Positions 1 through 64,000 of a stretch of 64,000 nucleotides of DNA are shown piece after piece; position 1 is the stretch's first letter; each line of letters begins with the position of its first letter. The translations under genes and the position numbers were made by a program. The notes beneath the pieces are model-generated. The model did not search any database. It saw nothing but the letters and a program-made list of their open reading frames with translations, and had not been told where the DNA came from. Origin of the DNA: a virus; IMG/VR virus record IMGVR_UViG_3300050120_000230, positions 214,325-278,324 of that record; one strand, given 5' to 3'.

Positions 1-8
1 AACGTTCG

Positions 9-221
9 TTGTCAAATCGGACGGTAAAAATACGTTATGTTGTCGAGAGTTACAACAAAACGACGGGTGAAGTCATCTCTTCCAAGGACTGCGAAGACAA
101 CAAGGATTTCGCATGGGAAGTCGGTCATTCCTTCAAGCGCCTCGCGCACGCTCATATCGGAGTCCGGGTGGTTGAATTTCAGACCGTTAGTGTAACCGAG
201 CGCAAGGTTCGTAACTTCTGA
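9..221 (+). CDS. Hypothetical protein, possibly 5'-partial
   Basis: A 70-residue reading frame starts at a TTG at the left edge and ends TGA at 221. No stop lies between it and the window edge, so the true start may be outside. The product is small, mixed-charge and without membrane segment or recognisable motif. It is read in the same direction as the next gene. Function unknown. Confidence 0.55.
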   Translation: MSNRTVKIRYVVESYNKTTGEVISSKDCEDNKDFAWEVGHSFKRLAHAHIGVRVVEFQTVSVTERKVRNF

Positions 222-263
222 ATCTGGTTGACGAAACGCACAGTTTCGTGCCAGAGGTAGATC

Positions 264-680
264 ATGAATTATGATCTCATCATCTCCCGTCTCAAAGACG
301 CCTCTGGCTATTATGACGCCAATCGTGAGGCGATGTATGTCGTTCGGTCGGACGAAGATCAATATAGTTTTCGTCGATACAACGACTCCGCAGAACGATT
401 GGCGTTGACTGCCAAATGCGATGCGGTCTTTGCATTGTTGGTTGAGGCGAAGGTGGACATTACACTCGCCGAGGTTCCGACACCGCTCGAACAACTCGCA
501 GTCGATTTGTTTGATCCGACGATATTGCGCGAACAAAAAGAAGCCGTCACCGCCATTTCTATTGCCCGATTCATGATGGACACCAAATACGGTGGTCTCG
601 GGCTTCCCATGGTGACTACCGAAATGGAACATTTCGTGACGTTCGCCGATAAGTTCAAGAATTTGGTCCTCCCGAAATAA
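264..680 (+). CDS. Hypothetical protein, 138 aa
   Basis: ATG start after AGAGGTAG, a plausible ribosome binding site about 6 nt upstream. The soluble, mildly acidic product contains a predicted helical middle (RLALTAKCDAVFALLVEAK). No catalytic motif or relative is recognised. It sits between another small unknown and a phosphoesterase on the same strand. The antisense frames here look like shadows. Confidence 0.7.
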   Translation: MNYDLIISRLKDASGYYDANREAMYVVRSDEDQYSFRRYNDSAERLALTAKCDAVFALLVEAKVDITLAEVPTPLEQLAVDLFDPTILREQKEAVTAISIARFMMDTKYGGLGLPMVTTEMEHFVTFADKFKNLVLPK

Positions 681-732
681 TTTCGTAAACCAAATTTGGA
701 CTGCGAGACGCCCTGCATGATAAACAGGGTTA

Positions 733-1488
733 ATGCGTATCCATTTGCTTTCCGACCTTCATTTCGAATTCGCCAAAATGCCCCGAACTTACACACCGCC
801 TGAGTGCGACGTTGTGGTGCTGTCCGGTGATATTTCGGCTGGGCTGCCCGGCGTGATGTGGGCTGTCGATACGTTCACCGTGCCCGTCATCTATATCCCC
901 GGCAATCACGAATATTACGTGCGGCGGCCGTGGCGGGATCATCTGGCAAAGATGAAGGCGAAGGTTGCTGGCACAAACGTTCATGTCCTCCATAACGAAA
1001 CGGTGGACATCGACGGCGTGCGTTTCATCGGCGCCACCATGTGGGCGGATTTCGATCTCTTCGGCCAAAACTTCTTCCACCAGCAAGTCGCGCAGCGCGG
1101 CATGAACGACTATGCCTGCATTTTCACGGATGACAGAGGCACGAACTTCACGGCAGATGAGTCTTTGGCCGAGCACCAGTTCAGTCGTCAGTTCATCACC
1201 GATGAGTTGGTCAAGCCGTTTGAGGGCAAGAAGGTGGTCTGCACGCATCATGGGCCGACTGAGTTATCGGTGGCCCCACGTTGGCAGAACCACCCGCTGA
1301 CGCCTGCTTACACTTCGCGTATGGCGAACCTATTGCTCGACCACGGGCCGGTTCTGTGGACGCATGGGCATGTGCACGACACGTTCGATTACGTGATCGG
1401 CGAGACGCGAGTCAGGACAAACCCTCGTGGCTACGAAGGCCACGAGATCAACCCTGCCTACGATATGCATCTTGTGCTCGATGTTTGA
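733..1488 (+). CDS. Calcineurin-like metallophosphoesterase
   Basis: The 251-aa product has the ordered metal-binding signatures of calcineurin-like phosphoesterases: DLH at residues 8-10, GD at 32-33, GNHEYY around 57-62, a THHGP segment, and GHVHD near the C-terminus. These ligate two metals and cleave phosphomono- or diesters. The substrate cannot be told; T4-type phages use such enzymes in nucleic-acid or nucleotide turnover. The stop overlaps the ATG of the next gene (ATGTTTGA). A second member of the superfamily lies at 45216-45770 and is not closely similar. Confidence 0.9.
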   Translation: MRIHLLSDLHFEFAKMPRTYTPPECDVVVLSGDISAGLPGVMWAVDTFTVPVIYIPGNHEYYVRRPWRDHLAKMKAKVAGTNVHVLHNETVDIDGVRFIGATMWADFDLFGQNFFHQQVAQRGMNDYACIFTDDRGTNFTADESLAEHQFSRQFITDELVKPFEGKKVVCTHHGPTELSVAPRWQNHPLTPAYTSRMANLLLDHGPVLWTHGHVHDTFDYVIGETRVRTNPRGYEGHEINPAYDMHLVLDV

Positions 1489-1741
1489 AATCTATGTTCC
1501 CTTGGAAGTCGTTTTGGTTGATGGGGACGAGGAAGAATTTTTGAACGCCGCGTTGAGAGAAGTATGGGACGATGTGCGGTGGCGTTTCGTCGTAGACGAA
1601 AATTGGGAAAATAAAGGTGTGGTATTCAAAATACCCACAGAGAGTTGCGCGATCAAGCTGTTGTTGGTCGGTGGTATGCGTGACGTTCCCAATGGGATGA
1701 TAGTCGAAGAAACAATCCACGACTTGTCTACGAAAGATTAG
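1481..1741 (+). CDS. Small hypothetical protein, possible divergent FK-motif family member
   Basis: Start chosen at the ATG that overlaps the phosphoesterase stop, giving 86 aa. It is acidic at the N-terminus and rich in Trp (EVWDDVRWRF). Its late segment TESCAIKLLLVGGM is loosely like the C-terminal (D/E)A-x-x-FK motif of the small-protein family common in this window, but F and W are lost, so membership is uncertain. It ends tail-to-tail with the minus-strand gene at 1738. Function unknown. Confidence 0.6.
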   Translation: MFEIYVPLEVVLVDGDEEEFLNAALREVWDDVRWRFVVDENWENKGVVFKIPTESCAIKLLLVGGMRDVPNGMIVEETIHDLSTKD

Positions 1742-2400
1742 ACGCTCTTGACGTGGGCTCGTCGGATCATCGCGTAGGTATCGGACACTTCTTTCATGTC
1801 TTTGTCGTCGTCGATGATGTGATATTCTTGGCGCTCGGGGTTACCGTATTTGTCGCCACGACGGCCGTCGTATCCACCGCAAGAGATGTTGAAGCCGATA
1901 CCTCGATCATCCCAGTTGTTCAGATGGGTGGTTCGCAGGCCACTGCGGCTAGGCTGATAGGCTCCGAGCGGAGAGTCTTCGCGCCCGGCGAAGAGTTCCT
2001 TGGCGGTGTTCAGGTCGATCACTTTACGAGCGAACGGACCCAGTGGGTCTTGTCTCGGGTTCTCTTTAGGCTCGTGGCCCTTGGCCCACTTCGTATAGGT
2101 GACTTGGAACTTTTGTTTGCGGAGTTCTGCGATCAACTGTCGCGCATCGGGTGCGGGTCGGAAGTCTCGAAAGTTTACGTCCAAGATCAGTTCAGGGGCG
2201 TATTCCTTGTCAAAATCGTGGGCAATGTAGCTTTGCGCGAAGGGGGAGAACTTCCCACTTGCAAAAAACGCCTGTTCGCCTTGCAGAATGCCGCCAATTG
2301 CGTCGGCGTAGCTGTTCATCGCCTTCTCTGTTTTGTGCGCGCCGAGGCTCACTACGTCACCTTCGACGAGAAGCTTAACGATGTCGATCAGATCACGCAT
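1738..2400 (-). CDS. Late protein with capsid-targeting-like N-terminus (MRDLIDIVKLLVEG)
   Basis: 220 aa, body not recognised. The first 14 residues (MRDLIDIVKLLVEG) resemble the amphipathic capsid-targeting peptides of T4 internal proteins, with a possible gp21-type (L/I)-x-E cleavage site at LVE. A CTAAATA late box lies only 4 nt before the ATG and there is no Shine-Dalgarno sequence. At least seven other MR- proteins here share this arrangement. The C-terminal half is Gly/Asp/Arg-rich (CGGYDGRRGDKYGNPER). Inferred to be a packaged internal protein; activity unknown. Confidence 0.8.
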   Translation of the reverse strand: MRDLIDIVKLLVEGDVVSLGAHKTEKAMNSYADAIGGILQGEQAFFASGKFSPFAQSYIAHDFDKEYAPELILDVNFRDFRPAPDARQLIAELRKQKFQVTYTKWAKGHEPKENPRQDPLGPFARKVIDLNTAKELFAGREDSPLGAYQPSRSGLRTTHLNNWDDRGIGFNISCGGYDGRRGDKYGNPERQEYHIIDDDKDMKEVSDTYAMIRRAHVKSV

Positions 2401-2404
2401 CCAG

Positions 2405-2411
2405 TATTTAG
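2405..2411 (-). promoter_or_regulatory. Late promoter box CTAAATA, 4 nt before ATG
   Basis: CTAAATA on the minus strand followed by CTGG and the ATG at 2400. It resembles the T4 late box TATAAATA. The spacing would put transcription start at or just inside the start codon. Confidence 0.65.
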
Positions 2412-2480
2412 GCGTAAATTGACACTGTGGCGCCCGGTCGTCATATTGAGTTTGGTTAACGAGATTTCCGGGGACGATCC

Positions 2481-3560
2481 TTGAGCAATATGCTGTCCAA
2501 AGTGGTGCATGACGACTTCGTGTGGTCAGCCATCACGGGCGCGCTCTCGGGCAAGCGCCGCGTGTCTAACACGCAATTCATCAACATCAATTGCCCTATG
2601 TGCGTTCTGCGTGGGGAAAGCGCCGACCGCAAGCAGCGGTGCGGCATCAAGCACAATCCCGATGGAGTGGGTGTGTCATGCTTCAACTGCGGGTTCGCCA
2701 GTCGCTTCAAGACCGGCGAGACCCTCAGCAAGAACATGAAGCTGTTTCTGGGCGCCATCGGGGTGCCGTCTCGTGAAGTCCAGCACATCAATCACAAGGC
2801 GCTGCAATATCGCCGCCTGATCGCCAACAGTCCAGAAGCTATGGCGATCATACCCACGATCAACAGGCCACAGTTCCAACCATCCAGCTTGCCGCCGGGC
2901 GCGAAGACCTTGTCGCAGTGGGCATCGGACGGCGTAACAGACCCGGATTTCTTCGCGGTGGTCGAATATCTGTTCGGGCGCGGCGAGGCCATTTCCGAGG
3001 CTATGGACTACTATTGGACGCCGGACACCGACAACGCCATGAACCGGCGTATCCTGATCCCGTTCAAGTTCAACGGCCAGATCGTCGGTTGGACCGGGCG
3101 CCTTGTGGATCGGGCGACAGAGAAAATGCCGAAATATTGGAGCAGTGTGCCGTCGAACTTTTTGTTCAACCACGAGATGCTCGAATCCGACTGCAAGTTC
3201 ATCATCCTCGAAGAAGGTCCATTCGACGCCATTGCGACAGATGGGGTCGCGACGTTGGGAGCCAAGCTGACAGATGAGCAAGCCCACTGGCTGAACACCA
3301 CCGGCAAGACGATCATCGTGCTCGCCGACCGTGACAAGGGCGGCCAGAGGCATATCGATCATGCCTTGCAGCACAATTGGATGGTGAGTTTCCCGAAATT
3401 GAAAGATGGCCACGGTTTTCAGAACTGGTGGCACAGCGATGTAAAGGATGCGGCCGAAGCTTCGAAGCGTTATGGTAAGCTCTACACCGTGCGTTCCATC
3501 ATCGAGAGCGCCACTTCGTCGAAGATCGAGATCGGCGTGAAGCGAAGGATGCTGTTCTGA
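2481..3560 (+). CDS. DNA primase (DnaG-like, T4 gp61 role)
   Basis: A 359-aa primase that would make RNA primers for lagging-strand synthesis with the helicase encoded downstream. An N-terminal zinc ribbon is visible (C38-x2-C41 and C67-x2-C70). A TOPRIM core follows, with the conserved acidic motif LEEGPFDAI near residues 243-251 and LADRDKGG further on. TTG start chosen because GGGGA lies 6 nt upstream; the alternative ATG is at 2490. It ends on the ATG of the next gene. The gene lies between a late minus-strand gene and two small membrane-protein genes. Confidence 0.92.
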   Translation: MSNMLSKVVHDDFVWSAITGALSGKRRVSNTQFININCPMCVLRGESADRKQRCGIKHNPDGVGVSCFNCGFASRFKTGETLSKNMKLFLGAIGVPSREVQHINHKALQYRRLIANSPEAMAIIPTINRPQFQPSSLPPGAKTLSQWASDGVTDPDFFAVVEYLFGRGEAISEAMDYYWTPDTDNAMNRRILIPFKFNGQIVGWTGRLVDRATEKMPKYWSSVPSNFLFNHEMLESDCKFIILEEGPFDAIATDGVATLGAKLTDEQAHWLNTTGKTIIVLADRDKGGQRHIDHALQHNWMVSFPKLKDGHGFQNWWHSDVKDAAEASKRYGKLYTVRSIIESATSSKIEIGVKRRMLF

Positions 3561-3823
3561 TGAACGACGACGGTTTTGATTACAATGATGCGCTCGAATA
3601 TATGTTGGCTTCTTCCTTCCTGTCGAAGAAGTTCAAGATTAAGTTCATGTCCACTGCGGACATGGAAAACGATGGAAAATGGGCCGCGCGGCAACGCGCA
3701 GACCAACGCGATAGTGATTGGACTATCTACGTTGCAGGTTGTCGAAAAATTGCATTCGCGGCCAGTCTTTTCGTCGCCGTATCAATTTTGACTTCGGTCG
3801 TTTTGATGCGTTACGTTCACTAA
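3560..3823 (+). CDS. Small protein with C-terminal membrane anchor
   Basis: 87 aa; ATG overlaps the primase stop (TGATGA context). The first 60 residues are polar, followed by one hydrophobic segment (IAFAASLFVAVSILTSVVLM) near the C-terminus, suggesting a tail-anchored inner-membrane protein. It lies between the primase and helicase genes with a similar small membrane protein next to it. No family recognised. Confidence 0.7.
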   Translation: MNDDGFDYNDALEYMLASSFLSKKFKIKFMSTADMENDGKWAARQRADQRDSDWTIYVAGCRKIAFAASLFVAVSILTSVVLMRYVH

Positions 3824-3827
3824 TTCT

Positions 3828-4019
3828 ATGAGCCAAACTTTCAGTCATATTCGACACAAGCTTGGATTAAAACCCGCCAACGTGACTGACCACTACAACA
3901 AGCAGAGAGACAACGACTGGAATGAATATCGCAGGAAATGGGAGATATTTCTCTTCCTGACCTTCGAGGCAATTTTCTGTTCATACATACTTCTTCACGT
4001 CATTTTTCACGCCATTTGA
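3828..4019 (+). CDS. Small protein with C-terminal membrane segment
   Basis: 63 aa with a basic, polar N-terminal half and a strongly hydrophobic C-terminal segment (IFLFLTFEAIFCSYILLHVI). The layout matches that of the preceding gene, including a W-x-x-Y/R stretch before the membrane span, so the two may be related. Only 4 bases separate them, so they are probably co-transcribed. Function unknown. Confidence 0.65.
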   Translation: MSQTFSHIRHKLGLKPANVTDHYNKQRDNDWNEYRRKWEIFLFLTFEAIFCSYILLHVIFHAI

Positions 4020-4093
4020 TTGCATAACTAAGAAGCCGAAAAGTTCAAGAGAGGTGGTAATTCGGCCACCCGGTATATTTTAAGAGATTTTAC

Positions 4094-5551
4094 ATGAGCG
4101 ATTCTAACGAGGAATTCGGTTCCGAATTCCAACAACTGATGCTTGCTTTCATGATTAGCGACCCGGAAGCGTTCGCACAGAGCCAAGACATCATCAAGGC
4201 CGAGTATTTTGACGACAGGTTGCGTCCGGCTGCCCGGTTCATTCTTGAATACGCTGACCAATATCGTCAGCTTCCGAGCCCTGAACAAGTTCAGGCGATG
4301 TCCAAGGTCACCGTCATGGCCTATCCGCAAGCCATGACCCAGAGCAAGTGGTATCTGGATCGCATCGAAGCATTCTGCAAATACCGTGCTCTTGAGTCCG
4401 CTATTCTCGAAGGCGTCACCCTGCTCGAAAAAGGTGAAGGTGCCAAGCTGCAAGAGTTGGTCAAGGAGGCGATGGAAATCAGCCTCGTGAAAGACCTTGG
4501 AACGTCTTACTTCCACGATCCAGTCACCCGGCTCGAACGCCTGAAAGACAACTCCAATTTCGTCCCGACCGGTTGGAAGGTTCTCGACGACAAGCTCTAC
4601 GGCGGTTTCACCCGTGGCTCTCTGAACATCTTCGCCGGTGGCTCCGGTTCCGGCAAGTCACTGTTCCTTCAGAACCTCGCGAAGAAGTGGGCGCTCACTG
4701 GTCTGAACGTGATCTACATCACGCTCGAACTGTCAGAAGACCTCGTCAATTTGCGTCTCGACGCCATGGTCACCGGCAAGGGGACCAAGGACGTTCTGCG
4801 GAATGTGCGTGACACGGCCAATCAGATTGGCGTGATCGTCAAAACGAAGAAGCCGGGCGACCTGAAGGTCAAGAAGTTCCCCGAAGCCGGGACGACTTGC
4901 AACACCGTCCGCGCCTACCTCAAGGAATACGAAATCCAAGAGGGCCGCAAGCCCGACGTGCTGCTCATCGACTACCTCGACCTGATGCACCCGAACAATG
5001 CAAAAATCGACGTGTCCAGCATGTTCACCAAGGACAAGTATGTCTCGGAAGAGATGCGCGCCATCGGCTCGGATTGGAACATCCCGGTAGTGTCCGCTTC
5101 CCAGTTGAACCGCCAGTCCGTGGAAGCTCAGGAGTTCGATCACAGCCACATCGCGGGCGGTATTTCGAAGATCAACACCGCCGACAACGTGTTCGGTATT
5201 TTCACCTCCATGTCGATGAAGGATCGCGGCGTCTATCAACTCCAATTCCTGAAGACCCGTTCGTCGTCGGCAACCGGTCACAAAATCGAGCTTTCCTACA
5301 ACCCGGTTTCCATGGCAATCGAAGACCCGGATGAGGGAGATGCCGCAGTCCGGCCGAGCACCATGGACGAGATCAGGCAACAGTTCAAAAACAACCCGAC
5401 CGCGACGCGGGGGGACGGAGAAGTCAAGATGACCGCTCCTGCGGAGGTTCCTGCTGGCCGAAAGATCAGCGAAATGGCCACACCGCAGGCCGGGCCGCTG
5501 CGTGCCGATCTGTCAAGCTTGATCGCTCGAACGCGTAAGAGTGAAAACTGA
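4094..5551 (+). CDS. Replicative DNA helicase (DnaB/T4 gp41 type)
   Basis: 485 aa. The N-terminal domain (residues 1-130) is helical, as in DnaB-family helicases. The RecA-like motor begins near residue 160 with Walker A GGSGSGKS at 182-189, then a Walker B segment VLLIDYLDLM around 294-303 and the SASQLNR motif. It should unwind the fork as a hexamer and load the primase encoded just upstream. The C-terminal 60 residues are Pro/Ala-rich and probably disordered. The stop overlaps the next ATG. Confidence 0.93.
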   Translation: MSDSNEEFGSEFQQLMLAFMISDPEAFAQSQDIIKAEYFDDRLRPAARFILEYADQYRQLPSPEQVQAMSKVTVMAYPQAMTQSKWYLDRIEAFCKYRALESAILEGVTLLEKGEGAKLQELVKEAMEISLVKDLGTSYFHDPVTRLERLKDNSNFVPTGWKVLDDKLYGGFTRGSLNIFAGGSGSGKSLFLQNLAKKWALTGLNVIYITLELSEDLVNLRLDAMVTGKGTKDVLRNVRDTANQIGVIVKTKKPGDLKVKKFPEAGTTCNTVRAYLKEYEIQEGRKPDVLLIDYLDLMHPNNAKIDVSSMFTKDKYVSEEMRAIGSDWNIPVVSASQLNRQSVEAQEFDHSHIAGGISKINTADNVFGIFTSMSMKDRGVYQLQFLKTRSSSATGHKIELSYNPVSMAIEDPDEGDAAVRPSTMDEIRQQFKNNPTATRGDGEVKMTAPAEVPAGRKISEMATPQAGPLRADLSSLIARTRKSEN

Positions 5552-5838
5552 TGTCGTCTCTAAGCATGGTTCTCTTCAACAAGCTCATTCTGGACGTGGC
5601 CGTCTGCCAACTGGCGGTGGATGATTTCGAAGTGATCGCCGGGCAAGACAACCCGGCGGCTTTCGCTGCGGCCAATTTGGAACTCGACACCGTCAAGCTT
5701 GCACTGATTCGGCATGTGCTTCGGGAAGGCAATCTCCTGACACTCAACATTGTCGCCGAACAGTTGGAGAGGGCGATAAAACCGCCATCGCTCCCAACTT
5801 CCTCTGGCAAAGCAGGGATTTGGAAGTCCCAACTCTGA
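5551..5838 (+). CDS. Hypothetical protein, 95 aa
   Basis: Starts on the helicase stop (CTGATG), implying translational coupling. The product is helical (LILDVAVCQLAVDDFEVIA) with a short basic tail. The layout, right after the helicase, recalls a small accessory subunit, but no similarity is recognised and this is speculation. Confidence 0.7.
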   Translation: MSSLSMVLFNKLILDVAVCQLAVDDFEVIAGQDNPAAFAAANLELDTVKLALIRHVLREGNLLTLNIVAEQLERAIKPPSLPTSSGKAGIWKSQL

Positions 5839-6179
5839 TCTGCGAAATTGCTCGTCGGCTAAATATGTCAATGGACGAGCTTGGCGAAGATCAGCTTCAG
5901 ATGAGAGGCTTCATCGAGATCACGGAACAGTTGCTCTGTGCGTATGCGCGGGTGACTCGACCGGAGACGATGCTTGTAGAGAGCGTCCTAGAAGAAAGCG
6001 TTGAAACTACGGAGCATCCAATTGTCTCGGAAGCCCGTGACCTCGTTTTCAAACTGCGGGCCTTCATGGAAGATTCGTCAGGAGAATACGCGCTTGGTGT
6101 CGAAAACGGGATGCAGCGCGCCGCCGATATGATCGAGAACCTCATTCGGCGGCACGAGAAAGGTGACGGACTTGGATAA
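5820..6179 (+). CDS. Hypothetical acidic protein, start uncertain
   Basis: The frame opens at TTG 5820, inside the end of the preceding gene, with AGCAGGGA just upstream. An in-frame ATG at 5865 is the alternative. The product is about 105-119 aa, acidic and helical, with no motif recognised. It is followed by another overlapping gene, so 5551-6426 looks like one coupled operon behind the helicase. Confidence 0.6.
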   Translation: MEVPTLICEIARRLNMSMDELGEDQLQMRGFIEITEQLLCAYARVTRPETMLVESVLEESVETTEHPIVSEARDLVFKLRAFMEDSSGEYALGVENGMQRAADMIENLIRRHEKGDGLG

Positions 6180-6426
6180 AAAATTTCGCAGCTTGATTGA
6201 GGAACTATCGGACTATGCCCCGACCCACAATCGCGATCTCTTCATTGAAGGTCGTGCTGAGATGGTCATGGCCAGCGTCAAGCATCTGATGCACCTGATC
6301 CGTGAAAACTACGACGAGGCCACGGCAGACGATTTGACGAAGCGCCTCGTGAACTCAATCAAAACGGAAGACGAAAACAAGTTTCGCCGACGCATCCGTC
6401 AAATCAGGGAGTCTCGGGGGAAATGA
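6163..6426 (+). CDS. Hypothetical helical protein, 87 aa
   Basis: GTG start overlapping the previous gene by 17 bases, preceded by GAGAAAG. Helical, charged protein with a basic C-terminal end (RRRIRQIRESRGK). Its TGA overlaps the ATG of the large gene at 6423 (ATGA). No family recognised. Confidence 0.65.
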   Translation: MTDLDKKFRSLIEELSDYAPTHNRDLFIEGRAEMVMASVKHLMHLIRENYDEATADDLTKRLVNSIKTEDENKFRRRIRQIRESRGK

Positions 6427-7562
6427 GCACGATCTTGAACGAAGCAATGTTCGCCGAAGGTCTCGGCGATATGGTCAAAAACGGTGTGGCGAACGCTGCT
6501 GACCGCGTGCGTTGGGCGTTCAAGGACGATAAAGCGCGCGGCCGTCTTGGTCTGCGTGCTGCCACGAAGCACATCTACAAGGACTGGAACGCCTACATCG
6601 GCCGCAAGCAGCTTGCCGGTTCGGGCGCCAAGAACACGCTCGGCAATCTAGCCCAATTTTTGGAATTCCAATACGGCATCGAAATCGGCCAAGACGTTCT
6701 GGATCGCATCGCGGGCGCGCAAGCTGCCCCGGAAGCTGAACCGCAAGGCGGCAACACTGCTGACGGTCGAGCCAAGGCAGCCATCGGCCAGATGTCTCAA
6801 TCGGAAATCGACGCTCTGCGGAAGAAGAAAACTGAAAGCATCAACGAGTCCGCCGAAACCACTTTCGATCCTAGGAAGCTGTTCCCTCGTCTTGCCGACG
6901 TGCTGATCGATCACGGTCTGATGGCTGTGTCTCGCAACGGTGAAGTCATGGGCGGCAATCGTCGTTCTCCGGCATCTAGCAAGTCTGAGCCTGCCAACCC
7001 GGATGGTTCCGCACCGGCTGATCCCAACTCCATGTCGTCAAAAATTACCAGCGATGGTCATTCCATTGACGCCAAGAAAATGTCGGAACTGCTCGAACAG
7101 GATCGTGTGACCAAAGAGCAGATGGACGAACTCCGTACTATCCTGCAACTGGGACAAAATGCGCTGGCCGGGCGTGTTCGCCGCAACGCGAAAATCGCAG
7201 CCCTGATCGCATCCGTCGTGAACGCCACGCTGAAATCGATCAGTTCGGATAACGATCCGGCGAAAGTCATCAGCAGCAACATCACCGCGAGCGGCAACAC
7301 CATCAGCATCTCGAAGATGAAAGAGTTGCTTGAAAAAGATGGCATCTCTGGGTCCAAGATGAATGCAGTTCGTTCGGAACTCGATGCCGGTGGCGAAGGC
7401 GCCATCAGCAAAATCCTTCAGAATGGTGGCGACGGAGCAAAAACCGTCATCGCCATCACCAACGCCGTCATCAACGCGACGACTAATGTCGGAGCCAAGA
7501 AGAGGCCAGTGGGCCGCCCGGCCGCTGCTGCCGCCGCCCCGGCTGCTGAACCGACTGCGTAA
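6423..7562 (+). CDS. Probable virion protein with internal duplicated segment
   Basis: 379 aa. The N-terminus MSTILNEAMFAEG ends in a (L/I)-x-E-like peptide, as in T4 prohead-processed proteins. Two similar segments occur in the C-terminal half: KITSDGHSIDAKKMSELLEQD and NITASGNTISISKMKELLEKDG, each followed by a helical stretch. The tail is Ala/Pro-rich low complexity (PAAAAAAPAAEP). A structural or internal-head role is inferred from context only; the four following genes also look virion-related. Confidence 0.7.
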   Translation: MSTILNEAMFAEGLGDMVKNGVANAADRVRWAFKDDKARGRLGLRAATKHIYKDWNAYIGRKQLAGSGAKNTLGNLAQFLEFQYGIEIGQDVLDRIAGAQAAPEAEPQGGNTADGRAKAAIGQMSQSEIDALRKKKTESINESAETTFDPRKLFPRLADVLIDHGLMAVSRNGEVMGGNRRSPASSKSEPANPDGSAPADPNSMSSKITSDGHSIDAKKMSELLEQDRVTKEQMDELRTILQLGQNALAGRVRRNAKIAALIASVVNATLKSISSDNDPAKVISSNITASGNTISISKMKELLEKDGISGSKMNAVRSELDAGGEGAISKILQNGGDGAKTVIAITNAVINATTNVGAKKRPVGRPAAAAAAPAAEPTA

Positions 7563-7565
7563 GTC

Positions 7566-8327
7566 ATGTCGTTCGAGTTCATGAGCACATTGGCCGAGAG
7601 CAAGCTCATTCCGGCCGAAGACATGACGCGCCGTTGGCGTGCCCATGAACTTGCCGATCTCGTGGTGCTCTATGTCAGCGCGCTCTACATTCTCTACTCC
7701 TACCCCGAAAGCCAGAAATTTGCCGTCACATACGCCCGTAGGACGGTGCAGTATGGGGTGAAGTTCGAGAAATGGCAGTCGGGTGGCACAGACATCTATG
7801 TCCTGCTCTACGGCCTTAAATCCGGCCATGCTTCGCTTAAGGATCAGGCCGAGAGTGACAAGTTCAAGAAGCAAATGCCGTTCGGAGAGCCGCTACTCGT
7901 TAAATGGCTCCGCGAGATGTCCGGCGGGCGCGTCTTCGCGCCGACGCACCGTTCACTGTTCAGCCGTCTGGATTTCAACTTCAAGATCAACACTTCCTCG
8001 ATCCGTGCCGTGCGTCGCATGGCCATGGATTGGGACAGTCTGGAAAATCACGACAAACGCCTGACGATGACGCGCCTTCTTCAGCTTTTGAAGAACCGTG
8101 CACCGAAGTGTGAACTCCTGACCGAGCTTCACAAAGTCGCCGATACTCATGATTTGGAGATCGACGGCGTGTGCGACCGAGAGTCGGGCGAAGGCTGTCA
8201 GTCTGCTGCCGACGTGCTGCGCGCATCGACCAAGGACAAACCGTCCAAGACGGGTAAGTTCCTCGTTGCCCTAGCAGGCATTGCGGCCGGGGTCGCCGTT
8301 TCCAACGCCCTAGATCGGAAGAAATAA
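7566..8327 (+). CDS. Hypothetical, probable virion-associated protein
   Basis: 253 aa, closely following the preceding gene. The N-terminal region has a tyrosine-rich hydrophobic stretch (LADLVVLYVSALYILYSYPE), the middle is basic, and the end has a small hydrophobic helix (FLVALAGIAAGVAVSNAL) before a KK tail. It has four cysteines near residue 180-215. No known domain is recognised; the placement among late genes suggests a T4-type structural or assembly role. Confidence 0.65.
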   Translation: MSFEFMSTLAESKLIPAEDMTRRWRAHELADLVVLYVSALYILYSYPESQKFAVTYARRTVQYGVKFEKWQSGGTDIYVLLYGLKSGHASLKDQAESDKFKKQMPFGEPLLVKWLREMSGGRVFAPTHRSLFSRLDFNFKINTSSIRAVRRMAMDWDSLENHDKRLTMTRLLQLLKNRAPKCELLTELHKVADTHDLEIDGVCDRESGEGCQSAADVLRASTKDKPSKTGKFLVALAGIAAGVAVSNALDRKK

Positions 8328-8328
8328 C

Positions 8329-8505
8329 ATGCGCTGGAAAGAGATCATCGCAAACGAAAGTGCATCCTGCGGCGCTACTTGCTCCGCAAGCATTGCCACG
8401 GCTCCGACCGCTCTAGGCGGCATTGGTGTTGGTTTTGACCCCAACGGCGACAAGGGTATCTATCAAGCAGCCAAGAAGAAAAAACCCGTTATACTTCGAC
8501 GTTGA
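8329..8505 (+). CDS. Small late protein with MRWKEIIANES leader
   Basis: 58 aa; the ATG follows the stop of the preceding gene by one base. Layout: amphipathic MRWKEIIANES, a Ser/Ala/Gly-rich middle with two cysteines, and a very basic end (KKKKPVILRR). Short proteins of this shape recur in T4-type phages; the leader looks like a capsid-targeting peptide with cleavage after the Glu, leaving a basic peptide that could bind packaged DNA. That role is inferred. Confidence 0.7.
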   Translation: MRWKEIIANESASCGATCSASIATAPTALGGIGVGFDPNGDKGIYQAAKKKKPVILRR

Positions 8506-8547
8506 AGATCATTAAATTGGCTTTGTGCACCGTCCACGAGTTATGTT

Positions 8548-8555
8548 GATAAATA
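8548..8555 (+). promoter_or_regulatory. Late promoter box GATAAATA
   Basis: GATAAATA about 35 nt before the ATG at 8590, leaving a leader that carries GGAAGGA as ribosome binding site. This is a clear T4-like late promoter with a normal leader. Confidence 0.75.
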
Positions 8556-8589
8556 CTTCTATCAACCTCCTCTTGGAAGGATCATTTCT

Positions 8590-8964
8590 ATGACTTACAA
8601 TGCAAACAAGGTCAACGGCCACGTCGCTTCGGGCGAACACCTGACCTCCGCAATCGACTACTTCACCGTGACCACCCCGATCAACCTCGGCGACACGGCG
8701 AACACCACGGTTTCCGGTCTGTCCGCTCTGGACAAGCTGGTCGAAATCGTTGCTCAGCGTGGCCAGCCGGTCATTCAGGGCGCCGTCACCGGCACCGGTC
8801 CATACGCCCTGAAGTTCGCAACCGAACACAAGGGTTCGTGGAACGTCACCGGCAACGCCGTCACTGACAACTCCGCAGCCGACCTGAAGGCCGCAATCCT
8901 CGCCGCTGGCGTTGACTACGGCTTCGACGCGAACACCTCCGTCACGGTTTCGGCTTCGCTGTAA
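8590..8964 (+). CDS. Small, probably abundant virion protein
   Basis: 124 aa, rich in Thr, Ala, Val, Asn and Gly, with alternating beta-type sequence (TVTTPINLGDTANTTVSGL). This composition is typical of phage decoration or tail-surface proteins. It is a single-gene unit: its own late box and strong ribosome binding site (GGAAGGA) upstream, and a strong terminator about 40 bases downstream, which suggests high late expression. No family is named. Confidence 0.7.
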   Translation: MTYNANKVNGHVASGEHLTSAIDYFTVTTPINLGDTANTTVSGLSALDKLVEIVAQRGQPVIQGAVTGTGPYALKFATEHKGSWNVTGNAVTDNSAADLKAAILAAGVDYGFDANTSVTVSASL

Positions 8965-9004
8965 TGCGACGCCTGTAGGCTTCTACCCTACAGCACACAA
9001 GTTT

Positions 9005-9039
9005 AAGGCCCCGAGGGAAACTTCGGGGCCTTTTCTTTT
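9005..9039 (+). terminator. Rho-independent terminator
   Basis: Stem AAGGCCCCGA / TTCGGGGCCTT around a short loop, followed by TTTTCTTTT. It ends the single-gene unit at 8590-8964. Confidence 0.9.
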
Positions 9040-9094
9040 GGACAACGAGAAATATTACCGGCTACTGTGGGCTATTCATCCAAGTGATTGACCC

Positions 9095-9781
9095 ATGTTC
9101 CTGCTGCTCATCGTCGCTCTATTCGCCACCGCGTTCAGTCAGCCAATCGTAACCACGATTCCGAGCGAACGTTTCATCGCCGTGCAGGAAATCACTTGCC
9201 CGGTTGGCAAGCACGGCATGTCTCAGGGTACGGCCGTAGTCGTTGGCGATGGCGTTATCATGACGGATGCCCATGTCGTCGAGCATCGATCCGGCGCGTG
9301 TGGGTTCAATGGCGATGAAACCACGGTCGTTTACGAAGACCCCGTCCAAGACATCGCATTCGTCGAGGCCGACACCACAGACATCACGCCGATGACGATC
9401 TCTTGCGAAGGAATCAAGGCAGGAAAATCGTATGTGGCAATTGGTTTCCCCGGCTTTTTGAATAACAAGTCGGAAATCAAGATCGTCCTACCGCACAGTG
9501 ATTTCCCGAACTTCATCTTCACGATTGAAACGGAAGACAATCCGCAACCTGTCAAAATCGCCGAAGTGCTGAGTGGAACTGGCGAATATCGAGATTTCAA
9601 AGAAGGGCCAGATCACCATTTCCCCTCTCCGCATCTCGCGATCATGCGAGGTTCGCTCTATCAAGGAATGTCGGGTGGGCCGATTATCAATGAAGCGGGA
9701 GAAATCGTCGGCCTGAACACGTCGATCTATGGCGTGGACTTGGCCAATCGGGATTTGAAAGACACTCCGCTTTGCCGCTGA
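9095..9781 (+). CDS. Secreted trypsin-like serine protease
   Basis: 228 aa with an N-terminal signal peptide (MFLLLIVALFATAFSQ) and a chymotrypsin/DegP-type catalytic triad in order: His60 in TDAHVV, Asp86 in QDIAF, Ser193 in GMSGGPI. Two Cys pairs could form disulfides, which fits export to the periplasm. Expression between two late units and export suggest cleavage of an envelope protein during infection or lysis; the target is unknown. Phage-encoded exported proteases of this fold are uncommon. Confidence 0.88.
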   Translation: MFLLLIVALFATAFSQPIVTTIPSERFIAVQEITCPVGKHGMSQGTAVVVGDGVIMTDAHVVEHRSGACGFNGDETTVVYEDPVQDIAFVEADTTDITPMTISCEGIKAGKSYVAIGFPGFLNNKSEIKIVLPHSDFPNFIFTIETEDNPQPVKIAEVLSGTGEYRDFKEGPDHHFPSPHLAIMRGSLYQGMSGGPIINEAGEIVGLNTSIYGVDLANRDLKDTPLCR

Positions 9782-9796
9782 AAGTCTCTGTCCCCG

Positions 9797-9804
9797 CATA
9801 AATA
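9797..9804 (+). promoter_or_regulatory. Late promoter box CATAAATA
   Basis: CATAAATA about 35 nt upstream of the ATG at 9840; a second, weaker CAAATA lies a few bases further on. Probably drives the block 9840-13253. Confidence 0.7.
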
Positions 9805-9839
9805 CTCAAATAGTGCGTAGGGATACAGGCTTAGCCACC

Positions 9840-9992
9840 ATGACGGTAGATCAAATCTTCGAAAATGCGGGCACACGAAAGACAGTGTGGACCAAGCGCG
9901 GGGACACTGTGTCGAAGCGTGATGTCTCGGCTGTCTCATCTGTGAAACCCCGCGTCAAGATCGAAACCGTGAAGGAGGGACGCAAGTCATGA
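9840..9992 (+). CDS. Short basic protein, 50 aa
   Basis: An open frame of 50 codons starting ATGACGGTAGAT, ending TCATGA so that its stop overlaps the ATG of the next gene. The product is basic and Val/Ser/Lys-rich (VSKRDVSAVSSVKPRVK). It sits exactly between a late box and a large late gene. Only coupling and position support it. Confidence 0.6.
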   Translation: MTVDQIFENAGTRKTVWTKRGDTVSKRDVSAVSSVKPRVKIETVKEGRKS

Positions 9993-11590
9993 GCCTTTAC
10001 GAAGATGAGATGTCCGCCATGGACTTCGATTTCACATCCACTCTCACCAAGCTGCTCGGCATCAGCGAAGACGAAGTCTCCGATTTGATCGAAAAGTTGG
10101 ATGTGGATGACCTCACCGATCTGGTGGATGCGTGCGTCAAAGGCAATGCCGACGAAGCTCGTAAGATCATCGGTTCTGAGACCGAAGAACTCGAACCGGC
10201 TGCGGACAAAGACGAGGGTGAGGAAGAGAAATCAGACGAACCCGAGATCGGCGATCTCATCGCGCCCAAGGAAAAACTGCGAGCGCAACGTAACAAAAAG
10301 AAGGCTCGTATCCTTCGCAAATCAGAAACCGAACTTGGCGAGGACACCGCCCCCGACGTGATTTTCAACATTGGCGACCCTGTCGCCGTCGATGGTGAAG
10401 AAGCAACGGTCAAGGTGCCTTCTGGCCCCGGAGACACTGTCGGTGTCCTCATCAATGGAGAACTCAAAATGGTCAATAAAAATAGCGTGCACCCGATCAC
10501 TGAAGGTGTCCTCGGAATGACTCCGATGCCGGGCCTTAAGCCGTCTGGCGATCTGCAACGCATCCGTGAACTCGCCGGTCTACCGAGCGATTACGAAACT
10601 GATTCGATGGATCAACCGCCGATGACGCCTCCGCTGGAAGCAGGCGAACCCGAAGTCGGTTTGCCCGATGCGATGGCCGATGAGCCCGCAATGGACGAGC
10701 CTGCAATGGATGGTGGCATGGACGACGGCATGGATGGCATGGGCGATGTCGCCGACGTGCATCATAGCACCGGTATGGAACCGGACGTAGACGCAGGTAT
10801 GGAGCCCCCGGCTCCGATGGGCGGCCCTGACATGGCGGCTCTCCCGGCTCCCGAAGCTGAACCTGCCCTGCCCGGTTCTCTGGAAGATGCGGCTGCACTC
10901 GACGCGGCGATCACCAACATCGAAGACATGATCCCCAACGTCAAGATCAGCGAATACAAGACGCTGGTCGCCCGTCTGGAAGCCCTCGTTGCCATGGCCA
11001 AGTCGGCTGGTAAGACGGCCCTCGCCGAGTCGTCCCTGAAAGTGAAGCCGGAGATGAAGGCCAAAATCGCGGCATTCGCTGCTGGTCGCAAGCCGAAGAC
11101 CGAAGACAAGATCGCTCCGAAGCCGGAATTCTCCAAGCCTGCTCCGCTTGCCAAGATCGATGGTCCGAAGCCGCAGTCTGCTCCGAAGGTGGCTGATGCC
11201 GGGGTTGGCGAGAACACTCGCAAGACCCTGATGGACTATGTTCGCGAGGCTGACGGTGATGGTTCGGAAACTCTCGGCGCCAACCGCATCGAGGCTATGA
11301 AGAACCTGCAAACCCGCATGGGTCCGGGCACCACGCCGCAAGCTGCTTCGGCCGCTTTCGATGCGATGATGAAGGATGGCGGCGTGAAGCAAATGGGTTC
11401 TGCGTTCACGATGGCTCCGATGAGCGACGACAATCTGAAGACCAATGTCGCTGCGATGAAGAAGCCGACGCAGACGCCGACACAATCTGACGCCAGCACC
11501 ACCGACACCACCACTTCAACCGGGTCCACCACCACGAACCCCGGCGCGAACGTTCAAGGTGCACCGAACTCGTCTTACCAAGGCGGCTAA
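9989..11590 (+). CDS. Large acidic, low-complexity probable prohead or virion protein
   Basis: 533 aa; start preceded by GAAGGAGG. The N-terminal 60 residues are helical and acidic, the 60-110 region is highly charged, and the segment around 190 carries RIRELAGL. A Met/Asp/Gly/Pro-rich stretch follows (DEPAMDEPAMDGGMDDGMDG). A helical Ala/Lys region leads to a Thr/Ser tail (TTDTTTSTGSTTT). This composition is typical of T4-type scaffold/core or internal proteins, but no named homologue is recognised. Confidence 0.7.
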   Translation: MSLYEDEMSAMDFDFTSTLTKLLGISEDEVSDLIEKLDVDDLTDLVDACVKGNADEARKIIGSETEELEPAADKDEGEEEKSDEPEIGDLIAPKEKLRAQRNKKKARILRKSETELGEDTAPDVIFNIGDPVAVDGEEATVKVPSGPGDTVGVLINGELKMVNKNSVHPITEGVLGMTPMPGLKPSGDLQRIRELAGLPSDYETDSMDQPPMTPPLEAGEPEVGLPDAMADEPAMDEPAMDGGMDDGMDGMGDVADVHHSTGMEPDVDAGMEPPAPMGGPDMAALPAPEAEPALPGSLEDAAALDAAITNIEDMIPNVKISEYKTLVARLEALVAMAKSAGKTALAESSLKVKPEMKAKIAAFAAGRKPKTEDKIAPKPEFSKPAPLAKIDGPKPQSAPKVADAGVGENTRKTLMDYVREADGDGSETLGANRIEAMKNLQTRMGPGTTPQAASAAFDAMMKDGGVKQMGSAFTMAPMSDDNLKTNVAAMKKPTQTPTQSDASTTDTTTSTGSTTTNPGANVQGAPNSSYQGG

Positions 11591-11593
11591 GTC

Positions 11594-11872
11594 ATGGCGT
11601 CGATCAGAGAACACATTGATCTCGTGGAATCGGTCCACGGGAACGCTACACCGAAAGTCATTCGACTGGTATTCCGTGAAGACGGAAGTGGTTCCGATGG
11701 CTTGATTCTTACGGGCGTGCCGGTGCAACTCATCGACGGCGGCCGGTCACTCAAGCTCTTCCTCATCAGCAGCACGTTCGAAGATGGTTCGGAAGAATAT
11801 GACTACGCAGAGAAAGCCGGACAGATTGTGATGATCGGCGGCGAACTCTCCCAATGGTATGTGATCCCCTAA
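11594..11872 (+). CDS. Hypothetical late protein, 92 aa
   Basis: Starts four bases after the large acidic gene. The first residues MASIREHIDLVES look like a short amphipathic leader ending VES; the rest is a compact beta-rich protein (VIRLVFREDG, IVMIGGELSQWYVIP). Late operon member by position; function unknown. Confidence 0.65.
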   Translation: MASIREHIDLVESVHGNATPKVIRLVFREDGSGSDGLILTGVPVQLIDGGRSLKLFLISSTFEDGSEEYDYAEKAGQIVMIGGELSQWYVIP

Positions 11873-11875
11873 ACG

Positions 11876-12310
11876 ATGTCAGACCATATTCTACTCGGCG
11901 ATACGAGGCGTGAAGCCATCAACCGTGTTCAAGAACGTCTTGGACCGGCGACTTCACGTCCGCTCGCCGAGCAGACTTTCTGGGCTCTGGCGAAACGCGG
12001 CCAGATCACCATGGACCCGTCTGATGGGACCTATTTGATTGAGGCTGAACTCGAAGACGAGTCGATCAAGGACGTAGCCACTGCTGTTCAAAAGACCCAG
12101 ACTCAGCAACGTGGCGTTCAATACAACGTCAACCGCAACCACTTCCATCGTGCCCGCGTGGCATACAAATGGAGCGCCAAGGCATCTTCGGTGATGAGCC
12201 CTTCGCTCCAAGGTTCCGAGGGGTATCATCATCCGTCAGCAGCCGGTCAATCGGAAGAGGACTTGAATATCATCCTCGATCCACCGCCCCCTCCAACAAG
12301 CACGGATTAA
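11876..12310 (+). CDS. Hypothetical late protein, 144 aa
   Basis: Begins three bases after the preceding stop. The N-terminal half is helical and the C-terminus proline-rich (ILDPPPPPTSTD). No recognisable motif. Part of the late block that starts at 9840. Confidence 0.65.
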   Translation: MSDHILLGDTRREAINRVQERLGPATSRPLAEQTFWALAKRGQITMDPSDGTYLIEAELEDESIKDVATAVQKTQTQQRGVQYNVNRNHFHRARVAYKWSAKASSVMSPSLQGSEGYHHPSAAGQSEEDLNIILDPPPPPTSTD

Positions 12311-12328
12311 TATTGCAACGAGTGACCG

Positions 12329-12335
12329 CTAAATA
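12329..12335 (+). promoter_or_regulatory. Late promoter box CTAAATA
   Basis: CTAAATA 25 nt before the ATG at 12361, leaving a short leader with AGCAGC upstream of the start. Confidence 0.65.
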
Positions 12336-12360
12336 GATAATTGGTCATCAAAGCAGCATC

Positions 12361-12588
12361 ATGCGTTTTTTCGAAATTTCAAGTGGACTCCGTATCCCGG
12401 TGTCAGAAGAAGAGCAAGAAATTCTCGATCTGATCTCTCCTGAGAATCGGATCGCGAAATCGAAGCTCGACGAACGACAGAAGGAAGTCGCCCGAAATAT
12501 GGTGACGAGGGGTCTCCTTGTGCGCGAGCGCGAGGACGATGTTACGTTCCTCCGCACGAATAGCGCAGCCGACATTTGGAGATTTTGA
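12361..12588 (+). CDS. Small late protein starting MRFFEISSG
   Basis: 75 aa. The opening MRFFEISSG resembles the MR-x-x-E(I/L) leaders seen elsewhere, but the late box is 25 nt away rather than 4. The body is helical with Arg/Glu-rich segments (ARNMVTRGLLVREREDD), like a winged-helix remnant. Function unknown. Confidence 0.65.
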   Translation: MRFFEISSGLRIPVSEEEQEILDLISPENRIAKSKLDERQKEVARNMVTRGLLVREREDDVTFLRTNSAADIWRF

Positions 12589-12590
12589 CT

Positions 12591-13253
12591 ATGAATCCGC
12601 CGAACCCCCAAGACGTTGGCGAAATGGCTCGCCTTATTCGAATGATGAACGAAGGCGTTACCTTCGAAGACGACGCACCGGAACAGCCGCAGTCGCGGTC
12701 ACGCGCATCGATCATCGAAGGCGTCGTGGACTCATCTCCTACCAGCCTCGATCCGTCTGTCGCCGCCATGAAGTCTATCTTGGAAGCGTTCAACGGCACC
12801 GGCAGCCCGGCCGATGCACTGGCAGATCGTTCCGTCATCGACCGCGAGTTGCGCGAAGCCCTGATTACCGAAGCGACCCAGACAGGCACGCGCATCGGTA
12901 GCTGGGAGATCATCGTCAACGAAAACGATCAAGGTCTCAAGAGTTTCGACGTGACGAATGTCCACACCGGCGAACCCATCGCCACCGACCTGAGTCTCTA
13001 TGACGCCGCCCACGGTATCGTGCGTGCGCTCAACGAAGGTCTGATGATTAACAGCAGCCGCGTGCGCGACATCCTGTCGGCTGAATCTGAATACGAACGT
13101 GCCCGTCAGAATGCAGCCGAGTTCCGCGAACGTGGCCGCGTCCTCGAAAGCCGTGGAGATCAACGTGCCGCCGTGATGGAAGATCGTTTCGACGTGGCGC
13201 TCAGCCAAGCCAAGGATGCTCGCTCGCGTCTGATGAGACTAGCTAAGCTCTAA
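12591..13253 (+). CDS. Hypothetical helical late protein, 220 aa
   Basis: ATG at 12591 chosen because GGAG lies 9 bases before it; the frame could extend to a TTG at 12576. The N-terminus is Met/Pro-rich, and the C-terminal 70 residues form a predicted coiled coil (YERARQNAAEFRERGRVLES). It ends the late block and overlaps tail-to-tail with the minus-strand gene at 13239. A virion role is inferred from position. Confidence 0.65.
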   Translation: MNPPNPQDVGEMARLIRMMNEGVTFEDDAPEQPQSRSRASIIEGVVDSSPTSLDPSVAAMKSILEAFNGTGSPADALADRSVIDRELREALITEATQTGTRIGSWEIIVNENDQGLKSFDVTNVHTGEPIATDLSLYDAAHGIVRALNEGLMINSSRVRDILSAESEYERARQNAAEFRERGRVLESRGDQRAAVMEDRFDVALSQAKDARSRLMRLAKL

Positions 13254-13517
13254 GTCTTCGGTCTCGCCGACCCACCGCATTTTGAAATGCAGTCTGTCCG
13301 TTTCGGACCTGAACCACATCACGAACCGCCCGGTTTCACCCGGCGGCAACGCATACCGAATATGCAGTTTCCAGTCGTCCTTTGGGATGGTGTCGTTGCA
13401 CCACGCCTCGATCTGCGGCTTGAGCATCGGGTCATGATGTAGGTCTTCTGGCTGGAAGACAAACGATCCATCAATCGCCATCCGATGCGGATAGTAGGCG
13501 CCGATCCTATGCGGCAC
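13239..13517 (-). CDS. FK-motif small-protein family member
   Basis: 92 aa with the family architecture: a helix QIEAWCNDTIPKDDW, a beta segment ending VMWF, then ETDRLHFKMRW and a short tail. It is the last gene of the minus-strand block 14862-13239 and its ATG overlaps the previous stop. Family function is unknown; about 18 other clear copies lie in this window. Confidence 0.75.
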   Translation of the reverse strand: MPHRIGAYYPHRMAIDGSFVFQPEDLHHDPMLKPQIEAWCNDTIPKDDWKLHIRYALPPGETGRFVMWFRSETDRLHFKMRWVGETEDLELS

Positions 13518-13857
13518 CGAATTGTTCTTTCAGCGCCGCGTCAATGACAATATCACCAAGAGCTTCGAGTTCGCGCGCGTGACCAAAGTAGTTGATCTCC
13601 CGCAGAATGTCGTTGATCGACCCAACCCGGTGCTTATAGAATCGGGACACGGTGCGGAGGTACTTGCCCTTGTGGTCCCAGTTTCCCGCCCCGTTGTTGT
13701 AGATGTCGTAGTAGGCGTTGGAATACTGTCGGAACAATTCGAGGTGCATGTTGGCCGGATTGAACACCACTTCGCCAGTCGCGGGAACCCGCGCGTCCAG
13801 CACGATCAGGTCGGCCTTCCGGCGATCACCCCACAGGGAGTTGTCATACTTACCCAC
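13507..13857 (-). CDS. Hypothetical protein, 116 aa
   Basis: Overlaps the gene upstream by a few bases and the gene downstream by 11, so it is translated as part of one coupled minus-strand operon. Rich in Tyr and Asn (YSNAYYDIYNNGAGNW). No motif recognised. Confidence 0.65.
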   Translation of the reverse strand: MGKYDNSLWGDRRKADLIVLDARVPATGEVVFNPANMHLELFRQYSNAYYDIYNNGAGNWDHKGKYLRTVSRFYKHRVGSINDILREINYFGHARELEALGDIVIDAALKEQFGAA

Positions 13858-14161
13858 TGACCTTCACTCCGATCATTTTGAACGCCGCCTTGATCGCAGT
13901 GCGAGCATCCGGCGCGGTTTCGAAGAACTTCACCTCGGTTTCCTTGAGGCCGAAACGCGCGGCGCCGTGGCCGGGGATCGTTTCGAACTTGAAGCCGACG
14001 ATCTTGACGAACCAGCCTTGGGCGTTTCCTGCCCGCCGCATAGAACCAACCATCTTGCCGCCCTTCATGATCGAATACGCACGATAGGGCCTGCCCGCCA
14101 AGACGACATCACCTTGGGGAAGCAGACCTACCGAGCGTTCGTTCCAGTGGCCCAGCATCAA
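13850..14161 (-). CDS. Hypothetical basic protein, 103 aa
   Basis: Operon member with 4-8 base overlaps on both sides. Basic, Gly-rich with repeated aromatic residues (GWFVKIVGFKF) and a C-terminal TAIKAAFKMIGVKVSG, faintly like the FK motif but without the acidic-Ala context. Function unknown. Confidence 0.6.
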   Translation of the reverse strand: MMLGHWNERSVGLLPQGDVVLAGRPYRAYSIMKGGKMVGSMRRAGNAQGWFVKIVGFKFETIPGHGAARFGLKETEVKFFETAPDARTAIKAAFKMIGVKVSG

Positions 14162-14394
14162 GATACCCAGATCGGTTTATTGGGGCGAAGACGATAGGCG
14201 ATGCAACCGATCACAAGGACAGTATTGATGATCGGGCAAACGGAGAGCCCGGCGAGTCCAACCGCCAAACTGCCCTCGGGCCATGGGCTGCGATAGTAAT
14301 CTACGCGGGCGTGCCAGTGGATCATGCGGGCAATAATGACCCAACACGAAATTACCGAAACCGCCCAGACGATCAGCAGCAGGCCGCCCATCAC
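14158..14394 (-). CDS. Small two-span membrane protein
   Basis: 78 aa with hydrophobic segments at about residues 3-22 (GGLLLIVWAVSVISCWVII) and 43-66 (LAVGLAGLSVCPIINTVLV). Overlaps both neighbours by four bases. Likely an inner-membrane protein of the early period; role unknown. Confidence 0.65.
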   Translation of the reverse strand: MMGGLLLIVWAVSVISCWVIIARMIHWHARVDYYRSPWPEGSLAVGLAGLSVCPIINTVLVIGCIAYRLRPNKPIWVS

Positions 14395-14804
14395 GCGTCG
14401 GCCATGTCGGCGACGAGGGCGTCATAGTCCGTGTGATAGTGGAAGTTCAGGGCCACGTCGCGGACCAGTTCCCCACGCCGAATCGCGCGCTGTTGGATGA
14501 ACTGGGATTCCTGAAGCGACAGGCCGCAAAGCTTGGTCAGCGTCAGATCGATGGCGATCTGTTCGGCGCTGATACCATCGGCGGTGCGTTGATCGATCAG
14601 AGCGAGGTTGTTCAGGACCATGCTGGTCGCATGAGCGGTTTCGAGGCGGCCGACATCGCAGAGTTGTTCACGAACGTCCAGTTGGACCGGAGTCGGCTGA
14701 TGATAGCGACGAACCGGCACATAATCGGCGGCGACATCGGCTTGGTGGGCCGCTTCAGCTTGGCTGTTGGCGATGCTGTCGGCGTGGGCGGTGAGAGCGA
14801 TCAT
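14391..14804 (-). CDS. Hypothetical early protein, 137 aa
   Basis: First gene of the minus-strand block. CCGGAGGCACACACATG provides a good ribosome binding site, and the promoter TTGACG-16-TAATTT lies just upstream. Helical, His/Gln/Ala-rich product without known motif. Confidence 0.7.
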   Translation of the reverse strand: MIALTAHADSIANSQAEAAHQADVAADYVPVRRYHQPTPVQLDVREQLCDVGRLETAHATSMVLNNLALIDQRTADGISAEQIAIDLTLTKLCGLSLQESQFIQQRAIRRGELVRDVALNFHYHTDYDALVADMADA

Positions 14805-14834
14805 GTGTGTGCCTCCGGTTTCCGGTGTTGACTT

Positions 14835-14862
14835 AAATTACCACCGATCAGCATCTCGTCAA
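14835..14862 (-). promoter_or_regulatory. Early sigma70-like promoter TTGACG-N16-TAATTT
   Basis: Read on the minus strand; -35 TTGACG at 14862-14857 and -10 TAATTT at 14840-14835 with 16 nt between. It belongs to a recurring GTTGACGA-type promoter class in this window and drives the block 14804-13239. Confidence 0.75.
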
Positions 14863-15000
14863 CAATATTGCGCTCCGAATCAGCATCCATCAGAATACAA
14901 TTGCTGCGCGAAAAAGGCACTGTAGTAGGCCGGATGTCGAGTGTGCCCGAAATACCCTCAGCCGAAAGGTCGTTGAAGCTCTAGCTCCGGTATGCAGCAG

Positions 15001-15028
15001 GCCCCCGGTCGAATGGTCGGGGGCTCTT
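15001..15028 (+). terminator. Terminator GCCCCCG...CGGGGGC
   Basis: Stem GCCCCCG/CGGGGGC with a 10-nt loop followed by TCTTCT. No gene on the plus strand precedes it, so it may end a short untranslated transcript in 14880-15000, or act as a barrier in front of the late box at 15037. The rest of 14863-15000 holds no reading frame I can support. Confidence 0.65.
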
Positions 15029-15036
15029 CTGCTTGG

Positions 15037-15044
15037 AATAAATA
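15037..15044 (+). promoter_or_regulatory. Late promoter box AATAAATA
   Basis: AATAAATA about 32 nt before ATG 15077, directly after a terminator. Starts the late block 15077-17974. Confidence 0.7.
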
Positions 15045-15076
15045 CCTAATACAGCGTTTGTTGCCCGGAGTGCCTA

Positions 15077-15358
15077 ATGAAAATTCGCGAGACCCGCGAC
15101 CTCGCCATTCGAAAACTGACACCACTGAACGAGCGTCTGTCTCGTCAGTATGGGGTCAGCATCGACTTGGCGTCGGACGAGGATCATCTCCGACATATTC
15201 TTGAGCACTACAATTCGAAGCGGGAGATCATGATCTTCCAACAGGGTGAAATGGCAACGAGCGATCCAGATTACGCGAAAGCGGTCCTGATTAGCGAAAC
15301 TGTCAGGCTGCTGCTGCGCGAAATCGCACCGAAGCGTTCGCGCAGAAAGAAACACTAA
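15077..15358 (+). CDS. Hypothetical late protein, 93 aa
   Basis: First gene behind a late box; CGGAGTG serves as ribosome binding site. Charged, helical, with a strongly basic C-terminus (APKRSRRKKH) that suggests nucleic-acid or polyanion binding. Position suggests a virion or packaging protein. Confidence 0.65.
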   Translation: MKIRETRDLAIRKLTPLNERLSRQYGVSIDLASDEDHLRHILEHYNSKREIMIFQQGEMATSDPDYAKAVLISETVRLLLREIAPKRSRRKKH

Positions 15359-15359
15359 G

Positions 15360-17384
15360 ATGGCAATCGGTTACGTTGTTTATATGGGGAAAGGCGATCC
15401 AGTCGGAGACACTATCAAAGTGCCGCTCCGTCCTCATGCTGACCTTGCCTCTGCTCAGGCAGCGGCCGGAGATCATTCTCGCGTTTTCGAAGTGAATGTC
15501 GAAAATCCCGATGAAACGGGCAAGGGAACGTGCACCATCATCAAGCAAATCGATGGAAACATCGAAGAGGGCTTGCGTGCATGGCCCGACATGACTTTCG
15601 ATGACACCGAAGACGCACAAAGTGCTCTGGATTGGCATGACCGTCATGCGAAAATCCATGCGGGCAAAATGAAATCCGAGCCGGGTCGTAGAACCAGCCA
15701 CGCAGATTTCGTCAATATTCACAAACGCAAGGCCAAGGCCGCCAAAGAATGGCTTGCCAAGAACGGAGCCGCGAAGGAGCCCATGAAAGAAGACGCAAAC
15801 GCCGAACACTATCACGGTCTTACTGGCTGGGTTTCTGATTACAAAGCCCAGCGCAAAGCTGGCAACGTTGCGGACGCCAAGCAGACTCGCGACAACATCA
15901 AAGCCGTCATCAAGAAACACAATCTCGATGCAACCAAAGTCTGGGGCGAAGACCCCGATCAACCGAAGGAACCCATGAAAGAATCCAAAGCAGTGAGCGG
16001 CCTCGCCTTTCTCGTCGAGAGCGAACTCGAAAAGGCCCAAGTCGTTATTGCGGCGAAGGGTATTCTGGACAAGCTTCAGAAAATGGCTGAAGACCTCGCC
16101 AAGACCGAAGCCGACGATATCATGCCCATGCTCGACAGTATGCGTCTGACGTTTGGCCCGGAACTGACGGACAGCTTCAACGACATCACCACCGCGAAGA
16201 TTCGCCAGACCATGGAAGCCGTCAAGGGCGCCAAGGAAGCGATCACGCGTGAAGTCGGCCGCCTTGAAAACGAAGTCAACGGCGACATGACCAATGACAT
16301 TGGCATGGGCGACCAAGACAACGGCGAAGATATGGATGCAGGCGACATGGGTGCGGAAGCTCCCGAGGGCGAACTGAACATGGGCGACGACAACATGCCC
16401 CCGATGGATGGTGCGGAAGCTCCGATGCCGGGTGACGACGAAGAAGTTCCCGATCCGGCCGCAGATGGTGGTTTGGATGCAGCGTTCGACGACGCTGCCG
16501 CAGACACCACGGCCGCCGGTCGTGCAAAGAAGGAAAGTGTTCAGCGCAACGTGAAGGCGCTCAGCGAGTCCAAGAACCCGGATCGCCTCGTGTTCGAAAC
16601 CTTCCGCCGCACTCTGAAGGAATCGAAAGACGCCGTTCGTGCTGCTCAAGCTGTGGCACAGGCATTCGCCATCGATTTCGCCGACGTGGTCGCCATCGTG
16701 AAGGAAGGCAAGACATTCAAGGACGAAAAAGGCAAGACCGACAAGAACAAGGATCGCGCCGAAGACCGCAAGGAAAAGAAGCGCAATCGTCCCTCCGATC
16801 TCGACGAGGATTTCGGCGACAACAAGGCCCCTCCCTTCGGCAAGAAGGCCGATAAGGACGAAGGTGAGGACAAGAAAGACGACAAGGCCGACAAAAAGCC
16901 TGCCGCTTCCAAGAAGCCTTGGGAAAAAGATGACGAGAAAGTCGAAGAAGGTAAGACCTTCAAAGACGAAAAAGGCAAGACCGACAAGAACAAGGATCGC
17001 TCCGGCGAGCGCAAAGACAAGAAGCGCGAACGTGAAGAACTCGGGGAGGGTTCCAAGCGCCCTTTTGACTCTGCCAGCCCCCCGGACGTGCACCAGAAAA
17101 AGATAGCTCTCAAGACTTTGAAGATGTCGGACGTTGGTGCAGATGTCATGGGTGGCATGAGCAAGGTTGAAGCCCGCTCGTTCCTCAAGAACCGGTGCGG
17201 ATACAGCGATGCTCGAATCGCAAAACTCGAAGAGGGTGCGATTATGAACATTGGTGAGGCGACTATTGAGCAGTTGCAACGACGCGAAGAAGACCTCGCT
17301 CGTGCAGCCGCCGCCCGCCGCGCCAAGGGCTTCGGCGCCATGGCTGATGCCAAGGAAAAGCAGAAACCCGCCGAGAAAAAATGA
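15360..17384 (+). CDS. Large lysine-rich virion-type protein with direct repeats
   Basis: 674 aa, directly following the preceding stop. A globular N-terminal domain of about 120 residues is followed by KEPMKE-type linkers (three copies), a helical region, and a Met/Asp/Gly-rich stretch. Two nearly identical Lys-rich blocks come next, starting EGKTFKDEKGKTDKNKDR at residues 449 and 530. The C-terminus is helical. Such charged repeats fit a protein packed with DNA in the capsid; no homologue is recognised. The similarly long antisense frame is a composition artefact. Confidence 0.72.
   Translation: MAIGYVVYMGKGDPVGDTIKVPLRPHADLASAQAAAGDHSRVFEVNVENPDETGKGTCTIIKQIDGNIEEGLRAWPDMTFDDTEDAQSALDWHDRHAKIHAGKMKSEPGRRTSHADFVNIHKRKAKAAKEWLAKNGAAKEPMKEDANAEHYHGLTGWVSDYKAQRKAGNVADAKQTRDNIKAVIKKHNLDATKVWGEDPDQPKEPMKESKAVSGLAFLVESELEKAQVVIAAKGILDKLQKMAEDLAKTEADDIMPMLDSMRLTFGPELTDSFNDITTAKIRQTMEAVKGAKEAITREVGRLENEVNGDMTNDIGMGDQDNGEDMDAGDMGAEAPEGELNMGDDNMPPMDGAEAPMPGDDEEVPDPAADGGLDAAFDDAAADTTAAGRAKKESVQRNVKALSESKNPDRLVFETFRRTLKESKDAVRAAQAVAQAFAIDFADVVAIVKEGKTFKDEKGKTDKNKDRAEDRKEKKRNRPSDLDEDFGDNKAPPFGKKADKDEGEDKKDDKADKKPAASKKPWEKDDEKVEEGKTFKDEKGKTDKNKDRSGERKDKKREREELGEGSKRPFDSASPPDVHQKKIALKTLKMSDVGADVMGGMSKVEARSFLKNRCGYSDARIAKLEEGAIMNIGEATIEQLQRREEDLARAAAARRAKGFGAMADAKEKQKPAEKK
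16704..17000 (+). repeat. Direct repeat pair inside the lysine-rich gene
   Basis: Two 54-base copies (16704-16757 and 16947-17000) encode the same 18 residues with only a few silent changes, spaced 243 bases apart. Likely an internal duplication. Confidence 0.8.
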
Positions 17385-17584
17385 CCGAACGAACCTTCAA
17401 TTTCGACCCCGGCACAGCCAAGGCCATTCATGACCTTAAAGCTGTGTTCGGGGTCGCGTCCGGTCTCGAAGTGATACGCAAAGCCGTCGCTCTGGCCCGG
17501 ATCGCTGAACGCAATTCCACCGATCACACCATCACTATGGTGGACTCGAAGGGGACGGCGACTACAATTTTACTGAACGGGTAA
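17381..17584 (+). CDS. Small RHH-like protein, 67 aa
   Basis: ATG overlaps the stop of the preceding gene (ATGA). The pattern DPGTAKAIHDLKAVFGVASG-(x)EVIRKAVALARI resembles the strand-helix-helix core of short ribbon-helix-helix proteins, followed by a beta pair ending TTILLNG. RHH proteins bind DNA as dimers; here a regulator or DNA-binding virion component is possible. Confidence 0.65.
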   Translation: MTERTFNFDPGTAKAIHDLKAVFGVASGLEVIRKAVALARIAERNSTDHTITMVDSKGTATTILLNG

Positions 17585-17587
17585 CCG

Positions 17588-17974
17588 ATGAGACTGTTTG
17601 AACTTTTTGATGATGATAGTCTCGATGTCACCGACGACATCAAGCAGAGTCTTATGGATATCCTGACACCAATGGTTGCCTCGCGGGTGCCATTCGTCAC
17701 GATTCAACAAATCATCGAAAAACTCACGCAGCTTCGCACCGGAGTCATGATCGACAGAAATCTCATCATGACCCTTCTAGACCCCGACCAGATCAAGATC
17801 ATCAGCAAGATTGAAGGTGATCGCGTCTATCTCAGCAATCCAAACTCCCCCGACCGAAGCCTCGGCAAAGACGATGCCGAGAAAGAAGCCGAGCACGTTG
17901 ATGACATGGCCCAGAAACAGGCTCAGAAAGCCATGGGAGCCGGGAATAAGACCGGTGGGGACGCTCCGCTTTAA
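17588..17974 (+). CDS. Late protein with MRLFELFDDD leader
   Basis: 128 aa. The leader MRLFELFDD resembles the capsid-targeting peptides elsewhere in the window. The helical core (DIKQSLMDILTPMVASRVPFV) leads to a Gly/Lys-rich tail. It is the last gene of the block from 15077 and overlaps the converging minus-strand gene by four bases. A prohead-associated role is inferred from leader and context. Confidence 0.68.
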   Translation: MRLFELFDDDSLDVTDDIKQSLMDILTPMVASRVPFVTIQQIIEKLTQLRTGVMIDRNLIMTLLDPDQIKIISKIEGDRVYLSNPNSPDRSLGKDDAEKEAEHVDDMAQKQAQKAMGAGNKTGGDAPL

Positions 17975-18372
17975 GCGGTCGGCCTGATCCACGTATCGAT
18001 GCCGCTGATCCGGCCATCTTCTGACGTGTTCACGTAGAGTTCGCCCGGCATGGCATTCGGAGCGCCCCTGTTAGGGTGCAGGAGCAGCACGAACTTCGTA
18101 ATGGGGTTTCGGGCCGTTTCGAACGGCGAACGCCCCCTGATGGCCTCTGAAGCCTCTTCAGCGGTCATTCCAACGAGCTTTCCGAAGATCACTTGCGGCC
18201 GGGCGTCGAGAATCGCCTGAAGGCCCTGCTGCAAATCATTCGCATCGATCACTTCCATCGTTTCGCTTGAGCGCATCCATTCGGCGCCGTGGTCATCTTC
18301 ACCGAGCGTGATCGTCCGGCGGCACGAGCTAACAAGTTCCATCAGAGCTTCGACTGTGAGCGGCGTGGACAT
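17971..18372 (-). CDS. Hypothetical early protein, 133 aa
   Basis: Start chosen at the ATG of MSTPLTVEALM because AGGAGG lies 7 bases upstream; the frame extends 8 codons further. A strong TTGACG-type promoter precedes it. Single-gene unit. The product is globular with no motif recognised. Confidence 0.7.
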   Translation of the reverse strand: MSTPLTVEALMELVSSCRRTITLGEDDHGAEWMRSSETMEVIDANDLQQGLQAILDARPQVIFGKLVGMTAEEASEAIRGRSPFETARNPITKFVLLLHPNRGAPNAMPGELYVNTSEDGRISGIDTWIRPTA

Positions 18373-18396
18373 GCGGTGCCTCCTGTTGTTGAGCAC

Positions 18397-18424
18397 AGAG
18401 TATCTTCGATCTCTATTTCGTCAA
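18397..18424 (-). promoter_or_regulatory. Early promoter TTGACG-N16-TACTCT
   Basis: Minus-strand -35 TTGACG (18424-18419) and -10 TACTCT (18402-18397), 16 nt apart, 25 nt upstream of the start at 18372. Confidence 0.75.
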
Positions 18425-18486
18425 CGAAAGAAATTGCTGAACAGTCATTAACCAATCTATGCTGACTCATATTTTAAGCATTTGCA

Positions 18487-19236
18487 TTGGCATTCATAGT
18501 GTTCATCAATAAGCTCCACGAGTATCCTACGCTTGACCGCACGACGGCCGCAGACGGAACCCGGTTCTACCTTGACCCGAACAATGGTCAGCCGCTTCCC
18601 AGCGTGACCACCATCCTCTCGCATACTTCCGACAAGACTTTCTTGATCGAATGGCAAGCCCGCGTCGGTCAACGGAAAGCGGATGCGATCCGAGATGAGG
18701 CGGCGGCGCTTGGCACGCTTCTGCACACGCACATGGAATGCCATATCCAAGGCATTCCGCGCCCCGGTGGCAACAACCTCGCCCGCCAGATGGCGACGAG
18801 GATGGCAGACACGGTGATCCGCGAAGCTTTCCCCAAGCTCGATGAGGTTTGGGGCTACGAAATCCCCTTGTGGTATCCCGGCCTCTATGCCGGGACCACC
18901 GATCTCGTGGGTGTCTATGACGGAGCCCCGGCGATCATGGACTACAAAACGACCAAGAAGATGAAATCGCGTGACAAGATCACCGACTATTTCGATCAAA
19001 CGGTGGCTTACTCACTAGCACACAACGAAGTGTTCGGAACGAACATCAGACGTGGTGTGATTTTCATGGTTGCTCGTGACCTTGAATACCAAACTTACGT
19101 GCTGGAAGGCGCTGAATATGATCGGCATGAAGCCTCCTTTCTCGACCGTGTCGGCCAATATTATGCGTCCAATCCCACGGTGATGGAAGTTTCCGCTGGG
19201 TCCAAGACCGAACGAGTCACGCCGTCTGCGTCCTGA
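18487..19236 (+). CDS. PD-(D/E)XK nuclease, Cas4/RecB-like phage exonuclease
   Basis: About 249 aa. Recognised by LPSVTTILS near residue 37, a helix with GTLLHTHMEC, then AGTTDLVGVY (catalytic Asp), IMDYKTTKK (D-x-K) and the Q-x-x-Y motif DQTVAYSLA. These order as in the RecB-type nucleases of T4-like phages, where they process DNA ends or recombination intermediates. TTG 18487 is the farthest start; GTG at 18499 is equally possible, neither with a strong ribosome binding site. Confidence 0.85.
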   Translation: MAFIVFINKLHEYPTLDRTTAADGTRFYLDPNNGQPLPSVTTILSHTSDKTFLIEWQARVGQRKADAIRDEAAALGTLLHTHMECHIQGIPRPGGNNLARQMATRMADTVIREAFPKLDEVWGYEIPLWYPGLYAGTTDLVGVYDGAPAIMDYKTTKKMKSRDKITDYFDQTVAYSLAHNEVFGTNIRRGVIFMVARDLEYQTYVLEGAEYDRHEASFLDRVGQYYASNPTVMEVSAGSKTERVTPSAS

Positions 19237-19239
19237 CCG

Positions 19240-19247
19240 CATAAATA
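19240..19247 (+). promoter_or_regulatory. Late promoter box CATAAATA
   Basis: CATAAATA immediately after the nuclease stop and about 30 nt upstream of ATG 19278. Confidence 0.72.
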
Positions 19248-19277
19248 CAGGACAAGATTGCGTAACGGATTTCGATC

Positions 19278-19934
19278 ATGATTATCATCGTAGGCAAAGT
19301 GCAAGTTCGTCGAGACCCGCAAGCCCTGTTGCCGGGTGCTCCGATCTCGTCGAGCCCGCTTGCCTTCGGCCCCGGTCTCGACATCGGGGAACTGGGCTAT
19401 GGTGAAGACACGGCTCGGCTTTTCATTGGCCACAGTCCGCAGACCGGTAATCCGAACTTCAATCGCACGGTCTTCCCGTATCAGAACGTCGAAGTCCTCA
19501 CGGAAAACTCGCCGCGCAACGGCGAACTGTTCAGTCAATTCGTGCGCGATCAGGACCGGAATGACTTCTTCGTGCCGACCGTCATCCCGGCAAGCTATTC
19601 CGGCGCTCTGCTCTACACCGAATACGACGGTGGGATGGCGATCCCAACCATGCTGCGCGGTGCGGCCATCTCGGCGACCATCGAATATCATGCCTTCCAG
19701 AACGACAGCCCGATCAAGCAGGGCATTGTTCGTATTTTCGGTGACGGCAATTTCACTCAAATCAGCGACACCGAAAATCTCGTGAAGACCGGCGGGTCTC
19801 TGATCGATTTCTCGGTCAACGCTCGCAACACCGATAGCGAAGGCTATTTCTTCCAAATCAATGTGGTCAACCACACTTCCACCCCGATCACTCTCTTGAT
19901 CCGTCGCGCCATTCTCGTCGGACAATCTGCTTAA
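19278..19934 (+). CDS. Probable virion structural protein, 218 aa
   Basis: Expressed from its own late box. Beta-rich with many Gly/Pro/Asn turns (GDGNFTQISDTENLVKTGG, SEGYFFQINVVNHTSTPI), the texture of T4-type tail, neck or fibre proteins. Specific family not recognised. Confidence 0.7.
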   Translation: MIIIVGKVQVRRDPQALLPGAPISSSPLAFGPGLDIGELGYGEDTARLFIGHSPQTGNPNFNRTVFPYQNVEVLTENSPRNGELFSQFVRDQDRNDFFVPTVIPASYSGALLYTEYDGGMAIPTMLRGAAISATIEYHAFQNDSPIKQGIVRIFGDGNFTQISDTENLVKTGGSLIDFSVNARNTDSEGYFFQINVVNHTSTPITLLIRRAILVGQSA

Positions 19935-19962
19935 TTTCCGTCCCTCTTAGCTCGGGCTAAAA

Positions 19963-20412
19963 ATGAACCCGTTCTTGATGTCGCCCCGACAATTGTTGGC
20001 CGACTGGAAGACTTTCCGAACCTCTTTGTCGGCGCTCCCCGAGGCCGAGCAACTTGATTCGGTTGCAGAATACTGGGCCAAGGCGCCGGTGAAGACGATG
20101 GCCTATGATCCCGAGGCGTTGGATACCTACCCCACGCCTTGGGAAATGATGGACGAGAACGACTGGTGCCGGAACTCCGTGGCCGTGGGCATGGATTTCA
20201 CCCTGCGTTTGGCTGGCTGGTCCCCGGATCGCCTTCGCATCAAAATGATGCGTGACTACGACATTTCAGACCAAAAACTCGTCGTCGAAATTGACGGCAA
20301 CACCCTTCTTAACTACGATTATGGAATTGCAGTGGGTGTCCCGCAAACACGATTTGATATTCTTCAGACGTGGCGTTTTACGGGCAAGCATTACGAGAAA
20401 GTGGGCGGCTAA
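19963..20412 (+). CDS. Hypothetical protein, 149 aa
   Basis: Follows the structural gene by 28 bases. Trp/Asp-rich (AYDPEALDTYPTPWEMMDENDW), ending in a beta segment (RTWRFTGKHYEKVGG). Its stop codon lies inside the late box of nrdA. Function unknown; conserved-looking composition suggests a real, soluble protein. Confidence 0.68.
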   Translation: MNPFLMSPRQLLADWKTFRTSLSALPEAEQLDSVAEYWAKAPVKTMAYDPEALDTYPTPWEMMDENDWCRNSVAVGMDFTLRLAGWSPDRLRIKMMRDYDISDQKLVVEIDGNTLLNYDYGIAVGVPQTRFDILQTWRFTGKHYEKVGG

Positions 20413-20415
20413 ATA
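20409..20415 (+). promoter_or_regulatory. Late-type promoter box CTAAATA before nrdA
   Basis: CTAAATA overlapping the previous stop codon, 32 nt upstream of ATG 20448. Confidence 0.6.
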
Positions 20416-20447
20416 CCTCCCCAAAATCATTTCAGGACGTAAAAAAC

Positions 20448-22922
20448 ATGCAAGTTCGTAAGAGGAACGGCAGCTATGAGGCTGTTGACCTAAACAAAAT
20501 CGTCGGCTCTATTTCTCGTGTTTGTGCCGATCTCGGCGATCTCGACATTTTCAAGGTAGCTACCAAAACGGTTGGTGGTCTGGTGGACGGAGTTTCCACC
20601 CGAGAGCTTGATTTGCTCTCCATCCGTAACGCAGTCGGCCTCATCATCGAAGACCCGGTCTATTCCAAGGTCGCCGCCCGTCTTCTCTCGAACTTCATCA
20701 TCAAGGAAATCGACGGACAAGATATCCAGTCGTTCTCTCAATCCATTCAAATTGGATACGAGCAGGGCCTCATCAATCAACAGACCTACGATTTGGTCAC
20801 CGCGAACAAGCGCAAGCTGAATGCCGCCATCCGCAACGAGCGTGATTGGCTGTTCGAGTTCCACGGTATCCAGACGGTCTACGACCGCTATCTCCTGAAG
20901 CACCCCACGCTCGTGCTGCTTGGTGACGATGGTAAGAAGTCCCGTGCGGTCATCGAGACCCCGCAATACTTCCTGATGCGCGTGGCTTGCGGTCTGTGCA
21001 ACGACGCGGCCGAAGCCGTCGAACTCTACAATCTGCTGTCCAGCCTCGAATATATGGCTTCGACGCCGACCCTGTTCAATTCGGGCACGGTCCACAGCCA
21101 AATGTCGTCCTGCTATCTGCTCGATAGCCCGCTCGACAGCCTCGAAGACATCTACAAGCGTTACAGCGACATTGCGGCGCTCTCGAAGTTCGCCGGTGGT
21201 ATTGGCGTTGCCGCCAGCCGCATTCGGTCGAAGGGCCGCCACATCAAAGGGACCAACGGCAAGTCCAATGGTCTCGTGCCGTGGCTGCATACCCTCTCCG
21301 GTTCAGTCGCCGCCGTCAATCAAGGTGGCAAGCGCAAGGGCGCGGCCTGCGTCTATCTTGAGACCCATCACCCGGACATCATGCAGTTCCTCGAACTGCG
21401 AGACAACACCGGTGAGAAGGAGCAGCGCGCCTACAACCTGAACCTCGCGAACTGGGTGCCCGACCTGTTCATGAAGCGCGTTCAGGAAGATGGCCTGTGG
21501 TCTTTGATCGACCCGTCCGTGGCGCCGGAACTCACCGATCTCTACGGCGACGAATATGAAGCCCGAGTGCTTGAGATCGAACGTGACGGGTTGTTCGTCG
21601 AACAAATCCCCGCCCGGAAACTCTACGGTCGCATGATGCGGACGTTGGCGGAAACCGGCAACGGCTGGATGTGCTTCAAGGACACGTCCAATCGTCGGGG
21701 TAATCAGGTCGGCGAAGGTGGCATGATCCACCTGTCGAACCTCTGCACCGAAATCCTCGAAATTACGTCCTCCGGCAAGCGCACCAATTTGTCGCGCACG
21801 GAAATGCTGGGAACTTCTGCCTCCGATCTGATCGAGAAAAACGTTCGCGTCACCGGGTTCGATCCGAAGTCCGACACCTTCGAAGCCATTCAAGGCATGG
21901 AGACAGCGGTCTGCAATCTCGGTTCGATCAACGCCGGGCGTGGATACGTGAAGAACGGCAAGCTGAACGTCGAGAAGCTGCACAAGAACGTCGCCACCGC
22001 GATCAAATATCTGGACCGCGTCATCGACCGCAATTTCTACCCGATCCAAGAAGCCGAATCGTCCAACATGCGTTGGCGGCCGGTGGGTCTGGGCCTGATG
22101 GGTCTGGCTGATCTCTTCTTCCAACTGCGTCTGCCGTTCGAGAGCGACGAAGCTATCGAACTGTCGGCCACGATTCAGGAAGAAATCTACTACCAAGCTC
22201 TGAAGACTTCCAACGAACTGGCGAAAGCCTATGGCGCTCACCGTGATTTCAACCTCACGCGCGCCGCCAAGGGCGATCTGCAATTTGATCTGGCAGGTGT
22301 CAAACCGAAAGACATGACTCGCTGGGACGCTTTGAAGGCGGACATCAAGGAGCACGGTCTTCGAAACTCGCTGGTGATCGCCATCGCGCCCACCGCGACT
22401 ATCGCGCACATCACCGGTGTCGAAGAATGCATTGAGCCGATCAAGTCGAACCTGCTCAAGCGCGAAACCCTCTCGGGAGAGTTCATCGCGATCAACCGCT
22501 ATCTGGTTGACGATCTGAAGAAACTCGGCCGATGGGACGCAGAAGCGATCAACCTGCTGAAGCGCGACGAAGGGTCCATGCAGAAAATTCCGGGCCTGCC
22601 GGAAGAATTGTATGCACTCTACAAGACGGTTTGGGAGATCAGTCAAAAGAAGGTGATCGAACACGGCGCCGCCCGTGGCGCCTTCATCGATCAATCCCAA
22701 TCGTTGAACACTTTCATCGACTTGAACAAATACCCCGAAGACAAGCGTATCGGAGTCCTTTCCTCTCTCTATATGTATGCATGGGAAAAGGGTCTGAAGA
22801 CCACATACTACTTCCGCAGTCGCTCGGGTTCTCGCATTGAGAAAGTCACCGTCTCTGGCACGACTTCCGTGGTGCCTGCCATGGCGGCCGAAGAACCGGA
22901 AATCTGCGAAAGCTGCACTTAA
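20448..22922 (+). CDS. nrdA: Ribonucleoside-diphosphate reductase, class Ia alpha subunit
   Basis: 824 aa from ATG 20448 (a longer upstream frame is spurious). Reduces NDPs to dNDPs with the NrdB radical partner. An ATP-cone regulatory domain opens the protein (QVRKRNGSYEAVDLNKIV). Active-site elements are all present: the SSCYL cysteine, NLCTE, the second redox cysteine in AVCNLGS, the radical-transfer tyrosine pair in TTYYFRSRS, and a C-terminal C-E-S-C shuttle pair. Between NLCTE and AVCNLGS there is an extra segment of roughly 35 residues compared with the E. coli enzyme as I remember it. A late-type box precedes it. Confidence 0.96.
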   Translation: MQVRKRNGSYEAVDLNKIVGSISRVCADLGDLDIFKVATKTVGGLVDGVSTRELDLLSIRNAVGLIIEDPVYSKVAARLLSNFIIKEIDGQDIQSFSQSIQIGYEQGLINQQTYDLVTANKRKLNAAIRNERDWLFEFHGIQTVYDRYLLKHPTLVLLGDDGKKSRAVIETPQYFLMRVACGLCNDAAEAVELYNLLSSLEYMASTPTLFNSGTVHSQMSSCYLLDSPLDSLEDIYKRYSDIAALSKFAGGIGVAASRIRSKGRHIKGTNGKSNGLVPWLHTLSGSVAAVNQGGKRKGAACVYLETHHPDIMQFLELRDNTGEKEQRAYNLNLANWVPDLFMKRVQEDGLWSLIDPSVAPELTDLYGDEYEARVLEIERDGLFVEQIPARKLYGRMMRTLAETGNGWMCFKDTSNRRGNQVGEGGMIHLSNLCTEILEITSSGKRTNLSRTEMLGTSASDLIEKNVRVTGFDPKSDTFEAIQGMETAVCNLGSINAGRGYVKNGKLNVEKLHKNVATAIKYLDRVIDRNFYPIQEAESSNMRWRPVGLGLMGLADLFFQLRLPFESDEAIELSATIQEEIYYQALKTSNELAKAYGAHRDFNLTRAAKGDLQFDLAGVKPKDMTRWDALKADIKEHGLRNSLVIAIAPTATIAHITGVEECIEPIKSNLLKRETLSGEFIAINRYLVDDLKKLGRWDAEAINLLKRDEGSMQKIPGLPEELYALYKTVWEISQKKVIEHGAARGAFIDQSQSLNTFIDLNKYPEDKRIGVLSSLYMYAWEKGLKTTYYFRSRSGSRIEKVTVSGTTSVVPAMAAEEPEICESCT

Positions 22923-22937
22923 AGGCTCGCTTGACCA

Positions 22938-22972
22938 CCGTGACCCTTGCTCGCATAGTGTGAGGGTCACGG
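22938..22972 (+). terminator. Strong hairpin after nrdA
   Basis: Perfect 10-bp stem CCGTGACCCT/AGGGTCACGG beginning 15 bases after the nrdA stop. It is not followed by a T run, so it may be an mRNA-end stabiliser or factor-dependent terminator. Confidence 0.5.
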
Positions 22973-22977
22973 CGACG

Positions 22978-23244
22978 TTGACGGTCGGTATTAAGGTTCA
23001 GCAGTTCGGGCAGCCCGCCCCCGCTTGAAGCCCAGAAAGCTGAGCACCAAAACTTACCCGAGTCGGGTGGTAGTGTCTTCTTTAGGCATCGGAAACGGTG
23101 TCACCGTAATCGCGAGTCGGCAGGCTGTGGATAATGCTTCCACGGATAAGGGTGAAGGTGCTGTAGGGACCGGGAGCTAAACCGGGCCGTGATTCGATGG
23201 TAGGATCGAAATGGGAAGGGCCGTCCGAAAGGGCGGCCCTTTTC
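22978..23244 (+). ncRNA. Structured non-coding RNA candidate between nrdA and nrdB
   Basis: The 476-base gap between nrdA and nrdB holds no plausible gene. A TTGACG (22978) could start a transcript that ends at a strong terminator (23217-23243). Between them are several self-complementary elements: CTGTGGA/TCCACGG (one G-T pair), TTCGAT/ATCGAA, ACCCGA/TCGGGT, GGACCGGGAGCTAAACCGGG and CGGTGTCACCG. It matches no RNA family I recognise; a cobalamin riboswitch was considered and its core sequences are absent. It could instead be a long nrdB leader attenuator. Confidence 0.5.
23217..23244 (+). terminator. Rho-independent terminator upstream of nrdB
   Basis: AGGGCCGTCC-GAAA-GGGCGGCCCT followed by TTTT. 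It would stop transcription before nrdB, which then depends on the late-type box at 23361. Confidence 0.9.
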
Positions 23245-23360
23245 GTCACAAACATATTGAGATTCATCCGAGGGATTCCGTAGGATGCATCATGGTAAAC
23301 GATAATATCTCGTCCTCCTAAAGCCACTCAACCTGAGCCGTATTACCGGTTCTGGGGCAC

Positions 23361-23367
23361 CTAAATA
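23361..23367 (+). promoter_or_regulatory. Late-type promoter box CTAAATA before nrdB
   Basis: CTAAATA about 32 nt before the TTG start at 23399; TTAGGAGA provides the ribosome binding site. Confidence 0.65.
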
Positions 23368-23398
23368 CTCGCTCATAATACTGCATTAGGAGAATATT

Positions 23399-24418
23399 TT
23401 GTCCGATTCTCAACACAACCTGCTGACGCCGGGTTTCGATCTCACGCTGCGTCCGATGAAATACCCCCAATTTTACGATGCCTTCGTCAAGGCCCAAGAC
23501 AACAACTGGACGGTTCAGGAAATCTCGTTCGGAACCGACATCGCCGATCTTCGTGAAAAGCTTACGCCCGGCGAACGACACATCGTGTCCCGCCTCGTGG
23601 CATTCTTCGCTACCGGAGACTCCATCGTCGGCAACAATGCCGCGCTCACGCTCTACAAGCATGTGAACAGCCCGGAAGCCCGCCTCTATTACAGCCGCCA
23701 GATTTACGAAGAGGCGCTGCACGTCCAATTTTATCTGACGCTTCTCGACAACTACGTCACCGACCACGCCGAGCGTGCGGAAATGTTCGACGCCATCAAC
23801 AACATCCCGAGCGTCAAGGCCAAGGCCGAGTGGACGTTCAAGTGGATGGATCAAATGAACGCCATCGACATCATCGAGACGGACGAACAGCGCAAGACAT
23901 TCCTTATGAACCTGTTGGCGTTCACGATGGGCGTCGAGGGTCTCTTCTTCTACGCAGCGTTCGCATACGTCTACTACCTGCGCGACCGTGGCCTCCTGCA
24001 TGGACTGGCATCCGGTACGAACTGGGTGTTCCGCGACGAGTCGTGGCACATGCGATTCGGTTTCATGATCGTGGATACGATCCGCAAAGAGATGCCCCAC
24101 CTGTGGGACGCGGATATGGAAGCCCGCGTCTACGCGATGGTTGAGGAAGCAATTCGCTGCGAGATGATGTTCGCGGAAGACGTGCTGTCGGTCGGCGCCA
24201 TGGGCCTCAGCCTGAAGGACATGGAGGAATATCTTCGTTTCGTGGCCGATGGCCATCTGCGTCGTCTGGGCATGGCTCCTGCCTACAATGCGACATGCCC
24301 CTTCGACTTCATGCTGAAACAGGATGTGCAGGCGCTCACAAGTTTCTTCGAACGCACGGTGGCGGAATACACCGTGGGGATCGGCGGCGAAGTCGATCTG
24401 AAAGTCGAGGATTGGTGA
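23399..24418 (+). CDS. nrdB: Ribonucleoside-diphosphate reductase, class Ia beta subunit
   Basis: 339 aa. Diiron, tyrosyl-radical partner of NrdA. Metal and radical residues are visible: Asp73 in TGD, Glu105 and His108 in EALH, radical Tyr112 four residues later, and a second helix pair with E-x-x-H in RDESWHM. Start is TTG, chosen because TAGGAGA is 8 bases upstream and no nearer ATG exists. The gene is separated from nrdA by an RNA-like region but on the same strand; its stop overlaps the ATG of the next gene. Confidence 0.95.
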   Translation: MSDSQHNLLTPGFDLTLRPMKYPQFYDAFVKAQDNNWTVQEISFGTDIADLREKLTPGERHIVSRLVAFFATGDSIVGNNAALTLYKHVNSPEARLYYSRQIYEEALHVQFYLTLLDNYVTDHAERAEMFDAINNIPSVKAKAEWTFKWMDQMNAIDIIETDEQRKTFLMNLLAFTMGVEGLFFYAAFAYVYYLRDRGLLHGLASGTNWVFRDESWHMRFGFMIVDTIRKEMPHLWDADMEARVYAMVEEAIRCEMMFAEDVLSVGAMGLSLKDMEEYLRFVADGHLRRLGMAPAYNATCPFDFMLKQDVQALTSFFERTVAEYTVGIGGEVDLKVEDW

Positions 24419-24717
24419 TGACGGAAGAATTCGAGATCGATCTCGCAGACATTCCCAACATGGAAATTCCAGATACGGAAGCCTTGGGCTGGGTTCTCGA
24501 TCTCCCTTTGGGAAGCGTGGGCAGTCTGGTTGACAGGGAATTGGTGCTTTCTGAAGACGTGCAAGAATGGATGGATATCAACATCCGTGACCGATATTGG
24601 ATTTTCAATCGGTTCGCCGCCGCCTTTGTATATCTAAGCACTCTTAACAGTATGCCCATCGAATTTAATTTCACGTCGGAGCGCGACTACATCGCCTTCA
24701 AGATGCGGTGGTCATGA
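24418..24717 (+). CDS. FK-motif small-protein family member
   Basis: 99 aa, ATG overlapping the nrdB stop. Family layout is clear: helix SEDVQEWMDINIRDRYW, strand IEFNF, then ERDYIAFKMRW at the very C-terminus. The next gene is a close paralogue with the same order of elements. Function unknown. Confidence 0.78.
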   Translation: MTEEFEIDLADIPNMEIPDTEALGWVLDLPLGSVGSLVDRELVLSEDVQEWMDINIRDRYWIFNRFAAAFVYLSTLNSMPIEFNFTSERDYIAFKMRWS

Positions 24718-25046
24718 TGGACGATGAAATCCCGAAAGACATCGTCGATCTATACGTGGACGGTTTCGGCGCGGACATGGAAGTCCCCGATAGCGAGCCC
24801 ATCGCCGGGTGGATGCTCATCGTCCCTCCTAATAGCGGGGCATTCGGTTTTTACCCGGTTGGATCGTTCGATAAGAACGGCCGCCGCCGCCTTCAGCGTG
24901 GCCATGATCTCACCCCTGAAGCCGAGGAATGGGCCGAAATGAACCTACGTCATCGGTATTGGGTGCTTGGTGATGGGGCATTGGGGATGGAAGTGTATTT
25001 CACCGATGAGCATGACTACATCTATTTCAAGATGCGTTACGGCTGA
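24714..25046 (+). CDS. FK-motif small-protein family member
   Basis: About 110 aa; ATG at 24714 (or 24717) overlaps the preceding stop. Helix TPEAEEWAEMNLRHRYW, strand MEVYF, then EHDYIYFKMRY. Similar N-terminus to its neighbour (dipeptide DxE, GWxLxxPxxS), so the pair is a recent duplication. An AGGCAA/TTGCCT hairpin at 25055-25072 follows it. Confidence 0.78.
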   Translation: MMDDEIPKDIVDLYVDGFGADMEVPDSEPIAGWMLIVPPNSGAFGFYPVGSFDKNGRRRLQRGHDLTPEAEEWAEMNLRHRYWVLGDGALGMEVYFTDEHDYIYFKMRYG

Positions 25047-25105
25047 GCCGAGTATAGGCAAGTATTTGCCTCCACCTAGACAGTAATTCCATACCGTCGA
25101 TCTAA

Positions 25106-25174
25106 TTGTTTACAAACAACAAAATCGAATACTGCAATATCAAAGTTCTGGCGTTGTTCTCTACATGTGATATA
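25106..25174 (+). promoter_or_regulatory. Promoter region with palindrome TTGTTT-AC-AAACAA
   Basis: A palindrome (25106-25119) of operator type lies about 50 bases upstream of a consensus -10 TATAAT (25169-25174). Together they look like a regulated host-type promoter for the gene at 25241. Confidence 0.5.
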
Positions 25175-25240
25175 ATAGTCATATGCCGTGGGAACACTCC
25201 ACGTCTTGATCTTTGATAATTGAAAAGGTATGTGCACACC

Positions 25241-25639
25241 ATGGAAAAACAGTCCAAGCACACCAAACTCATCACCATGCGCTTGCTCAAGGGGCTTCTT
25301 ACCTACGAGCAGGCGCGGGACGCTCTGGACAACCCGGAGAAGTTCAAGGCTGAAGAGAAGCGGAAATCTCTTTTGAAGAATCGCGCAGATGGACAGGCTT
25401 GGCCCGGCCGTTATCGCTGGGCCGGTAAAATCCGCACCGCTCGGATGAACGTTGGCTACTGTTGGATGATGAAACGCAACAAAGCTGGCTATTTTCTGGG
25501 CTGGCGAGAGACCTACGACACCAAAGGCGCTTTGATCGAAAGGGATCAATTTGTCGCACGAAAGTCAAAGAAACGCCTTTCCTTGCTCCAAAAGCGACGG
25601 ACTGAGGCGCTAAAGAGCAAAAAATCGGTGGCTACTTAA
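25241..25639 (+). CDS. Hypothetical basic protein, 132 aa
   Basis: ATG 25241 (MEKQSKHTKL) preferred; a TTG at 25220 is in frame. Very basic, with Lys/Arg-rich ends and a Trp/Tyr-rich middle (WPGRYRWAGKIRTARMNVGYCW), suggesting nucleic-acid binding. Single unit between a TATAAT promoter and a terminator. No family recognised. Confidence 0.65.
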   Translation: MEKQSKHTKLITMRLLKGLLTYEQARDALDNPEKFKAEEKRKSLLKNRADGQAWPGRYRWAGKIRTARMNVGYCWMMKRNKAGYFLGWRETYDTKGALIERDQFVARKSKKRLSLLQKRRTEALKSKKSVAT

Positions 25640-25650
25640 GCGATCAAGGA

Positions 25651-25688
25651 AAAGCGGCAACGGGGTTAATTTCCTGTTGTCGCTTTTT
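25651..25688 (+). terminator. Rho-independent terminator
   Basis: Eleven-base-pair stem AAAGCGGCAAC/GTTGTCGCTTT (one G-T pair), 14-nt loop, then a T run. Separates the basic-protein gene from the membrane cassette. Confidence 0.85.
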
Positions 25689-25712
25689 CGCGCTTAGGTT
25701 GGAGAAATCTCG

Positions 25713-25740
25713 TTGACGAAACCATTTTTTTCCTATTTGA
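25713..25740 (+). promoter_or_regulatory. Probable promoter of the membrane/ABC cassette
   Basis: TTGACG (25713) with an AT-rich TATTTG 15-16 nt on. It fits the recurring GTTGACGA class, but the -10 is weak. Confidence 0.5.
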
Positions 25741-25795
25741 TCCGGTCATGCGCTCAGTAGTGAGCCGCAAGGACCAATTCAGGGGATACGCCAAG

Positions 25796-26545
25796 ATGGC
25801 GCCAGCTAAGGGTAAAGGTTTCCTCGGAAACCTCGCAGACAAGATCAGCCACGAACTGCTCGAAGATGACGGTTCGGCTCCCAAGAGCACATCGGCCGCG
25901 ACTGCCGCTCCGGCTCCCGCGCCTGCACCGGCTCCCACGAGCTATATGCCCGGCGTCTCCGGTCCCGCACCCACGGTTGCTTCCGGCACCATGCCCTATA
26001 CCTTTGGGACGGGCGGCGTGACTGGTGCTCCCGAACCGCTGGACCCCAAGGCTCTCGAAGCCGTGCAAGCTGGTGTGTTCACCAATATCGGCAACCAGCC
26101 CTCTCGCTATCTTCTGTTCATGAAGATGTATGAGAACCTCGGCAAGCCCGCCGACCTCACCGTTCCGCTTCATGCCCTTCAGGTCATGGACCCGTCGCTG
26201 ACGGCGGCGGCCATCCTGCAAGACATCCAAGCGCACCTGAAGATGCTGGACGATGTCGAGACCAAGGCGGGCACCGATCTCGACGGCGCCGCCTCCGATG
26301 TTCTGGGCGGGGCCGACAAGCAGATCGCCGATCTGCAAGCCGCCAACGTCAACGCTCAAAGCGAGATCGAGCGTCACCAAAAGGAAATGGCCGAACGGAT
26401 CGGCCAGATCACGCAACTGCAAACGCAACGTGCGAACGACGACGCCAACATCAGCCGCGCCAAGGCTCACACGGCGGCGGCGGTCAGCGTCGTGCGGTCG
26501 CAACTGCAAAGTATGCAGACCACCTTCTCCAACCTCCCCGCCTAA
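25796..26545 (+). CDS. Cassette protein 1: Ala/Pro-rich N-terminus, C-terminal coiled coil
   Basis: 249 aa from ATG 25796 (AGGGGA nine bases upstream; the longer frame has no ribosome binding site). A low-complexity Ala-Pro stretch near residues 34-48 (PAPAPAPAPT) acts as a linker. The C-terminal 90 residues are a coiled coil (ADKQIADLQAANVNAQSEIE). First of five genes read together up to an ABC ATPase. Likely an adaptor for the membrane proteins downstream; no family recognised. Confidence 0.72.
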   Translation: MAPAKGKGFLGNLADKISHELLEDDGSAPKSTSAATAAPAPAPAPAPTSYMPGVSGPAPTVASGTMPYTFGTGGVTGAPEPLDPKALEAVQAGVFTNIGNQPSRYLLFMKMYENLGKPADLTVPLHALQVMDPSLTAAAILQDIQAHLKMLDDVETKAGTDLDGAASDVLGGADKQIADLQAANVNAQSEIERHQKEMAERIGQITQLQTQRANDDANISRAKAHTAAAVSVVRSQLQSMQTTFSNLPA

Positions 26546-26560
26546 ACCGGACCCACACCC

Positions 26561-27580
26561 ATGCCCCAAGAAGCAACTACGTGGCATCCGCCACAGGAAA
26601 AGATCGTCTCGCGTCTGTTTACGGGCGCTTCGATTTTCGCAGTCGTCGTCGGCGCCTCGTTGGTCATCAAGACCTTCGTGCCGACCATCAGTGATGCGTT
26701 GGCCCTGCTGCAAAAGCTGCTGGCCAATACGATCACCACGGCGATCACGGCGGGCGCCTTGGCGGCCACCCTATGGGTTCTCTATGAGACCTTCAGCCCC
26801 AAGGGCAAGATCAACGGCCTCTTCGCGCAAGCCTATTCGAGCTTCATCCACAACATCACGCTCGAACTGCTGAATGTCGATCCGATGTCGCCGCTGAAGG
26901 ACAGCCTCGCCGCCGTCCAGAAGAAGAAGGCGTACTACGACGAGCAGTTCGCCGTGTTCGACGGTCAGATTTCCAAGCTGAACGAGTCCATCAACACGTT
27001 CACGGACAAGGCGAAGAAGTCGGAAAGCCGCGCCAAGGCCGCGCAAACGCAAGGCAACAAGACGGCCTTCGATCAGGCCGCCTATGAATCCGGCAGCGCC
27101 CGCGAAACCGCCGACGATCTCGCCAAGATGGCGGCCCGTCTGATTACGGTTCGCACCGTGATCGTGCGTCTGCAAGACGCGGCCAACGATCTGATCTACA
27201 AGCTCGGCATCGACATCGAGTCCACGCAGATTCGCTGGGACACGGCCAAGAGCATGAGCGGCATCGAGGGCGCGGCGCGCAGCATCATCTCTTCCGGCGG
27301 CAAGAGCGATCTGGCCAAGGAAGCGCAAGCCATCGTCCAGTCGAAGTATGCCGTCGCCATCGGCCGCCTCGAAAACCTGAACGATACGGCGATGCCCCTG
27401 CTGAACAGCATGGACATGGACAAGGCGACCTACAGCCAAGAACTCTTGGACAAGTGGGATGCCGAAGATCATTCGCCCATCGCGATCCCGATGACCGCTA
27501 CCATTCTGGCCCCCGGCCAGTTGGCGGCGCCCGCTGCTGCTCAGGGTTCCAATTTCCGCGACCTGATCGGCCGTCAATAA
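26561..27580 (+). CDS. Cassette protein 2: membrane-anchored coiled-coil protein
   Basis: 339 aa with two N-terminal hydrophobic spans (ASIFAVVVGASLVIKTFV and TTAITAGALAATLWVLY), then long helices (AAVQKKKAYYDEQF ... RAKAAQTQGNKTAFDQAAY) predicted to be coiled coil. It follows the previous gene by 15 bases. Resembles in layout bacterial membrane-stress or TelA/PspA-type scaffolds, but I see no diagnostic motif. Probably assembles with the binding protein and permease encoded next. Confidence 0.72.
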   Translation: MPQEATTWHPPQEKIVSRLFTGASIFAVVVGASLVIKTFVPTISDALALLQKLLANTITTAITAGALAATLWVLYETFSPKGKINGLFAQAYSSFIHNITLELLNVDPMSPLKDSLAAVQKKKAYYDEQFAVFDGQISKLNESINTFTDKAKKSESRAKAAQTQGNKTAFDQAAYESGSARETADDLAKMAARLITVRTVIVRLQDAANDLIYKLGIDIESTQIRWDTAKSMSGIEGAARSIISSGGKSDLAKEAQAIVQSKYAVAIGRLENLNDTAMPLLNSMDMDKATYSQELLDKWDAEDHSPIAIPMTATILAPGQLAAPAAAQGSNFRDLIGRQ

Positions 27581-27640
27581 AACTGCGGAACGTTTTCACC
27601 CCGACCTACCATCGGAAAAACAAAGAATAGGAGCAGCCAC

Positions 27641-29425
27641 ATGGCTGGTTTGAAGACTCGATATAAAGTTGTCGGCATCGGCATCTTGGCTCTGGGAGGC
27701 GTCTTCGGTCTGAAGTCTGCCGTTCAACATGGCCTGATCCCGGCTCCGGCCGCTCTCAAGGCGATGATCCCGCAGAAGGCTGACATCGCGACGCTGGGTG
27801 GCAACATCCAGATCGCGCCGACCCAGACCTATGACCTGTCCGCCGCGCCGGAAGCGAACGCGCCCAAGCGCACGTTCCTGATGATTCCGTGGCAGGGCGG
27901 CGGTGCGCTGACGCTCGCCAACGGCGGCGCCGGTGACGCCAGCGGCACGTTGATGCAGAAGTTCGCGGGTTCGAACGTGAACCTTCAGCGGCAGGACGAC
28001 TACGGCAAGATGCAAGAGCAACTGCTGAAGTTCGCCAGCGGCTTCAAGGCCGGTCAAGCGAACCCGGATGGTGCGGCCTACGTCCAGATCATGGGCGACG
28101 GTGGCCCGGCGTTCTTCGCCGGTGTCGAGCCCCAGATGGAGAAGCTCGGCCTTCACCTGAAGATCGTCGGCGTGACCGGCTTCTCGCACGGCGAAGACAA
28201 GTGCATGGCGCCGGACGTGAACGGTGACCCGAACAAGGCCCGTGGCGACCTGATCGCCGCCGTGCCGCGCGACGGTGACTGGAACATCTGCGTCAAGTGG
28301 GCGTCGGACAACAACATTCCGATCAACACCGACAACACGGTCTACGATCCGACCGCCATCAACTTCGTCGATACGGACAGCTTCACGCAAGCCGACGACA
28401 AGTTCATCGCGGGCGCCTACGAAGATCGTGACGAAGCCAAGAACGGCATCAAGACGGGCAAGCGCGTCCACGTCCAGATCAACGGCGTGGCGACGTGGAC
28501 TCCCGGCGACGTGACCGTCATGGAGAAGAAGGGTGGCGTCGTTTCGCTGGCCTCGACCAAGGACTACGACCAGCAGATGCCCGCCGTCATCATCGGCATC
28601 AAGGAAGAAATGGACAAGCACCCGGCGTTCGTCACCGGTATGCTTCGGGCCGTTGACCGCGCATCGTTCCAAGTCCGCACGACTTCGGATGGTGTGCAGA
28701 AGATGTCGGAAACTGAAGCCAAGGTGTTCGGCTCGGCGGGCGGCGACGAAGCGAAGCCGGAATACTGGGCACGCTTCTTCAACGGCTTCGACAGCCCGGA
28801 CGGCAAGGTGAAGCTCGGTGGGTCGCGCGTTTCGACGCTGGCCGAAATCCGTGACTTCATGGGCATGGGCACCGGCACCCTGAACGTCTACCAAGGCGTC
28901 TGGAACGTGTTCGGCGACTACGACAAGACCTTCTACCCGAAGCTGGTCCCCAGCTATCCGAAGTTCGCTGACGTGGTCGATACGAGCTACATCAAGGCCG
29001 CCCTCAACGGCGTCCAGATGACGGCTCCGACTTCGACGGCGTTCTCCACCCAGAAGACGATGTCGGCGACCGTGTCCAAGAAGGCCGTCTCCATCGAGTT
29101 CGACAACGGTAAGGCGACGATCCGCCCGACCAGCCGCGCTCAACTGGTGGACATCGCCAACCAGTCCGGCATGACCAGCCTGCTGATCCGCATCGAAGGT
29201 CACACGGACAACACCGGCAACCCGGATGCGAACGTCGCCCTGTCGCGGGCTCGCGCTCAAGCGGTGGCTACGGCGCTGACGAACATGGCCCCGGCCACGT
29301 TCCCGGCGACCCGTATGGAAGTGCGTGGCTACGGCGACACGAAGCCGGTCAACGATACGGCCGACCAGAACTCGCCGACCGAGCGCGCGAAGAACCGCCG
29401 CGTCGAGGTGATCCTCGGCAACTAA
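27641..29425 (+). CDS. Solute-binding protein fused to OmpA peptidoglycan-binding domain
   Basis: 594 aa. An N-terminal hydrophobic segment (VVGIGILALGGVFGL) directs export. Residues of roughly 60-460 have the look of a type 2 periplasmic solute-binding protein of an ABC importer. The last 120 residues are an OmpA-like domain: IEFDNGKATI, IEGHTDNTGN, LSRARAQAV, GYGDTKPVN and NRRVEV. The fusion would tether a binding protein to the peptidoglycan. Ribosome binding site AATAGGAG. A strong terminator follows at 29434, so permease and ATPase may be read at lower level. Confidence 0.85.
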   Translation: MAGLKTRYKVVGIGILALGGVFGLKSAVQHGLIPAPAALKAMIPQKADIATLGGNIQIAPTQTYDLSAAPEANAPKRTFLMIPWQGGGALTLANGGAGDASGTLMQKFAGSNVNLQRQDDYGKMQEQLLKFASGFKAGQANPDGAAYVQIMGDGGPAFFAGVEPQMEKLGLHLKIVGVTGFSHGEDKCMAPDVNGDPNKARGDLIAAVPRDGDWNICVKWASDNNIPINTDNTVYDPTAINFVDTDSFTQADDKFIAGAYEDRDEAKNGIKTGKRVHVQINGVATWTPGDVTVMEKKGGVVSLASTKDYDQQMPAVIIGIKEEMDKHPAFVTGMLRAVDRASFQVRTTSDGVQKMSETEAKVFGSAGGDEAKPEYWARFFNGFDSPDGKVKLGGSRVSTLAEIRDFMGMGTGTLNVYQGVWNVFGDYDKTFYPKLVPSYPKFADVVDTSYIKAALNGVQMTAPTSTAFSTQKTMSATVSKKAVSIEFDNGKATIRPTSRAQLVDIANQSGMTSLLIRIEGHTDNTGNPDANVALSRARAQAVATALTNMAPATFPATRMEVRGYGDTKPVNDTADQNSPTERAKNRRVEVILGN

Positions 29426-29433
29426 GACGGCTT

Positions 29434-29463
29434 GGGGTGGGCTTCGGCCCACCCCTTTCCTCT
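29434..29463 (+). terminator. Terminator GGGGTGGGC-TTCG-GCCCACCCC
   Basis: Nine-base-pair GC stem with a TTCG tetraloop and a pyrimidine-rich tail (TTTCCTCTTT), inside the cassette between the binding protein and the permease. Likely tunes expression of the two ABC subunits. Confidence 0.85.
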
Positions 29464-29491
29464 TTCTCAGTAAGATTTTCGGAGACCCGTC

Positions 29492-30301
29492 ATGGGCGTC
29501 CAATCCCTCCTGCTGCCTAACGAGAAGGTCAACGAGCGCGTTTCGCTGATCCTGACAGGCGGTTGGGTTTTGTTCATTCTCGCCTTCTGGTGGGGTGTCC
29601 TGCCGCACGCTTCTGCGCTGATCCCCACCCCGCCCGAAGTGGCGAAGGCTGGGTTGATCCAATGGAACCAAGGCGCGGTCATCGTTGCCGACTCCAACGG
29701 TATTCATGCTGGCCAACTCATCATCAGCATTTTCACCAGCCTATCGGCGATCTTTTTCGCTCTTCTGTTGGGCCTATCACTGGCCTATCTCTCGACGATC
29801 CCGTTGTTCAAAGCGCCGGTGCGCTTCATTGGGAGTGCGAGGGTTCTCAGCCTTACAGGCATGACCTTCATTTTCGTTCTGGCTACGCCCAATGGCTACT
29901 GGCTCAAGGTGTCGGTTCTGATCTTTGCCATCGTGGTTTTCTTCATCAACGCCATGCTTCAAGTGATCGAAGACATTCCACAAGGTCGGTTCGACCATGC
30001 TCGAACCCTTGGAATGAATCACTGGGAAGTTCTTCGTGAAGTGGTCATCCGGGGAACACTTGCTTCCGCGTTTGATACGCTGCGGATGAATGCCGCCATG
30101 GCGTGGATGATGCTGACCATGGTCGAAAGCATGTCGCGTTCCGGCGGTGGGATTGGCATCGTGCTGGTCGAGCTTGCTCGGACGGCCAACTATGCCGCAA
30201 TCTTCAGCGTTCAGTTGATGATTTTCGTCGTCGGTATCGCCCAAGACAAACTCGTGCAGTTCGCCAAATTGGCAGCCTGCCCTTACACGAAGGGTCAATA
30301 G
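29492..30301 (+). CDS. ABC transporter permease (NitT/TauT-like)
   Basis: 269 aa with about six hydrophobic spans. The cytoplasmic EAA loop that contacts the ATPase is visible as ARTLGMNHWEVLREVVI, followed by the usual permease end. The N-terminal part carries LPHASALIPTPPEV, like the periplasmic entry of sulfonate/nitrate-type permeases. Stops directly before the ATPase gene. The substrate is unknown. Confidence 0.85.
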   Translation: MGVQSLLLPNEKVNERVSLILTGGWVLFILAFWWGVLPHASALIPTPPEVAKAGLIQWNQGAVIVADSNGIHAGQLIISIFTSLSAIFFALLLGLSLAYLSTIPLFKAPVRFIGSARVLSLTGMTFIFVLATPNGYWLKVSVLIFAIVVFFINAMLQVIEDIPQGRFDHARTLGMNHWEVLREVVIRGTLASAFDTLRMNAAMAWMMLTMVESMSRSGGGIGIVLVELARTANYAAIFSVQLMIFVVGIAQDKLVQFAKLAACPYTKGQ

Positions 30302-31186
30302 ATGAGCGGCGTCGTGGGTTACGAATACGAACTCAAAGACACGCTCTTGGACGTGCGCGACGTGAGCATGGTCTATGGAGACAATGTCGTCCTGCGTGAT
30401 GTGAGTTTCCAGATCAAAGATATCGTCCGGCCGGGTAAAACACAGGGTCAGGTCAATGCTTTGCTGGCGCCCTCCGGCACGGGGAAAACTCAGCTATTTC
30501 GATGTATCGCTGGGCTCCAAGTTCCGACCAACGGTGAAGTTTTCTTGAACCGCCATGATTGCACCGCTGATGGCAAAGCCGTCGTGGATGACAAGGGCCA
30601 GCCAATTTTGAAGCCGGTGACAGTTGGGTCAGTCGGCGTGGTTGCACAGGACTATCCGCTGTTCAATCACCTGTCCGTCTGGGACAATCTGATGATGGCG
30701 GCCGAAATCAAGATGAACAAGGCCGCCGCCACAGAAAAAGTCGAAGCGTTGCTTCAACGTTTCGGTCTCTCCGAACGACGCACGTTCTATCCGCAGGCGC
30801 TTTCTGGCGGCCAGCGGCAACGCGTGGCGATCATCCAGCAAATGGTCTGCAATGGTAAATTGCTGCTGATGGATGAACCATTCTCCGGTCTCGATATCAT
30901 CATGAAGGAAGAGGTGCAGAACCTCATCTCCGACGTGGCCGCGTCCGACGAGTGGAATTCTGTCATCGTCACGACCCATGACATCCAAAGCGCCATCGCC
31001 GTGGCCGACACGATTCTTCTGTTGGGCAAAGAACGCAAGCCCAACGGTGAGATCGTCCCCGGCGCCTACATCAAGCACACCTACAATTTGATGGACCTTG
31101 GGCTGACTTGGCACCCGGATATCGCTTCTCTTCCGGCATTTGCCGAACTTGAACGCGAAATCAAGGCGCGGTTTAGGGAACTGTGA
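30302..31186 (+). CDS. ABC transporter ATPase
   Basis: 294 aa. All nucleotide-binding motifs are intact: Walker A APSGTGKT, Q-loop VAQDYPLF, signature LSGGQRQR, Walker B LLLMDEPFSGLD and the switch TTHD. The D-loop and intact signature argue for an active importer ATPase that pairs with the permease directly upstream. The gene starts on the base after the permease stop. Confidence 0.9.
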   Translation: MSGVVGYEYELKDTLLDVRDVSMVYGDNVVLRDVSFQIKDIVRPGKTQGQVNALLAPSGTGKTQLFRCIAGLQVPTNGEVFLNRHDCTADGKAVVDDKGQPILKPVTVGSVGVVAQDYPLFNHLSVWDNLMMAAEIKMNKAAATEKVEALLQRFGLSERRTFYPQALSGGQRQRVAIIQQMVCNGKLLLMDEPFSGLDIIMKEEVQNLISDVAASDEWNSVIVTTHDIQSAIAVADTILLLGKERKPNGEIVPGAYIKHTYNLMDLGLTWHPDIASLPAFAELEREIKARFREL

Positions 31187-31434
31187 TGGATTACGAAACG
31201 GTCGTTCGAGCGAGTTTGGCCGGGACGCTCATTCTCGTCACCATAACGTTGGCCATCATGTTCGCAGATTGGTGGCGGCGGGGCCGCAGTAGTCATTGGG
31301 TTACGGTGGCTCAAATCGACGGCATCGTCTATCAACAACACAAAACGCGCCCCGAATGGCGGCGATGGTATCCGACTTTCAGTGGATACCGGGTGCGGAT
31401 CGACTGGATCAAGGGCAGAACCGACAAGCTCTAA
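31186..31434 (+). CDS. Small membrane protein, 82 aa
   Basis: ATG overlaps the ATPase stop (GTGATGG). One N-terminal span (ASLAGTLILVTITLAIMF), then a basic Trp/Arg-rich cytoplasmic part (WWRRGRSSHW, RPEWRRWYP). It may be the last cassette member or an independent gene; function unknown. Confidence 0.65.
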   Translation: MDYETVVRASLAGTLILVTITLAIMFADWWRRGRSSHWVTVAQIDGIVYQQHKTRPEWRRWYPTFSGYRVRIDWIKGRTDKL

Positions 31435-31444
31435 TCCATTTTCG

Positions 31445-31473
31445 TTGACGAAATTATAATCTGGGGGCATGAT
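31445..31473 (+). promoter_or_regulatory. Early promoter TTGACG-N17-CATGAT
   Basis: GTTGACGA at -35 and CATGAT 17 nt later, about 30 nt upstream of ATG 31504. Confidence 0.6.
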
Positions 31474-31503
31474 GCTTGTAACAAAACAAGCACGAGGCAC
31501 CCC

Positions 31504-32049
31504 ATGACCGACCGTTTCACGCGTCCCCAAACCGAATTGCTTCGTTCTCTCGACGAAGAGCCCGGTGTATGGGCCGAGTGCAACGAAAGCGAATGGCGGA
31601 CTGCCGTGTCGCTGCAAAAGCGCGGCCTCGTCGAACTTGATCGCGATCCGAGCGACCATTCGCCTCGTCGTTTCGATGCGCGCACCACTTCGGTCAGCCC
31701 GAACTACAACAACGGTGTTCGAGACATTCCCTACGACAAGCACGTCTTCGTGCTTGCACGGCCGATCAAGGGCGACTGGAAGGAATACGACGGTTCGACC
31801 AGTGCACGCGGTCGCCAAGAGTTCCGCCCCTGCATGATCCAAGGCCACGACGGCGGCCAGCGCCTCTATGTGATCGGCAGCCAATACGCCTACGATCTGA
31901 CCAAGTTCGAAATCCGCGAATTCGAAGCGTTCTCGGCCAAGCCGGTAAAGGACGATTTGCTGCACAAGCTGCTGGTCAATGGCGAGGCCGATGCCGAAGA
32001 ACAGGCGGATGCGGCGAACTGGATTGGCCGTCTGGCGGGACAAGCCTGA
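31504..32049 (+). CDS. Hypothetical early protein, 181 aa
   Basis: Preceded by GAGGCACCCC as ribosome binding site and a TTGACG promoter. Soluble, with an N-terminal winged-helix-like stretch (QTELLRSLDEEPGVWAECNESEWRTAVSLQKRGLVELD) that could bind DNA; the remainder is not recognised. Its stop overlaps the next ATG. Confidence 0.68.
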   Translation: MTDRFTRPQTELLRSLDEEPGVWAECNESEWRTAVSLQKRGLVELDRDPSDHSPRRFDARTTSVSPNYNNGVRDIPYDKHVFVLARPIKGDWKEYDGSTSARGRQEFRPCMIQGHDGGQRLYVIGSQYAYDLTKFEIREFEAFSAKPVKDDLLHKLLVNGEADAEEQADAANWIGRLAGQA

Positions 32050-32267
32050 TGGCTGGTCTTCGTCGTCTTGCAAAGATGTTCGGCGGTCTCACCGCAATCA
32101 GCACCAATCCGGTCACCGGGGAAGTGACGAAGGTCGAACACGTTTGGGACTACGTCGCCGATGAACCGACCACTAGCGACGAGATGCCTGTGGGTTCTGA
32201 AAGATGGAAGGCGTCTGAACGCGTGAAATGGGCTAATGTCGGTGGCGGCGAAGACAAATTGATCTGA
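32049..32267 (+). CDS. Hypothetical protein, 72 aa
   Basis: Starts on the stop of the preceding gene (TGATGG). Basic N-terminus (MAGLRRLAKMFGGL) and acidic remainder. No motif recognised; second gene of a two-gene early unit. Confidence 0.6.
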   Translation: MAGLRRLAKMFGGLTAISTNPVTGEVTKVEHVWDYVADEPTTSDEMPVGSERWKASERVKWANVGGGEDKLI

Positions 32268-32287
32268 GTCGTGAAGCCGACATTTAC

Positions 32288-32315
32288 TTGACGGAAATTG
32301 GTTTGCGAATAAGCT
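32288..32315 (+). promoter_or_regulatory. Promoter of argS, TTGACG-N16-TAAGCT
   Basis: -35 at 32288-32293 and -10 at 32310-32315. Transcription would begin around 32322, one base from the ATG at 32323, so the argS mRNA may be leaderless; no ribosome binding site is present. Confidence 0.7.
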
Positions 32316-32322
32316 GCACCGT

Positions 32323-33912
32323 ATGGACATTCTAGAGCAACTTTTGAGTCAGGCATTCGCCGCCGAAGGTTTGGACCCCGCACTTGCTGTGGTGTCGCCT
32401 TCGGAGCGGCCGGACCTTGCCGATTTTCAATCGAACGGAGTGTTTCTAGCGGCCAAGGCTGCGCGGATAAATCCTCGGGCTCTGGCCGAGCGGATCGTTG
32501 AACGGCTCAAACACCCAGACATCACGTTCGAAGTAGCCGGGCCGGGCTATATCAACATGACGCTGGGTCCGGCTCTGCTCGAAAAGATGCTGCTGGACAA
32601 CAGTCCGATCCCACAGGTTTCCGGTCGGATCGTGTTGGATTTCGGTGGACCGAATGTCGCCAAGCCGATGCATGTGGGTCATATGCGGTCTCTGGTGATC
32701 GGTGACGCCCTTCAACGGATTTTGCGGTTCGTGGGCTACGAGGTGCTGTCCGACATCCACCTCGGCGACTGGGGCCTCCAAATGGGCCTGTTGCTGGCGG
32801 CCTTGGAAGGCACACCGCTACATGACTACAATATCGCGCTGTTGGAAAAAACCTATCCACAGGCGGCGGCTCTTGCCAAAGAGGATGAACCCTTCCGGTT
32901 GAAGGCACAGATGTTCACGCGCCTACTGCAACAAGGTGATCCCGAGCTTATGCAGCGGTGGCGGAAAATGGTCTGCGTGAGCATGACCACCGTCAATCGG
33001 GAGCTTGCTGCTCTGAAAGTCAATTTCACTCTCATGAAGGGTGAAAGTGACGTTCAGGACTTGATCCCCGATATGATCGCGAGCTTCGTCGCCAAAGGGA
33101 TCGTAGAGGAAGACAACGGGGCGCTCGTCGTCCGGGTTGGAGAACCTCCACTCATCCTGCGGAAGTCGGATGGTGCGGCTCTCTATTCCACGACCGATCT
33201 CGCGACGATCCTTGATCGGAAGGCAGCCTTCGATCCCGACAAGATCATCTATGTGACCGATGAACGGCAGCAACTTCACTTCAAGCAGGTTTTCGCGGCG
33301 GCCGAGATGGCTGGTTATCTGAACGGCAAGCTCGAACTCGAACACATCTGGTTCGGGACGGTGAACGACGCCAATGGCAAGCCACTCAAGACGCGGGCTG
33401 GTGGTGTGCCGAAGTTGCACGACCTGATCGAAGAAGCGATCACCAAGGCGTCCGAGAAGAATGCTGAATCGGCGATCCCGGTGGCTATGGCGGCGTTGAA
33501 GTTCGCCGATCTACAAAACCCTCGGACAGGGTCGTATTCTTTCGATCTCGATAAGTTCCTGAGCTTCGAAGGCAAGACCGGCCCATATCTGCTCTATCAA
33601 GCGGTGCGGATCAAATCCATCCTCGTCAAGTCGGTTGAACCCGGCCCGATTACGCTTGAGACCGCACAGGAGCGGGCTCTTGCGTTCAAGCTGGTGTTCG
33701 GTTTCCGGCAGGCGCTCGATGGCGCCGTGCGGCGATTGTCGCCCAAAGAGATCGCCGATCACGCCTACGATCTCGCGCAATCCTTCTCGAAGTATTATGC
33801 GAACACGCAGATCGGAGAATCACCGTCGAGGGTGGCCCTCTCTGCCAAGGTGTTGGCCCAACTGGAATGCTGCTTGGGTCTGATGGGTATCGATATCCCC
33901 GAGCGGATGTGA
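32323..33912 (+). CDS. argS: Arginyl-tRNA synthetase
   Basis: 529 aa, full length for a bacterial class I ArgRS. It would charge tRNA-Arg in the host cytoplasm. Visible features: an N-terminal Add1-like tRNA-binding domain; the HIGH motif as HVGH at 117-120 (AKPMHVGHMRS); the degenerate KMSKS region GKPLKTRAGGV; a helical anticodon-binding domain from about residue 400; and the family end GIDIPERM. No frameshift or missing catalytic residue is seen. No tRNA-Arg gene is in this window. Phage-borne aminoacyl-tRNA synthetases are rare outside giant phages. The next gene overlaps its stop. Confidence 0.95.
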   Translation: MDILEQLLSQAFAAEGLDPALAVVSPSERPDLADFQSNGVFLAAKAARINPRALAERIVERLKHPDITFEVAGPGYINMTLGPALLEKMLLDNSPIPQVSGRIVLDFGGPNVAKPMHVGHMRSLVIGDALQRILRFVGYEVLSDIHLGDWGLQMGLLLAALEGTPLHDYNIALLEKTYPQAAALAKEDEPFRLKAQMFTRLLQQGDPELMQRWRKMVCVSMTTVNRELAALKVNFTLMKGESDVQDLIPDMIASFVAKGIVEEDNGALVVRVGEPPLILRKSDGAALYSTTDLATILDRKAAFDPDKIIYVTDERQQLHFKQVFAAAEMAGYLNGKLELEHIWFGTVNDANGKPLKTRAGGVPKLHDLIEEAITKASEKNAESAIPVAMAALKFADLQNPRTGSYSFDLDKFLSFEGKTGPYLLYQAVRIKSILVKSVEPGPITLETAQERALAFKLVFGFRQALDGAVRRLSPKEIADHAYDLAQSFSKYYANTQIGESPSRVALSAKVLAQLECCLGLMGIDIPERM

Positions 33913-34172
33913 TGCGCTGGTTCTGGGAAATGCTCTATCGCCGCCAAGCGGTAGAGGTTGTCCTTGATCGAGATTGCATCAGAGTTCTCGGCGGTGATGG
34001 TCCCACGACCTTGGCCAGACTACGAGATGTCGAGCGCGAATGGTGTCGTCACAACGTTCGCAGGCCATTCGGTCTATATTGCCGATGGCGAGGCGTAGGG
34101 GGCGGATACCATGCGTATCTGTGGTTCATTGAGCCGAAAGATGCTGCACTCTTCAAAATGTTTCAAACGTGA
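33912..34172 (+). CDS. FK-motif small-protein family member
   Basis: 86 aa; ATG overlaps the argS stop (TGATGCG). The end is YLWFIEPKDAALFKMFQT, with the strand and acidic-Ala-x-x-FK motif of the family; the helix region reads LRDVEREWCRHNVRRPF. Coupled to argS translation. Confidence 0.75.
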   Translation: MRWFWEMLYRRQAVEVVLDRDCIRVLGGDGPTTLARLRDVEREWCRHNVRRPFGLYCRWRGVGGGYHAYLWFIEPKDAALFKMFQT

Positions 34173-34178
34173 CGTGTC

Positions 34179-34185
34179 CTAAATA
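34179..34185 (+). promoter_or_regulatory. Late box CTAAATA, 4 nt before ATG
   Basis: CTAAATA, GTGG, then ATG 34190. No ribosome binding site. Confidence 0.68.
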
Positions 34186-34189
34186 GTGG

Positions 34190-35326
34190 ATGCGTGAGTT
34201 CATCAATCTCCTAGAGCAAGCCGACAACGTCACGCTCTATCGCGGCGACAGCGGCCCTGTGGAGAAGTTCGAACTGGCCAAGACCGATTCAGGAGCTTTG
34301 CTCGGCATCGGCATCTATCTCACCGATAGCCCGGAAGTGGCTGGCGACTATACCGTCAAGGGTTCCCAAGACATCGCCTATCCGTCAGGGCGCCGGGGCG
34401 AAGACAATTCGTTCAACGATCCGAAGCAATTGACCGCTGGGTATCTGCGGAAACTCATGAACGATGCTGGTTTCCAACAGCAAATGGACGACACGAAAAA
34501 TCAGTGGCAGGACAAATATTACAGCCTGTCGCGAGATATCGATTGGACCGACCATGAACGTGCTCGTAAGGAGCGCGACGAAATGCAAGCCAAGTTCCAA
34601 GCGGACTATCAGGTCGTCCGATCCAAGATGATCCGCGCCGCCGTGGCCAAGGCCAAGGCACAGTTCAAGGCGATTCGACCGAACCTACGGATGGTCAAGC
34701 TGACCACTGGGGAATACATCTTCACGAAAGTTGGCCGGGCGGCCAGCATCGCGAAGTTTATCGTGCCTACGGCCTACCTCGAACGATGCCTTCATGCTGA
34801 GCGGCCTCTGCCTGATGATCTTCTTCCGATCATGAAAGCGGCTTTCGCTCGTGTGGCTCATGACAAAAACCCCGATCAAAAATGGGACCTACGGGTTCGG
34901 AATCCCAAGGGGAACAACGGCGACGAAGACATTGGCCTTTCATTCGATGAGTTCATCGCAGGCTTTCGTAAAGCGGGCGCTCGCTACGCGTGGACGGACG
35001 AAGTTCGTGGCGGCAAGGGTGAGAACCCTTCGCTCGACATCCTCTGGAACGGCACGCACAGCGGCTATCACGTCTTCCAGAACAAAGAAGCACAAGAGAC
35101 CCTCATGCATGAACTCATGGCCATGGGCTACGTCGGCTACGCCTACGACGGCGGCGTTCGTCTAGCTGGCACCGGTGCTCGTGGTGGCGGTGGCATTCGT
35201 CACAACGCCTACGTTCTTTGGGACGAAAATGCCGTTCATTCTTTCCGCGTCGAGGGCGGCGGGGTGACTGATGACGAAGTCGGTGACTTGGAAAAAGGTA
35301 TCAAGGCAGCAAAAGTCCTGCGTTAA
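34190..35326 (+). CDS. Capsid-leader protein with ADP-ribosyltransferase-like fold
   Basis: 378 aa. Leader MREFINLLEQ resembles T4 capsid-targeting peptides with an LLE cleavage site. After it comes VTLYRGDSG-x-VEKFEL and GIGIYLTDSPEVAGDYT, the N-terminal pattern of ART-type toxins. The C-terminal part has GYVGYAYDGG and RHNAYVLWDENAVHSFRV, as in phage polyvalent-protein ARTs. The classical E-x-E is not obvious, so activity is uncertain. A charged helical insert fills residues 100-230. Late box directly before the start. Candidate packaged effector. Confidence 0.75.
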   Translation: MREFINLLEQADNVTLYRGDSGPVEKFELAKTDSGALLGIGIYLTDSPEVAGDYTVKGSQDIAYPSGRRGEDNSFNDPKQLTAGYLRKLMNDAGFQQQMDDTKNQWQDKYYSLSRDIDWTDHERARKERDEMQAKFQADYQVVRSKMIRAAVAKAKAQFKAIRPNLRMVKLTTGEYIFTKVGRAASIAKFIVPTAYLERCLHAERPLPDDLLPIMKAAFARVAHDKNPDQKWDLRVRNPKGNNGDEDIGLSFDEFIAGFRKAGARYAWTDEVRGGKGENPSLDILWNGTHSGYHVFQNKEAQETLMHELMAMGYVGYAYDGGVRLAGTGARGGGGIRHNAYVLWDENAVHSFRVEGGGVTDDEVGDLEKGIKAAKVLR

Positions 35327-35329
35327 ACA

Positions 35330-35336
35330 CTAAATA
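35330..35336 (+). promoter_or_regulatory. Late box CTAAATA, 4 nt before ATG
   Basis: CTAAATA, GTTC, ATG 35341. A second in-frame ATG (ATGCG, 35350) is 13 nt away and encodes the MREL leader. Confidence 0.65.
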
Positions 35337-35340
35337 GTTC

Positions 35341-35739
35341 ATGTTTTCGATGCGTGAACTGATGTTGATGGTCGAAACCGAGCGTCCGAGAGAAGGGCCG
35401 CCGGTTCCCGACACGTTGTTCCATGGCACCGGTGAAGAAGCGTGGAATAGCATCCAAGAGAGCGACACCATGTATTCGTCGGATCACAGAGACGAAGACG
35501 CTATTTCCTTCACCACCGATTGGCACACTGCAAATCGCTTCGCACAAGCCGTAGCCAAGCGAGAGGGCGGCGCCGGAGTCATCATCGAGTTCAACGGTGA
35601 CGATCTGGCTCGCAAGTTCAACGTCGAGCCATTTTCAGATAGTGGGCTGGTTCACGCCGAACAAGAATGGCTAGTCAAGGTTGGCAGCATCACACAGGTC
35701 ACCCGCTATATCATTGGCGTGGAAAAGGTGTCCGCGTAG
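35341..35739 (+). CDS. Capsid-leader protein, ADP-ribosyltransferase-like
   Basis: 132 aa (or 129 from ATG 35350, which gives the MR leader MRELMLMVETE). Core features of an ART fold: DTLFHGTGEEAW with a conserved His-Gly-Thr, ISFTTDWHTANRFAQA (strand and helix), VIIEFNG, and EQEWLVKVGSI, where E-Q-E fits the catalytic E-x-E. Compact single-domain enzyme that would modify a host protein. It follows another ART-like gene by 14 bases and has its own late box. Confidence 0.75.
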   Translation: MFSMRELMLMVETERPREGPPVPDTLFHGTGEEAWNSIQESDTMYSSDHRDEDAISFTTDWHTANRFAQAVAKREGGAGVIIEFNGDDLARKFNVEPFSDSGLVHAEQEWLVKVGSITQVTRYIIGVEKVSA

Positions 35740-35962
35740 GCGTAGTCATCAGATGAACAGTGACGCGGGCACGCACGGCTTCGTGTCGTTGGTGATGTTC
35801 GGTGGGCGTCATTCTTGCCGCCTGATATTCAAGTTCTTGTAGGTCTTCTTGCTTCAAAACAACTTCGAAACCCCAGTCTTCTAGTTTTTCATGGATCATT
35901 TGCAGCAAGGTAGTCTTGCCAGCAGCATTCGGACCACGGATGTCGATGACAATTTCGTTCAT
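35711..35962 (-). CDS. Small P-loop protein, possibly a remnant
   Basis: 83 aa with an intact Walker A (GPNAAGKTTLLQ) right after the start but no room for Walker B or the rest of a kinase/ATPase domain. It may be a truncated nucleotide kinase or AAA protein. It overlaps the ART-like gene on the other strand by 29 bases at its 3' end, and faces away from the promoter at 35968. Confidence 0.55.
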   Translation of the reverse strand: MNEIVIDIRGPNAAGKTTLLQMIHEKLEDWGFEVVLKQEDLQELEYQAARMTPTEHHQRHEAVRARVTVHLMTTPTRTPFPRQ

Positions 35963-35967
35963 TTTGC

Positions 35968-35995
35968 TTGACCAACTCAGAATGTGGGATATCTT
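35968..35995 (+). promoter_or_regulatory. Early promoter TTGACC-N16-TATCTT
   Basis: -35 at 35968, -10 at 35990, about 30 nt before ATG 36025; AAGGAGAT gives a good ribosome binding site. Confidence 0.72.
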
Positions 35996-36024
35996 CAGGG
36001 CATAGGAACCAAGGAGATTATCCC

Positions 36025-36417
36025 ATGACCGAGGCGACCAGAACAGCGAAACTTGTTTGGGGTGAACCCGGTACGGGCAAATCGGAAATGGTCCGCCGCG
36101 TCATGGAGGCTCAAGCCGACGCCGAGGCGGTAGCGAAAGTGCCGCTCATCGACGTTCGACTGTCCAAGATGGACCCCGAAACGCTCGCCGCCGCCTGCCC
36201 GGCAGTTCCCGTCATCGCCACCGAAGCCAAGGATCACATCCTTCACGCCGCCTTCAAGTCCGGCAACGGCCGCCGCGTCACGCACGACTTTCCGATCACC
36301 GAATTCCAAGCCAACGATACGGCGGCCCGCGCCTCCGCGATCAGCAACGCCAGCGCCTACGGCTTTGGCCGGGGCTACAAGATGCTGGTGAACTGGACGA
36401 TCAAGAAAGCCAAGTGA
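36025..36417 (+). CDS. Small P-loop protein, 130 aa
   Basis: Begins MTEATRTAKLVWGEPGTGKSEM, a Walker A close to the N-terminus as in AAA-type ATPases. No Walker B is clear. The rest is Ala-rich and ends basic. Short for an ATPase, so it may bind nucleotides without full activity. Its stop overlaps the next ATG. Confidence 0.65.
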   Translation: MTEATRTAKLVWGEPGTGKSEMVRRVMEAQADAEAVAKVPLIDVRLSKMDPETLAAACPAVPVIATEAKDHILHAAFKSGNGRRVTHDFPITEFQANDTAARASAISNASAYGFGRGYKMLVNWTIKKAK

Positions 36418-36563
36418 TGCTATCTCGCTTCTTCAGGAAGTTCGGCTACGAGCGCGCCGTTTCGATTCTCTCGATCATAGCCGCCGTGGGCGCCATAGTG
36501 TTTGCCGCCTTGGCCATGTTCTTCCTGAACCTGTTTGAGAAAATGGTGTCGGGGCTGGGATGA
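36417..36563 (+). CDS. Single-span membrane protein, 48 aa
   Basis: Overlaps the preceding stop (TGATGC) and the following start (GGATGATC), so it sits in a coupled triplet. MLSRFFRKFGYERA is basic, followed by one hydrophobic span (VSILSIIAAVGAIVFAALAM). A small inner-membrane peptide of unknown role. Confidence 0.65.
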   Translation: MLSRFFRKFGYERAVSILSIIAAVGAIVFAALAMFFLNLFEKMVSGLG

Positions 36564-36868
36564 TCCATCTCGTCTCTACATCAAGCGAAGCGGATCAACT
36601 TGGGCGAAGGATTCCTCGCTCCACGGCTACACACGCGGCCCTCGAACTGATTCAACGTGTTCGAGGTAACGAGCGAGAAATACCGCTACTGTTTGGTCTC
36701 GACACGTCTCACGCAATTCTGAAGCCGTGGCGAATACAGGGTATAGCGGCATCGTTGCATACCGCAGAGTGGCAGTTTATCTGGGAATCTATTGGCTTCC
36801 TACTCATCGGTGACTTAGAGGCGTTTGAGCGAGATTGTCTCTATATCAAACTGGCGTTGGACACGTAG
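36560..36868 (+). CDS. Hypothetical protein, divergent FK-family-like end
   Basis: 102 aa, ATG overlapping the preceding stop. Ends in DLEAFERDCLYIKLALDT, which keeps the acidic residue, hydrophobic pair and Lys of the FK motif but not the RW. Third gene of the coupled unit; overlaps the converging gene at 36841 by 28 bases. Function unknown. Confidence 0.62.
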   Translation: MIHLVSTSSEADQLGRRIPRSTATHAALELIQRVRGNEREIPLLFGLDTSHAILKPWRIQGIAASLHTAEWQFIWESIGFLLIGDLEAFERDCLYIKLALDT

Positions 36869-37428
36869 CCCAAGAGAGTGCGAATCGCCTGTTTGCCATT
36901 GGGTAGCAGCTTGCGGCTACCAATTCCTGCCCAGACGCCGTGCGGCTTAGGCACATCGGTGACCGCAAGCCACCCGTCTTCACCGGCCCACATAAACCAA
37001 GCTCCCGTGATCTGATCGAAGACGTAGGCTTCACATGCCTCTCCATCAAATCGGTCGATGAACATCTGAACGGCCCAAGATGTGCCACCGGTTACGATGC
37101 CGTCCTCGAAGCTTGCCACGGCGTAGACGCGCTCCGCGTCTTTGACCTGATACCAGTTTCGCCGCAGCAAATTCTTGACGAACAGACTCTTGGGCGGGAA
37201 CCAGCGTTTAATGCCCTTGCTAGCGGCCTTGCAGGGGCCGTCAGCGGCCTCAAGCTGTTCTGGGGTCAACACCACTAGCTCAGCCTCCGGGGCCGCTGAG
37301 CGGTGTCCTGAGAAGCTAAAATGGACAACCATGTGACCGATCATGCCAGCGCACATGCCCCATTGTAGATCAGCGCCTTCGGCGCCGCCACTCAGGCAGA
37401 TGTCATCTAGGTTCGAAGTCGTAGTCAT
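36841..37428 (-). CDS. SLOG/YspA-like Rossmann protein, 195 aa
   Basis: Starts MTTTSNLDDICLSGGAEGADLQWG, matching the GGAxGAD nucleotide-ligand loop of SLOG (YspA/DprA-like) domains; a second Gly motif GGTSWAVQMF lies near residue 115. These domains bind nucleotide-derived ligands and occur in phages and defence systems. A Trp-rich region follows. Last gene of a long minus-strand block. Confidence 0.72.
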   Translation of the reverse strand: MTTTSNLDDICLSGGAEGADLQWGMCAGMIGHMVVHFSFSGHRSAAPEAELVVLTPEQLEAADGPCKAASKGIKRWFPPKSLFVKNLLRRNWYQVKDAERVYAVASFEDGIVTGGTSWAVQMFIDRFDGEACEAYVFDQITGAWFMWAGEDGWLAVTDVPKPHGVWAGIGSRKLLPNGKQAIRTLLGYVSNASLI

Positions 37429-37711
37429 AGGTCACGGTTACCAGCCCTCTAGCACAATTATCCGAGATAATCCAGTCGTAATAGACCATCTTGAATAGTG
37501 TTGCGTCAGCAAGACTCTTAAAAGAAAGGAAGACGAGGGTCGTTTGTTTCGTCCAACCGTCATTGTCCGGTTTGCCATAGCCAGTTTTGGCTTTGGCTTT
37601 TATTCTGAAGTTGCAATTGGTGTTGAGCCACAGGATCATTTCATCGATCCATTCAGCAAACTTGGTGTCCTCGCTCGGCCCATCTAGATAGAACTTTGAC
37701 CATTGGGTCAT
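37403..37711 (-). CDS. FK-motif family member with C-terminal extension
   Basis: 102 aa. Helix EWIDEMILWLNTNCNF, strand LVFLSF, then LADATLFKMVYYDW followed by about 20 more residues. Its start MTQWSKFYL resembles MSKWSTFCL of the upstream neighbour, so the two are paralogues. Overlaps both neighbours by four to 26 bases. Confidence 0.75.
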   Translation of the reverse strand: MTQWSKFYLDGPSEDTKFAEWIDEMILWLNTNCNFRIKAKAKTGYGKPDNDGWTKQTTLVFLSFKSLADATLFKMVYYDWIISDNCARGLVTVTYDYDFEPR

Positions 37712-38223
37712 AGGAGAGCACGGCGCGTATTTTCTAGCATTTGCTCCGTCACCATTTGCTTCAGGATTTGACGTTTCGCTCTACGCTTTTGTTTGCTGCC
37801 TCGCGGCGCCTTTCGATATCGCACACGAAGCGCAAAAATCGCGGCCGTAGGTCCGGTCATCGGTTGCACGCCACAAATGTCATAAGCGATGACATTCGGC
37901 ATAGCACGGCGAACGAGCGAGATAAGAACGCGATTGAGTTTCTGTTCGTCGGTGATGATCTCCCCAGAGAAGAACAGCTTGAACAGAGTGGCGTCACGAT
38001 TCGAGCGGAACTTCACCTGAATGAACGACGGCCATTTGAACTGTTCCCACGTCTGGCCGCCGCCAGAACTGCCGATCTTCGCGACCTTGGCCGTCTTCGT
38101 TTTGTTGGCGCGCAACCATTCTTCAATGCGGTCGTGCATTTCGCGAAATTGATCGACGATTGCGTTCGCCGATGAATTGGGACGCAGATCGGGCCGGAGG
38201 CAGAAAGTGGACCACTTGGACAT
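37708..38223 (-). CDS. FK-motif family member with basic extension
   Basis: 171 aa from the ATG of MSKWSTF. The family module comes first (helix DRIEEWLRANK, strand SFIQVKF, then NRDATLFKLFF). About 75 residues follow, ending very basic (RKAPRGSKQKRRAKRQ), an addition not seen in the other copies and possibly RNA/DNA binding. Confidence 0.7.
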   Translation of the reverse strand: MSKWSTFCLRPDLRPNSSANAIVDQFREMHDRIEEWLRANKTKTAKVAKIGSSGGGQTWEQFKWPSFIQVKFRSNRDATLFKLFFSGEIITDEQKLNRVLISLVRRAMPNVIAYDICGVQPMTGPTAAIFALRVRYRKAPRGSKQKRRAKRQILKQMVTEQMLENTRRALL

Positions 38224-38228
38224 TTGGT

Positions 38229-38789
38229 TTACGATGTCACGAAATTGAACGGAGCGCAAACGCCTCCGCTGAACTCGGCCGCTGCCTCAAGTGCCGCTTC
38301 AAGTCGCCATTTCGGCTTCAGGTTGGCATGAGTTCCGGTCGTGTAGAGCGAACCAAGCGCGTAGCTTTCTCCGCAGCCCACAGCAGCATACTCCATGAGA
38401 TTTTCGCCGACTTGAAAATCTGCATCGATCTGGAAGAGGCGGCCCTGAGTCCCAACGAGGAAACAACCGCCGGTTTCTTCGTTGGAATCGATACGGCTGA
38501 AACCATGTTCTTTGAATGATTTTCGCAAGGCCGTAATGAACTCCCGCACCATGAACTCCATCAGCGGGTCATCGGTCTTGGCTTTATCGAAATCTTCGAA
38601 CTTCGGTGGCTTGAAGTCATATTGAAGAATCTGACCCATCCGAAACGACGAGGTGAAGCCCATCGCGAAGTCCCCATTGGTGAAAACCTTCTTGTCTTTG
38701 CGGATGACGATGTCGAGGCCAGACACACCGGCGCTGTCGCCTGCTAGATGCGTCTTACCCTTGTGGGCGATCCCAACAATGCAAGTCAT
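38229..38789 (-). CDS. Proteasome beta/HslV-like Ntn hydrolase
   Basis: 186 aa. The N-terminus MTCIVGIAHKGKTHLAGDSAGVSG matches the self-compartmentalising protease fold: after removal of Met the catalytic Thr is exposed, and GDSAG supplies the conserved Asp region. The later GGCFLVGTQGRLFQID and AVGCGESYALGSL repeat the HslV pattern up to the C-terminal end. No partner unfoldase is seen here. It may degrade host or phage proteins, or work with a host ATPase. Confidence 0.82.
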   Translation of the reverse strand: MTCIVGIAHKGKTHLAGDSAGVSGLDIVIRKDKKVFTNGDFAMGFTSSFRMGQILQYDFKPPKFEDFDKAKTDDPLMEFMVREFITALRKSFKEHGFSRIDSNEETGGCFLVGTQGRLFQIDADFQVGENLMEYAAVGCGESYALGSLYTTGTHANLKPKWRLEAALEAAAEFSGGVCAPFNFVTS

Positions 38790-38798
38790 GAGGAACTC

Positions 38799-39452
38799 TT
38801 ACAGGCAGACGCGGAGGACTTCCGCGTGAAGATGGGCGATGCTGAGATCATTGCTGATGGTCTCGTCGAGCGGGGCGCCGATCCATGCCCATTCCGACTC
38901 ATGGATGTTATATTGCGTCTCCATGTGCCAACGCGCGACTTGTGCCGTTCCAACACCGGGAAGCGATCCACCGTGACCGTTGGCGATCTTGGCACACTCG
39001 AACCACTCCGGTTCAGGGCCACGCTTTACGCGAACGACCTTGCCACCAAATTTTCGACCGAGATCAAGTTCGTTCGGGAACCTGCCGTCGCACAGGACGA
39101 CGCTCGCATCTTCGGAAAGAAGACTGATCTTCCGTTCGATGTTCAGAATCCAAAGGTCCATGTTGAAGTGCTGGCGGAACACATTGGTCCCGACCAACTG
39201 CATAGCCAGACGTGGGGTAAAGTTCGGGATATTAAGTTTGTCGGACCACCACTGGTCCACAGTCTCGCGCCATGCTCGGCTTTCGCCGGTGTCTCCTTCC
39301 AGCAAGGCCCGCTCCCAGCAAAAGATGGAAGCCAAGGCATCCTTCAAGCTTTCTGCGAAGCTGAAGTTCTTGTATCCGTAGTTCTCTACTAGAAACCTAC
39401 CGGCAGTGTCCTTGCCACTACCTTTGAACCCCACCAAAGCGACCAAATTCAT
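38799..39452 (-). CDS. Deoxynucleoside monophosphate kinase (T4 gp1-like)
   Basis: 217 aa. P-loop GFKGSGKDT at residues 8-16, then FSFAESLKDAL and a central RLAMQLVGTNVFRQHF. VVLCDGRFPNEL (Walker B-like with D-x-R-F-x-N-E) and a C-terminal HxxExxW complete the family pattern seen in T4 gp1. It would phosphorylate dNMPs for DNA synthesis, feeding from the same pool as NrdAB. Confidence 0.88.
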   Translation of the reverse strand: MNLVALVGFKGSGKDTAGRFLVENYGYKNFSFAESLKDALASIFCWERALLEGDTGESRAWRETVDQWWSDKLNIPNFTPRLAMQLVGTNVFRQHFNMDLWILNIERKISLLSEDASVVLCDGRFPNELDLGRKFGGKVVRVKRGPEPEWFECAKIANGHGGSLPGVGTAQVARWHMETQYNIHESEWAWIGAPLDETISNDLSIAHLHAEVLRVCL

Positions 39453-39473
39453 TTCGAGAAATACCCATATGCA

Positions 39474-39995
39474 TTAAGTATTCCTCACTTTAACCAAGCC
39501 CTTTGGGAATGTCATTATTCCGAGCGCATAGGGGATGTTCTTTTCGCTGTAGCCATTCCAAACCCGAGGAATCTCGAAGTTCATCGTGATCCACATGCGG
39601 TAACGCTCTGCATCTTCTTCATTTCGGAAAGCAGCGTTGTTGATTTGCGAATCTGACCCGATGCCGTGAGCGTTGTAGACATCAAGTTCGATGCCCCGCC
39701 CCTCATAGTTTCCGCAAAATATGGAGATATCTGGACTGATTTCGTAGAGCGGATTGATGGATTTGAACCCGGCGCCGCTGTTTCGCATGATAAAGCCACC
39801 CACTTCATGGGGCGTCAGGTGCGTCATTCGGGCAAAGTCACGAAACCCTTCTGCTCTACCAAAAGTACCGGGTCTGCGGATGTTGACTTCTTGGCCCACG
39901 AACCAGACGGTTTGTCCAAGCATGGTCTTCATCTCCATCAGCGTAGAGATGCGACCGTGGGCTTGGTCGAGACAATATTCAGGCGGGTGGATCAT
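39474..39995 (-). CDS. Hypothetical protein, 173 aa
   Basis: The frame could begin at 40022, but ATG 39995 (MIHPPEYCLDQ) is favoured because it lies closer to the end of the upstream gene. Contains GQEVNIRRPG and a middle NEEDAERYRMWITMNF that recalls the FK motif, with ERY in place of FK. Possibly a diverged member. Otherwise unrecognised. Confidence 0.62.
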   Translation of the reverse strand: MIHPPEYCLDQAHGRISTLMEMKTMLGQTVWFVGQEVNIRRPGTFGRAEGFRDFARMTHLTPHEVGGFIMRNSGAGFKSINPLYEISPDISIFCGNYEGRGIELDVYNAHGIGSDSQINNAAFRNEEDAERYRMWITMNFEIPRVWNGYSEKNIPYALGIMTFPKGLVKVRNT

Positions 39996-40320
39996 GGAAT
40001 ATTTTGTATAGCACCATGTCACGCTCGCTGGCGAATTGTAGACCGTAGCGATAGCAATTCCGCCCGCCGCCTACCCAAAACACGCGCACAACTTTGAAGC
40101 CGTCTGCCAAGTTGTCACAACACCAGCCGAGATGCTCGGGTGCGATATGAAAGGAATGGGGGTAGGTCATGCCTTTGCTTTTCTCGCCGGATGTGCGGCG
40201 ATATCGCTTGGCAAGCCAGAGCACCATCGGTGGACAGTCGCGATCCGAGGCAACCGGCACGTCGTCGAACAATACGTTCGCGTTGAAGATGTCCCGCACC
40301 ATCCCCAGATTTTTAGTCAT
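39979..40320 (-). CDS. FK-motif small-protein family member
   Basis: 113 aa ending YGLQFASERDMVLYKIFHDPPA, the family strand plus an E-R-D-x-x-x-(Y)K motif. Overlaps upstream and downstream neighbours. Unlike most copies, the helix region is short of the usual Trp-x-x-x-Asn. Confidence 0.7.
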   Translation of the reverse strand: MTKNLGMVRDIFNANVLFDDVPVASDRDCPPMVLWLAKRYRRTSGEKSKGMTYPHSFHIAPEHLGWCCDNLADGFKVVRVFWVGGGRNCYRYGLQFASERDMVLYKIFHDPPA

Positions 40321-40652
40321 CGGAAAGCGCGGGGCACCGGAGTTGTGGCATCATGCAGAACGACCGCCAGACGCGTCAGGCCGACCCACGCAAGGAACTG
40401 CATGAGCGGATGCCCCACGATGTTGTGGAACGCCCACGCGCCCTTCTTCCACTTCAGACGACGACCTTCCACGGCACTGGGTTTGAATGCCCAAATCGCC
40501 TCGATTGCATCGAAGCCCATGGCTTTGAACGTCTCACCATCATTGGTCACGATATCGACTTCAGCGTGTTCGATGGAGCCGATGTCGATCCGCTTGATAT
40601 GGTGCAGGGGGATGAGTTGATCCCCGGCTTTCAGCGCGAGAGGCCGCCACAT
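40317..40652 (-). CDS. Hypothetical protein with GHPLMQ motif
   Basis: 111 aa; contains WAFHNIVGHPLMQFLAWVG near residue 75, a conserved-looking stretch that I have seen in small phage proteins without known role. Basic centre (GRRLKWKKG). Overlaps its downstream neighbour by four bases. Confidence 0.65.
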   Translation of the reverse strand: MWRPLALKAGDQLIPLHHIKRIDIGSIEHAEVDIVTNDGETFKAMGFDAIEAIWAFKPSAVEGRRLKWKKGAWAFHNIVGHPLMQFLAWVGLTRLAVVLHDATTPVPRAFR

Positions 40653-40653
40653 C

Positions 40654-40878
40654 TCAGGAAAACCGAGACTGGCGCCAGTTGAACCGTTCGCACACGAAGA
40701 AGCGCCCCTCCGTCACGCAAACCCACGCCCATGCCCCGTAGCTGGCGGCCAGCAGGAAACAGTCGAAGGCGACTTGCCAACCCGGAGGATGAGGTCGATC
40801 AAAAATTAGCGAGAGCGGAACGAGCAGCGAGAGAATGACGCTCATCTGCGCGGAGTAGAAATAGGCGAAACGATACAT
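40654..40878 (-). CDS. Two-span membrane protein, 74 aa
   Basis: ATG 40878 overlaps the upstream stop (TGATG). Hydrophobic segments at about residues 10-27 (SVILSLLVPLSLIF) and 37-55 (AFDCFLLAASYGAWAWV), then a basic tail. Likely inner-membrane; role unknown. Confidence 0.65.
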   Translation of the reverse strand: MYRFAYFYSAQMSVILSLLVPLSLIFDRPHPPGWQVAFDCFLLAASYGAWAWVCVTEGRFFVCERFNWRQSRFS

Positions 40879-41243
40879 CAGTGTTGCTCTTTGCTGTATT
40901 TCACGAGCCATTCAGGAGGCGGACTTGGAACTGACGGTGCCCGGAGACGCAAACTGGCCGAAGGATAGAACGAAACCACCACGTTTGCATCATTTTCGTC
41001 TTCGCAATAGATCGTGAAATAGGCCGTCGTATCGGTCATCTGATCTTCATGGGCCAGCAGTACCCACACCCGCTTCTGAGTGAGCATCACGACTTCGCTG
41101 ATGACTTGGTCCCATGTCGCTTGATAATCATCGTATTTTTCTTGAGTGACGGCGATGTCAGCACACGCCCACTGCGTCATCAACCGCATGACTTCGAAGC
41201 CACCGATTTCTTCAAGATCATGTTGGGACAGGTTGTAGCCCAT
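40878..41243 (-). CDS. Hypothetical protein, 121 aa
   Basis: MGYNLSQHDLEEIGG at the start, a helical middle and a Pro/Ser-rich C-terminus (RAPSVPSPPPEW). Overlaps the flanking genes at both ends. No motif recognised. Confidence 0.65.
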   Translation of the reverse strand: MGYNLSQHDLEEIGGFEVMRLMTQWACADIAVTQEKYDDYQATWDQVISEVVMLTQKRVWVLLAHEDQMTDTTAYFTIYCEDENDANVVVSFYPSASLRLRAPSVPSPPPEWLVKYSKEQH

Positions 41244-41746
41244 CAGGCGATCATTTTCGTTTCTTCGATCAGATCGTTCAGGTGGTTGACAATCTGGTAG
41301 AGTTGAACGCTGAGATTTAACATCTGGTGGAAATCAGAAACCACGAACACGTTCGGCATCGGGTTGGCTGCGAGGTGAGCGGAGACCAACGTCCGCGCTC
41401 GCAGGCTTTCTTTGTAGGCCGTCTGATCGGCCTTCAGCGCCTCGTCGAGATCGGGGACGATCATGACAATCACGAACCGAGTGGAGTTGCTCTGCACAGC
41501 TTGGAGGATCGAGAAACCAGTCTCCGCGAGCGAGCCGGTGCCGTAGGTTTCGCTGGTCACCGGGAACAGAATGATCTCGTCCCGCTTCAGATGTTGGGCC
41601 TCAATATCCGCCAATTCCGGCGACCAGTTCTCGACTTGCGGATTGAAATAGTTGATCCCCAATTTGGAATACTGACGGATGAAATCTGCCCGCCAAGTGC
41701 TGGTGCCGCATGTTCCGAACAGACCAATGCATCCGATATTTTTCAT
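41243..41746 (-). CDS. Nucleoside 2-deoxyribosyltransferase-like protein
   Basis: 167 aa. IGLFGTCGTSTWRADFI at the N-terminus, then YFNPQVENW and the later pair DEIILFPVTSETYGTGSLAETGF correspond to the substrate loop and Glu of nucleoside 2-deoxyribosyltransferases and related NDT-like proteins. It may salvage or exchange bases on deoxynucleosides. It lies in the same block as the dNMP kinase. Confidence 0.75.
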   Translation of the reverse strand: MKNIGCIGLFGTCGTSTWRADFIRQYSKLGINYFNPQVENWSPELADIEAQHLKRDEIILFPVTSETYGTGSLAETGFSILQAVQSNSTRFVIVMIVPDLDEALKADQTAYKESLRARTLVSAHLAANPMPNVFVVSDFHQMLNLSVQLYQIVNHLNDLIEETKMIA

Positions 41747-42090
41747 GGCGTTCGCGGCGGCTGCACGGCTGGCATAGGGACGCTCGCGTTGAACGGCGGG
41801 AACATGGATTCGCCTGCATCCATTCTCGCTTTCGATTCGCGCTGACGAAGTTCAGAGCGCATCCAGCGGGGAATAACGAGCAGGACGCCAAGCGCCATGA
41901 TAATCGTGATGGCGAAAACGCCGCCCAGAACCACCATGTCGTTAATACGATGCTCACCCAGAGCGGCCACGGCGAAGACGGCCGCAATGCAGCCGTAGCA
42001 GAACCATGGAGCGATTCGCTGAGCCTTTGTCGGCGGGGGAAGCGGGGGCGCCTTACCCGTGAACATTTCGCTGAGTTCTTCTGGGGTCAT
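41743..42090 (-). CDS. Two-span membrane protein, 115 aa
   Basis: ATG 42090 overlaps the upstream stop (ATGA). Spans at about 30-46 (WFCYGCIAAVFAVAAL) and 53-74 (VVLGGVFAITIIMALGVLLVI), then a basic region and a Pro-rich tail. Function unknown. Confidence 0.65.
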   Translation of the reverse strand: MTPEELSEMFTGKAPPLPPPTKAQRIAPWFCYGCIAAVFAVAALGEHRINDMVVLGGVFAITIIMALGVLLVIPRWMRSELRQRESKARMDAGESMFPPFNASVPMPAVQPPRTP

Positions 42091-43397
42091 GCAACCATGC
42101 CGCCCGTTTTCTTTTCGAGATCGAAGTTCGCATTGATGAACTCGATCACGTCGTTCGCGGGCGTATGGCGAGAGAAAACGATGTTCGGCCCGTGACCATC
42201 GAGCATGACGACCTTCATGTCTCGGCGATAGTTCACGGCCGACAGGTTGCGGCTGGTGTTCTGACCGCATTGGTGACTGCCACACTCGTTCTCCCATTGC
42301 GACGCCACGGGCACGGCGTCGGGATGATTTTCACGCAGGGGCGAATGGAAGTGGACGATGCAGTCCAATTCGGGATGTTCACGGAACACGACGCGTTGCG
42401 ATTGGCCGCCGACCGAAGGCTTCGCGCCGTAGGCGATCACCTTGTTGTCGCCTTCGTATTCGACCAGCACGAGACCTTCCTTGGAAAGTTCGTTGAAGTT
42501 CCGCTTACGCTTGGACGTGATGATCCGGCCTTCGTCCAGCTTCACAGCGAAGTGCCCAGCGGTGACCCCTCGGAACGGCTTGTAGGCGCCTCGTTCGATG
42601 CAGTAGTCCACGACGGCACGAAGGTTCTCGGGGATCATCGGCGAATCCCACGAAACCGAATCGCCCTCGACGACGGTCGAGCGGGTGTAGGTGTTCTCGA
42701 TCCGACTCCTGACCATCTTGGCCAGAGCCGCGAGGACTTCGGCGCGGTCGGTTGTCTCCGAATAGCGGGTTTCTTCCGGCGCCACGATCATGTTGTTGCG
42801 GGTGACCGTGTCATTGGCCAGCACGAGGTTCAGACTGTCGCGCTTCAGCATGTCGAGCGCGATGCGGTATTGTTCGTCGGACGTTGCATCCGTAGTGGTT
42901 TTGAAACCGACGACGAAGATGTCCTTGCGCTCTTTCCTGATCTTGCCGATCAGCTTGGAAGCTGGTTGGAGGGTGAGCATCTGAGTGCCATCAGATGTCT
43001 TGAGACGAGGGGCGTGCGGGCCGGATGCAATGTTGGCCGGAGGGCCTTCACCTCGAATATGGGCAAGATGTTTGTCTTCCCACTCCTGATCCATTGTCTG
43101 GACCACACTGCCAGTATAATCACAGAGGGCCGCGTTCAGGATGATGCAACGCGTGTCCGGGTCGGCGACGAGCTTTTCCAGCAGCGTCGAAACGTCGGCG
43201 TTGGTGACCAGAGGACTGCGGTAGTCCGCCATCTTCGTCAGATGCAGGTTCACGTCGTAGTCGTGTGGGTCGCCGATATGCGGAGCGAGGTGCTCATGTA
43301 GCGCACGAGCAGAGTTACCGAAAGCGGGCGCGGCGAGGGCCAGATGGTTGCGAACGTAGTTGAAAGTTCCGCCGCCGATGATGTGGATTTTCTTCAC
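42087..43397 (-). CDS. CoaB/DFP-like domain fused to class II aldolase
   Basis: 436 aa from a GTG that overlaps the upstream stop (GTGA). The N-terminal half (IHIIGGGTFNYV, IILNAALCDY, VVGFKTTTDA, LVLANDT, NNMIVAPEE) follows the nucleotide-binding pattern of phosphopantothenoylcysteine synthetase/DFP flavoprotein enzymes. The second half is a class II aldolase/adducin domain: GVTAGHFAVKL, GLVLVEYEGD, and the zinc pair in CIVHFHSPL. I know of no bacterial enzyme with this order. Substrate unknown. Confidence 0.78.
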   Translation of the reverse strand: MKKIHIIGGGTFNYVRNHLALAAPAFGNSARALHEHLAPHIGDPHDYDVNLHLTKMADYRSPLVTNADVSTLLEKLVADPDTRCIILNAALCDYTGSVVQTMDQEWEDKHLAHIRGEGPPANIASGPHAPRLKTSDGTQMLTLQPASKLIGKIRKERKDIFVVGFKTTTDATSDEQYRIALDMLKRDSLNLVLANDTVTRNNMIVAPEETRYSETTDRAEVLAALAKMVRSRIENTYTRSTVVEGDSVSWDSPMIPENLRAVVDYCIERGAYKPFRGVTAGHFAVKLDEGRIITSKRKRNFNELSKEGLVLVEYEGDNKVIAYGAKPSVGGQSQRVVFREHPELDCIVHFHSPLRENHPDAVPVASQWENECGSHQCGQNTSRNLSAVNYRRDMKVVMLDGHGPNIVFSRHTPANDVIEFINANFDLEKKTGGMVA

Positions 43398-43909
43398 GAG
43401 GGTTCTTTCATGAGCTTGGCGATGGCTGCTTTTTCCTTCGCCTGCAAGTCGTGTTCTTGTGAAATGTTTACGCGCTCGCGCCACCGCATGAACGCATTGA
43501 AGATGATGACTTGAGCCACGGTCGTGTTCGTGTTTCCGTTCTCACGACGAAATCCGGGCATGTCCGTTCCATCGACCTTGACAGAAATAGATCGAATTTC
43601 AACCGGACTGTTGCCGATTGGATCGGCCCCGACGAAGATATTGATGCCGAGTTTATCGTTCCCAATTCCGAATGTTTCTTCTTTCCAATCCGCAGGATGG
43701 GCGTCAAGAAGGTCCGATATTTTCTGCGCGAGTTGATTTGCGGTCGCCTCTTGCATCGTAGGGGGCACGGGGACTTCCGCTTGATGGTGAGGCGTCATAC
43801 CAATCCACACCGCATAACCTACCGCACAGACCAAAGCCACGATCCCACACGTTTGCAGGATGAGCTTGAACATCGGGCTGGGTTTAGGGAACTCGCGGAT
43901 GATCTTCAT
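43394..43909 (-). CDS. Membrane-anchored hypothetical protein, 171 aa
   Basis: A basic start, one N-terminal span (ILQTCGIVALVCAVGYAVWIG) and a periplasmic-type domain (VEIRSISVKVDGTDMPGF). The C-terminal helix is charged. Overlaps both neighbours by four bases; no family recognised. Confidence 0.65.
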   Translation of the reverse strand: MKIIREFPKPSPMFKLILQTCGIVALVCAVGYAVWIGMTPHHQAEVPVPPTMQEATANQLAQKISDLLDAHPADWKEETFGIGNDKLGINIFVGADPIGNSPVEIRSISVKVDGTDMPGFRRENGNTNTTVAQVIIFNAFMRWRERVNISQEHDLQAKEKAAIAKLMKEPS

Positions 43910-44907
43910 GGCATCAGGGGGAACTTACCGACGAACGGGCGGGCTTCGCCCTTCTTGGCGAACACGTAGGCACAAGTGTCGAGCGGGATGAGATGGAAGC
44001 TGGCGCCGTCGCGCAGCGGATAGCTCGGATCATGCGTGACGCCCGTATGCAGTCCAGCCGCATCGGCGGTCTCGACGGCGTCACGCATTTCGCTCTCGGT
44101 CACCGAGAGGACGATGCAAGTCCCGAAGCCATAGGCGGCGGTCTCCCACGAATCCAAAAGGTCTTCCAGCGCGTCGCCGAGTTGATTCGGGACGGTTTCC
44201 CCCGCTTTCTTGCGGGCCTCAAACACCATCTGGTTGGCGGCGTGGGTGCCTTGCGCGACGGCTTTGCCCGCGTTCATCGACGCGAGATCGTTCCGCATCA
44301 GAATGTAGAGATACGGTTCGGCATCCTGCGAATCGTCCACTTTGGGGTTCAGGGTTGCCCAGAGCGCCGTCACGGCGGGATCGAGGCTGTCACCGAACAT
44401 CTTGTGCGCTTTGTGGGCGCGGACGAACGTCGAAGCCGATTCGACCAGATCAGGTTCACTGGCAATCTGGCCTTCGGTTTCTTCCAACAGGGCATCACGC
44501 AGGTTGTGCACTGCCTCTTCGATCAGGTCTTTGTCGCCACCCTTAACGATGTCAACGACCGACCTTAGACGGCCGCGAAGAGATTGCGGATTTTCGGCCG
44601 CCCACTCCGCAGGCGTGATGACGCTTTCCGGGGGTTGCGGAAGATCGGCCGCCATCGCCAAGGCGATTTCTTCCTTCAGCCCGTTGATTGCCGCTTCCAC
44701 ATCCGTGCGATTCGGGCGGGTCTTCGACGACACGTTGGAGTAAATGGCCAGTGCCGAATAGAGGTTCTGTTCGACCGGGCTCCGTGTCTCGCGAACATCT
44801 TGTTCCGAAAGGCGATATTGCCGGAAAATGGACAGGAGGTTCACGCCAGCGAGTGCATCGGACAGGAACATCCGGGTCGCGACGATAACATCGGTGAAAG
44901 AAGTCAT
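43906..44907 (-). CDS. Protein with C-terminal peptidyl-tRNA hydrolase 2-like domain
   Basis: 333 aa from ATG 44907 (GAGGGG seven bases upstream). The C-terminal 140 residues fit Pth2: YLYILMRNDLASMNAGKAVAQGTHAANQM, then TCIVLSVTESEM, ADAAGLHTGVTHDPSYPL and the final CAYVFAKKG. Pth2 removes peptides from peptidyl-tRNA. The first 190 residues are a helical extension not seen in ordinary Pth2. Own promoter. Confidence 0.75.
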   Translation of the reverse strand: MTSFTDVIVATRMFLSDALAGVNLLSIFRQYRLSEQDVRETRSPVEQNLYSALAIYSNVSSKTRPNRTDVEAAINGLKEEIALAMAADLPQPPESVITPAEWAAENPQSLRGRLRSVVDIVKGGDKDLIEEAVHNLRDALLEETEGQIASEPDLVESASTFVRAHKAHKMFGDSLDPAVTALWATLNPKVDDSQDAEPYLYILMRNDLASMNAGKAVAQGTHAANQMVFEARKKAGETVPNQLGDALEDLLDSWETAAYGFGTCIVLSVTESEMRDAVETADAAGLHTGVTHDPSYPLRDGASFHLIPLDTCAYVFAKKGEARPFVGKFPLMP

Positions 44908-44931
44908 TGGATGCCCCTCAGTGAGCAACCA

Positions 44932-44959
44932 GAATAACTCGTAAACGAGATCAGGTCAA
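44932..44959 (-). promoter_or_regulatory. Early promoter TTGACC-N16-TTATTC
   Basis: Minus strand; -35 at 44959-44954, -10 at 44937-44932, upstream of the Pth2-like gene. Confidence 0.68.
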
Positions 44960-45219
44960 CGTTTTCTACGCCGTGCCAACCAATGCGGGCGATGAGGGTG
45001 ATGGAAGTATTGCCAGACTTTCAGGCAGCCCCAAATTCCTTCCAGAAGACCGAAGGGCCACGCACCTTGCATGAACCCATAGGCCGCCCCCGCCCAGCAA
45101 GAAAAGGCGAACACCATGGTGAAACGATAGTGTCGTTTCTCAACCATATCGCTGAACATCATCGCACTCACCGCCAACAGACCGAAGATAGTCAGCAGAT
45201 CGACGTGCGGAATGCTCAT
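44956..45219 (-). CDS. Small membrane protein, 87 aa
   Basis: Two hydrophobic stretches (LTIFGLLAVSAMMFS and FTMVFAFSCWAGAAYGFM) and a His/Arg-rich C-terminal end (HHPHRPHWLARRRKR). Overlaps the phosphoesterase upstream by four bases. Function unknown. Confidence 0.65.
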   Translation of the reverse strand: MSIPHVDLLTIFGLLAVSAMMFSDMVEKRHYRFTMVFAFSCWAGAAYGFMQGAWPFGLLEGIWGCLKVWQYFHHPHRPHWLARRRKR

Positions 45220-45770
45220 TTTTCTCTAACCTTGTGGTGGTCCACGGACAGATAGCTGGGTTGTTTGCGTAGATAGCGGCGGATTTCTTCCAGTGTTACT
45301 GGTTTCAACCCCATGTTGTCTACCCCCACATCACACGATTGATCTGTGCCGGGCAGCGATCCATGCGAGTGCCCGTAGAGCATGATCGCACCTCTGTGAC
45401 TTTTGTTCCACACGCGCATGGAGTAATGGCACAGGACGATGAACTGCCCATCGAGATTGATCTCAAGATAGGGCTGGGACGATGTCCACTCGGGGAGTTG
45501 GCGAACCTGATTGCTGTCGTGGTTGCCCCAAATCAAGTGCTTCCGGCCGTTCAGCCGAGACAGAATTTGCGGCGCCGGAGTCTTACCCATGGCGAAGTCG
45601 CCAAGGTGGTAGATGTCATCGTCTTGATCGACGGCGGCATTCCAGTTTGCGATGAGGGTCTCGTCCATTTGGACGATGGTGTCGAACGGGCGGTTCGAAT
45701 AGTTCTTGCCCTCGTTCGTCATGTTGCGATGGCCGAAATGCGTATCGCTAGTAAACAGTGTCTTTTTCAT
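45216..45770 (-). CDS. Metallophosphoesterase, second copy
   Basis: 184 aa. Metal ligands in order: SDTHFGH (Asp9, His11), HLGDFAMG, WGNHDS, CHYSM and GHSHGS. This set is typical of small phage phosphoesterases. It differs from the 251-aa enzyme at 733-1488 in length and most of its sequence, so it is not a recent duplicate. A TTGACT-type promoter lies upstream. Confidence 0.88.
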   Translation of the reverse strand: MKKTLFTSDTHFGHRNMTNEGKNYSNRPFDTIVQMDETLIANWNAAVDQDDDIYHLGDFAMGKTPAPQILSRLNGRKHLIWGNHDSNQVRQLPEWTSSQPYLEINLDGQFIVLCHYSMRVWNKSHRGAIMLYGHSHGSLPGTDQSCDVGVDNMGLKPVTLEEIRRYLRKQPSYLSVDHHKVREK

Positions 45771-45778
45771 AATGACAC

Positions 45779-45808
45779 TATATATCCAGAAAACTAGGCA
45801 ATAGTCAA
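45779..45808 (-). promoter_or_regulatory. Promoter TTGACT-N18-TATATA
   Basis: Minus strand, -35 at 45808-45803 and -10 at 45784-45779, just upstream of the phosphoesterase start. Confidence 0.55.
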
Positions 45809-46128
45809 TCTACAGCGGCGAGCCTCTCCGCAAAATGCATTTTGAAAATCACCGCATCGGTTTCTCTCGGGAAAGAAATGGCTACGTAGGAATGCGCGTT
45901 TCCCCACTCTTTCTTTGCATGAGTAGTCACCAATGTGAAATCATGCTCCATGTTATAGGTCCGCAAGAATTCACGGAGGCCCGACCACTCTTCATCCATC
46001 ATTCGACTCAGCGAAACCACTTCGTAGACCGTCATAGGTCTAGTAAAGATGGTCCCTTGTTTTGTGGAATTCAGCTCATCGATGGTTAATGTGGCAGAAA
46101 ACAACCTGAACTCAGTCTTCAACTTCAA
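45805..46128 (-). CDS. FK-motif small-protein family member
   Basis: 107 aa. Middle helix SGLREFLRTYNMEHDF replaces the usual W-x-x-x-N, followed by strand YVAISF and RETDAVIFKMHF, plus an eight-residue tail. Overlaps the upstream gene by 17 bases. Function unknown. Confidence 0.75.
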   Translation of the reverse strand: MKLKTEFRLFSATLTIDELNSTKQGTIFTRPMTVYEVVSLSRMMDEEWSGLREFLRTYNMEHDFTLVTTHAKKEWGNAHSYVAISFPRETDAVIFKMHFAERLAAVD

Positions 46129-46573
46129 GACCTTTCATGACGGACAATTGCCCCTTCTCTGGGATCGGGCCGTCGATGTCGAGCACTGTCACCACCATGG
46201 CTTGGCTCGTCTTATCGGCACGGTTGCGTCCTCGGATCACGATGACGGCTTTTTCTTCCTGAGAGATAATCACATCGTGGTCATCGTTTGGATCATATCG
46301 CCCGGCCGCCATAGCGCGGATGCGATCACGGACAGATTGTAGGTCCACGCCGTCGATGCGTTCAAGCCATCGGACAATGGCATGGTCACTCACCATCAGG
46401 TCTTCAGGTGTGGTTTCGCTTTGTCGAATGGCGCCGTTCACAGCTTCGAACCGCGCAGCCATCATCTTTTGATCGCGAATCAAGCCGCGATTGGCCAAGG
46501 TCAACTCTTCCCTGATCCGATACAATTCGTTCAATGGAAGTCCGGCCAAGATCAAGGGATTGTTCTGCGACAT
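46112..46573 (-). CDS. Hypothetical protein, 153 aa
   Basis: CATTGGAGG just upstream and a TTGACG promoter. Helical N-terminus (LANRGLIRDQKMMAARFEAV), then SDHAIVRWLERIDGVDL, a conserved-looking phrase in small phage/host proteins of unknown role. Soluble. Confidence 0.68.
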   Translation of the reverse strand: MSQNNPLILAGLPLNELYRIREELTLANRGLIRDQKMMAARFEAVNGAIRQSETTPEDLMVSDHAIVRWLERIDGVDLQSVRDRIRAMAAGRYDPNDDHDVIISQEEKAVIVIRGRNRADKTSQAMVVTVLDIDGPIPEKGQLSVMKGLEVED

Positions 46574-46580
46574 ACCTCCA

Positions 46581-46608
46581 ATGTGGAGTGTCGGGTAGTT
46601 TTCGTCAA
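46581..46608 (-). promoter_or_regulatory. Early promoter TTGACG-N16-CACATT
   Basis: Minus strand; -35 46608-46603, -10 46586-46581, upstream of the gene at 46573. Confidence 0.6.
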
Positions 46609-46613
46609 CCAGA

Positions 46614-47219
46614 TTAGCGAATCTGTTCCACGCCGATGATATTCACCGGAGAGTTTTCGCGGATGCGAATTTCTTTTTCGTCTTCATAGTCAGGCATTAT
46701 GTTCATCGCCAGCGTCGTGGTCCAATCCACTACCGACATGTTGACCTCGGCGGCGATCCGCCATTTGACGTTGCCTTCACTGAAATCGCCCCAGTGAGCA
46801 TCAGCAGCATTCTTGTCCCATGACCAATAGATGCCGGGATGACGGGCATCTGGTTTCCAATCGGCCGGAGCGGTGATGACACGATAAAGGGTGGCGTTGC
46901 CAGACGCGTCGAACAGGTGAGCGAAATTCCCCCAAGCATCCCAGAGACGTTCTTCGACCCAACCCTTAAACCAATGTGTGAACTCAGGCGTGTTGGTGTC
47001 TACCGCGCTCGTGTCTGATCCATCGAAATTATCGTGATTGATTTCGATTTCGTGCTCACGAGCGTAGGCGTATTTCACGCTCGCGGCGCCACCAGCCTCG
47101 GTGCTCCAATCCATGTCGTTGTAGACCAGATTGAAAACGGCCTTGGCATCGACCAAGTGATTCGGCGTGGGAAGTTCCTCGGCCAACAAATTCTCGACGA
47201 GGTTGATGAAATCACGCAT
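46614..47219 (-). CDS. Capsid-leader protein, probable ADP-ribosyltransferase
   Basis: 201 aa with leader MRDFINLVENLLAEE (possible cleavage after LAE or LVE). The rest fits an ART: conserved Arg in TLYRVITAPADW, a beta turn GIYWSWDKNAADAHWG, WRIAAEVNM, and EDEKEIRIREN, where E-K-E matches the catalytic E-x-E and the spacing resembles T4 Alt/Mod. Late box TCGG-spaced 4 nt before the ATG, no ribosome binding site. A candidate enzyme injected with the DNA. Confidence 0.8.
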   Translation of the reverse strand: MRDFINLVENLLAEELPTPNHLVDAKAVFNLVYNDMDWSTEAGGAASVKYAYAREHEIEINHDNFDGSDTSAVDTNTPEFTHWFKGWVEERLWDAWGNFAHLFDASGNATLYRVITAPADWKPDARHPGIYWSWDKNAADAHWGDFSEGNVKWRIAAEVNMSVVDWTTTLAMNIMPDYEDEKEIRIRENSPVNIIGVEQIR

Positions 47220-47223
47220 CCGA

Positions 47224-47230
47224 TATTTAG
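47224..47230 (-). promoter_or_regulatory. Late box CTAAATA, 4 nt before ATG
   Basis: Minus strand CTAAATA-TCGG-ATG (47219). Confidence 0.68.
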
Positions 47231-47865
47231 GCGGTGGCAGGTTCCATATGACCGTGCATCGCTTCGATCAATTCGATCTGCGTCCGCAGCATGTGCTTGA
47301 TGTTCTCGTAGGCGAGCGCCTGATGCGGGAAATTGCGGCGTGCGGCCTTCAGCATCGGGAAGAACAGCTTCTCCGCTTCGCTGATGTAGGACTTCTGCTT
47401 GGCCAACGTGAAAACGCCCACCATGGATTGCAGATTGTGGATGCGGTCGCAGCCCTTGGCGATGCTGGCGATCTCATCCTCGCCCATGGCGGCGAACAGC
47501 TTCGCTTCGTCCTTCTTGGCTCCGCGCCATTCCTTGGTCATGTTCTCGACCGCGCGACTGACACGTTCGGCGAAAGCTAGATCGGTGGCGAACAGCGACC
47601 GAACCTCCGCATCAGTGATGTGGTAATCCTCGCGCACGTCGTGCAGGAAAATCGTGGTGATAATCTCTTCACGGTAGCGCAGGTTGGGGAGCGTCAGCGC
47701 ATACAGCGCGATGCTGATCTGGTGATCGAACTCCGGCGTGAAGCCGTCTTTGCGCGTGCCGGTGTGGTGCTTCGCGGCAAACTCCATCGCCACGAGGGCG
47801 TGGTAGTATCCGGCGCCTGCGAGATACTGTCGGAGCGTGAGTGCTTTCTTCTTGAATTTGTCCAT
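47227..47865 (-). CDS. SpoT/MESH1-like HD hydrolase
   Basis: 212 aa from ATG 47865 (MDKFKKKAL). It carries the signature of the (p)ppGpp-hydrolase half of RelA/SpoT: HHTGTRKDGF, a metal His in FDHQ (48), LHDVRED with H75-D76 and E79-D80 at the spacing of the Rel hydrolase site, and CDRIHNLQ. No synthetase domain is present. A free-standing alarmone hydrolase could keep ppGpp low in the infected cell; the substrate needs testing. Confidence 0.82.
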   Translation of the reverse strand: MDKFKKKALTLRQYLAGAGYYHALVAMEFAAKHHTGTRKDGFTPEFDHQISIALYALTLPNLRYREEIITTIFLHDVREDYHITDAEVRSLFATDLAFAERVSRAVENMTKEWRGAKKDEAKLFAAMGEDEIASIAKGCDRIHNLQSMVGVFTLAKQKSYISEAEKLFFPMLKAARRNFPHQALAYENIKHMLRTQIELIEAMHGHMEPATA

Positions 47866-47905
47866 ACCTACAGTGTGCCTGCAAGTAACCGGTTGGTCAA
47901 CCAAA

Positions 47906-48205
47906 TCAGGAGACGGCCAGTTTCAAGGCGATCACGTCGTTCTTGTAGAGTTCGAAGTCACCGTAGAACGCGATGCTGTCTTTGCCACGAGGCAACCATC
48001 GAACCTGCCAAGTCCAAGTCGTGTGCGTGATCGGGTCGTCGGGCAAGAAACGCATCAAGTTCTTCGTGAACTCGTCGCCGTAGTATCGTTCTTTATTCGC
48101 CCACAGCCGGATGCCCAAAATGGTGATAGGCATCCCGACGCTACTCATGAACGGGTCCACATAATAGTGGATTTCGTCGAGCGTTCGCCGATCCAAGAAA
48201 TCCAT
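47906..48205 (-). CDS. Hypothetical protein, divergent FK-family end
   Basis: 99 aa. The end YGDFELYKNDVIALKLAVS keeps the strand and the acidic-hydrophobic-Lys pattern of the FK family, but lacks the F and the RW. Trp-rich middle (TTWTWQVRW). Coupled to the upstream ferritin-like gene by a one-base overlap. Confidence 0.65.
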   Translation of the reverse strand: MDFLDRRTLDEIHYYVDPFMSSVGMPITILGIRLWANKERYYGDEFTKNLMRFLPDDPITHTTWTWQVRWLPRGKDSIAFYGDFELYKNDVIALKLAVS

Positions 48206-48744
48206 CAGCGCGACTTGAGGCGCTCGACGATCTTGTAGTGGGTCTGGACGATTCGGCTCAACGTTTCATCATCGGTCAGCTTGCGGAACGAACGAGCATG
48301 GTAATCCTCATCTGGGATCACCGCTGTCAGAAACGCCATGATGTCGGCGGGTGTGTCAGGGTGTGAGGCGATCACGTTGAAGCGATCCACTGCCAATTGT
48401 TCCCCAAGATGGAACACAGCCGCGCAGGAGGACAGGTCCACAATGACCTTGTCCATCTCCGACCAGTAAATGCTTTCGGGCTGTTCGTCTTCGGTCGATA
48501 GGCCGCGTTTGTTCAGCAGTTCGACCAGCAGATCGCTGTGCCTCAGTTCATCGAAGGCGGTAGCCCGGAGCACGGTCTCGGCCGCGATATTTCCACCGGC
48601 CCATTGCTCGATGGCCGAGAGATTGTCGGCGTAGCCGCTGTATTCGGTCTTCTGAAGTTTTTGCAGCCAGCGCGCCATGCGCTCTTCGTCAGCGAGGTTT
48701 CGTTCCCACCAGCGGAGGGCGAAGTCTGTGTCGAACTTTTCCAT
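48205..48744 (-). CDS. Ferritin-like diiron protein
   Basis: 179 aa from ATG 48744 (MEKFDTDF). Helical throughout, with two E-x-x-H iron ligands, in DELRHSDLL and EDYHARSF, about 90 residues apart, as in ferritin-like and MiaE/rubrerythrin-type proteins. Could be an oxidase or hydroxylase; partner unknown. TTGACG lies upstream but the -10 is weak. Confidence 0.7.
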   Translation of the reverse strand: MEKFDTDFALRWWERNLADEERMARWLQKLQKTEYSGYADNLSAIEQWAGGNIAAETVLRATAFDELRHSDLLVELLNKRGLSTEDEQPESIYWSEMDKVIVDLSSCAAVFHLGEQLAVDRFNVIASHPDTPADIMAFLTAVIPDEDYHARSFRKLTDDETLSRIVQTHYKIVERLKSR

Positions 48745-48775
48745 AGGCTCAATCTGCAAAATTAAGCCGAAGTCG

Positions 48776-49360
48776 TCAACCAGTTTGGAACCGCGTCCGG
48801 GTAGAGCCCCATCCATCTCTGTCAGGAGCGTAAGGATCGACGATCACGAACTGATCGCCACGCTTCATGATGTTACCCGAGTTCAAGTCCACCCAGCAGC
48901 CACCTTTCTGCGAATGAAGTTCCTGCAACGTATCTAGAAATAGTTGTTGCTCGGGCGAGAAATCCCATTGCTCGAAATCAGCCTGTGGCTTGGAAGCAAT
49001 GGACACCAACGTGTGCAGTCCGGCCGCTCTCTGCTCTTCAGAAGTGGTCTCTGACAACCGCTCGATGCGGATCATCCGCGCTTTTTCATTCAGTCGCACA
49101 CCGTTGCCCCTGAACCGAGGCAAACAGGGATTGTTCCGGTGGGCTTTGCAGAATGAAATGAAACGGTCGTAGCATTCGTCATTGTAGACTTTGACGACTT
49201 CGTTGACGCGCGGGTTTTCGAAGACGAGACTAAACTCGCCACCACTGAGCATCGAGAAACCGAGGGTCTCCATGTAATCTTCCAACTGTTCGACCGTCTC
49301 GATAGGACGAGAGGTGTGGACCTTAGCCCCGGCCAGTTCGAAAATCTCGTGAGAGCGCAT
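48776..49360 (-). CDS. Capsid-leader protein with protein-kinase-like fold
   Basis: 194 aa; leader MRSHEIFELAG. A protein-kinase-like core is readable: glycine-rich loop LSGGEFSLVF (38-47), ATP-binding Lys57 in VVKV, catalytic loop WVDLNSGNIM with Asp158 and Asn163, and the metal Asp175 in IVDP replacing DFG. It is short for a kinase (no large C-lobe extras). CTAAATA lies 4 nt before the ATG with no ribosome binding site. A candidate injected kinase for host proteins. Confidence 0.8.
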   Translation of the reverse strand: MRSHEIFELAGAKVHTSRPIETVEQLEDYMETLGFSMLSGGEFSLVFENPRVNEVVKVYNDECYDRFISFCKAHRNNPCLPRFRGNGVRLNEKARMIRIERLSETTSEEQRAAGLHTLVSIASKPQADFEQWDFSPEQQLFLDTLQELHSQKGGCWVDLNSGNIMKRGDQFVIVDPYAPDRDGWGSTRTRFQTG

Positions 49361-49364
49361 CCCC

Positions 49365-49371
49365 TATTTAG
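49365..49371 (-). promoter_or_regulatory. Late box CTAAATA, 4 nt before ATG
   Basis: Minus strand CTAAATA-GGGG-ATG (49360). Confidence 0.68.
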
Positions 49372-49640
49372 GAGAGGAACATCTTCAGAATGGTCAAGTC
49401 ATGCTGCATACGGTCAAGGTCGCCGTTCTGTCTGACTATCCCGCTTGGATTCCACTCCATGCTCCACACGCGGCCGACCTGTCCATCGTCGTAGCGCATC
49501 AGGAACCAGTGCGTCTTACCCTGATGCGACGCTGAGCAGGCCCACATGACGATACCTTCAAGCTTGGCCTCGCCACCCGCCGACAGTTCTCGCAGATTCT
49601 TCCACGCGACCTTGGCGGTCTCTAGTTGAGACTCGCTCAC
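49368..49640 (-). CDS. Small hypothetical protein, FK-family-like end
   Basis: 90 aa. The end DLDRMQHDLTILKMFLS is a variant of the FK motif (LK-M-F) without RW, and VWSMEW precedes it. Its last codons overlap the late box of the kinase-like gene. The upstream neighbour overlaps by four bases. Confidence 0.65.
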   Translation of the reverse strand: MSESQLETAKVAWKNLRELSAGGEAKLEGIVMWACSASHQGKTHWFLMRYDDGQVGRVWSMEWNPSGIVRQNGDLDRMQHDLTILKMFLS

Positions 49641-49936
49641 GTCCGGCCCGTGAATTCTTCGTTGAACCTTTCAGGCGGAACGGTGCTCCACCGAGTCCCC
49701 CACCGGCCATCGCGGGTGACTTGGAACATCGTTGGGAGTTTCACGAATTCCTCGAACAATTGCCACTTCATATCCGTTCGATCTTGCCCTCGGAAACGCT
49801 CGTCATCTGTCGTCAGGATCGTGGTGACGTATTCGAGCGTGCATCCTAGATGCCGGTGAACACCGCTCATCTTGGCCATAAGCTCGGCCTTCTCGATCAC
49901 GAGAACGGCCGCCGCGAGCGTTTCCGGTTCGAGCAT
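49637..49936 (-). CDS. Hypothetical protein, 99 aa
   Basis: Helical (MLEPETLAAAVLVIEKAELMAKM) with a mixed C-terminal region; begins next to the stop of the vWA gene. No motif recognised. Confidence 0.65.
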   Translation of the reverse strand: MLEPETLAAAVLVIEKAELMAKMSGVHRHLGCTLEYVTTILTTDDERFRGQDRTDMKWQLFEEFVKLPTMFQVTRDGRWGTRWSTVPPERFNEEFTGRT

Positions 49937-50371
49937 TCAGGCAACCGTGACGAACGTCAAGCCGGGTTCGTTCGCGAACTCGGCGTAGTCGTGCAGGTAA
50001 CCGTCCGTGACGACGATGGCCTTGTCGGCGCCGGAAGCGCGGAAGTCGGCGACGATCTTGTAGAGCATCGACGGGCCGTCGCACCGATCAAACAGCGTTT
50101 CGATCTTGCTGTGGCGGAAGTAGCCAATCGTGCGAACGTCGTAGCTGAAAGTCTTCAGCACAGCGAACGGCTTGTTGATCGTCTGAAGCTTCTGGATCAT
50201 CTTCGTCCGAACAGAATCGACGCTGATGCTTCCCGATGTATCGACGTAGATGGTGGTCTTCTGACCAAGCGTCGCGGCGATGAAGAGCACGGCGAACGTG
50301 AGCACCAGAAGAATGACGACGCAAGAAATGGTCATCGTGAGTTGGGGATGGGCGGATGCAAAAGCGATCAT
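49937..50371 (-). CDS. Membrane-anchored vWA-like protein
   Basis: 144 aa. One N-terminal span (TISCVVILLVLTFAVLFIAA), then a von Willebrand A-type domain with the MIDAS start VDTSGSIS (Asp44, Ser46, Ser48) and IVVTDGYLHD. vWA domains bind partners through a metal. Short N-terminal tail and location in an early operon with the next gene; partner unknown. Confidence 0.78.
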   Translation of the reverse strand: MIAFASAHPQLTMTISCVVILLVLTFAVLFIAATLGQKTTIYVDTSGSISVDSVRTKMIQKLQTINKPFAVLKTFSYDVRTIGYFRHSKIETLFDRCDGPSMLYKIVADFRASGADKAIVVTDGYLHDYAEFANEPGLTFVTVA

Positions 50372-50386
50372 GTGTGCGTCTCCTGT

Positions 50387-50638
50387 TCAGAGGTTGGGTT
50401 CGGCGCGGACGATGTCCATCAGTTCGCGCATCCGGGTCGGGTTGTTGAGTTGCACCCGCTTGCCGCCGGACTTCACGTAGAAGTCCACGCCGTTGGCGTT
50501 CTTTTCCCGAGCGAACTTGGCCCGGTTCCGAAGCAGATGGAGGTAGGCGGACTCGATGTCGCCGAAACTGTCGGAATGCTCATTGTGGGTGAGACCATCC
50601 GTGCCGCCGTAGCTGAAATATGCCGCGAAAGTCGCCAT
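50387..50638 (-). CDS. Small hypothetical protein, 83 aa
   Basis: First gene behind a strong TTGACG promoter. ACTGTCGGAGGCACATTCC precedes the ATG (GGAGG as ribosome binding site). Tyr/Gly-rich N-terminus (FAAYFSYGGTDGLTHNEH), basic middle, ends MRELMDIVRAEPNL. Function unknown. Confidence 0.68.
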   Translation of the reverse strand: MATFAAYFSYGGTDGLTHNEHSDSFGDIESAYLHLLRNRAKFAREKNANGVDFYVKSGGKRVQLNNPTRMRELMDIVRAEPNL

Positions 50639-50670
50639 GGAATGTGCCTCCGACAGTTGAACTTACCATC

Positions 50671-50698
50671 AGAGTAACATTGAACCGGAACTCGTCAA
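50671..50698 (-). promoter_or_regulatory. Early promoter TTGACG-N16-TACTCT
   Basis: Minus strand, -35 50698-50693 and -10 50676-50671; same -10 as the promoter at 18397. Confidence 0.75.
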
Positions 50699-50703
50699 CA
50701 ATA

Positions 50704-51000
50704 TTACGCCCAAAACAGCTTGAAGAGCAGCGCGTCATCCTCGGACTCAAAATAGAAGATGAACGTGAAACGGTCTTCGGGCGTCCCTAAACGCTCGGAC
50801 GTGTCATAGAACACCACATGCTTGAGTTTTTTGTTGCACCACTTCACGAAACCCGTTTGGAAAATCTTCAGTTCCCAGAGTGATCCTTTCCGATCAGGAT
50901 GACGTAGGCGAACTGTGGGGACCATGACATAGTGTAGGCCGCGCACTTCATCCTCGCTCGGATGCTGGTATCTAAGCGGCGATTTCCGGCGAGTTCTCAT
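50704..51000 (-). CDS. FK-motif small-protein family member
   Basis: 98 aa. Basic N-terminus, helix-like FVKWCNKKLKHVVF, strand FTFIFYF, then ESEDDALLFKLFWA at the extreme C-terminus. It lies just upstream of the promoter for the vWA unit. Function unknown. Confidence 0.75.
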   Translation of the reverse strand: MRTRRKSPLRYQHPSEDEVRGLHYVMVPTVRLRHPDRKGSLWELKIFQTGFVKWCNKKLKHVVFYDTSERLGTPEDRFTFIFYFESEDDALLFKLFWA

Positions 51001-51041
51001 CCCCTCAATATACTTGAATTGACTTCATCGTCCAGAGGGGT

Positions 51042-51048
51042 CTAAATA
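51042..51048 (+). promoter_or_regulatory. Late promoter box CTAAATA of the release-factor gene
   Basis: CTAAATA 69 nt before ATG 51117. The leader can form GCCCA/TGGGC and CTAAAAT/ATTTTAG hairpins before AAAGGAA. Confidence 0.65.
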
Positions 51049-51116
51049 GCTGTAGCCCAAATATGGGCTAAAATCGAAAAGTCACCCATTTTAGGGCGAC
51101 AACAAAGGAACGTATC

Positions 51117-51815
51117 ATGAAAAGGATTCTGGAAATCCGCTCCGCTGAAGGCGGCGCCGATTCTCAACTGTTCGTCCGCGATCTCTCGGACGCCTATCTT
51201 CGCCTGTTCGCCCGCAAGGGTTGAAAGTCCCGCGTCGTAAGGGAACGCCCATCTGACGCGGGCATAAGCGAGATCGCCTTCGAAATCGAAGGCAAGGGTC
51301 TCGAACCTCTCAAAAATGAAATCGGCGGACACCGCATTCAGCGTGTCCCTCCCACCGAAAGGCGCGGCCGTGTCCACACGAGCACCGTGACCGTTGCTGT
51401 CATGGATGCGGATGTTACGATGCTGTCCACCTTTTCGGCGCGGGGGGCTGGCGATTTCCGAATCGAATGGTTTTCCGGTTCGGGAGCAGGAGGCCAGCAC
51501 CGTAACAAACATCAGAACTCATGTCGGGTGCATCATGTTCCCAGCGGCATGTCCGAAGCCCGCCAAGGTCGCAAGCGCGAGGCAAACCTCAAAGATGCTA
51601 TGGATGGTTTGACCAAGGCGCTCGACGCCGCTCAGCGAGGTGAACTCGGTGCGGTTGTCTCGACGGAACGCAAGGGTCAAGTCGGAAGTGGTATGCGAGG
51701 CGATAAGACCGTGACTATTCGTTTCCAAGACGATAAAGTCGCGCACCACATGACCGGCAAGACGATGTCCGCGACCCGCTACATGAAAGGGTTCATGGAC
51801 GAGGTTTGGAGCTAA
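51117..51815 (+). CDS. RF1-like peptide chain release factor with in-frame UGA at codon 36
   Basis: The frame from ATG 51117 to TAA 51815 is 232 codons with one internal TGA (51222-51224). Both sides match a class I release factor without domain 1: LEIRSAEGGADSQLF before the TGA; after it GGHRIQRVPPTE (P-x-T codon-recognition motif of RF1, residues 78-80) and SGAGGQH (GGQ 125-127). The TGA falls where RF1 proteins have a conserved Trp (ARKG-stop-KSRVV). Neither +1 nor -1 frame stays open. An 8-bp hairpin begins 5 nt after the TGA. Readthrough, mutation or error must be distinguished. Confidence 0.8.
51229..51262 (+). promoter_or_regulatory. Stem-loop 5 nt downstream of the in-frame UGA
   Basis: CCCGCGTC pairs perfectly with GACGCGGG across an 18-nt loop that itself holds GGG/CCC. 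Position and strength fit a readthrough-stimulating RNA element; it also lies in coding sequence. Confidence 0.6.
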
Positions 51816-51819
51816 GCCC

Positions 51820-52077
51820 GTGAAAGAGACGTATCGTTTCAACAACGGTGAACACACCATCGAGCCGGGCAAAACCCGCGTCTCGGCGGTGCGTGTCATA
51901 TCCAATGAAGATTGGAAAACGGCGATGGCCCATGGCCAACGTAGCTTCGAAGTCGGAGAGCAAGCAACGCTCTCCGATGCCATCGTCAATTTCTATGGCT
52001 CATACGCCAGAGTTCAATTCGATAACGTGGACTTCAGCGTCTACGTCAAATGGTCTGATCTCAACTGGGTCGGCTGA
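51820..52077 (+). CDS. Small hypothetical protein, 85 aa
   Basis: GTG start four bases after the release-factor stop. Beta-rich, ends VYVKWSDLNWVG; a similar LNWVS ends the protein at 55218. Its TGA overlaps the next ATG. Function unknown. Confidence 0.6.
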   Translation: MKETYRFNNGEHTIEPGKTRVSAVRVISNEDWKTAMAHGQRSFEVGEQATLSDAIVNFYGSYARVQFDNVDFSVYVKWSDLNWVG

Positions 52078-52460
52078 TGACAACCATAAAGAAACTATCG
52101 AACCCCGTATTCCTCATCGAGACGACTCTCACGAACATCGTCTCACAATGGTTCCATGGCCAATATTGGAATGAGGAAACGAAACTTCGGGTGTCTTTGA
52201 ATGCACCCGTGCACCCTAAAGACTACGATGGCTTCGATAAGCCCGGTTACGATTGGAAGGGTTGGACCATCGTCGGTCAGACGCCACTCAAGCCACAAGA
52301 TCGCGGCTATGCCGGACCCACGAGCACCTACACAAGAGAAGGAACCGTGGGTTCTATTCGCGTCTACAACAGCGGAGAGATTATGCTCTTCATTCAAGAA
52401 GAGTATGGCTACATGTTTGACGACGCCATGGCGATCTATCGAAAGATGGAACGCTCTTAG
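52077..52460 (+). CDS. Hypothetical protein, 127 aa
   Basis: Starts in the overlap with the preceding stop. Gly/Tyr/Trp-rich (GYDWKGWTIVGQTPLKPQDRGYAG), ends with strand IMLFI and DDAMAIYRKMERS, faintly like the FK motif. Overlaps the converging gene at 52457. Confidence 0.62.
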   Translation: MTTIKKLSNPVFLIETTLTNIVSQWFHGQYWNEETKLRVSLNAPVHPKDYDGFDKPGYDWKGWTIVGQTPLKPQDRGYAGPTSTYTREGTVGSIRVYNSGEIMLFIQEEYGYMFDDAMAIYRKMERS

Positions 52461-53077
52461 ATCGGGCTACACGAGTAGACGAGACGGAGCCTTGCTTTGA
52501 AGGCGCCCAACACATTGTGCCACTCACCGTTCTTGAACGAGATGGCGTGCGGCCAGCCGCCCGCATGAATCTGTGCGATGAGCACAGCATTGGGATCATT
52601 TTCCTTGAGCCACACTTGAGCTTGCCGGACGTTCATCGGCGTCATCATCCATGGCATCTTGTAGTAGCCGTCCATTTTCCAGCCAAGTTCACGCATGATC
52701 GCTGATTTGTGTGCGGCGTTGAGGCCGTAGCGGCTGAAATAGGGCTTCGCCACTTCGAAGACTTCTTCCCACGTTTTTCCGGTGACTTCGGCCATGGCGA
52801 TCACCGCACAGCTACCGATGTCGCGAGCTTGCTCGGGGGTATAGCTGCCTTGATTTCGATCCCGGCCGCCGCCTTCTTCGAGCTTGCTGATGCGGGGCTT
52901 GAAGAGCTTCTGATCGCCCTTGGTGGTCTTGAGGACCGGCTGATTGTGATCGTCCTTCGTGAACCCCTTGACGATGGCCTTGCGGTTCTTGAACTTACCC
53001 ACCTTCACTTCATCACCGACTTCGATGGTCGGAAGTTCGAGGCTCTCGATTTCGGTCATGATCTCGTGGGCACGCAT
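52457..53077 (-). CDS. Capsid-leader protein with papain-like peptidase domain
   Basis: 206 aa; leader MRAHEIMTEIESLE with (L/I)-x-E sites. A small beta domain (GDEVKVGKFKNRKAIVKGF) precedes a cysteine-peptidase-like region: Cys90 in DIGSCAVIAMAEVTG, a helical linker with LGWK, then His177 in GGWPHAISF followed by an Asn within NGEWHN. These have the order Cys-His-Asn/Asp of papain/C39-type folds. Late box 4 nt before the ATG. Candidate injected protease; catalysis unproven. Confidence 0.75.
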   Translation of the reverse strand: MRAHEIMTEIESLELPTIEVGDEVKVGKFKNRKAIVKGFTKDDHNQPVLKTTKGDQKLFKPRISKLEEGGGRDRNQGSYTPEQARDIGSCAVIAMAEVTGKTWEEVFEVAKPYFSRYGLNAAHKSAIMRELGWKMDGYYKMPWMMTPMNVRQAQVWLKENDPNAVLIAQIHAGGWPHAISFKNGEWHNVLGAFKARLRLVYSCSPI

Positions 53078-53081
53078 CCGA

Positions 53082-53098
53082 TATTTAGTCCCTAAATA
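53082..53098. promoter_or_regulatory. Divergent pair of late boxes
   Basis: Minus CTAAATA (53088-53082) with TCGG before ATG 53077, and plus CTAAATA (53092-53098) with GCCTC before GTG 53104. The two boxes are three bases apart and drive two capsid-leader genes in opposite directions. Confidence 0.65.
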
Positions 53099-53103
53099 GC
53101 CTC

Positions 53104-53712
53104 GTGCGTATTTTTCAACTCTTCGAGGCGGCGAGTTTGCCCATGGACCCGGAATCTCGGTTCCGCCGGGCCGAAGAGCTTGGTTTCACCGTCAAAGCGT
53201 TCCATGGCACCGGAGCAGACTTCCATTCGTTCTCGCTGGCCAAAGGTAAGCCTGCGCGCGGTGGTGGCTACGCCCCGATGTTCTCGAACGTCCCCGGCGA
53301 GGCTGGCGGCTACGCCAACAAGATCAAGGGTCATGTTCTTCCCGTTCTGCTGAGAATGCAGCGGCCGATGGAAATCAGTCACCTCAAGAAACCCGGCATG
53401 GACAAGCTGCTCGCCGGTGTCCCTTCACGATGGGATGACGGCGCCAAGAGTACCCGAGACGTGATGGATTCGGTGTGGAAATACTGGTTCGACAAACTGG
53501 GTGACCAAAAGAAAGCATGGACCGAAGTGTATCGCCACTTCGCCGCGCTGGGATACGACAGTTTCGTGTTCGCCGACATCGAGCGCGACTATCCCGATGG
53601 CGCCACGGATTCGTTGCACACGAAGTTCGTCATCTTCGATCCAAAAAATGTTCGTTCGATTTTTGCGGCATTCGATCCCAGCAAGGCGAACTCCGCGAAC
53701 CTGCTGGCTTAG
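53104..53712 (+). CDS. Capsid-leader protein, polyvalent-type ADP-ribosyltransferase
   Basis: 202 aa from GTG 53104; leader (M)RIFQLFEAASLP. Strong ART signs: VKAFHGTGADFHSFSLAKG near residue 33, APMFSNVPGEAGGYAN, and the closing block FVIFDPKNVRSIFAAFDPSKA, which matches the end of ARTs found in phage polyvalent proteins. The missing or altered acidic pair makes activity uncertain. Late box 5 nt before the start. Confidence 0.78.
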   Translation: MRIFQLFEAASLPMDPESRFRRAEELGFTVKAFHGTGADFHSFSLAKGKPARGGGYAPMFSNVPGEAGGYANKIKGHVLPVLLRMQRPMEISHLKKPGMDKLLAGVPSRWDDGAKSTRDVMDSVWKYWFDKLGDQKKAWTEVYRHFAALGYDSFVFADIERDYPDGATDSLHTKFVIFDPKNVRSIFAAFDPSKANSANLLA

Positions 53713-54254
53713 CCGTGCATCATCTTGAAGACGGCCGCTGCCTGCATATCGTCGAACGAGAAAATCAAAGTCCCGTCTCGACCTTGCCACCTACGACGAT
53801 TCGTCCGCAATTTCATCGACCATACTTTGGCGTTTGATTGGGTCTCGACCCACTCCGCGATTTCATCCAAATCGGCCGCCTTCGCTTCGGCAACTTCCAC
53901 CTCAAACTCTTGCGGCTCCATACTGAACCTAACCGTGAATTTTTCGGGCACCGCTATCCAACAGTCCGCAGCATCGGGTTCGTCGGCCGCCGTGACCAAT
54001 CGGAACATGTAGACAGGTTCTTCGTCGCGTTTTTTCGCATAGCCTTTGCCAACGACGTTCAGGAACACCGGGATGGAAGACATGCGCTCGTATTCGGCTT
54101 CCTCGGCCTTTCGCTCGGCGACCGCATTTTTGTAAGCCGGGGTCTCCTGTAGCTCTGCCATGGCGGATTGCATGGGAGTGAGTTTATATCGGTCTGTGCG
54201 GCTTTTGTTGCATAGGTCGGCTCGCATCTGAGCGGCCTCTTCTTCCTCGGTCAT
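53709..54254 (-). CDS. Long FK-motif family member
   Basis: 181 aa. A helical, Glu-rich N-terminal region is followed by the family module: ADLDEIAEWVETQSNAKVWSM, strand LIFSF, then DDMQAAAVFKMMHG. Transcribed from the late-type box at 54282, unlike most copies. Overlaps the ART gene tail-to-tail. Confidence 0.72.
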   Translation of the reverse strand: MTEEEEAAQMRADLCNKSRTDRYKLTPMQSAMAELQETPAYKNAVAERKAEEAEYERMSSIPVFLNVVGKGYAKKRDEEPVYMFRLVTAADEPDAADCWIAVPEKFTVRFSMEPQEFEVEVAEAKAADLDEIAEWVETQSNAKVWSMKLRTNRRRWQGRDGTLIFSFDDMQAAAVFKMMHG

Positions 54255-54281
54255 TTGGCGGCGCCTTTCATTAACACCACA

Positions 54282-54288
54282 TATTTAT
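54282..54288 (-). promoter_or_regulatory. Late promoter box ATAAATA
   Basis: Minus strand AAATAAATA, about 27 nt before ATG 54254. The rest of 54255-54429 holds two small hairpins (CTCCT/AGGAG and CACACA/TGTGTG) and no gene. Confidence 0.6.
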
Positions 54289-54429
54289 TTCGGCCGCCTG
54301 TCACGTTTGCCGAATCTCGCCTCCTTAAAGATAGGAGCGCAACCAAACGCGTTTCTCACACACCGTAAATGTGTGTGGCCCTTATCGTTTTGCGCGCTCT
54401 GGTTATTCATCATCAGAAGGAGACGAATC

Positions 54430-54639
54430 ATGGGACAAATGCTGATCTTCCCCGAGTGGGCTTTCAAGGTGTCGAATGCCGAGATGCTCATCATGCTCAA
54501 GGCGCTCGGTGGCCGCCTTCGAAATGACGACGAGATCGCCGAAGCGAAGGAACTGGGTGACAAGCTCACTCGCAGTCGCATCTCTGAGTTGGAGCATGTG
54601 ACCACCCACCTCAAGAAGTCGATGGAGGAAAGTAGTTGA
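54430..54639 (+). CDS. Small hypothetical protein, 69 aa
   Basis: GAAGGAGACGAATC precedes the ATG. MGQMLIFPEWAFKVSNAEM followed by charged helices (EIAEAKELGDKLTRSRI). Located just upstream of the tRNA region. No motif recognised. Confidence 0.68.
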   Translation: MGQMLIFPEWAFKVSNAEMLIMLKALGGRLRNDDEIAEAKELGDKLTRSRISELEHVTTHLKKSMEESS

Positions 54640-54665
54640 CGAGAGCTAAACTCTCGGACTAAATA
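54636..54665 (+). promoter_or_regulatory. Combined early -35 and late box before the tRNA genes
   Basis: TTGACG (54636-54641) with CTAAATA (54659-54665) at -10 distance, 17 nt apart. The site could serve both the host polymerase and the late system. Confidence 0.6.
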
Positions 54666-54676
54666 GGAGGATGAGA

Positions 54677-54712
54677 ATGACGGTCACCACGCGAACAACG
54701 ACCACCGGCTGA
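54677..54712 (+). CDS. Threonine-rich mini-ORF (possible leader peptide)
   Basis: ATG six bases after AGGAGG encodes MTVTTRTTTTG, seven Thr in eleven residues, stop TGA at 54712. It lies between the promoter and two Thr tRNA genes 35 bases further on. Codons used are ACG, ACC, ACA. The length and position recall the Thr leader peptide that attenuates bacterial thr operons; no strong terminator is visible. Translation unproven. Confidence 0.45.
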   Translation: MTVTTRTTTTG

Positions 54713-54746
54713 GCCCCTGCAAGGGTTTCAGTCGTAGAGGTTGCGC

Positions 54747-54829
54747 GCCACGGTGGCTCAGCGGCGACAGCGCGTCATTCGTAATGACGAATACAAACAC
54801 CGGGGGTTCGAGTCCCTCCCGTGGCACCA
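54747..54829 (+). tRNA. tRNA-Thr(CGU) with long variable region
   Basis: Acceptor GCCACGG/CCGTGGC perfect, anticodon stem CGTCA/TGACG with loop TTCGTAA (anticodon CGT), T arm GGGGG-TTCGAGT-CCCTC, discriminator A and encoded CCA (54827-54829). D stem is only three pairs plus one mismatch. The variable region is 12 nt (usual 4-5) with no stem. Anticodon reads ACG. Confidence 0.8.
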
Positions 54830-54847
54830 ACCTCTCATCCTCCATAT

Positions 54848-55011
54848 GCCGGTTTAGCTCAGTTGGTAGAGCAGTGGTTTTGTTTCCGTGGCGGGTAATA
54901 GCCTCGGGTCGAGCGATCTTCGGATCGCTCCCTTTGAAGGACAGAGAGCCTAAAGCTCACAAGTCCAAGGAAAACCGAAGGTCGCGGGTTCGAGTCCTGC
55001 AACCGGCACCA
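54848..55011 (+). tRNA. tRNA-Thr(UGU)-like gene split by an 88-nt insert
   Basis: Acceptor GCCGGTT/AACCGGC, D arm GCTC/GAGC, T arm GCGGG-TTCGAGT-CCTGC and CCA are perfect. The anticodon loop reads TTTGT (34-36 UGU) and then continues with about 88 nt (54884-54971) before AA and the 3' half of the anticodon stem. The insert folds: GAGCGATC-TTCG-GATCGCTC, GGAC...GTCC around GAGC/GCTC. GGTTTT pairs with AAAACC across the junction. Too short for a complete group I intron. Confidence 0.7.
54884..54971 (+). other. Structured insert in tRNA-Thr anticodon loop
   Basis: Boundaries inferred by restoring a 7-nt loop TTTGTAA. Contains a perfect 8-bp hairpin closed by TTCG and a two-part hairpin near its 3' end, including CAGAGA, which faintly recalls group I core sequence. 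Confidence 0.55.
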
Positions 55012-55072
55012 TTTTACCAGCTTTCGCCAGCAGCAATATCTTGTCGTGCAGATCGAAATGCAAAAAAACGTG

Positions 55073-55080
55073 GATAAATA
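55073..55080 (+). promoter_or_regulatory. Late-type box GATAAATA
   Basis: GATAAATA downstream of the tRNAs. Possible promoter for the gene at 55218; the 206 bases between hold only very short frames I cannot support. Confidence 0.5.
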
Positions 55081-55217
55081 ATACCTGAAAGTCCCCACCC
55101 AAAGATGGACAAGACTCTTCAGGGAACATGATGGGGCCTATGACAGTCCTATTTAGTTTGTTCCCACACGCCAGTCATGGCCAAACCCCAACAAACCAAA
55201 ATTAAGGAACACACATT

Positions 55218-55637
55218 ATGGGAATATTACCCCCAAAATTACTGCCGCAACTGCCCAAACTTCCACCACTCGCCCCCGGCTTGACGCCCGACAGTGCCAT
55301 GTTGCCGCCCGGCCTTAGAGCAATCTTTGACTCCAAGCCCAACTCTTTGTTGGAAAAACTCAGTCTTGGAGTCCAAGCACCCAAGGACGGTTTTTTCGGT
55401 AGCGATTTTCAAGCCCTTTTGAAACGCGAGACAGTTTTGAGCAAAATGTCATTTGCTCCTCCTCCTCTTGCTCCTCTCGCCCCTCCACCTCGCTCACCTC
55501 AAATCATCTACTCTCACGAATACACCCGCATCGACATAGATACTATACGAGTTACTATAACGATGCAGTGTGGTGGAAAAGTCATCCATGTGGAAAGCGA
55601 AACAGTTGATCTTCGAGAACTCAACTGGGTATCGTAA
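55218..55637 (+). CDS. Proline-rich hypothetical protein, 139 aa
   Basis: TAAGGAACACACATT precedes the ATG. N-terminal half is Pro/Leu-rich (PPKLLPQLPKLPPLAPGL), with a second Pro block (PPPLAPLAPPPRSP) and a beta-like end (VRVTITMQCGGKVIHVE), finishing LNWVS. Less GC-rich than its neighbours. Function unknown. Confidence 0.6.
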   Translation: MGILPPKLLPQLPKLPPLAPGLTPDSAMLPPGLRAIFDSKPNSLLEKLSLGVQAPKDGFFGSDFQALLKRETVLSKMSFAPPPLAPLAPPPRSPQIIYSHEYTRIDIDTIRVTITMQCGGKVIHVESETVDLRELNWVS

Positions 55638-55647
55638 GATAAACCAG

Positions 55648-55676
55648 ACACCGCGCCTTTGGTAGGGCGCGGTGTT
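55648..55676. terminator. Bidirectional terminator
   Basis: ACACCGCGCC/GGCGCGGTGT, 8-nt loop, between converging genes at 55637 and 55676. Confidence 0.75.
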
Positions 55677-57436
55677 CACCTTCGAATGCCGTGCTTCTCG
55701 ATGTAAGCCGGGATGCCCGGCCGCAATTCGATCATGTGCTTGTAGCTCATGTGCTGTTCGAAATACTCGGCGTAGGTAGCTGCGTCTCTCATCGGCAAAG
55801 ACTTGAACGCCATGTCGAACGCTTTGATGTTGTGGTTCATGAGTGTCGTGAGGAAGCGTGACCAGTTCATGCCGGTGTCAGCTTCGCTCTTGTAAGACAT
55901 CACGAAATATTTGTAGAGCAACTTGGGTGAGATGTTCTGCGGCGAGCGCGAACCGAATGCCATCACTTCCCTTGTGAAAGCTTGGATATCATGCGTCATC
56001 GCCCAATCAACCAGTTCGTCATTGGCCGCCCGCCCGTGATGGTTCTGCCCAATGACCTTACCGATGTAGCTGGGATCGTTTTTCATGATCGTGATGAGTG
56101 CCTCGGTTGAGAACGGCACCTTATCGAAGTAGTAGGCGAACTTCGTGGCGTTCTCGTTGAGATAGGCAAGAACTCCGGGGCGAACGATCTCGGCATGTAG
56201 GAACTTTTCGAGTGAGTCCGGGTGCTGTTTCAGAAGAGCTACGAGTTTTTCGTCCGTCATGGGCATCCAACGGATGAGTCCGATGTAGCCGAAGTAGACG
56301 AACTCTATCCAATGCTTCTCGAAAAATTCCTGCGTTCCCTTCGGTAGAATGTCGAACGGGATCAGATGCGGCATCGACGACAGGTTCTTTTTCATCACGT
56401 CTTCCGCGAGCCCGGCCGCAACTTTTCCGGCCTTCAAATCGCGCATGAACATGCCGGGATTTTCCGAGTAGATTTGGACGTAACCGCGTTCGCTTTGCAC
56501 ATCGGCGCGATTGTCTACGACTTCCAACACCCGCAGATTTTCTTTCGAGAAGAAGACCGCCTGTGTGGGTTCATTTTCATGGATGATGCCCCTGTCAGTC
56601 GGATCGACCACACCGGAGTATCCGAGCGCACGAAACAGCTTCGACCATTGAGCGCGGACGGTGGCTTTCGCTGCTTCGACGATCACACTCTCGCTGGTGT
56701 ATTCGTCTTCTTCGGCCTCATCGTCGTGATCTTCCCAATCATCGTCTTCATCATCGTCGGGCACGAAGTCGTCTTCATATTCTTCGTCCTCATCGTCGTC
56801 TTCGCCATATTTGATCTCGACGAAATCGCGAGCGTCGGGATTGCCATGAACGCCGTTGGCGATATTGGTCAAATACATCGCAGCGATGCGGGTCACGTTC
56901 CAGAAAGCGCCAGCAGTCGATTGAACCAGTGCATGTCGTTCGGCACGGTCCACGTCGATGCGGATGTGCAAACCTTGGTGATCCATAATAGTCTGGATTT
57001 TTTCAACATCTGCTCGCATATCGGCGCGGCTGTAGGTGGACAGGTCGAGTATCTTGCCGCCTGCACGGAAGACCTGAATGTAAGGCTCGTTGCCTGCGAA
57101 AGGCACGACGCCTTTTTCTTTGATGACGTAATCGACCGGATAGGAATAGATGCCAATCGGGGTGTCGTATTGTGATTTCGGATTGATACCGAACTTCGTG
57201 CCGCGAACGTTGTGGGCACCCTTCTTCGAACTTACGCCGCCTTTGAAGGCAGTATCGGCGCGTAGCTTGTTGCCATGACTGGCGACGCCAACATCAGAGA
57301 CGTAGCTGACGAACACGTCTGTCTGTCCCGCATATTTGGACAATTCCTCTACGGTCGAACGCTTCGGCGCCAACCCGCCTGCTCGGCGCTTCTCACTGAG
57401 GAGAGAACGGTTGTTGAAAAGTTCGACCAGACGCAT
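55676..57436 (-). CDS. Large capsid-leader protein, 586 aa
   Basis: Leader MRLVELFNNRSLLSEKR; late box ATAAATA 4 nt before the ATG. Residues 40-130 (VFVSYVSDVGVASHG, YDTPIGIYSYPVDYV, YIQVFRAGGKILDL) resemble a toxin/ART-like fold. A highly acidic low-complexity segment (Asp/Glu runs) follows near residue 210-245, then ALGYSGVVDPTDRGIIHENEPTQAVFF, which recalls the end of a polyvalent ART. The C-terminal 250 residues are helical and may form repeats. The largest candidate packaged protein here. Confidence 0.72.
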   Translation of the reverse strand: MRLVELFNNRSLLSEKRRAGGLAPKRSTVEELSKYAGQTDVFVSYVSDVGVASHGNKLRADTAFKGGVSSKKGAHNVRGTKFGINPKSQYDTPIGIYSYPVDYVIKEKGVVPFAGNEPYIQVFRAGGKILDLSTYSRADMRADVEKIQTIMDHQGLHIRIDVDRAERHALVQSTAGAFWNVTRIAAMYLTNIANGVHGNPDARDFVEIKYGEDDDEDEEYEDDFVPDDDEDDDWEDHDDEAEEDEYTSESVIVEAAKATVRAQWSKLFRALGYSGVVDPTDRGIIHENEPTQAVFFSKENLRVLEVVDNRADVQSERGYVQIYSENPGMFMRDLKAGKVAAGLAEDVMKKNLSSMPHLIPFDILPKGTQEFFEKHWIEFVYFGYIGLIRWMPMTDEKLVALLKQHPDSLEKFLHAEIVRPGVLAYLNENATKFAYYFDKVPFSTEALITIMKNDPSYIGKVIGQNHHGRAANDELVDWAMTHDIQAFTREVMAFGSRSPQNISPKLLYKYFVMSYKSEADTGMNWSRFLTTLMNHNIKAFDMAFKSLPMRDAATYAEYFEQHMSYKHMIELRPGIPAYIEKHGIRR

Positions 57437-57440
57437 CCGA

Positions 57441-57447
57441 TATTTAT
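57441..57447 (-). promoter_or_regulatory. Late box ATAAATA, 4 nt before ATG
   Basis: Minus strand ATAAATA-TCGG-ATG (57436). Confidence 0.66.
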
Positions 57448-57481
57448 GTGCGTTTCGACCGGCATCTGTTAGGATTCAAAA

Positions 57482-57745
57482 ATGAGCTTTTGGCAACTCG
57501 CGAAAGAAGAATTCGCCTACGTGAACCGGTCCTATTGGATGCCGTTCACGTTCACATGGGTGCTGTGCACCAAGGGTTGGCCAGCGGCGAAGAAGCACTT
57601 TCTCGACGCATGGAACGCTCAGAGCCCGTTGCTGCGGAATCGCGAGCATCCTACACCGCCGGAAGGCTATGTGGATGGGTGGGGCGTGGACAAGGACGAC
57701 ATCAAAGTTCCACCCATCGTCGTGAAGGTCCCTAAGCGACCTTGA
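57482..57745 (+). CDS. Small hypothetical protein, 87 aa
   Basis: Aromatic, Trp-rich (MSFWQLAKEEFAYVNRSYWMPFTFTW), Pro/Lys-rich C-terminus. Head-to-head with the large leader gene. No clear ribosome binding site. Overlaps the converging gene at 57732 by 14 bases. Confidence 0.58.
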   Translation: MSFWQLAKEEFAYVNRSYWMPFTFTWVLCTKGWPAAKKHFLDAWNAQSPLLRNREHPTPPEGYVDGWGVDKDDIKVPPIVVKVPKRP

Positions 57746-58199
57746 GCTTCGTCTTTTTTGGCATCCGCGCCGACACCGGCATCGCCGCTTCCAACTTCCA
57801 GACTTGTTCGAGCGTGCATCCATTCATGCGCGGGCCGAAATAGCTCCGCACGAAATTGGCTCGATGAGCGATGGCTTGCCCTTCGTCGGCCGAAATGTGC
57901 TCAACCAGTATGTTCCTGAAATCGTTACCCGGCATACAAAGGAAGAAGCCGTTGTCATCGCGGAATAACGTCCAGTCGAACATCATGCTGGGAGTGGACA
58001 GCTTCAGATGTAGGTTCCGCTCGACATAGCGACTGGCGTGCATGATTGCATCATGCTTGGAAAGTCCGAAATAATCTATGGGTGTCGGTAAGCCCATCGA
58101 GTCCATCGCGACGGCCACGTAACCGTTCCCAGTTGGATGCACGTCCAACCTGAGAATGTTAGTTCCGTTTTCGGTGGCGATGTAAATCGGTTCGCCCAT
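57732..58199 (-). CDS. Hypothetical protein, 155 aa
   Basis: ATG 58199 (MGEPIYIATENG) chosen because it follows the upstream stop closely; a longer frame starts at 58235. A mixed alpha/beta domain and a basic end (ARMPKKTKLKVA). No motif recognised. Confidence 0.65.
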   Translation of the reverse strand: MGEPIYIATENGTNILRLDVHPTGNGYVAVAMDSMGLPTPIDYFGLSKHDAIMHASRYVERNLHLKLSTPSMMFDWTLFRDDNGFFLCMPGNDFRNILVEHISADEGQAIAHRANFVRSYFGPRMNGCTLEQVWKLEAAMPVSARMPKKTKLKVA

Positions 58200-58203
58200 A
58201 ACG

Positions 58204-58434
58204 TCACTGGCCCCCGACGACTCGAACGACGACATCGCCTTCGTTTTGATTGTCGCGAATGTGCGGGAGGGCGCCCAAGCCCTGACCCGGAAGGAACTCG
58301 CCTTCCTTCATGCCGACGATCCGAAAATCGCAGTCGTTGTTGCCGAACGGAATGCGCTTCACCCGCTCCAACGCCATGGTGGGATCGCTATCTCCGATCT
58401 CGATTTCGACTGTAACCAAATAGCTCTTAAGCAT
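58204..58434 (-). CDS. Hypothetical protein, 76 aa
   Basis: ATG 58434 (MLKSYLVTVEIEIG) after GGGAGA. Beta-rich with Gly/Asp turns, ending VVVRVVGGQ. Own TTGACG promoter. Function unknown. Confidence 0.66.
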   Translation of the reverse strand: MLKSYLVTVEIEIGDSDPTMALERVKRIPFGNNDCDFRIVGMKEGEFLPGQGLGALPHIRDNQNEGDVVVRVVGGQ

Positions 58435-58463
58435 CTGATCTCCCAACGTGCCTTGACACGCAG

Positions 58464-58491
58464 AAAATACCTTAGAAGCAAGAACCGTCAA
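58464..58491 (-). promoter_or_regulatory. Early promoter TTGACG-N16-TATTTT
   Basis: Minus strand; -35 58491-58486, -10 58469-58464, upstream of the gene at 58434 and just after the paralogue array. Confidence 0.72.
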
Positions 58492-58497
58492 TGATAT

Positions 58498-58896
58498 TCA
58501 GCCAATCCACCGGAGCTTGAAGTAGAGAGCGTCATTAGACGTGGCGAACTCAACCGTATAGCGCACCATTTCTTCTTGGGTGGCGTGATAATATTCGGCG
58601 TGGCGGCGCGGATAGGCCACGTTGCCTTTCAGATTTTCCATGCACCATTCTTTGACCGGCGCCTTCAGTTTCACGCGCCATTGTTCGCGCAAGATCGAAG
58701 TCGGGATCGGCGACGATATGTCGAGAATGTCTTCGGCTTGATCCGGTGGAACGAAGATGCGGTGCGTCTTGACTTGAACGTTTAGCGGAAAGGACACGAT
58801 CTTCGATTTGTCATCGTCCAGAAACCGAATCATCGTATCACTCGGAAAGTCGCTCATGCTCAGCAGACTTTTGATCGTGATTTTTTCGACTGTCAT
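58498..58896 (-). CDS. FK-motif array member 8 (longest)
   Basis: 132 aa from ATG 58896, overlapping the upstream stop (ATGA). Helix APVKEWCMENLKGNVAY, strand RYTVEF, then TSNDALYFKLRWIG. The last and longest gene of an eight-gene tandem array read from 60730 downwards. Confidence 0.8.
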   Translation of the reverse strand: MTVEKITIKSLLSMSDFPSDTMIRFLDDDKSKIVSFPLNVQVKTHRIFVPPDQAEDILDISSPIPTSILREQWRVKLKAPVKEWCMENLKGNVAYPRRHAEYYHATQEEMVRYTVEFATSNDALYFKLRWIG

Positions 58897-59207
58897 GACC
58901 ACCATCGCATCTTGAAGTGAATCGCTGACATCTCATCCATGAACCAGATCGCGTTGACCGGATCGTCTTGGTTGATGATTCTCGGCATCGGAATATGTTC
59001 CATGCAATCGTATCGAAATCCGGCCGGAATGTAGTGGAAGCCCACTGCACCTTTCACGTTGTCGTCCATCCATGCGAGCACGTCATCACGAAGGCGTTGG
59101 ACGGTCTTTCCGCCCTCGTGGGTTCTCACGACCAGATCGTTTGGTATCAGGCAGCGGATAGCAGTTTCTATTTCATCTACGCTCGGCCAGCGATTCTCAA
59201 CCATCAT
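58893..59207 (-). CDS. FK-motif array member 7
   Basis: 104 aa; start overlaps the end of member 6. Helix RDDVLAWMDDNVKGAVGF, strand NAIWFM, then DEMSAIHFKMRWWS. Sequence before the helix differs fully from its neighbours, as in every array member. Confidence 0.8.
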   Translation of the reverse strand: MMVENRWPSVDEIETAIRCLIPNDLVVRTHEGGKTVQRLRDDVLAWMDDNVKGAVGFHYIPAGFRYDCMEHIPMPRIINQDDPVNAIWFMDEMSAIHFKMRWWS

Positions 59208-59418
59208 GCTTATCTCCCCAACGTAGCTTGAAATGGAGATAGTCTTCGTCGCATTTGAAGGTGATGATGCAGACGGTGTTGAAGAAATCCATACCCCAGT
59301 GCCACTCGTCGCGCATGTTCAGTTTCAGCCACGCGAGAACCTCTGGCGAAGGCCGCCAAGTGTCGTATTTGGTGAATACCGAATGTTCTTGGGAAATGGT
59401 GATACAACCGCCAGACAT
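59197..59418 (-). CDS. FK-motif array member 6
   Basis: 73 aa from ATG 59418, which overlaps the stop of member 5. Helix SPEVLAWLKLNMRDEWHW, strand VCIITF, then KCDEDYLHFKLRW, followed by six residues. Confidence 0.8.
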   Translation of the reverse strand: MSGGCITISQEHSVFTKYDTWRPSPEVLAWLKLNMRDEWHWGMDFFNTVCIITFKCDEDYLHFKLRWGDKHDG

Positions 59419-59672
59419 CAGAACCACTTCAGCTTGAAATAAATCGCATCCTTGGTTCGCATCGTAACGGCTGGATTTCCGACCATCATCTTTGTGCCAA
59501 GTTGACCCACCAGCATGAAAGCCTGTGGCGCCAGTTTCCAATATTTGATGCGTTCAGCCCTACACCATTCGTCCACGTCAGAACGCAAGAAAATATCATA
59601 CACGCGAAACCACGATTTGCTAAGACCTTCTATCACCAATTCTCTGGGCAATTCGAAGCGTTCGCGTTTCAT
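59418..59672 (-). CDS. FK-motif array member 5
   Basis: 84 aa from ATG 59672, overlapping the stop of member 4 (CTATGA). Helix RSDVDEWCRAERIKYWKL, then RTKDAIYFKLKWF. Confidence 0.8.
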   Translation of the reverse strand: MKRERFELPRELVIEGLSKSWFRVYDIFLRSDVDEWCRAERIKYWKLAPQAFMLVGQLGTKMMVGNPAVTMRTKDAIYFKLKWF

Positions 59673-59896
59673 AGCCATCGCATCTTGAACATCAAAGCAT
59701 CGTTGTCGTTGGCAAATTCGATCTCGAACGGCAGCGCGTAGTCTTTGCGTTCGGAGGACGATTTCCACGACAGATAAAAATCCTGCACCAACTCTTCGCG
59801 GCACCAAGCATCCATTTCATCCAACAGACGAACCTCAGCCAGAACGCGAGTATCATCTCGGATGAATTGAATGGGAACAGGGACGATCATGCCCAT
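59669..59896 (-). CDS. FK-motif array member 4
   Basis: 75 aa; ATG overlaps the stop of member 3 (TAATG). Helix LDEMDAWCREELVQDFYL, strand FEIEF, then ANDNDALMFKMRWL. Confidence 0.8.
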   Translation of the reverse strand: MGMIVPVPIQFIRDDTRVLAEVRLLDEMDAWCREELVQDFYLSWKSSSERKDYALPFEIEFANDNDALMFKMRWL

Positions 59897-60147
59897 TATC
59901 CCTCTTCTCCCCAGAACATTTTGAACAGCACCGCATCGGTGTCTTTTGCGAAACTCGCCTCCGCAGTCACCGGCCGATTGATGCTAAATCGCGCGGTGCA
60001 ATCGTTCGGATCACCCTTGCGATGCACTCGCCATTTTCCCTTTAGATTTTTCGCGACCCAAGACAGCACGTCTTTTCGGAAACGATATCGGCCGTCGCGG
60101 ATTTCGGCCACGCCGTATGGGACTGAGATGGTGGCCTTCATCTTCAT
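59896..60147 (-). CDS. FK-motif array member 3
   Basis: 83 aa from ATG 60147, overlapping the stop of member 2 (ATGA). Helix RKDVLSWVAKNLKGKWRV, strand AEASF, then AKDTDAVLFKMFWGEEG. Here R of FKMRW is F. Confidence 0.8.
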   Translation of the reverse strand: MKMKATISVPYGVAEIRDGRYRFRKDVLSWVAKNLKGKWRVHRKGDPNDCTARFSINRPVTAEASFAKDTDAVLFKMFWGEEG

Positions 60148-60458
60148 AGCCATCGCATCTTGAAGGCCAACGCCGCCGCGTCCGTTCTGAATCGAAAATA
60201 AGGCTGGCGATCATCGTCTAGGAAACAGCGAATGTTTCCTCCGATCATTTCCTTCGCCCATTGTTCGATTTCTGGCGCGGGCAGCCAAATTGACGGCCGC
60301 GACCACCATCCGGCCTGCATTCCGGCCGGTCCCGCCGCCCCCCGCGTGAACCACGCCAGTGGATTATGTTCCAACCCAGCAGAGGGTTTTATCGGCAGTT
60401 CGATCATGATCGAAAAACCGAAATTAGCCCAATCACCGGCGAATTCTTCTTCAGTCAT
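60144..60458 (-). CDS. FK-motif array member 2
   Basis: 104 aa from ATG 60458, overlapping member 1 (ATGA). Glycine/Trp-rich middle, helix APEIEQWAKEMIGGNIRC, strand PYFRF, then TDAAALAFKMRWL. Confidence 0.8.
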   Translation of the reverse strand: MTEEEFAGDWANFGFSIMIELPIKPSAGLEHNPLAWFTRGAAGPAGMQAGWWSRPSIWLPAPEIEQWAKEMIGGNIRCFLDDDRQPYFRFRTDAAALAFKMRWL

Positions 60459-60730
60459 AGCCATCGCATCTTGAACAGCAGCATGTCGGAATCGGTTTCA
60501 AACGAGAACGTGAATTCGTAGAGGCCATCTCGGTCGAATGGGTAGGGTGCGGGAAGTTGAGCACTGGTGATTTCCCATCCCGCGTGAAGGTTCTCCTCAC
60601 ACCAGACGCGGACATCGCGGCGGATCACGGTGAAGGCATGGGCCGCCTCACGATCATCGCACCAATCTATGTCCACGCCGACTATGCCAAGGTACTCAGG
60701 CGGGGCGGCCAAACTGAACTCTGAACCCAT
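60455..60730 (-). CDS. FK-motif array member 1 (promoter-proximal)
   Basis: 91 aa. Helix RRDVRVWCEENLHAGWEI, strand FTFSF, then TDSDMLLFKMRWL. First gene behind TTGGTA-16-TATGCT. Neighbouring members are only loosely similar except for the shared elements, so the duplications are old. Confidence 0.8.
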   Translation of the reverse strand: MGSEFSLAAPPEYLGIVGVDIDWCDDREAAHAFTVIRRDVRVWCEENLHAGWEITSAQLPAPYPFDRDGLYEFTFSFETDSDMLLFKMRWL

Positions 60731-60742
60731 GATTAAGGGTCT

Positions 60743-60770
60743 AGCATAGCCCGATTTTTTCGTCTACCAA
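60743..60770 (-). promoter_or_regulatory. Promoter of the FK-motif array, TTGGTA-N16-TATGCT
   Basis: Minus strand; -35 60770-60765, -10 60748-60743, 13 bases upstream of ATG 60730, so the leader is short or absent. Confidence 0.6.
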
Positions 60771-60776
60771 AGTGGA

Positions 60777-61403
60777 ATGGAATCCTCGGGTGGCCTGACG
60801 GCCGAACACATTGCCGGGATGTTTCGGCATTTCGAAGAGCACGGCGACGCCACGATAGGTGGGGTGGCGTTGACGCTGAGTGATCTGGGGAAATACCACG
60901 AGCCCTCGCTCGATCCACTCGATATCGACACCGGGATGTGGGTTGCCCGGCAAGGCTCTCGCAAATGGGAAACTCACCGAATGGAGATCGGCGCCGGAGC
61001 GTGGCGCTTGGCATTTATCAGTTCTGTCAATCCCATACAAATGCAGATGGGTAAGTCCTATTGGGATGGCAAATCATATCGTCGTGTTGAGCATGTCGAG
61101 GTGTATGGCGATCTCGAACGGTTCAAACACGATGCCACCTTGATCTTGCTATTTGCATCAGAGTGGATGCCCGATCCTGATCCTCATCCATGGGACCTAT
61201 CATCGTTCAAAGGTGGTATTGGTTTTTCTTCGGGACGAAGCCTTGGAAAAAGCAGCATCACCAAATCCACCATGATGTCTCTTCAACAAATTGGGCGGTC
61301 ACAAAGAGCCGTGCAAGCAGCAACCGGTGTGCCTGCGATCTTCGTGGACACTGAGGCCAGTTATGACCGTAAAATGTTCCTGACGGTCATCAAGAACCGT
61401 TGA
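60777..61403 (+). CDS. Hypothetical protein, 208 aa, FK-like segment inside
   Basis: Divergent from the array. The middle GDLERFKHDATLILLFASEW recalls the family's KHDAT-x-(F)K block without the Lys. The C-terminal half is Ser/Gly/Lys-rich with a helix, and the N-terminus is helical (HIAGMFRHFEEHG). No family recognised. Confidence 0.62.
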   Translation: MESSGGLTAEHIAGMFRHFEEHGDATIGGVALTLSDLGKYHEPSLDPLDIDTGMWVARQGSRKWETHRMEIGAGAWRLAFISSVNPIQMQMGKSYWDGKSYRRVEHVEVYGDLERFKHDATLILLFASEWMPDPDPHPWDLSSFKGGIGFSSGRSLGKSSITKSTMMSLQQIGRSQRAVQAATGVPAIFVDTEASYDRKMFLTVIKNR

Positions 61404-61413
61404 TCCATTATTG

Positions 61414-61441
61414 TTGACGGAATCTGGATCGGCTGTATTCT
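61414..61441 (+). promoter_or_regulatory. Early promoter TTGACG-N16-TATTCT
   Basis: -35 61414-61419, -10 61436-61441, about 33 nt before ATG 61474. Confidence 0.75.
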
Positions 61442-61473
61442 CATCTCAACACTGCAACAGCAGGAGATGGCAC

Positions 61474-61797
61474 ATGACTCCGCAAGAGATTTACGAAGAA
61501 GCCGAACAATCCGCCGCCGACGCGTTTCGTCTCGCGATGATCGAGCACGATCCGATGGGTGGTCTTTGTGGCACGGCGTGGATCGTGGTCCGCCCGGCGC
61601 GGGGTCCGTTCATCAGCTATCTGAAGAGCAAGGGCATCGGTGAAACCGGCGTCTACGGTGGCTGGGAGATCACGGTGGCCACGCCCCCGGAATATCGTGG
61701 CCAGAACAGCGACATCAAGGAAGCCGGTGTCCGTGCCTTCGCCCGTGTGCTGAAGGAAAACGGCCTGAAGGCGGCCGTCTGCACGAGACTCACCTAA
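61474..61797 (+). CDS. Hypothetical early protein, 107 aa
   Basis: GCAGGAGATGGCAC precedes the ATG. Helical N-terminus (TPQEIYEEAEQSAADAFRLAM), then alternating beta/alpha (GTAWIVVRPARGPFISYL). No motif recognised. Its stop overlaps the next ATG. Confidence 0.68.
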   Translation: MTPQEIYEEAEQSAADAFRLAMIEHDPMGGLCGTAWIVVRPARGPFISYLKSKGIGETGVYGGWEITVATPPEYRGQNSDIKEAGVRAFARVLKENGLKAAVCTRLT

Positions 61798-62159
61798 TGA
61801 GCCGCGCCAAGGACATCGCCGCCAACCCGGCGAAACAATTGATCTCCGCCAAGATCGAGCACTCGTATCTCGATCTCGAAGGCAGCCTCGATTCGGCCAT
61901 CGAGGAACTGCAACGGGAGAAGGCGGAATATGAAGGCAAGGGCTTCACCGGCCTGAACCTGCAAAGCATCCGCGACTGTAGCTGCTACGGTCACTGCGAT
62001 TGCGGCCCGCGCTTGCGGTTGTTCGGCTCGCGTCTGGAAACGAACGACGAGTTCGCCAAGCGCGTCGAACTCGAAGAGCAACGGGCGGCTGCCATTGAAG
62101 CCCGTGACCGCGCCGAGTTCGAACGTCTGTCGAAGCAGTTCGGCAAGCCCGCCATCTAA
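61797..62159 (+). CDS. Hypothetical protein with Cys-rich centre, 120 aa
   Basis: Begins on the previous stop (TAATG). The centre CSCYGHCDCG (four Cys) could bind a metal; flanked by charged helices (EEQRAAAIEARDRAEFERL). Second gene of the early unit. Confidence 0.66.
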   Translation: MSRAKDIAANPAKQLISAKIEHSYLDLEGSLDSAIEELQREKAEYEGKGFTGLNLQSIRDCSCYGHCDCGPRLRLFGSRLETNDEFAKRVELEEQRAAAIEARDRAEFERLSKQFGKPAI

Positions 62160-62162
62160 CCA

Positions 62163-62405
62163 ATGGCGGCCGACTTTCACATCAAAAAGCACCATGCCGC
62201 AGAGATGGAAGAGCGTCGGCGCCAATTCCCGTACTCGTTCAGGATGAGCACGGTTGTTGGCCCGAGGAAGTTCGCGACGAAGGCCGAAGTCATGCAGTGC
62301 CGCGCGTTCTTTGAAGGCCAGAAAGTTCTCGTCAATAAGAACACCGCGTACTTCGTCAGAGTGGAAGATGCTATTTTCTTCAAGATGGGGATGTGGCTGA
62401 CATGA
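62163..62405 (+). CDS. FK-motif small-protein family member
   Basis: 80 aa. The helix differs (TKAEVMQCRAFFEGQK), strand TAYFVR, then VEDAIFFKMGMWLT. The spacing has an extra residue between FKM and W. Same early unit as the Cys-rich gene; its stop overlaps the next ATG. Confidence 0.72.
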   Translation: MAADFHIKKHHAAEMEERRRQFPYSFRMSTVVGPRKFATKAEVMQCRAFFEGQKVLVNKNTAYFVRVEDAIFFKMGMWLT

Positions 62406-62797
62406 TCCGGGTCGGTGGCATTCTGCTCCAAGACGTGCTTGATCTAGGGAGCAAAGTCTTTGTCGATGGTGGGCACGATCCTGAACGGAGCGGGGAGCTT
62501 GGTCTCACCGTGGGAGACGAGATTTCTGCTCTCACCATTGCGGTCGCTGGTGCGAAGTTCACCCACGATATTGTCGGTGGTCCGGCTGTTACGCGCTATG
62601 TTCTCTATGGGCGTCGGTGGCGGATTTGGGTCGAACTGCACAACGGGCAATTGAGCCCGAGAGACCCTGAAAACATAGAACCCACGCTACTCCGAAAAGC
62701 GCGTGGGTTCTACAGATTGAGCGATTACGATTTCCAAGGTAATCCTTGGGATTTCGAAAGAGACATGACCATCGGTCGGATGGCCGGTCTCGTTTAG
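62402..62797 (+). CDS. Hypothetical protein, 131 aa
   Basis: ATG overlaps the preceding stop (ATGA). Gly/Asp/Val-rich beta protein, ending ERDMTIGRMAGLV. A perfect 10-bp inverted repeat (62678-62710) lies within the coding sequence. Overlaps the converging gene at 62794. Confidence 0.64.
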   Translation: MIRVGGILLQDVLDLGSKVFVDGGHDPERSGELGLTVGDEISALTIAVAGAKFTHDIVGGPAVTRYVLYGRRWRIWVELHNGQLSPRDPENIEPTLLRKARGFYRLSDYDFQGNPWDFERDMTIGRMAGLV

Positions 62798-63072
62798 GTG
62801 CGCTTGTTACGCCAGAAGTTGCCCGTGGCGGCGAGGTGATAGCTGGTCTTGCTATCCTTGCTCACGACGGTGAACCAACCATCTTTGGTAAGTTCGTCCA
62901 CGGCGGCGGCGAACATCTGGTCATCGGGACCACGACCGGAAGCAGCTAGAACAGCCGTGCCATCCTTCGATGAGTTGATGAGGTCTGCAACCTGAGTGAG
63001 GATCGAGTCCTTATAGTCCTCGAACTTGGTCATCGGCGGCGGGGTAGGAGTAGGGGTGGGGTTATTCGGCAT
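62794..63072 (-). CDS. Small hypothetical protein, 92 aa
   Basis: Pro/Thr-rich start (MPNNPTPTPTPPPMTKF), then a helical and beta core (DELTKDGWFTVVSKDSKT) ending basic (NFWRNKRT). Follows the structural gene at 63099 on the same strand by 26 bases. Probably late by position; function unknown. Confidence 0.62.
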   Translation of the reverse strand: MPNNPTPTPTPPPMTKFEDYKDSILTQVADLINSSKDGTAVLAASGRGPDDQMFAAAVDELTKDGWFTVVSKDSKTSYHLAATGNFWRNKRT

Positions 63073-63098
63073 GAAAAATCCTCAAAATATGTTAAAAA

Positions 63099-63863
63099 TC
63101 AACCGATGATGAACCCGTAGCCCTCATTTTGATCGATGAGGTTCTTCAGTTCGTCTTCGAGTTTGTCCATCTCTGCCTGAGCTTCGTTCTTGAGAGCGTC
63201 GCCGTTCAGAGTAATGCCGCCTTGGGGACCAGCCAGAGATGCGAACTTGCTGCGGGCTTGGCCGAGCAGCATCTTCGAATTGGCGATGGCCATGCTACGC
63301 AGCCACGGCTTGGCGTAGACATCGTTCAACAGAACTTCTTCCGGGCGGGCGTTGAAGCAATGCAGGCCCACTTGTTCCACGGCGCCGAAGCGGCGGTGGA
63401 AGGTGATGCGCTTGGACGAAGAGTCCCATGTGAACTGCACGTCGCGGCCGAACATGCGGCCGATCAGCGATTGATACTGCATGGCGAAGTCGTAGGTCGC
63501 CAGCAGACCCGCACCCGTCGTGCCCAATTGGGCCGGGTTCTGAATCATGTAGATGTTGTTCGTGAACGCGAGACTGAACGGGTCGATGGTCGAACCACCG
63601 GAGCTACCGTTCACGCGGCGATAGACGGAGCGCACTTCCTGCACTTCCGGGGGCAAGGTGTAGATCGCCACATCCGGCTGTACGTCGAGGAACACGAAAC
63701 TTTCTTCGATGGCGTTACCCGAACGCTGCCGATAGCGGTCAAGCGTCACGGTGATGGCGTAGTTGTATTCTTTTTCCTCAAGTTCAACCTCCATCATCGT
63801 GCCACCGAGAGCGATCTCGATTTCTTCGATGAGGCGTTGACGAGCAGTTTGTTCGGCGGCCAT
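63099..63863 (-). CDS. Probable virion structural protein, 254 aa
   Basis: Late box ATAAATA about 27 nt upstream and AAGGA as ribosome binding site. Alternating strand/helix pattern (VELEEKEYNYAITVTLDRYRQRS, IEESFVFLDVQPDVAIYTL) typical of T4-type virion proteins, with a helical C-terminal end (ALKNEAQAEMDKLEDELKNL). Specific family not recognised. Confidence 0.72.
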   Translation of the reverse strand: MAAEQTARQRLIEEIEIALGGTMMEVELEEKEYNYAITVTLDRYRQRSGNAIEESFVFLDVQPDVAIYTLPPEVQEVRSVYRRVNGSSGGSTIDPFSLAFTNNIYMIQNPAQLGTTGAGLLATYDFAMQYQSLIGRMFGRDVQFTWDSSSKRITFHRRFGAVEQVGLHCFNARPEEVLLNDVYAKPWLRSMAIANSKMLLGQARSKFASLAGPQGGITLNGDALKNEAQAEMDKLEDELKNLIDQNEGYGFIIG

Positions 63864-63890
63864 GAGGACATCCTTAGAGGAGTTGCCCAG

Positions 63891-63897
63891 TATTTAT
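63891..63897 (-). promoter_or_regulatory. Late promoter box ATAAATA
   Basis: Minus strand GGATAAATACTGG, about 27 nt before ATG 63863. Confidence 0.72.
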
Positions 63898-63942
63898 CCG
63901 TGTGGCATACTCGTTCTTTAGGATTTAAGGACGGAGCGAGTA

Positions 63943-64000
63943 ATGGGTTGGCGAGATTTGCCAAAGCTGACCATTTTGCCCGGCCACCCGGTTCCTCGGG
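63943..64000 (+). CDS. Start of a gene running off the window
   Basis: ATG at 63943 after GGACGGAGCGAG opens MGWRDLPKLTILPGHP and stays open to the right edge. Too short to identify. Confidence 0.5.
   Translation, partial: MGWRDLPKLTILPGHPVPR

Follow-up and report, generated by a model that had tools for sequence, protein, structure and literature searches.

Eight genes scattered over the window analysed here (the whole 64,000-nt stretch, positions 214,325 to 278,324 of virus record IMGVR_UViG_3300050120_000230, numbered from its first letter) begin with a similar short peptide and have a box resembling a phage late promoter almost in contact with the start codon. The question raised is whether box spacing and peptide mark one cohort of packaged effectors, as a preliminary description proposed, or are different things. 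We consider it probable that leaderless late genes and T4-type capsid-targeting tags occur here as two overlapping features.

Upstream of each of the eight starts lies a TAAATA box resembling a late promoter, at 4 nt in seven and at 5 nt in 53104+ (GTG start), and direct inspection of the sequence bears out the spacings first reported. The box reads CTAAATA at seven starts and ATAAATA at 57436-; the start codon is directly part of ATGCG in six and of GTGCG in 53104+, and 35341+ begins MFSMREL, with MR at residues 4-5. Seven sites of the form TAAATANNNNATG (TAAATA-N4-ATG) lie in the 64-kb window against 0.07 expected from dinucleotide shuffles, and six of the form TAAATANNNNATGCG against 0.01. 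The gene caller, a simple codon-usage script, missed 49360- and picked later starts for 53104+ and 35341+; class counts were therefore taken directly from the box-adjacent start.

The genes differ in what follows the peptide. 2400- (1738..2400, minus strand; 220 aa; MRDLIDIVKLLVE...; CTAAATA at 2405..2411, 4 nt, without Shine-Dalgarno, SD) gave no meaningful E-value against Pfam or PHROG, and a search of viral contigs returned no relatives. 34190+ (34190..35326, plus strand; 378 aa; MREFINLLE/Q, slash at the predicted cleavage; CTAAATA at 34179..34185, 4 nt) encodes a putative ADP-ribosyltransferase (ART; Pfam ART-PolyVal, E=0.0022, 19.2 bits, below the 31.2-bit cut-off); orthologs at 65% identity keep the box, the 4-nt spacing to ATG and MREFINLLER, and a relative in contig G009 (44%) likewise keeps box-4-ATG and tag. 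35341+ (35341..35739, plus strand; 132 aa; MFSMRELMLMVE; CTAAATA at 35330..35336, 4 nt) has a weakly KptA/ART-like body (Pfam PTS_2-RNA, E=0.0067, below cut-off). 47219- (46614..47219, minus strand; 201 aa; MRDFINLVENLLAEE; CTAAATA at 47224..47230, 4 nt) matched no family in Pfam or PHROG searches; by eye only, TLYR, YWSW and EKEI look like ART motifs. 49360- (48776..49360, minus strand; 194 aa; MRSHEIFELAG; CTAAATA at 49365..49371, 4 nt) is a putative protein kinase, matching phrog_15752 (protein kinase, inhibitor of host transcription; E=2.8e-5) and phrog_2828 (E=6.7e-5), with a single weak relative in the relative search.

53077- (52457..53077, minus strand; 206 aa; MRAHEIMTEIESLE; box at 4 nt) combines a KOW-like segment (E=0.052) with a Cys/His domain and matches phrog_3754, of unknown function (E=2.8e-5); the Pfam search gave no peptidase match, papain-like family included. 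53104+ (53104..53712, plus strand; 202 aa; (V/M)RIFQLFE/A, slash at the predicted cleavage; box at 5 nt) exceeds the curated cut-off for ART-PolyVal (PF18760; E=8.7e-12, 46.4 vs 31.2 bits). 57436- (55676..57436, minus strand; 586 aa; MRLVELFNNRSLLSEK; ATAAATA at 57441..57447, 4 nt) has a conserved segment at residues 80-130, INPKSxYxTPxGIYxYPxDYV, and relatives L216 (67% overall), L058 (31%) and L217 (23%), all three with a tag-like N-terminus. AlphaFold predicted 34190+ and 57436- poorly from alignments of four sequences (pLDDT 63 and 62) and Foldseek against the PDB returned nothing, so no fold is claimed for either. Among the enzyme bodies proposed earlier, the ARTs (53104+ by Pfam) and the kinase (49360- by PHROG) are supported; the papain-like peptidase in 53077-, read from motifs only, was not confirmed.

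The same box also precedes ordinary leaders in the window: a 34-nt leader with SD at 8550..8589 (plus strand; gene 8590-8964) and a 32-nt leader at 20410..20447 (plus strand) before the ribonucleotide reductase large subunit (20448-22922). The contrast drawn earlier with other late genes is blurred: leaders of about 25-35 nt do exist in the window, but structural genes elsewhere in the genome also show 4-5 nt. Between the divergent starts of 53077- and 53104+, the 26-bp intergenic region 53078..53103 (CATCCGATATTTAGTCCCTAAATAGCCTCGTG) holds both boxes back to back (TAAATA at 53082-53087, minus; 53093-53098, plus), and neither a leader nor an SD can fit; the arrangement recurs in several other contigs, both boxes lying within 22-32 bp. 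A candidate ninth member (5860..6179, plus strand; 102 aa; MDELGEDQLQMRGFIEITEQ; TAAATA at 5860-5865, 5 nt, ATG at 5871) is weaker because its start sits within a longer open frame.

The pattern extends beyond the window, and the set is larger than reported: the whole 415-kb record (G000) contains 45 boxes 4-5 nt before ATG. TAAATA-N-ATG occurs 18 times at 4 nt and 27 times at 5 nt, against 0-4 times at every other spacing up to 12. In G000, its relative G001 and contig G009 the spacing is bimodal, with one group at 4-5 nt, sparse cases at 6-19 nt and another group at 20-40 nt; no hexamer is more over-represented than TAAATA 4-5 nt upstream of ORFs of at least 100 aa (34, 21 and 16 found, respectively; 0.55, 0.37 and 0.18 expected). 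At least six further large T4-like contigs, all uncultured, show the peak; sites per contig were 103 (499 kb), 55 (578 kb), 52 (561 kb), 71 (607 kb) and 44 (240 kb), with 0-7 for the reversed pattern (0 in the 499-kb contig) and 2-11 at 8-9 nt spacing in these five. It is absent from T4, Aeh1, cyanophages and the nearest cultured jumbo phages checked. Megablast and tblastn searches of INPHARED with stretches of the window found no close relative, and ribonucleotide reductase relatives among bacterial genomes indicated no host.

Elsewhere in the genome, genes for virion structural proteins that lack the MR peptide also show the 4-5 nt geometry; at the scaffold, protease and capsid genes of these genomes, the box stands before leaders of ordinary length. 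In this lineage the box-adjacent start serves late genes in general, structural genes included, so the 4-5 nt spacing does not mark effectors. In relatives, moreover, a tagged gene can carry an ordinary SD leader, and the proposal that the geometry identifies an effector cohort is not supported.

The promoter geometry is best read as giving leaderless late mRNAs. In T4 the late box spans -13 to -6, and the CTAAATA of Aeh1 is at -12 (PMC1524935); with T4 spacing, +1 would coincide with the A of ATG at the 5-nt sites and be one base off at the 4-nt sites, where the A falls at -1, so that start-site choice there must shift by at least one base. T4 spacing, hexamer peak and divergent pairs are consistent with the leaderless transcripts suggested earlier. 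The reported lack of SD holds as well: matches of at least 5/6 precede 3% of box-adjacent genes, 3.7% of random positions and 24-26% of other genes. The TAAATA core is mostly preceded by C or A, as in Aeh1. Homologs of the late sigma factor gp55 were found in G001 (E=9e-25) and G002 (E=1e-21) and not in the G000 or G009 records. Doubtful, and offered tentatively, is a late regulon split by leader length, with SD-led bulk head proteins on one side and leaderless head cargo plus some virion proteins on the other. In this reading the phage may alter late initiation, through ribosomes or initiation factors, in favour of leaderless messages; the annotation of the cultured relative Phosso includes its own IF-1 and peptide deformylase.

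About half of the box-adjacent genes begin with MR and an amphipathic peptide with (L/I)-x-E ending near residues 8-10. In three box-adjacent sets (one contig per set), MR starts make up 23/48, 13/23 and 14/20, against 11/237 in the background. The peptide statistics, drawn from these three contigs only, agree with the earlier comparison to the T4 capsid-targeting sequence: (L/I)-x-E lies at residues 5-20 in 20/23, 11/13 and 12/14 of the MR genes (43/50 in total; background 44/237), glutamate lies at residues 8-10 in 41/50 (51/237), and a large hydrophobic residue occupies position 7 in 40/50 (85/237; p=9e-9) and position 4 in 26/50 (74/237). Residues 4 and 7 are hydrophobic targeting positions in T4 IPIII (PMC9026906). 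The tag of T4 IPII/IPIII, MKTYQEFIAE/A (cleavage at the slash), compares with MKTYFEIVAES and MKTYADILVES in G009. Tag and leaderless start are two separate, overlapping features.

The 98 tagged proteins, mostly of 80-600 aa, form 56 BLAST groups; the bodies are diverse and the tag alone is common to them. They include ADP-ribosyltransferases, kinases, acetyltransferases and metallopeptidases: a domain census of 64 tagged proteins gave six ART, two SprT, two GNAT and two kinase domains, and 64 other genes taken as control gave no ART. G001 encodes a homolog of gp21 (E=4e-58) and a capsid protein with SLME/AASSG, an L-x-E site. No gp21 was found in G000 or G009 (phrog_207; these records may be incomplete), a PF03420 search of G000, run without positive control, gave no match, and gp23-like protein is present in G000 as fragments only; with gp55 also not found there, the T4-type head link rests on relatives. 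In Phosso, tag-like genes lie directly behind a protease-like gene in the head cluster, and annotated genes begin MRASELFEF, MRYNEFSKE and MSGPDLRKFMNILNES. When stretches of Phosso and PA5oct were scanned strictly for tagged genes with an SD leader (SD 5/6), none was found. None of the few mass spectrometry-detected PA5oct proteins inspected had the tag, so PA5oct gave no test.

Other explanations of the box are harder to sustain. That its position is due to chance or composition has practically no probability: some phages do contain many short AT-rich words, but the excess in the window over the shuffles rules this origin out, reversed controls are near zero in GC-rich contigs and the peak is missing in T4, Aeh1 and others. 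It is highly improbable that the nearby ATG is not the true start, so that ribosomes would initiate at a codon further downstream, after a leader of the usual kind, and the spacing would be a property of promoter DNA. Several in-frame ATGs do lie downstream in 35341+, and in some members the MR motif lies a few residues inward (MFSMR, MRMR, MADIR); yet the ATG stays 4-5 nt from the box where the motif moves, the peptide read from the first ATG is kept as protein with varying codons (glutamate at residues 8-10 in 41/50), structural genes with unrelated N-termini have identical spacing, and divergent pairs have no room upstream. Transcripts might instead start further upstream, from other promoters or by read-through, giving leaders without SD and leaving the near-ATG box idle. 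Some members follow same-strand genes, which makes read-through possible, but TAAATA ranks first among hexamers at exactly 4-5 nt in three contigs, it also stands before ordinary leaders at other places in the genome, and a transcript coming from upstream in a divergent pair would have to run antisense through the adjacent gene; this explanation is improbable.

For the peptide, a role other than packaging (for example attachment to a membrane or phage compartment, or to a chaperone or a factor for degradation) is rather unlikely. Short amphipathic helices have many uses and the gp21 match is absent from G000 itself; set against this are the (L/I)-x-E end, the hydrophobic residue 7, the near-identity to T4 MKTYQEFIAEA, the diverse bodies with only the tag in common, the late box, and the tag-like genes in the Phosso head cluster.

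With leaderless late genes and packaging tags as the preferred reading, the following course is proposed. Large phages of the T4 superfamily, forming an uncultured lineage, have a T4-type late promoter (TAAATA, usually CTAAATA) 4-5 nt before dozens of late starts; gp55-type transcription would begin on the A of ATG, or about 1-2 bases from it, and the resulting leaderless mRNA would need no SD. The tag, the first 8-10 residues (MR-x-x-(E/I)-(I/L)-(L/I/F)-x-E), would attach to the core of the prohead, a gp21-type prohead protease would cut behind (L/I)-x-E, and the freed enzymes (ARTs, kinases, acetyltransferases, metallopeptidases) would stay in the head and reach the host with the DNA. Seen directly are the box spacing, the missing SD, the peptide statistics, the gene families and, in a relative, the protease, the capsid L-x-E site and gp55; where transcripts begin, and that the proteins are packaged, cleaved, injected and modify the host, is inferred from sequence. 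Much of the preliminary description is retained (tag, ART and kinase bodies, leaderless fit); effector-only geometry is not supported, and the papain-like peptidase was not confirmed.

Most genes of uncultured giant phages have no known function. If the reading is true, one rule (late box, 4-5 nt, ATG, MR...(L/I)-x-E) would list their injected arsenal, T4-type tagged packaging would be scaled to dozens of cargo proteins per phage, a T4-superfamily phage would express a whole late-gene class from leaderless mRNAs, and the competition of leaderless translation during infection would become directly testable.

Bacterial and some phage leaderless mRNAs (PMC4633059, PMC5312081) share a start codon at or near the 5' end, as expected here, without SD; in the present case leaderlessness is deduced from promoter geometry only and concerns a whole late-gene class, of which no description in T4-superfamily phages was found in the literature examined. 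The gp55-dependent late promoters of T4 and Aeh1 (PMC1524935, PMC7892883) have the TATAAATA or CTAAATA box in common with this lineage, and gp55 homologs are encoded in G001 and G002; T4 and Aeh1 boxes are not concentrated 4-5 nt before ATG, and those of Aeh1 precede SD leaders. In P1 DarB (PMC9024508), an N-terminal signal likewise sends an effector into the head, as predicted here; that signal lies within the first 30 residues, and P1 belongs to a different phage group. Polyvalent injected proteins and MuF-fused effectors (PMC9503650) overlap in enzymes, above all ARTs, and in predicted injection, but are giant multidomain proteins or head-protein fusions, whereas the proteins described here are separate, mostly small and short-tagged, and are not large multidomain polypeptides of the polyvalent kind. 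T4 IPI, IPII, IPIII and Alt (PMC9026906, PMC3012670) share an N-terminal tag of about 10 residues ending (L/I)-x-E, diverse bodies including an ADP-ribosyltransferase, and a gp21-type protease and L-x-E capsid site matched in a relative; the tag starts mostly with MR here and with MK in T4, T4 ipII and ipIII have leaders with SD-like AAAGGA where the late box here lies 4-5 nt from ATG, and the handful of internal proteins in T4 contrasts with dozens of tagged proteins per genome, as counted from genes, in this lineage.

At the eight starts singled out in the preliminary description (2400-, 34190+, 35341+, 47219-, 49360-, 53077-, 53104+ and 57436-; genes are named by start and strand), direct reading confirmed the late-promoter-like box TAAATA, with a spacer to the start codon of exactly 4 nt in seven and of 5 nt at 53104+, where that codon is GTG. 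The window has 7 occurrences of TAAATANNNNATG versus 0.07 expected from dinucleotide shuffles, a number attained in 0 of 100 shuffles. Boxes with ordinary leaders, in contrast, precede 8590+ (34 nt) and the ribonucleotide reductase gene 20448+ (32 nt). A possible ninth member, 5871+, is less certain because its start sits inside a longer open frame. A single tRNA-Thr (CGT) gene lies at 54747-54829 (+); no other tRNA was detected in the window.

A genome-wide search for TAAATA-N-ATG, run on the whole record (G000; IMG/VR, 415,409 bp, the window being bases 214325-278324), bore out the spacing: 18 sites at 4 nt, 27 at 5 nt, and 0-4 at each other spacing from 0 to 12 nt. With the count restricted to ATGs opening frames of at least 60 aa, 252 kb of G000 gave 39 at 4-5 nt, 12 across 6-19 nt and a second group at 20-40 nt; the related G001 (499-kb contig) and G009 gave 23 and 16 at 4-5 nt, 1 and 3 at 6-19 nt, then a second group. 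In a box-free hexamer test, TAAATA was the top enriched hexamer 4-5 nt upstream of ATGs opening frames of at least 100 aa (34, 21 and 16 versus 0.55, 0.37 and 0.18 expected in G000, G001 and G009).

The T4 late box TATAAATA lies at -13 to -6, and CTAAATA of Aeh1 starts at -12 (PMC1524935); a 5-nt spacer therefore sets +1 exactly at the A of ATG, and with a 4-nt spacer that A is -1. C or T stands immediately 5' of ATG in 23 of the 27 genes of the 5-nt group in G000, which makes a pyrimidine-purine start step. Genes of the 4-nt group mostly have G after G ahead of ATG, so either the A or one of these Gs may be the exact start; the start-position problem raised earlier holds for 4-nt genes only, by 1-2 bases. 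Shine-Dalgarno (SD) matches of at least 5/6 were found in 3% of the 4-5 nt class versus 3.7% of random positions, in keeping with the claimed lack of SD, and in 24-26% of genes with longer leaders or without a box. Avoidance of leaders that cannot hold an SD, with zero-length leaders still functional, would be expected to leave the 6-19 nt range sparse. The divergent starts 53077- and 53104+ are 26 bp apart with both boxes inside; comparable pairs (22-32 bp) occur in other contigs, one with just 2 bp separating the boxes. As read from their layout, such pairs are the strongest single argument for leaderless transcription. In G001 this box also precedes the genes for prohead protease, scaffold, gp67-like protein and capsid, there with leaders a few tens of nucleotides long, so leaderless and leadered modes would coexist in one genome. 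Leaderless late transcription is well supported by sequence and, in our judgement, highly probable.

Contrary to the earlier claim, this geometry is not specific to effectors: genes for virion structural and tail-fibre proteins also show the 4-5 nt spacing in G000. A 2495-aa virion structural protein (phrog_10938; L172:12267-19751, -) has its box 4 nt from the start, and a G009 protein with a similar N-terminus has it at 5 nt.

Within the 4-5 nt class, 23/48, 13/23 and 14/20 genes of G000, G001 and G009 start with MR, versus 11/237 other G000 genes. (L/I)-x-E falls within residues 5-20 in 20/23, 11/13 and 12/14 of these MR genes versus 44/237 (Fisher p 5e-11, 1e-6 and 4e-7). The proposed likeness to T4 capsid-targeting peptides was upheld by a large hydrophobic residue at position 7 (40/50 MR genes versus 85/237) and E at 8-10 (41/50 versus 51/237). 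The tag of T4 IPIII is its first 10 residues, targeting relying chiefly on residues 4 and 7 and processing on 8 and 10; gp21 cleaves after L/I-x-E (PMC9026906). IPII/IPIII begin MKTYQEFIAE|A; likewise, MKTYFEIVAES and MKTYADILVES are found in G009. By sequence grouping the tag is modular, since 98 tagged proteins spread over 56 groups. In a 457-kb phage, ...IRKWINIITES is retained by a relative of 34190+ whose start is arranged differently, and a protein distantly related to 57436- begins MNFKQWLILSEA; tag and leaderless start are therefore separable. T4-type capsid targeting is likewise well supported by sequence, and we regard it as very likely. A 75-aa ORF at 12330-12588 (+), MRFFEISSGLR, has a tag-like start without (L/I)-x-E and an upstream box with a 25-nt leader. 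A family of 113-130 aa (L045:11397-11735 and about 15 similar loci) mostly starts MRAKEFI(T/V)E, with the box 4 nt upstream; its IMG/VR contigs have about 37-46% GC, and it has no INPHARED match.

Among the enzyme bodies proposed for the tagged proteins, ADP-ribosyltransferase held for 53104+ (ART-PolyVal, E=8.7e-12) and weakly for 34190+, protein kinase was recovered for 49360- by PHROG, and the papain-like peptidase was not confirmed; 35341+ is weakly KptA-like. A census of 64 tagged proteins gave ART-PolyVal (6), SprT, GNAT, kinase and DUF3990 (2 each), and also nucleotidyltransferase, cell-wall hydrolase and HNH; a control set of 64 other G000 genes matched assorted other domains, with no hit to ART, SprT or GNAT. 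No fold prediction of tagged proteins was good enough for use. A tagged nucleotidyltransferase-like family (L044:2275-2985 and nine similar loci; GSNANYTWTEHSDLDLHLIV) has relatives in Synechococcus phages and Caulobacter phage Cr30, both without the 4-5 nt peak.

G001 encodes portal, gp67-like, scaffold and gp55 proteins, a gp21-type protease (phrog_207, E=4e-58) and a gp23-type capsid protein with SLME|AASSG in its propeptide, an L-x-E site of the T4-cleaved kind. In G000 neither gp21 nor gp55 was matched, and instead of a full major capsid gene there were just two partial gp23-like stretches; the record may be incomplete. One is a short ORF at window 37708-38139 (-), with a 48-aa match at 37798-37941 (46% identical to G001 gp23 residues 64-111), the other an ORF at G000:396695-397093. 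The cultured relative Phosso (Sinorhizobium jumbo phage) has two tag-like genes with SD-like leaders inside its head cluster, MRASELFEF... and MSGPDLRKFMNILNES... (L223:16144-16659 and 16670-17248); the annotated scaffolding protein directly ahead (MANFLTEAMTFDQAQ...) looks protease-like when set against the N-terminus of G001 gp21. Phosso is also annotated with its own IF-1 and peptide deformylase (L224:16147-16365 and 24937-25455).

CTAAATANNGGATGCG was found in at least 115 IMG/VR stretches; in many, among the matches listed, a protein with an MR peptide begins exactly at the pattern's ATG. TAAATAN{4,5}ATG versus the reversed pattern (both strands) gave 103/0, 55/0, 52/7, 71/6, 44/0, 17/2 and 30/5 in contigs of 499, 578, 561, 607, 240, 130 and 280 kb; spacing 8-9 nt gave 2-11 sites in these uncultured contigs. 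No 4-5 nt excess was seen in T4 (10/12), S-CRM01 (7/1, yet 7 also at 8-9 nt), Cr30, MA01, two uncultured huge phages, GAP32, the closest cultured relatives by helicase (Phosso, Atu_ph07, PA5oct, XaC1), or Aeh1, although the last has the CTAAATA box. Present in uncultured contigs and missing from T4, Aeh1 and cultured relatives, the feature is therefore lineage-specific, so far only in uncultured phages among the genomes searched.

ARTs are the commonest predicted macromolecule-modifying enzymes among head-packaged, injected phage proteins (PMC9503650), and from the T4 precedent the tagged proteins would be co-injected and modify the host. In Aeh1 CTAAATA mostly goes with SD leaders (PMC1524935). 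Leaderless late transcription and T4-type capsid targeting are each known separately; their combination, and its scale, is new as far as the literature searched shows.
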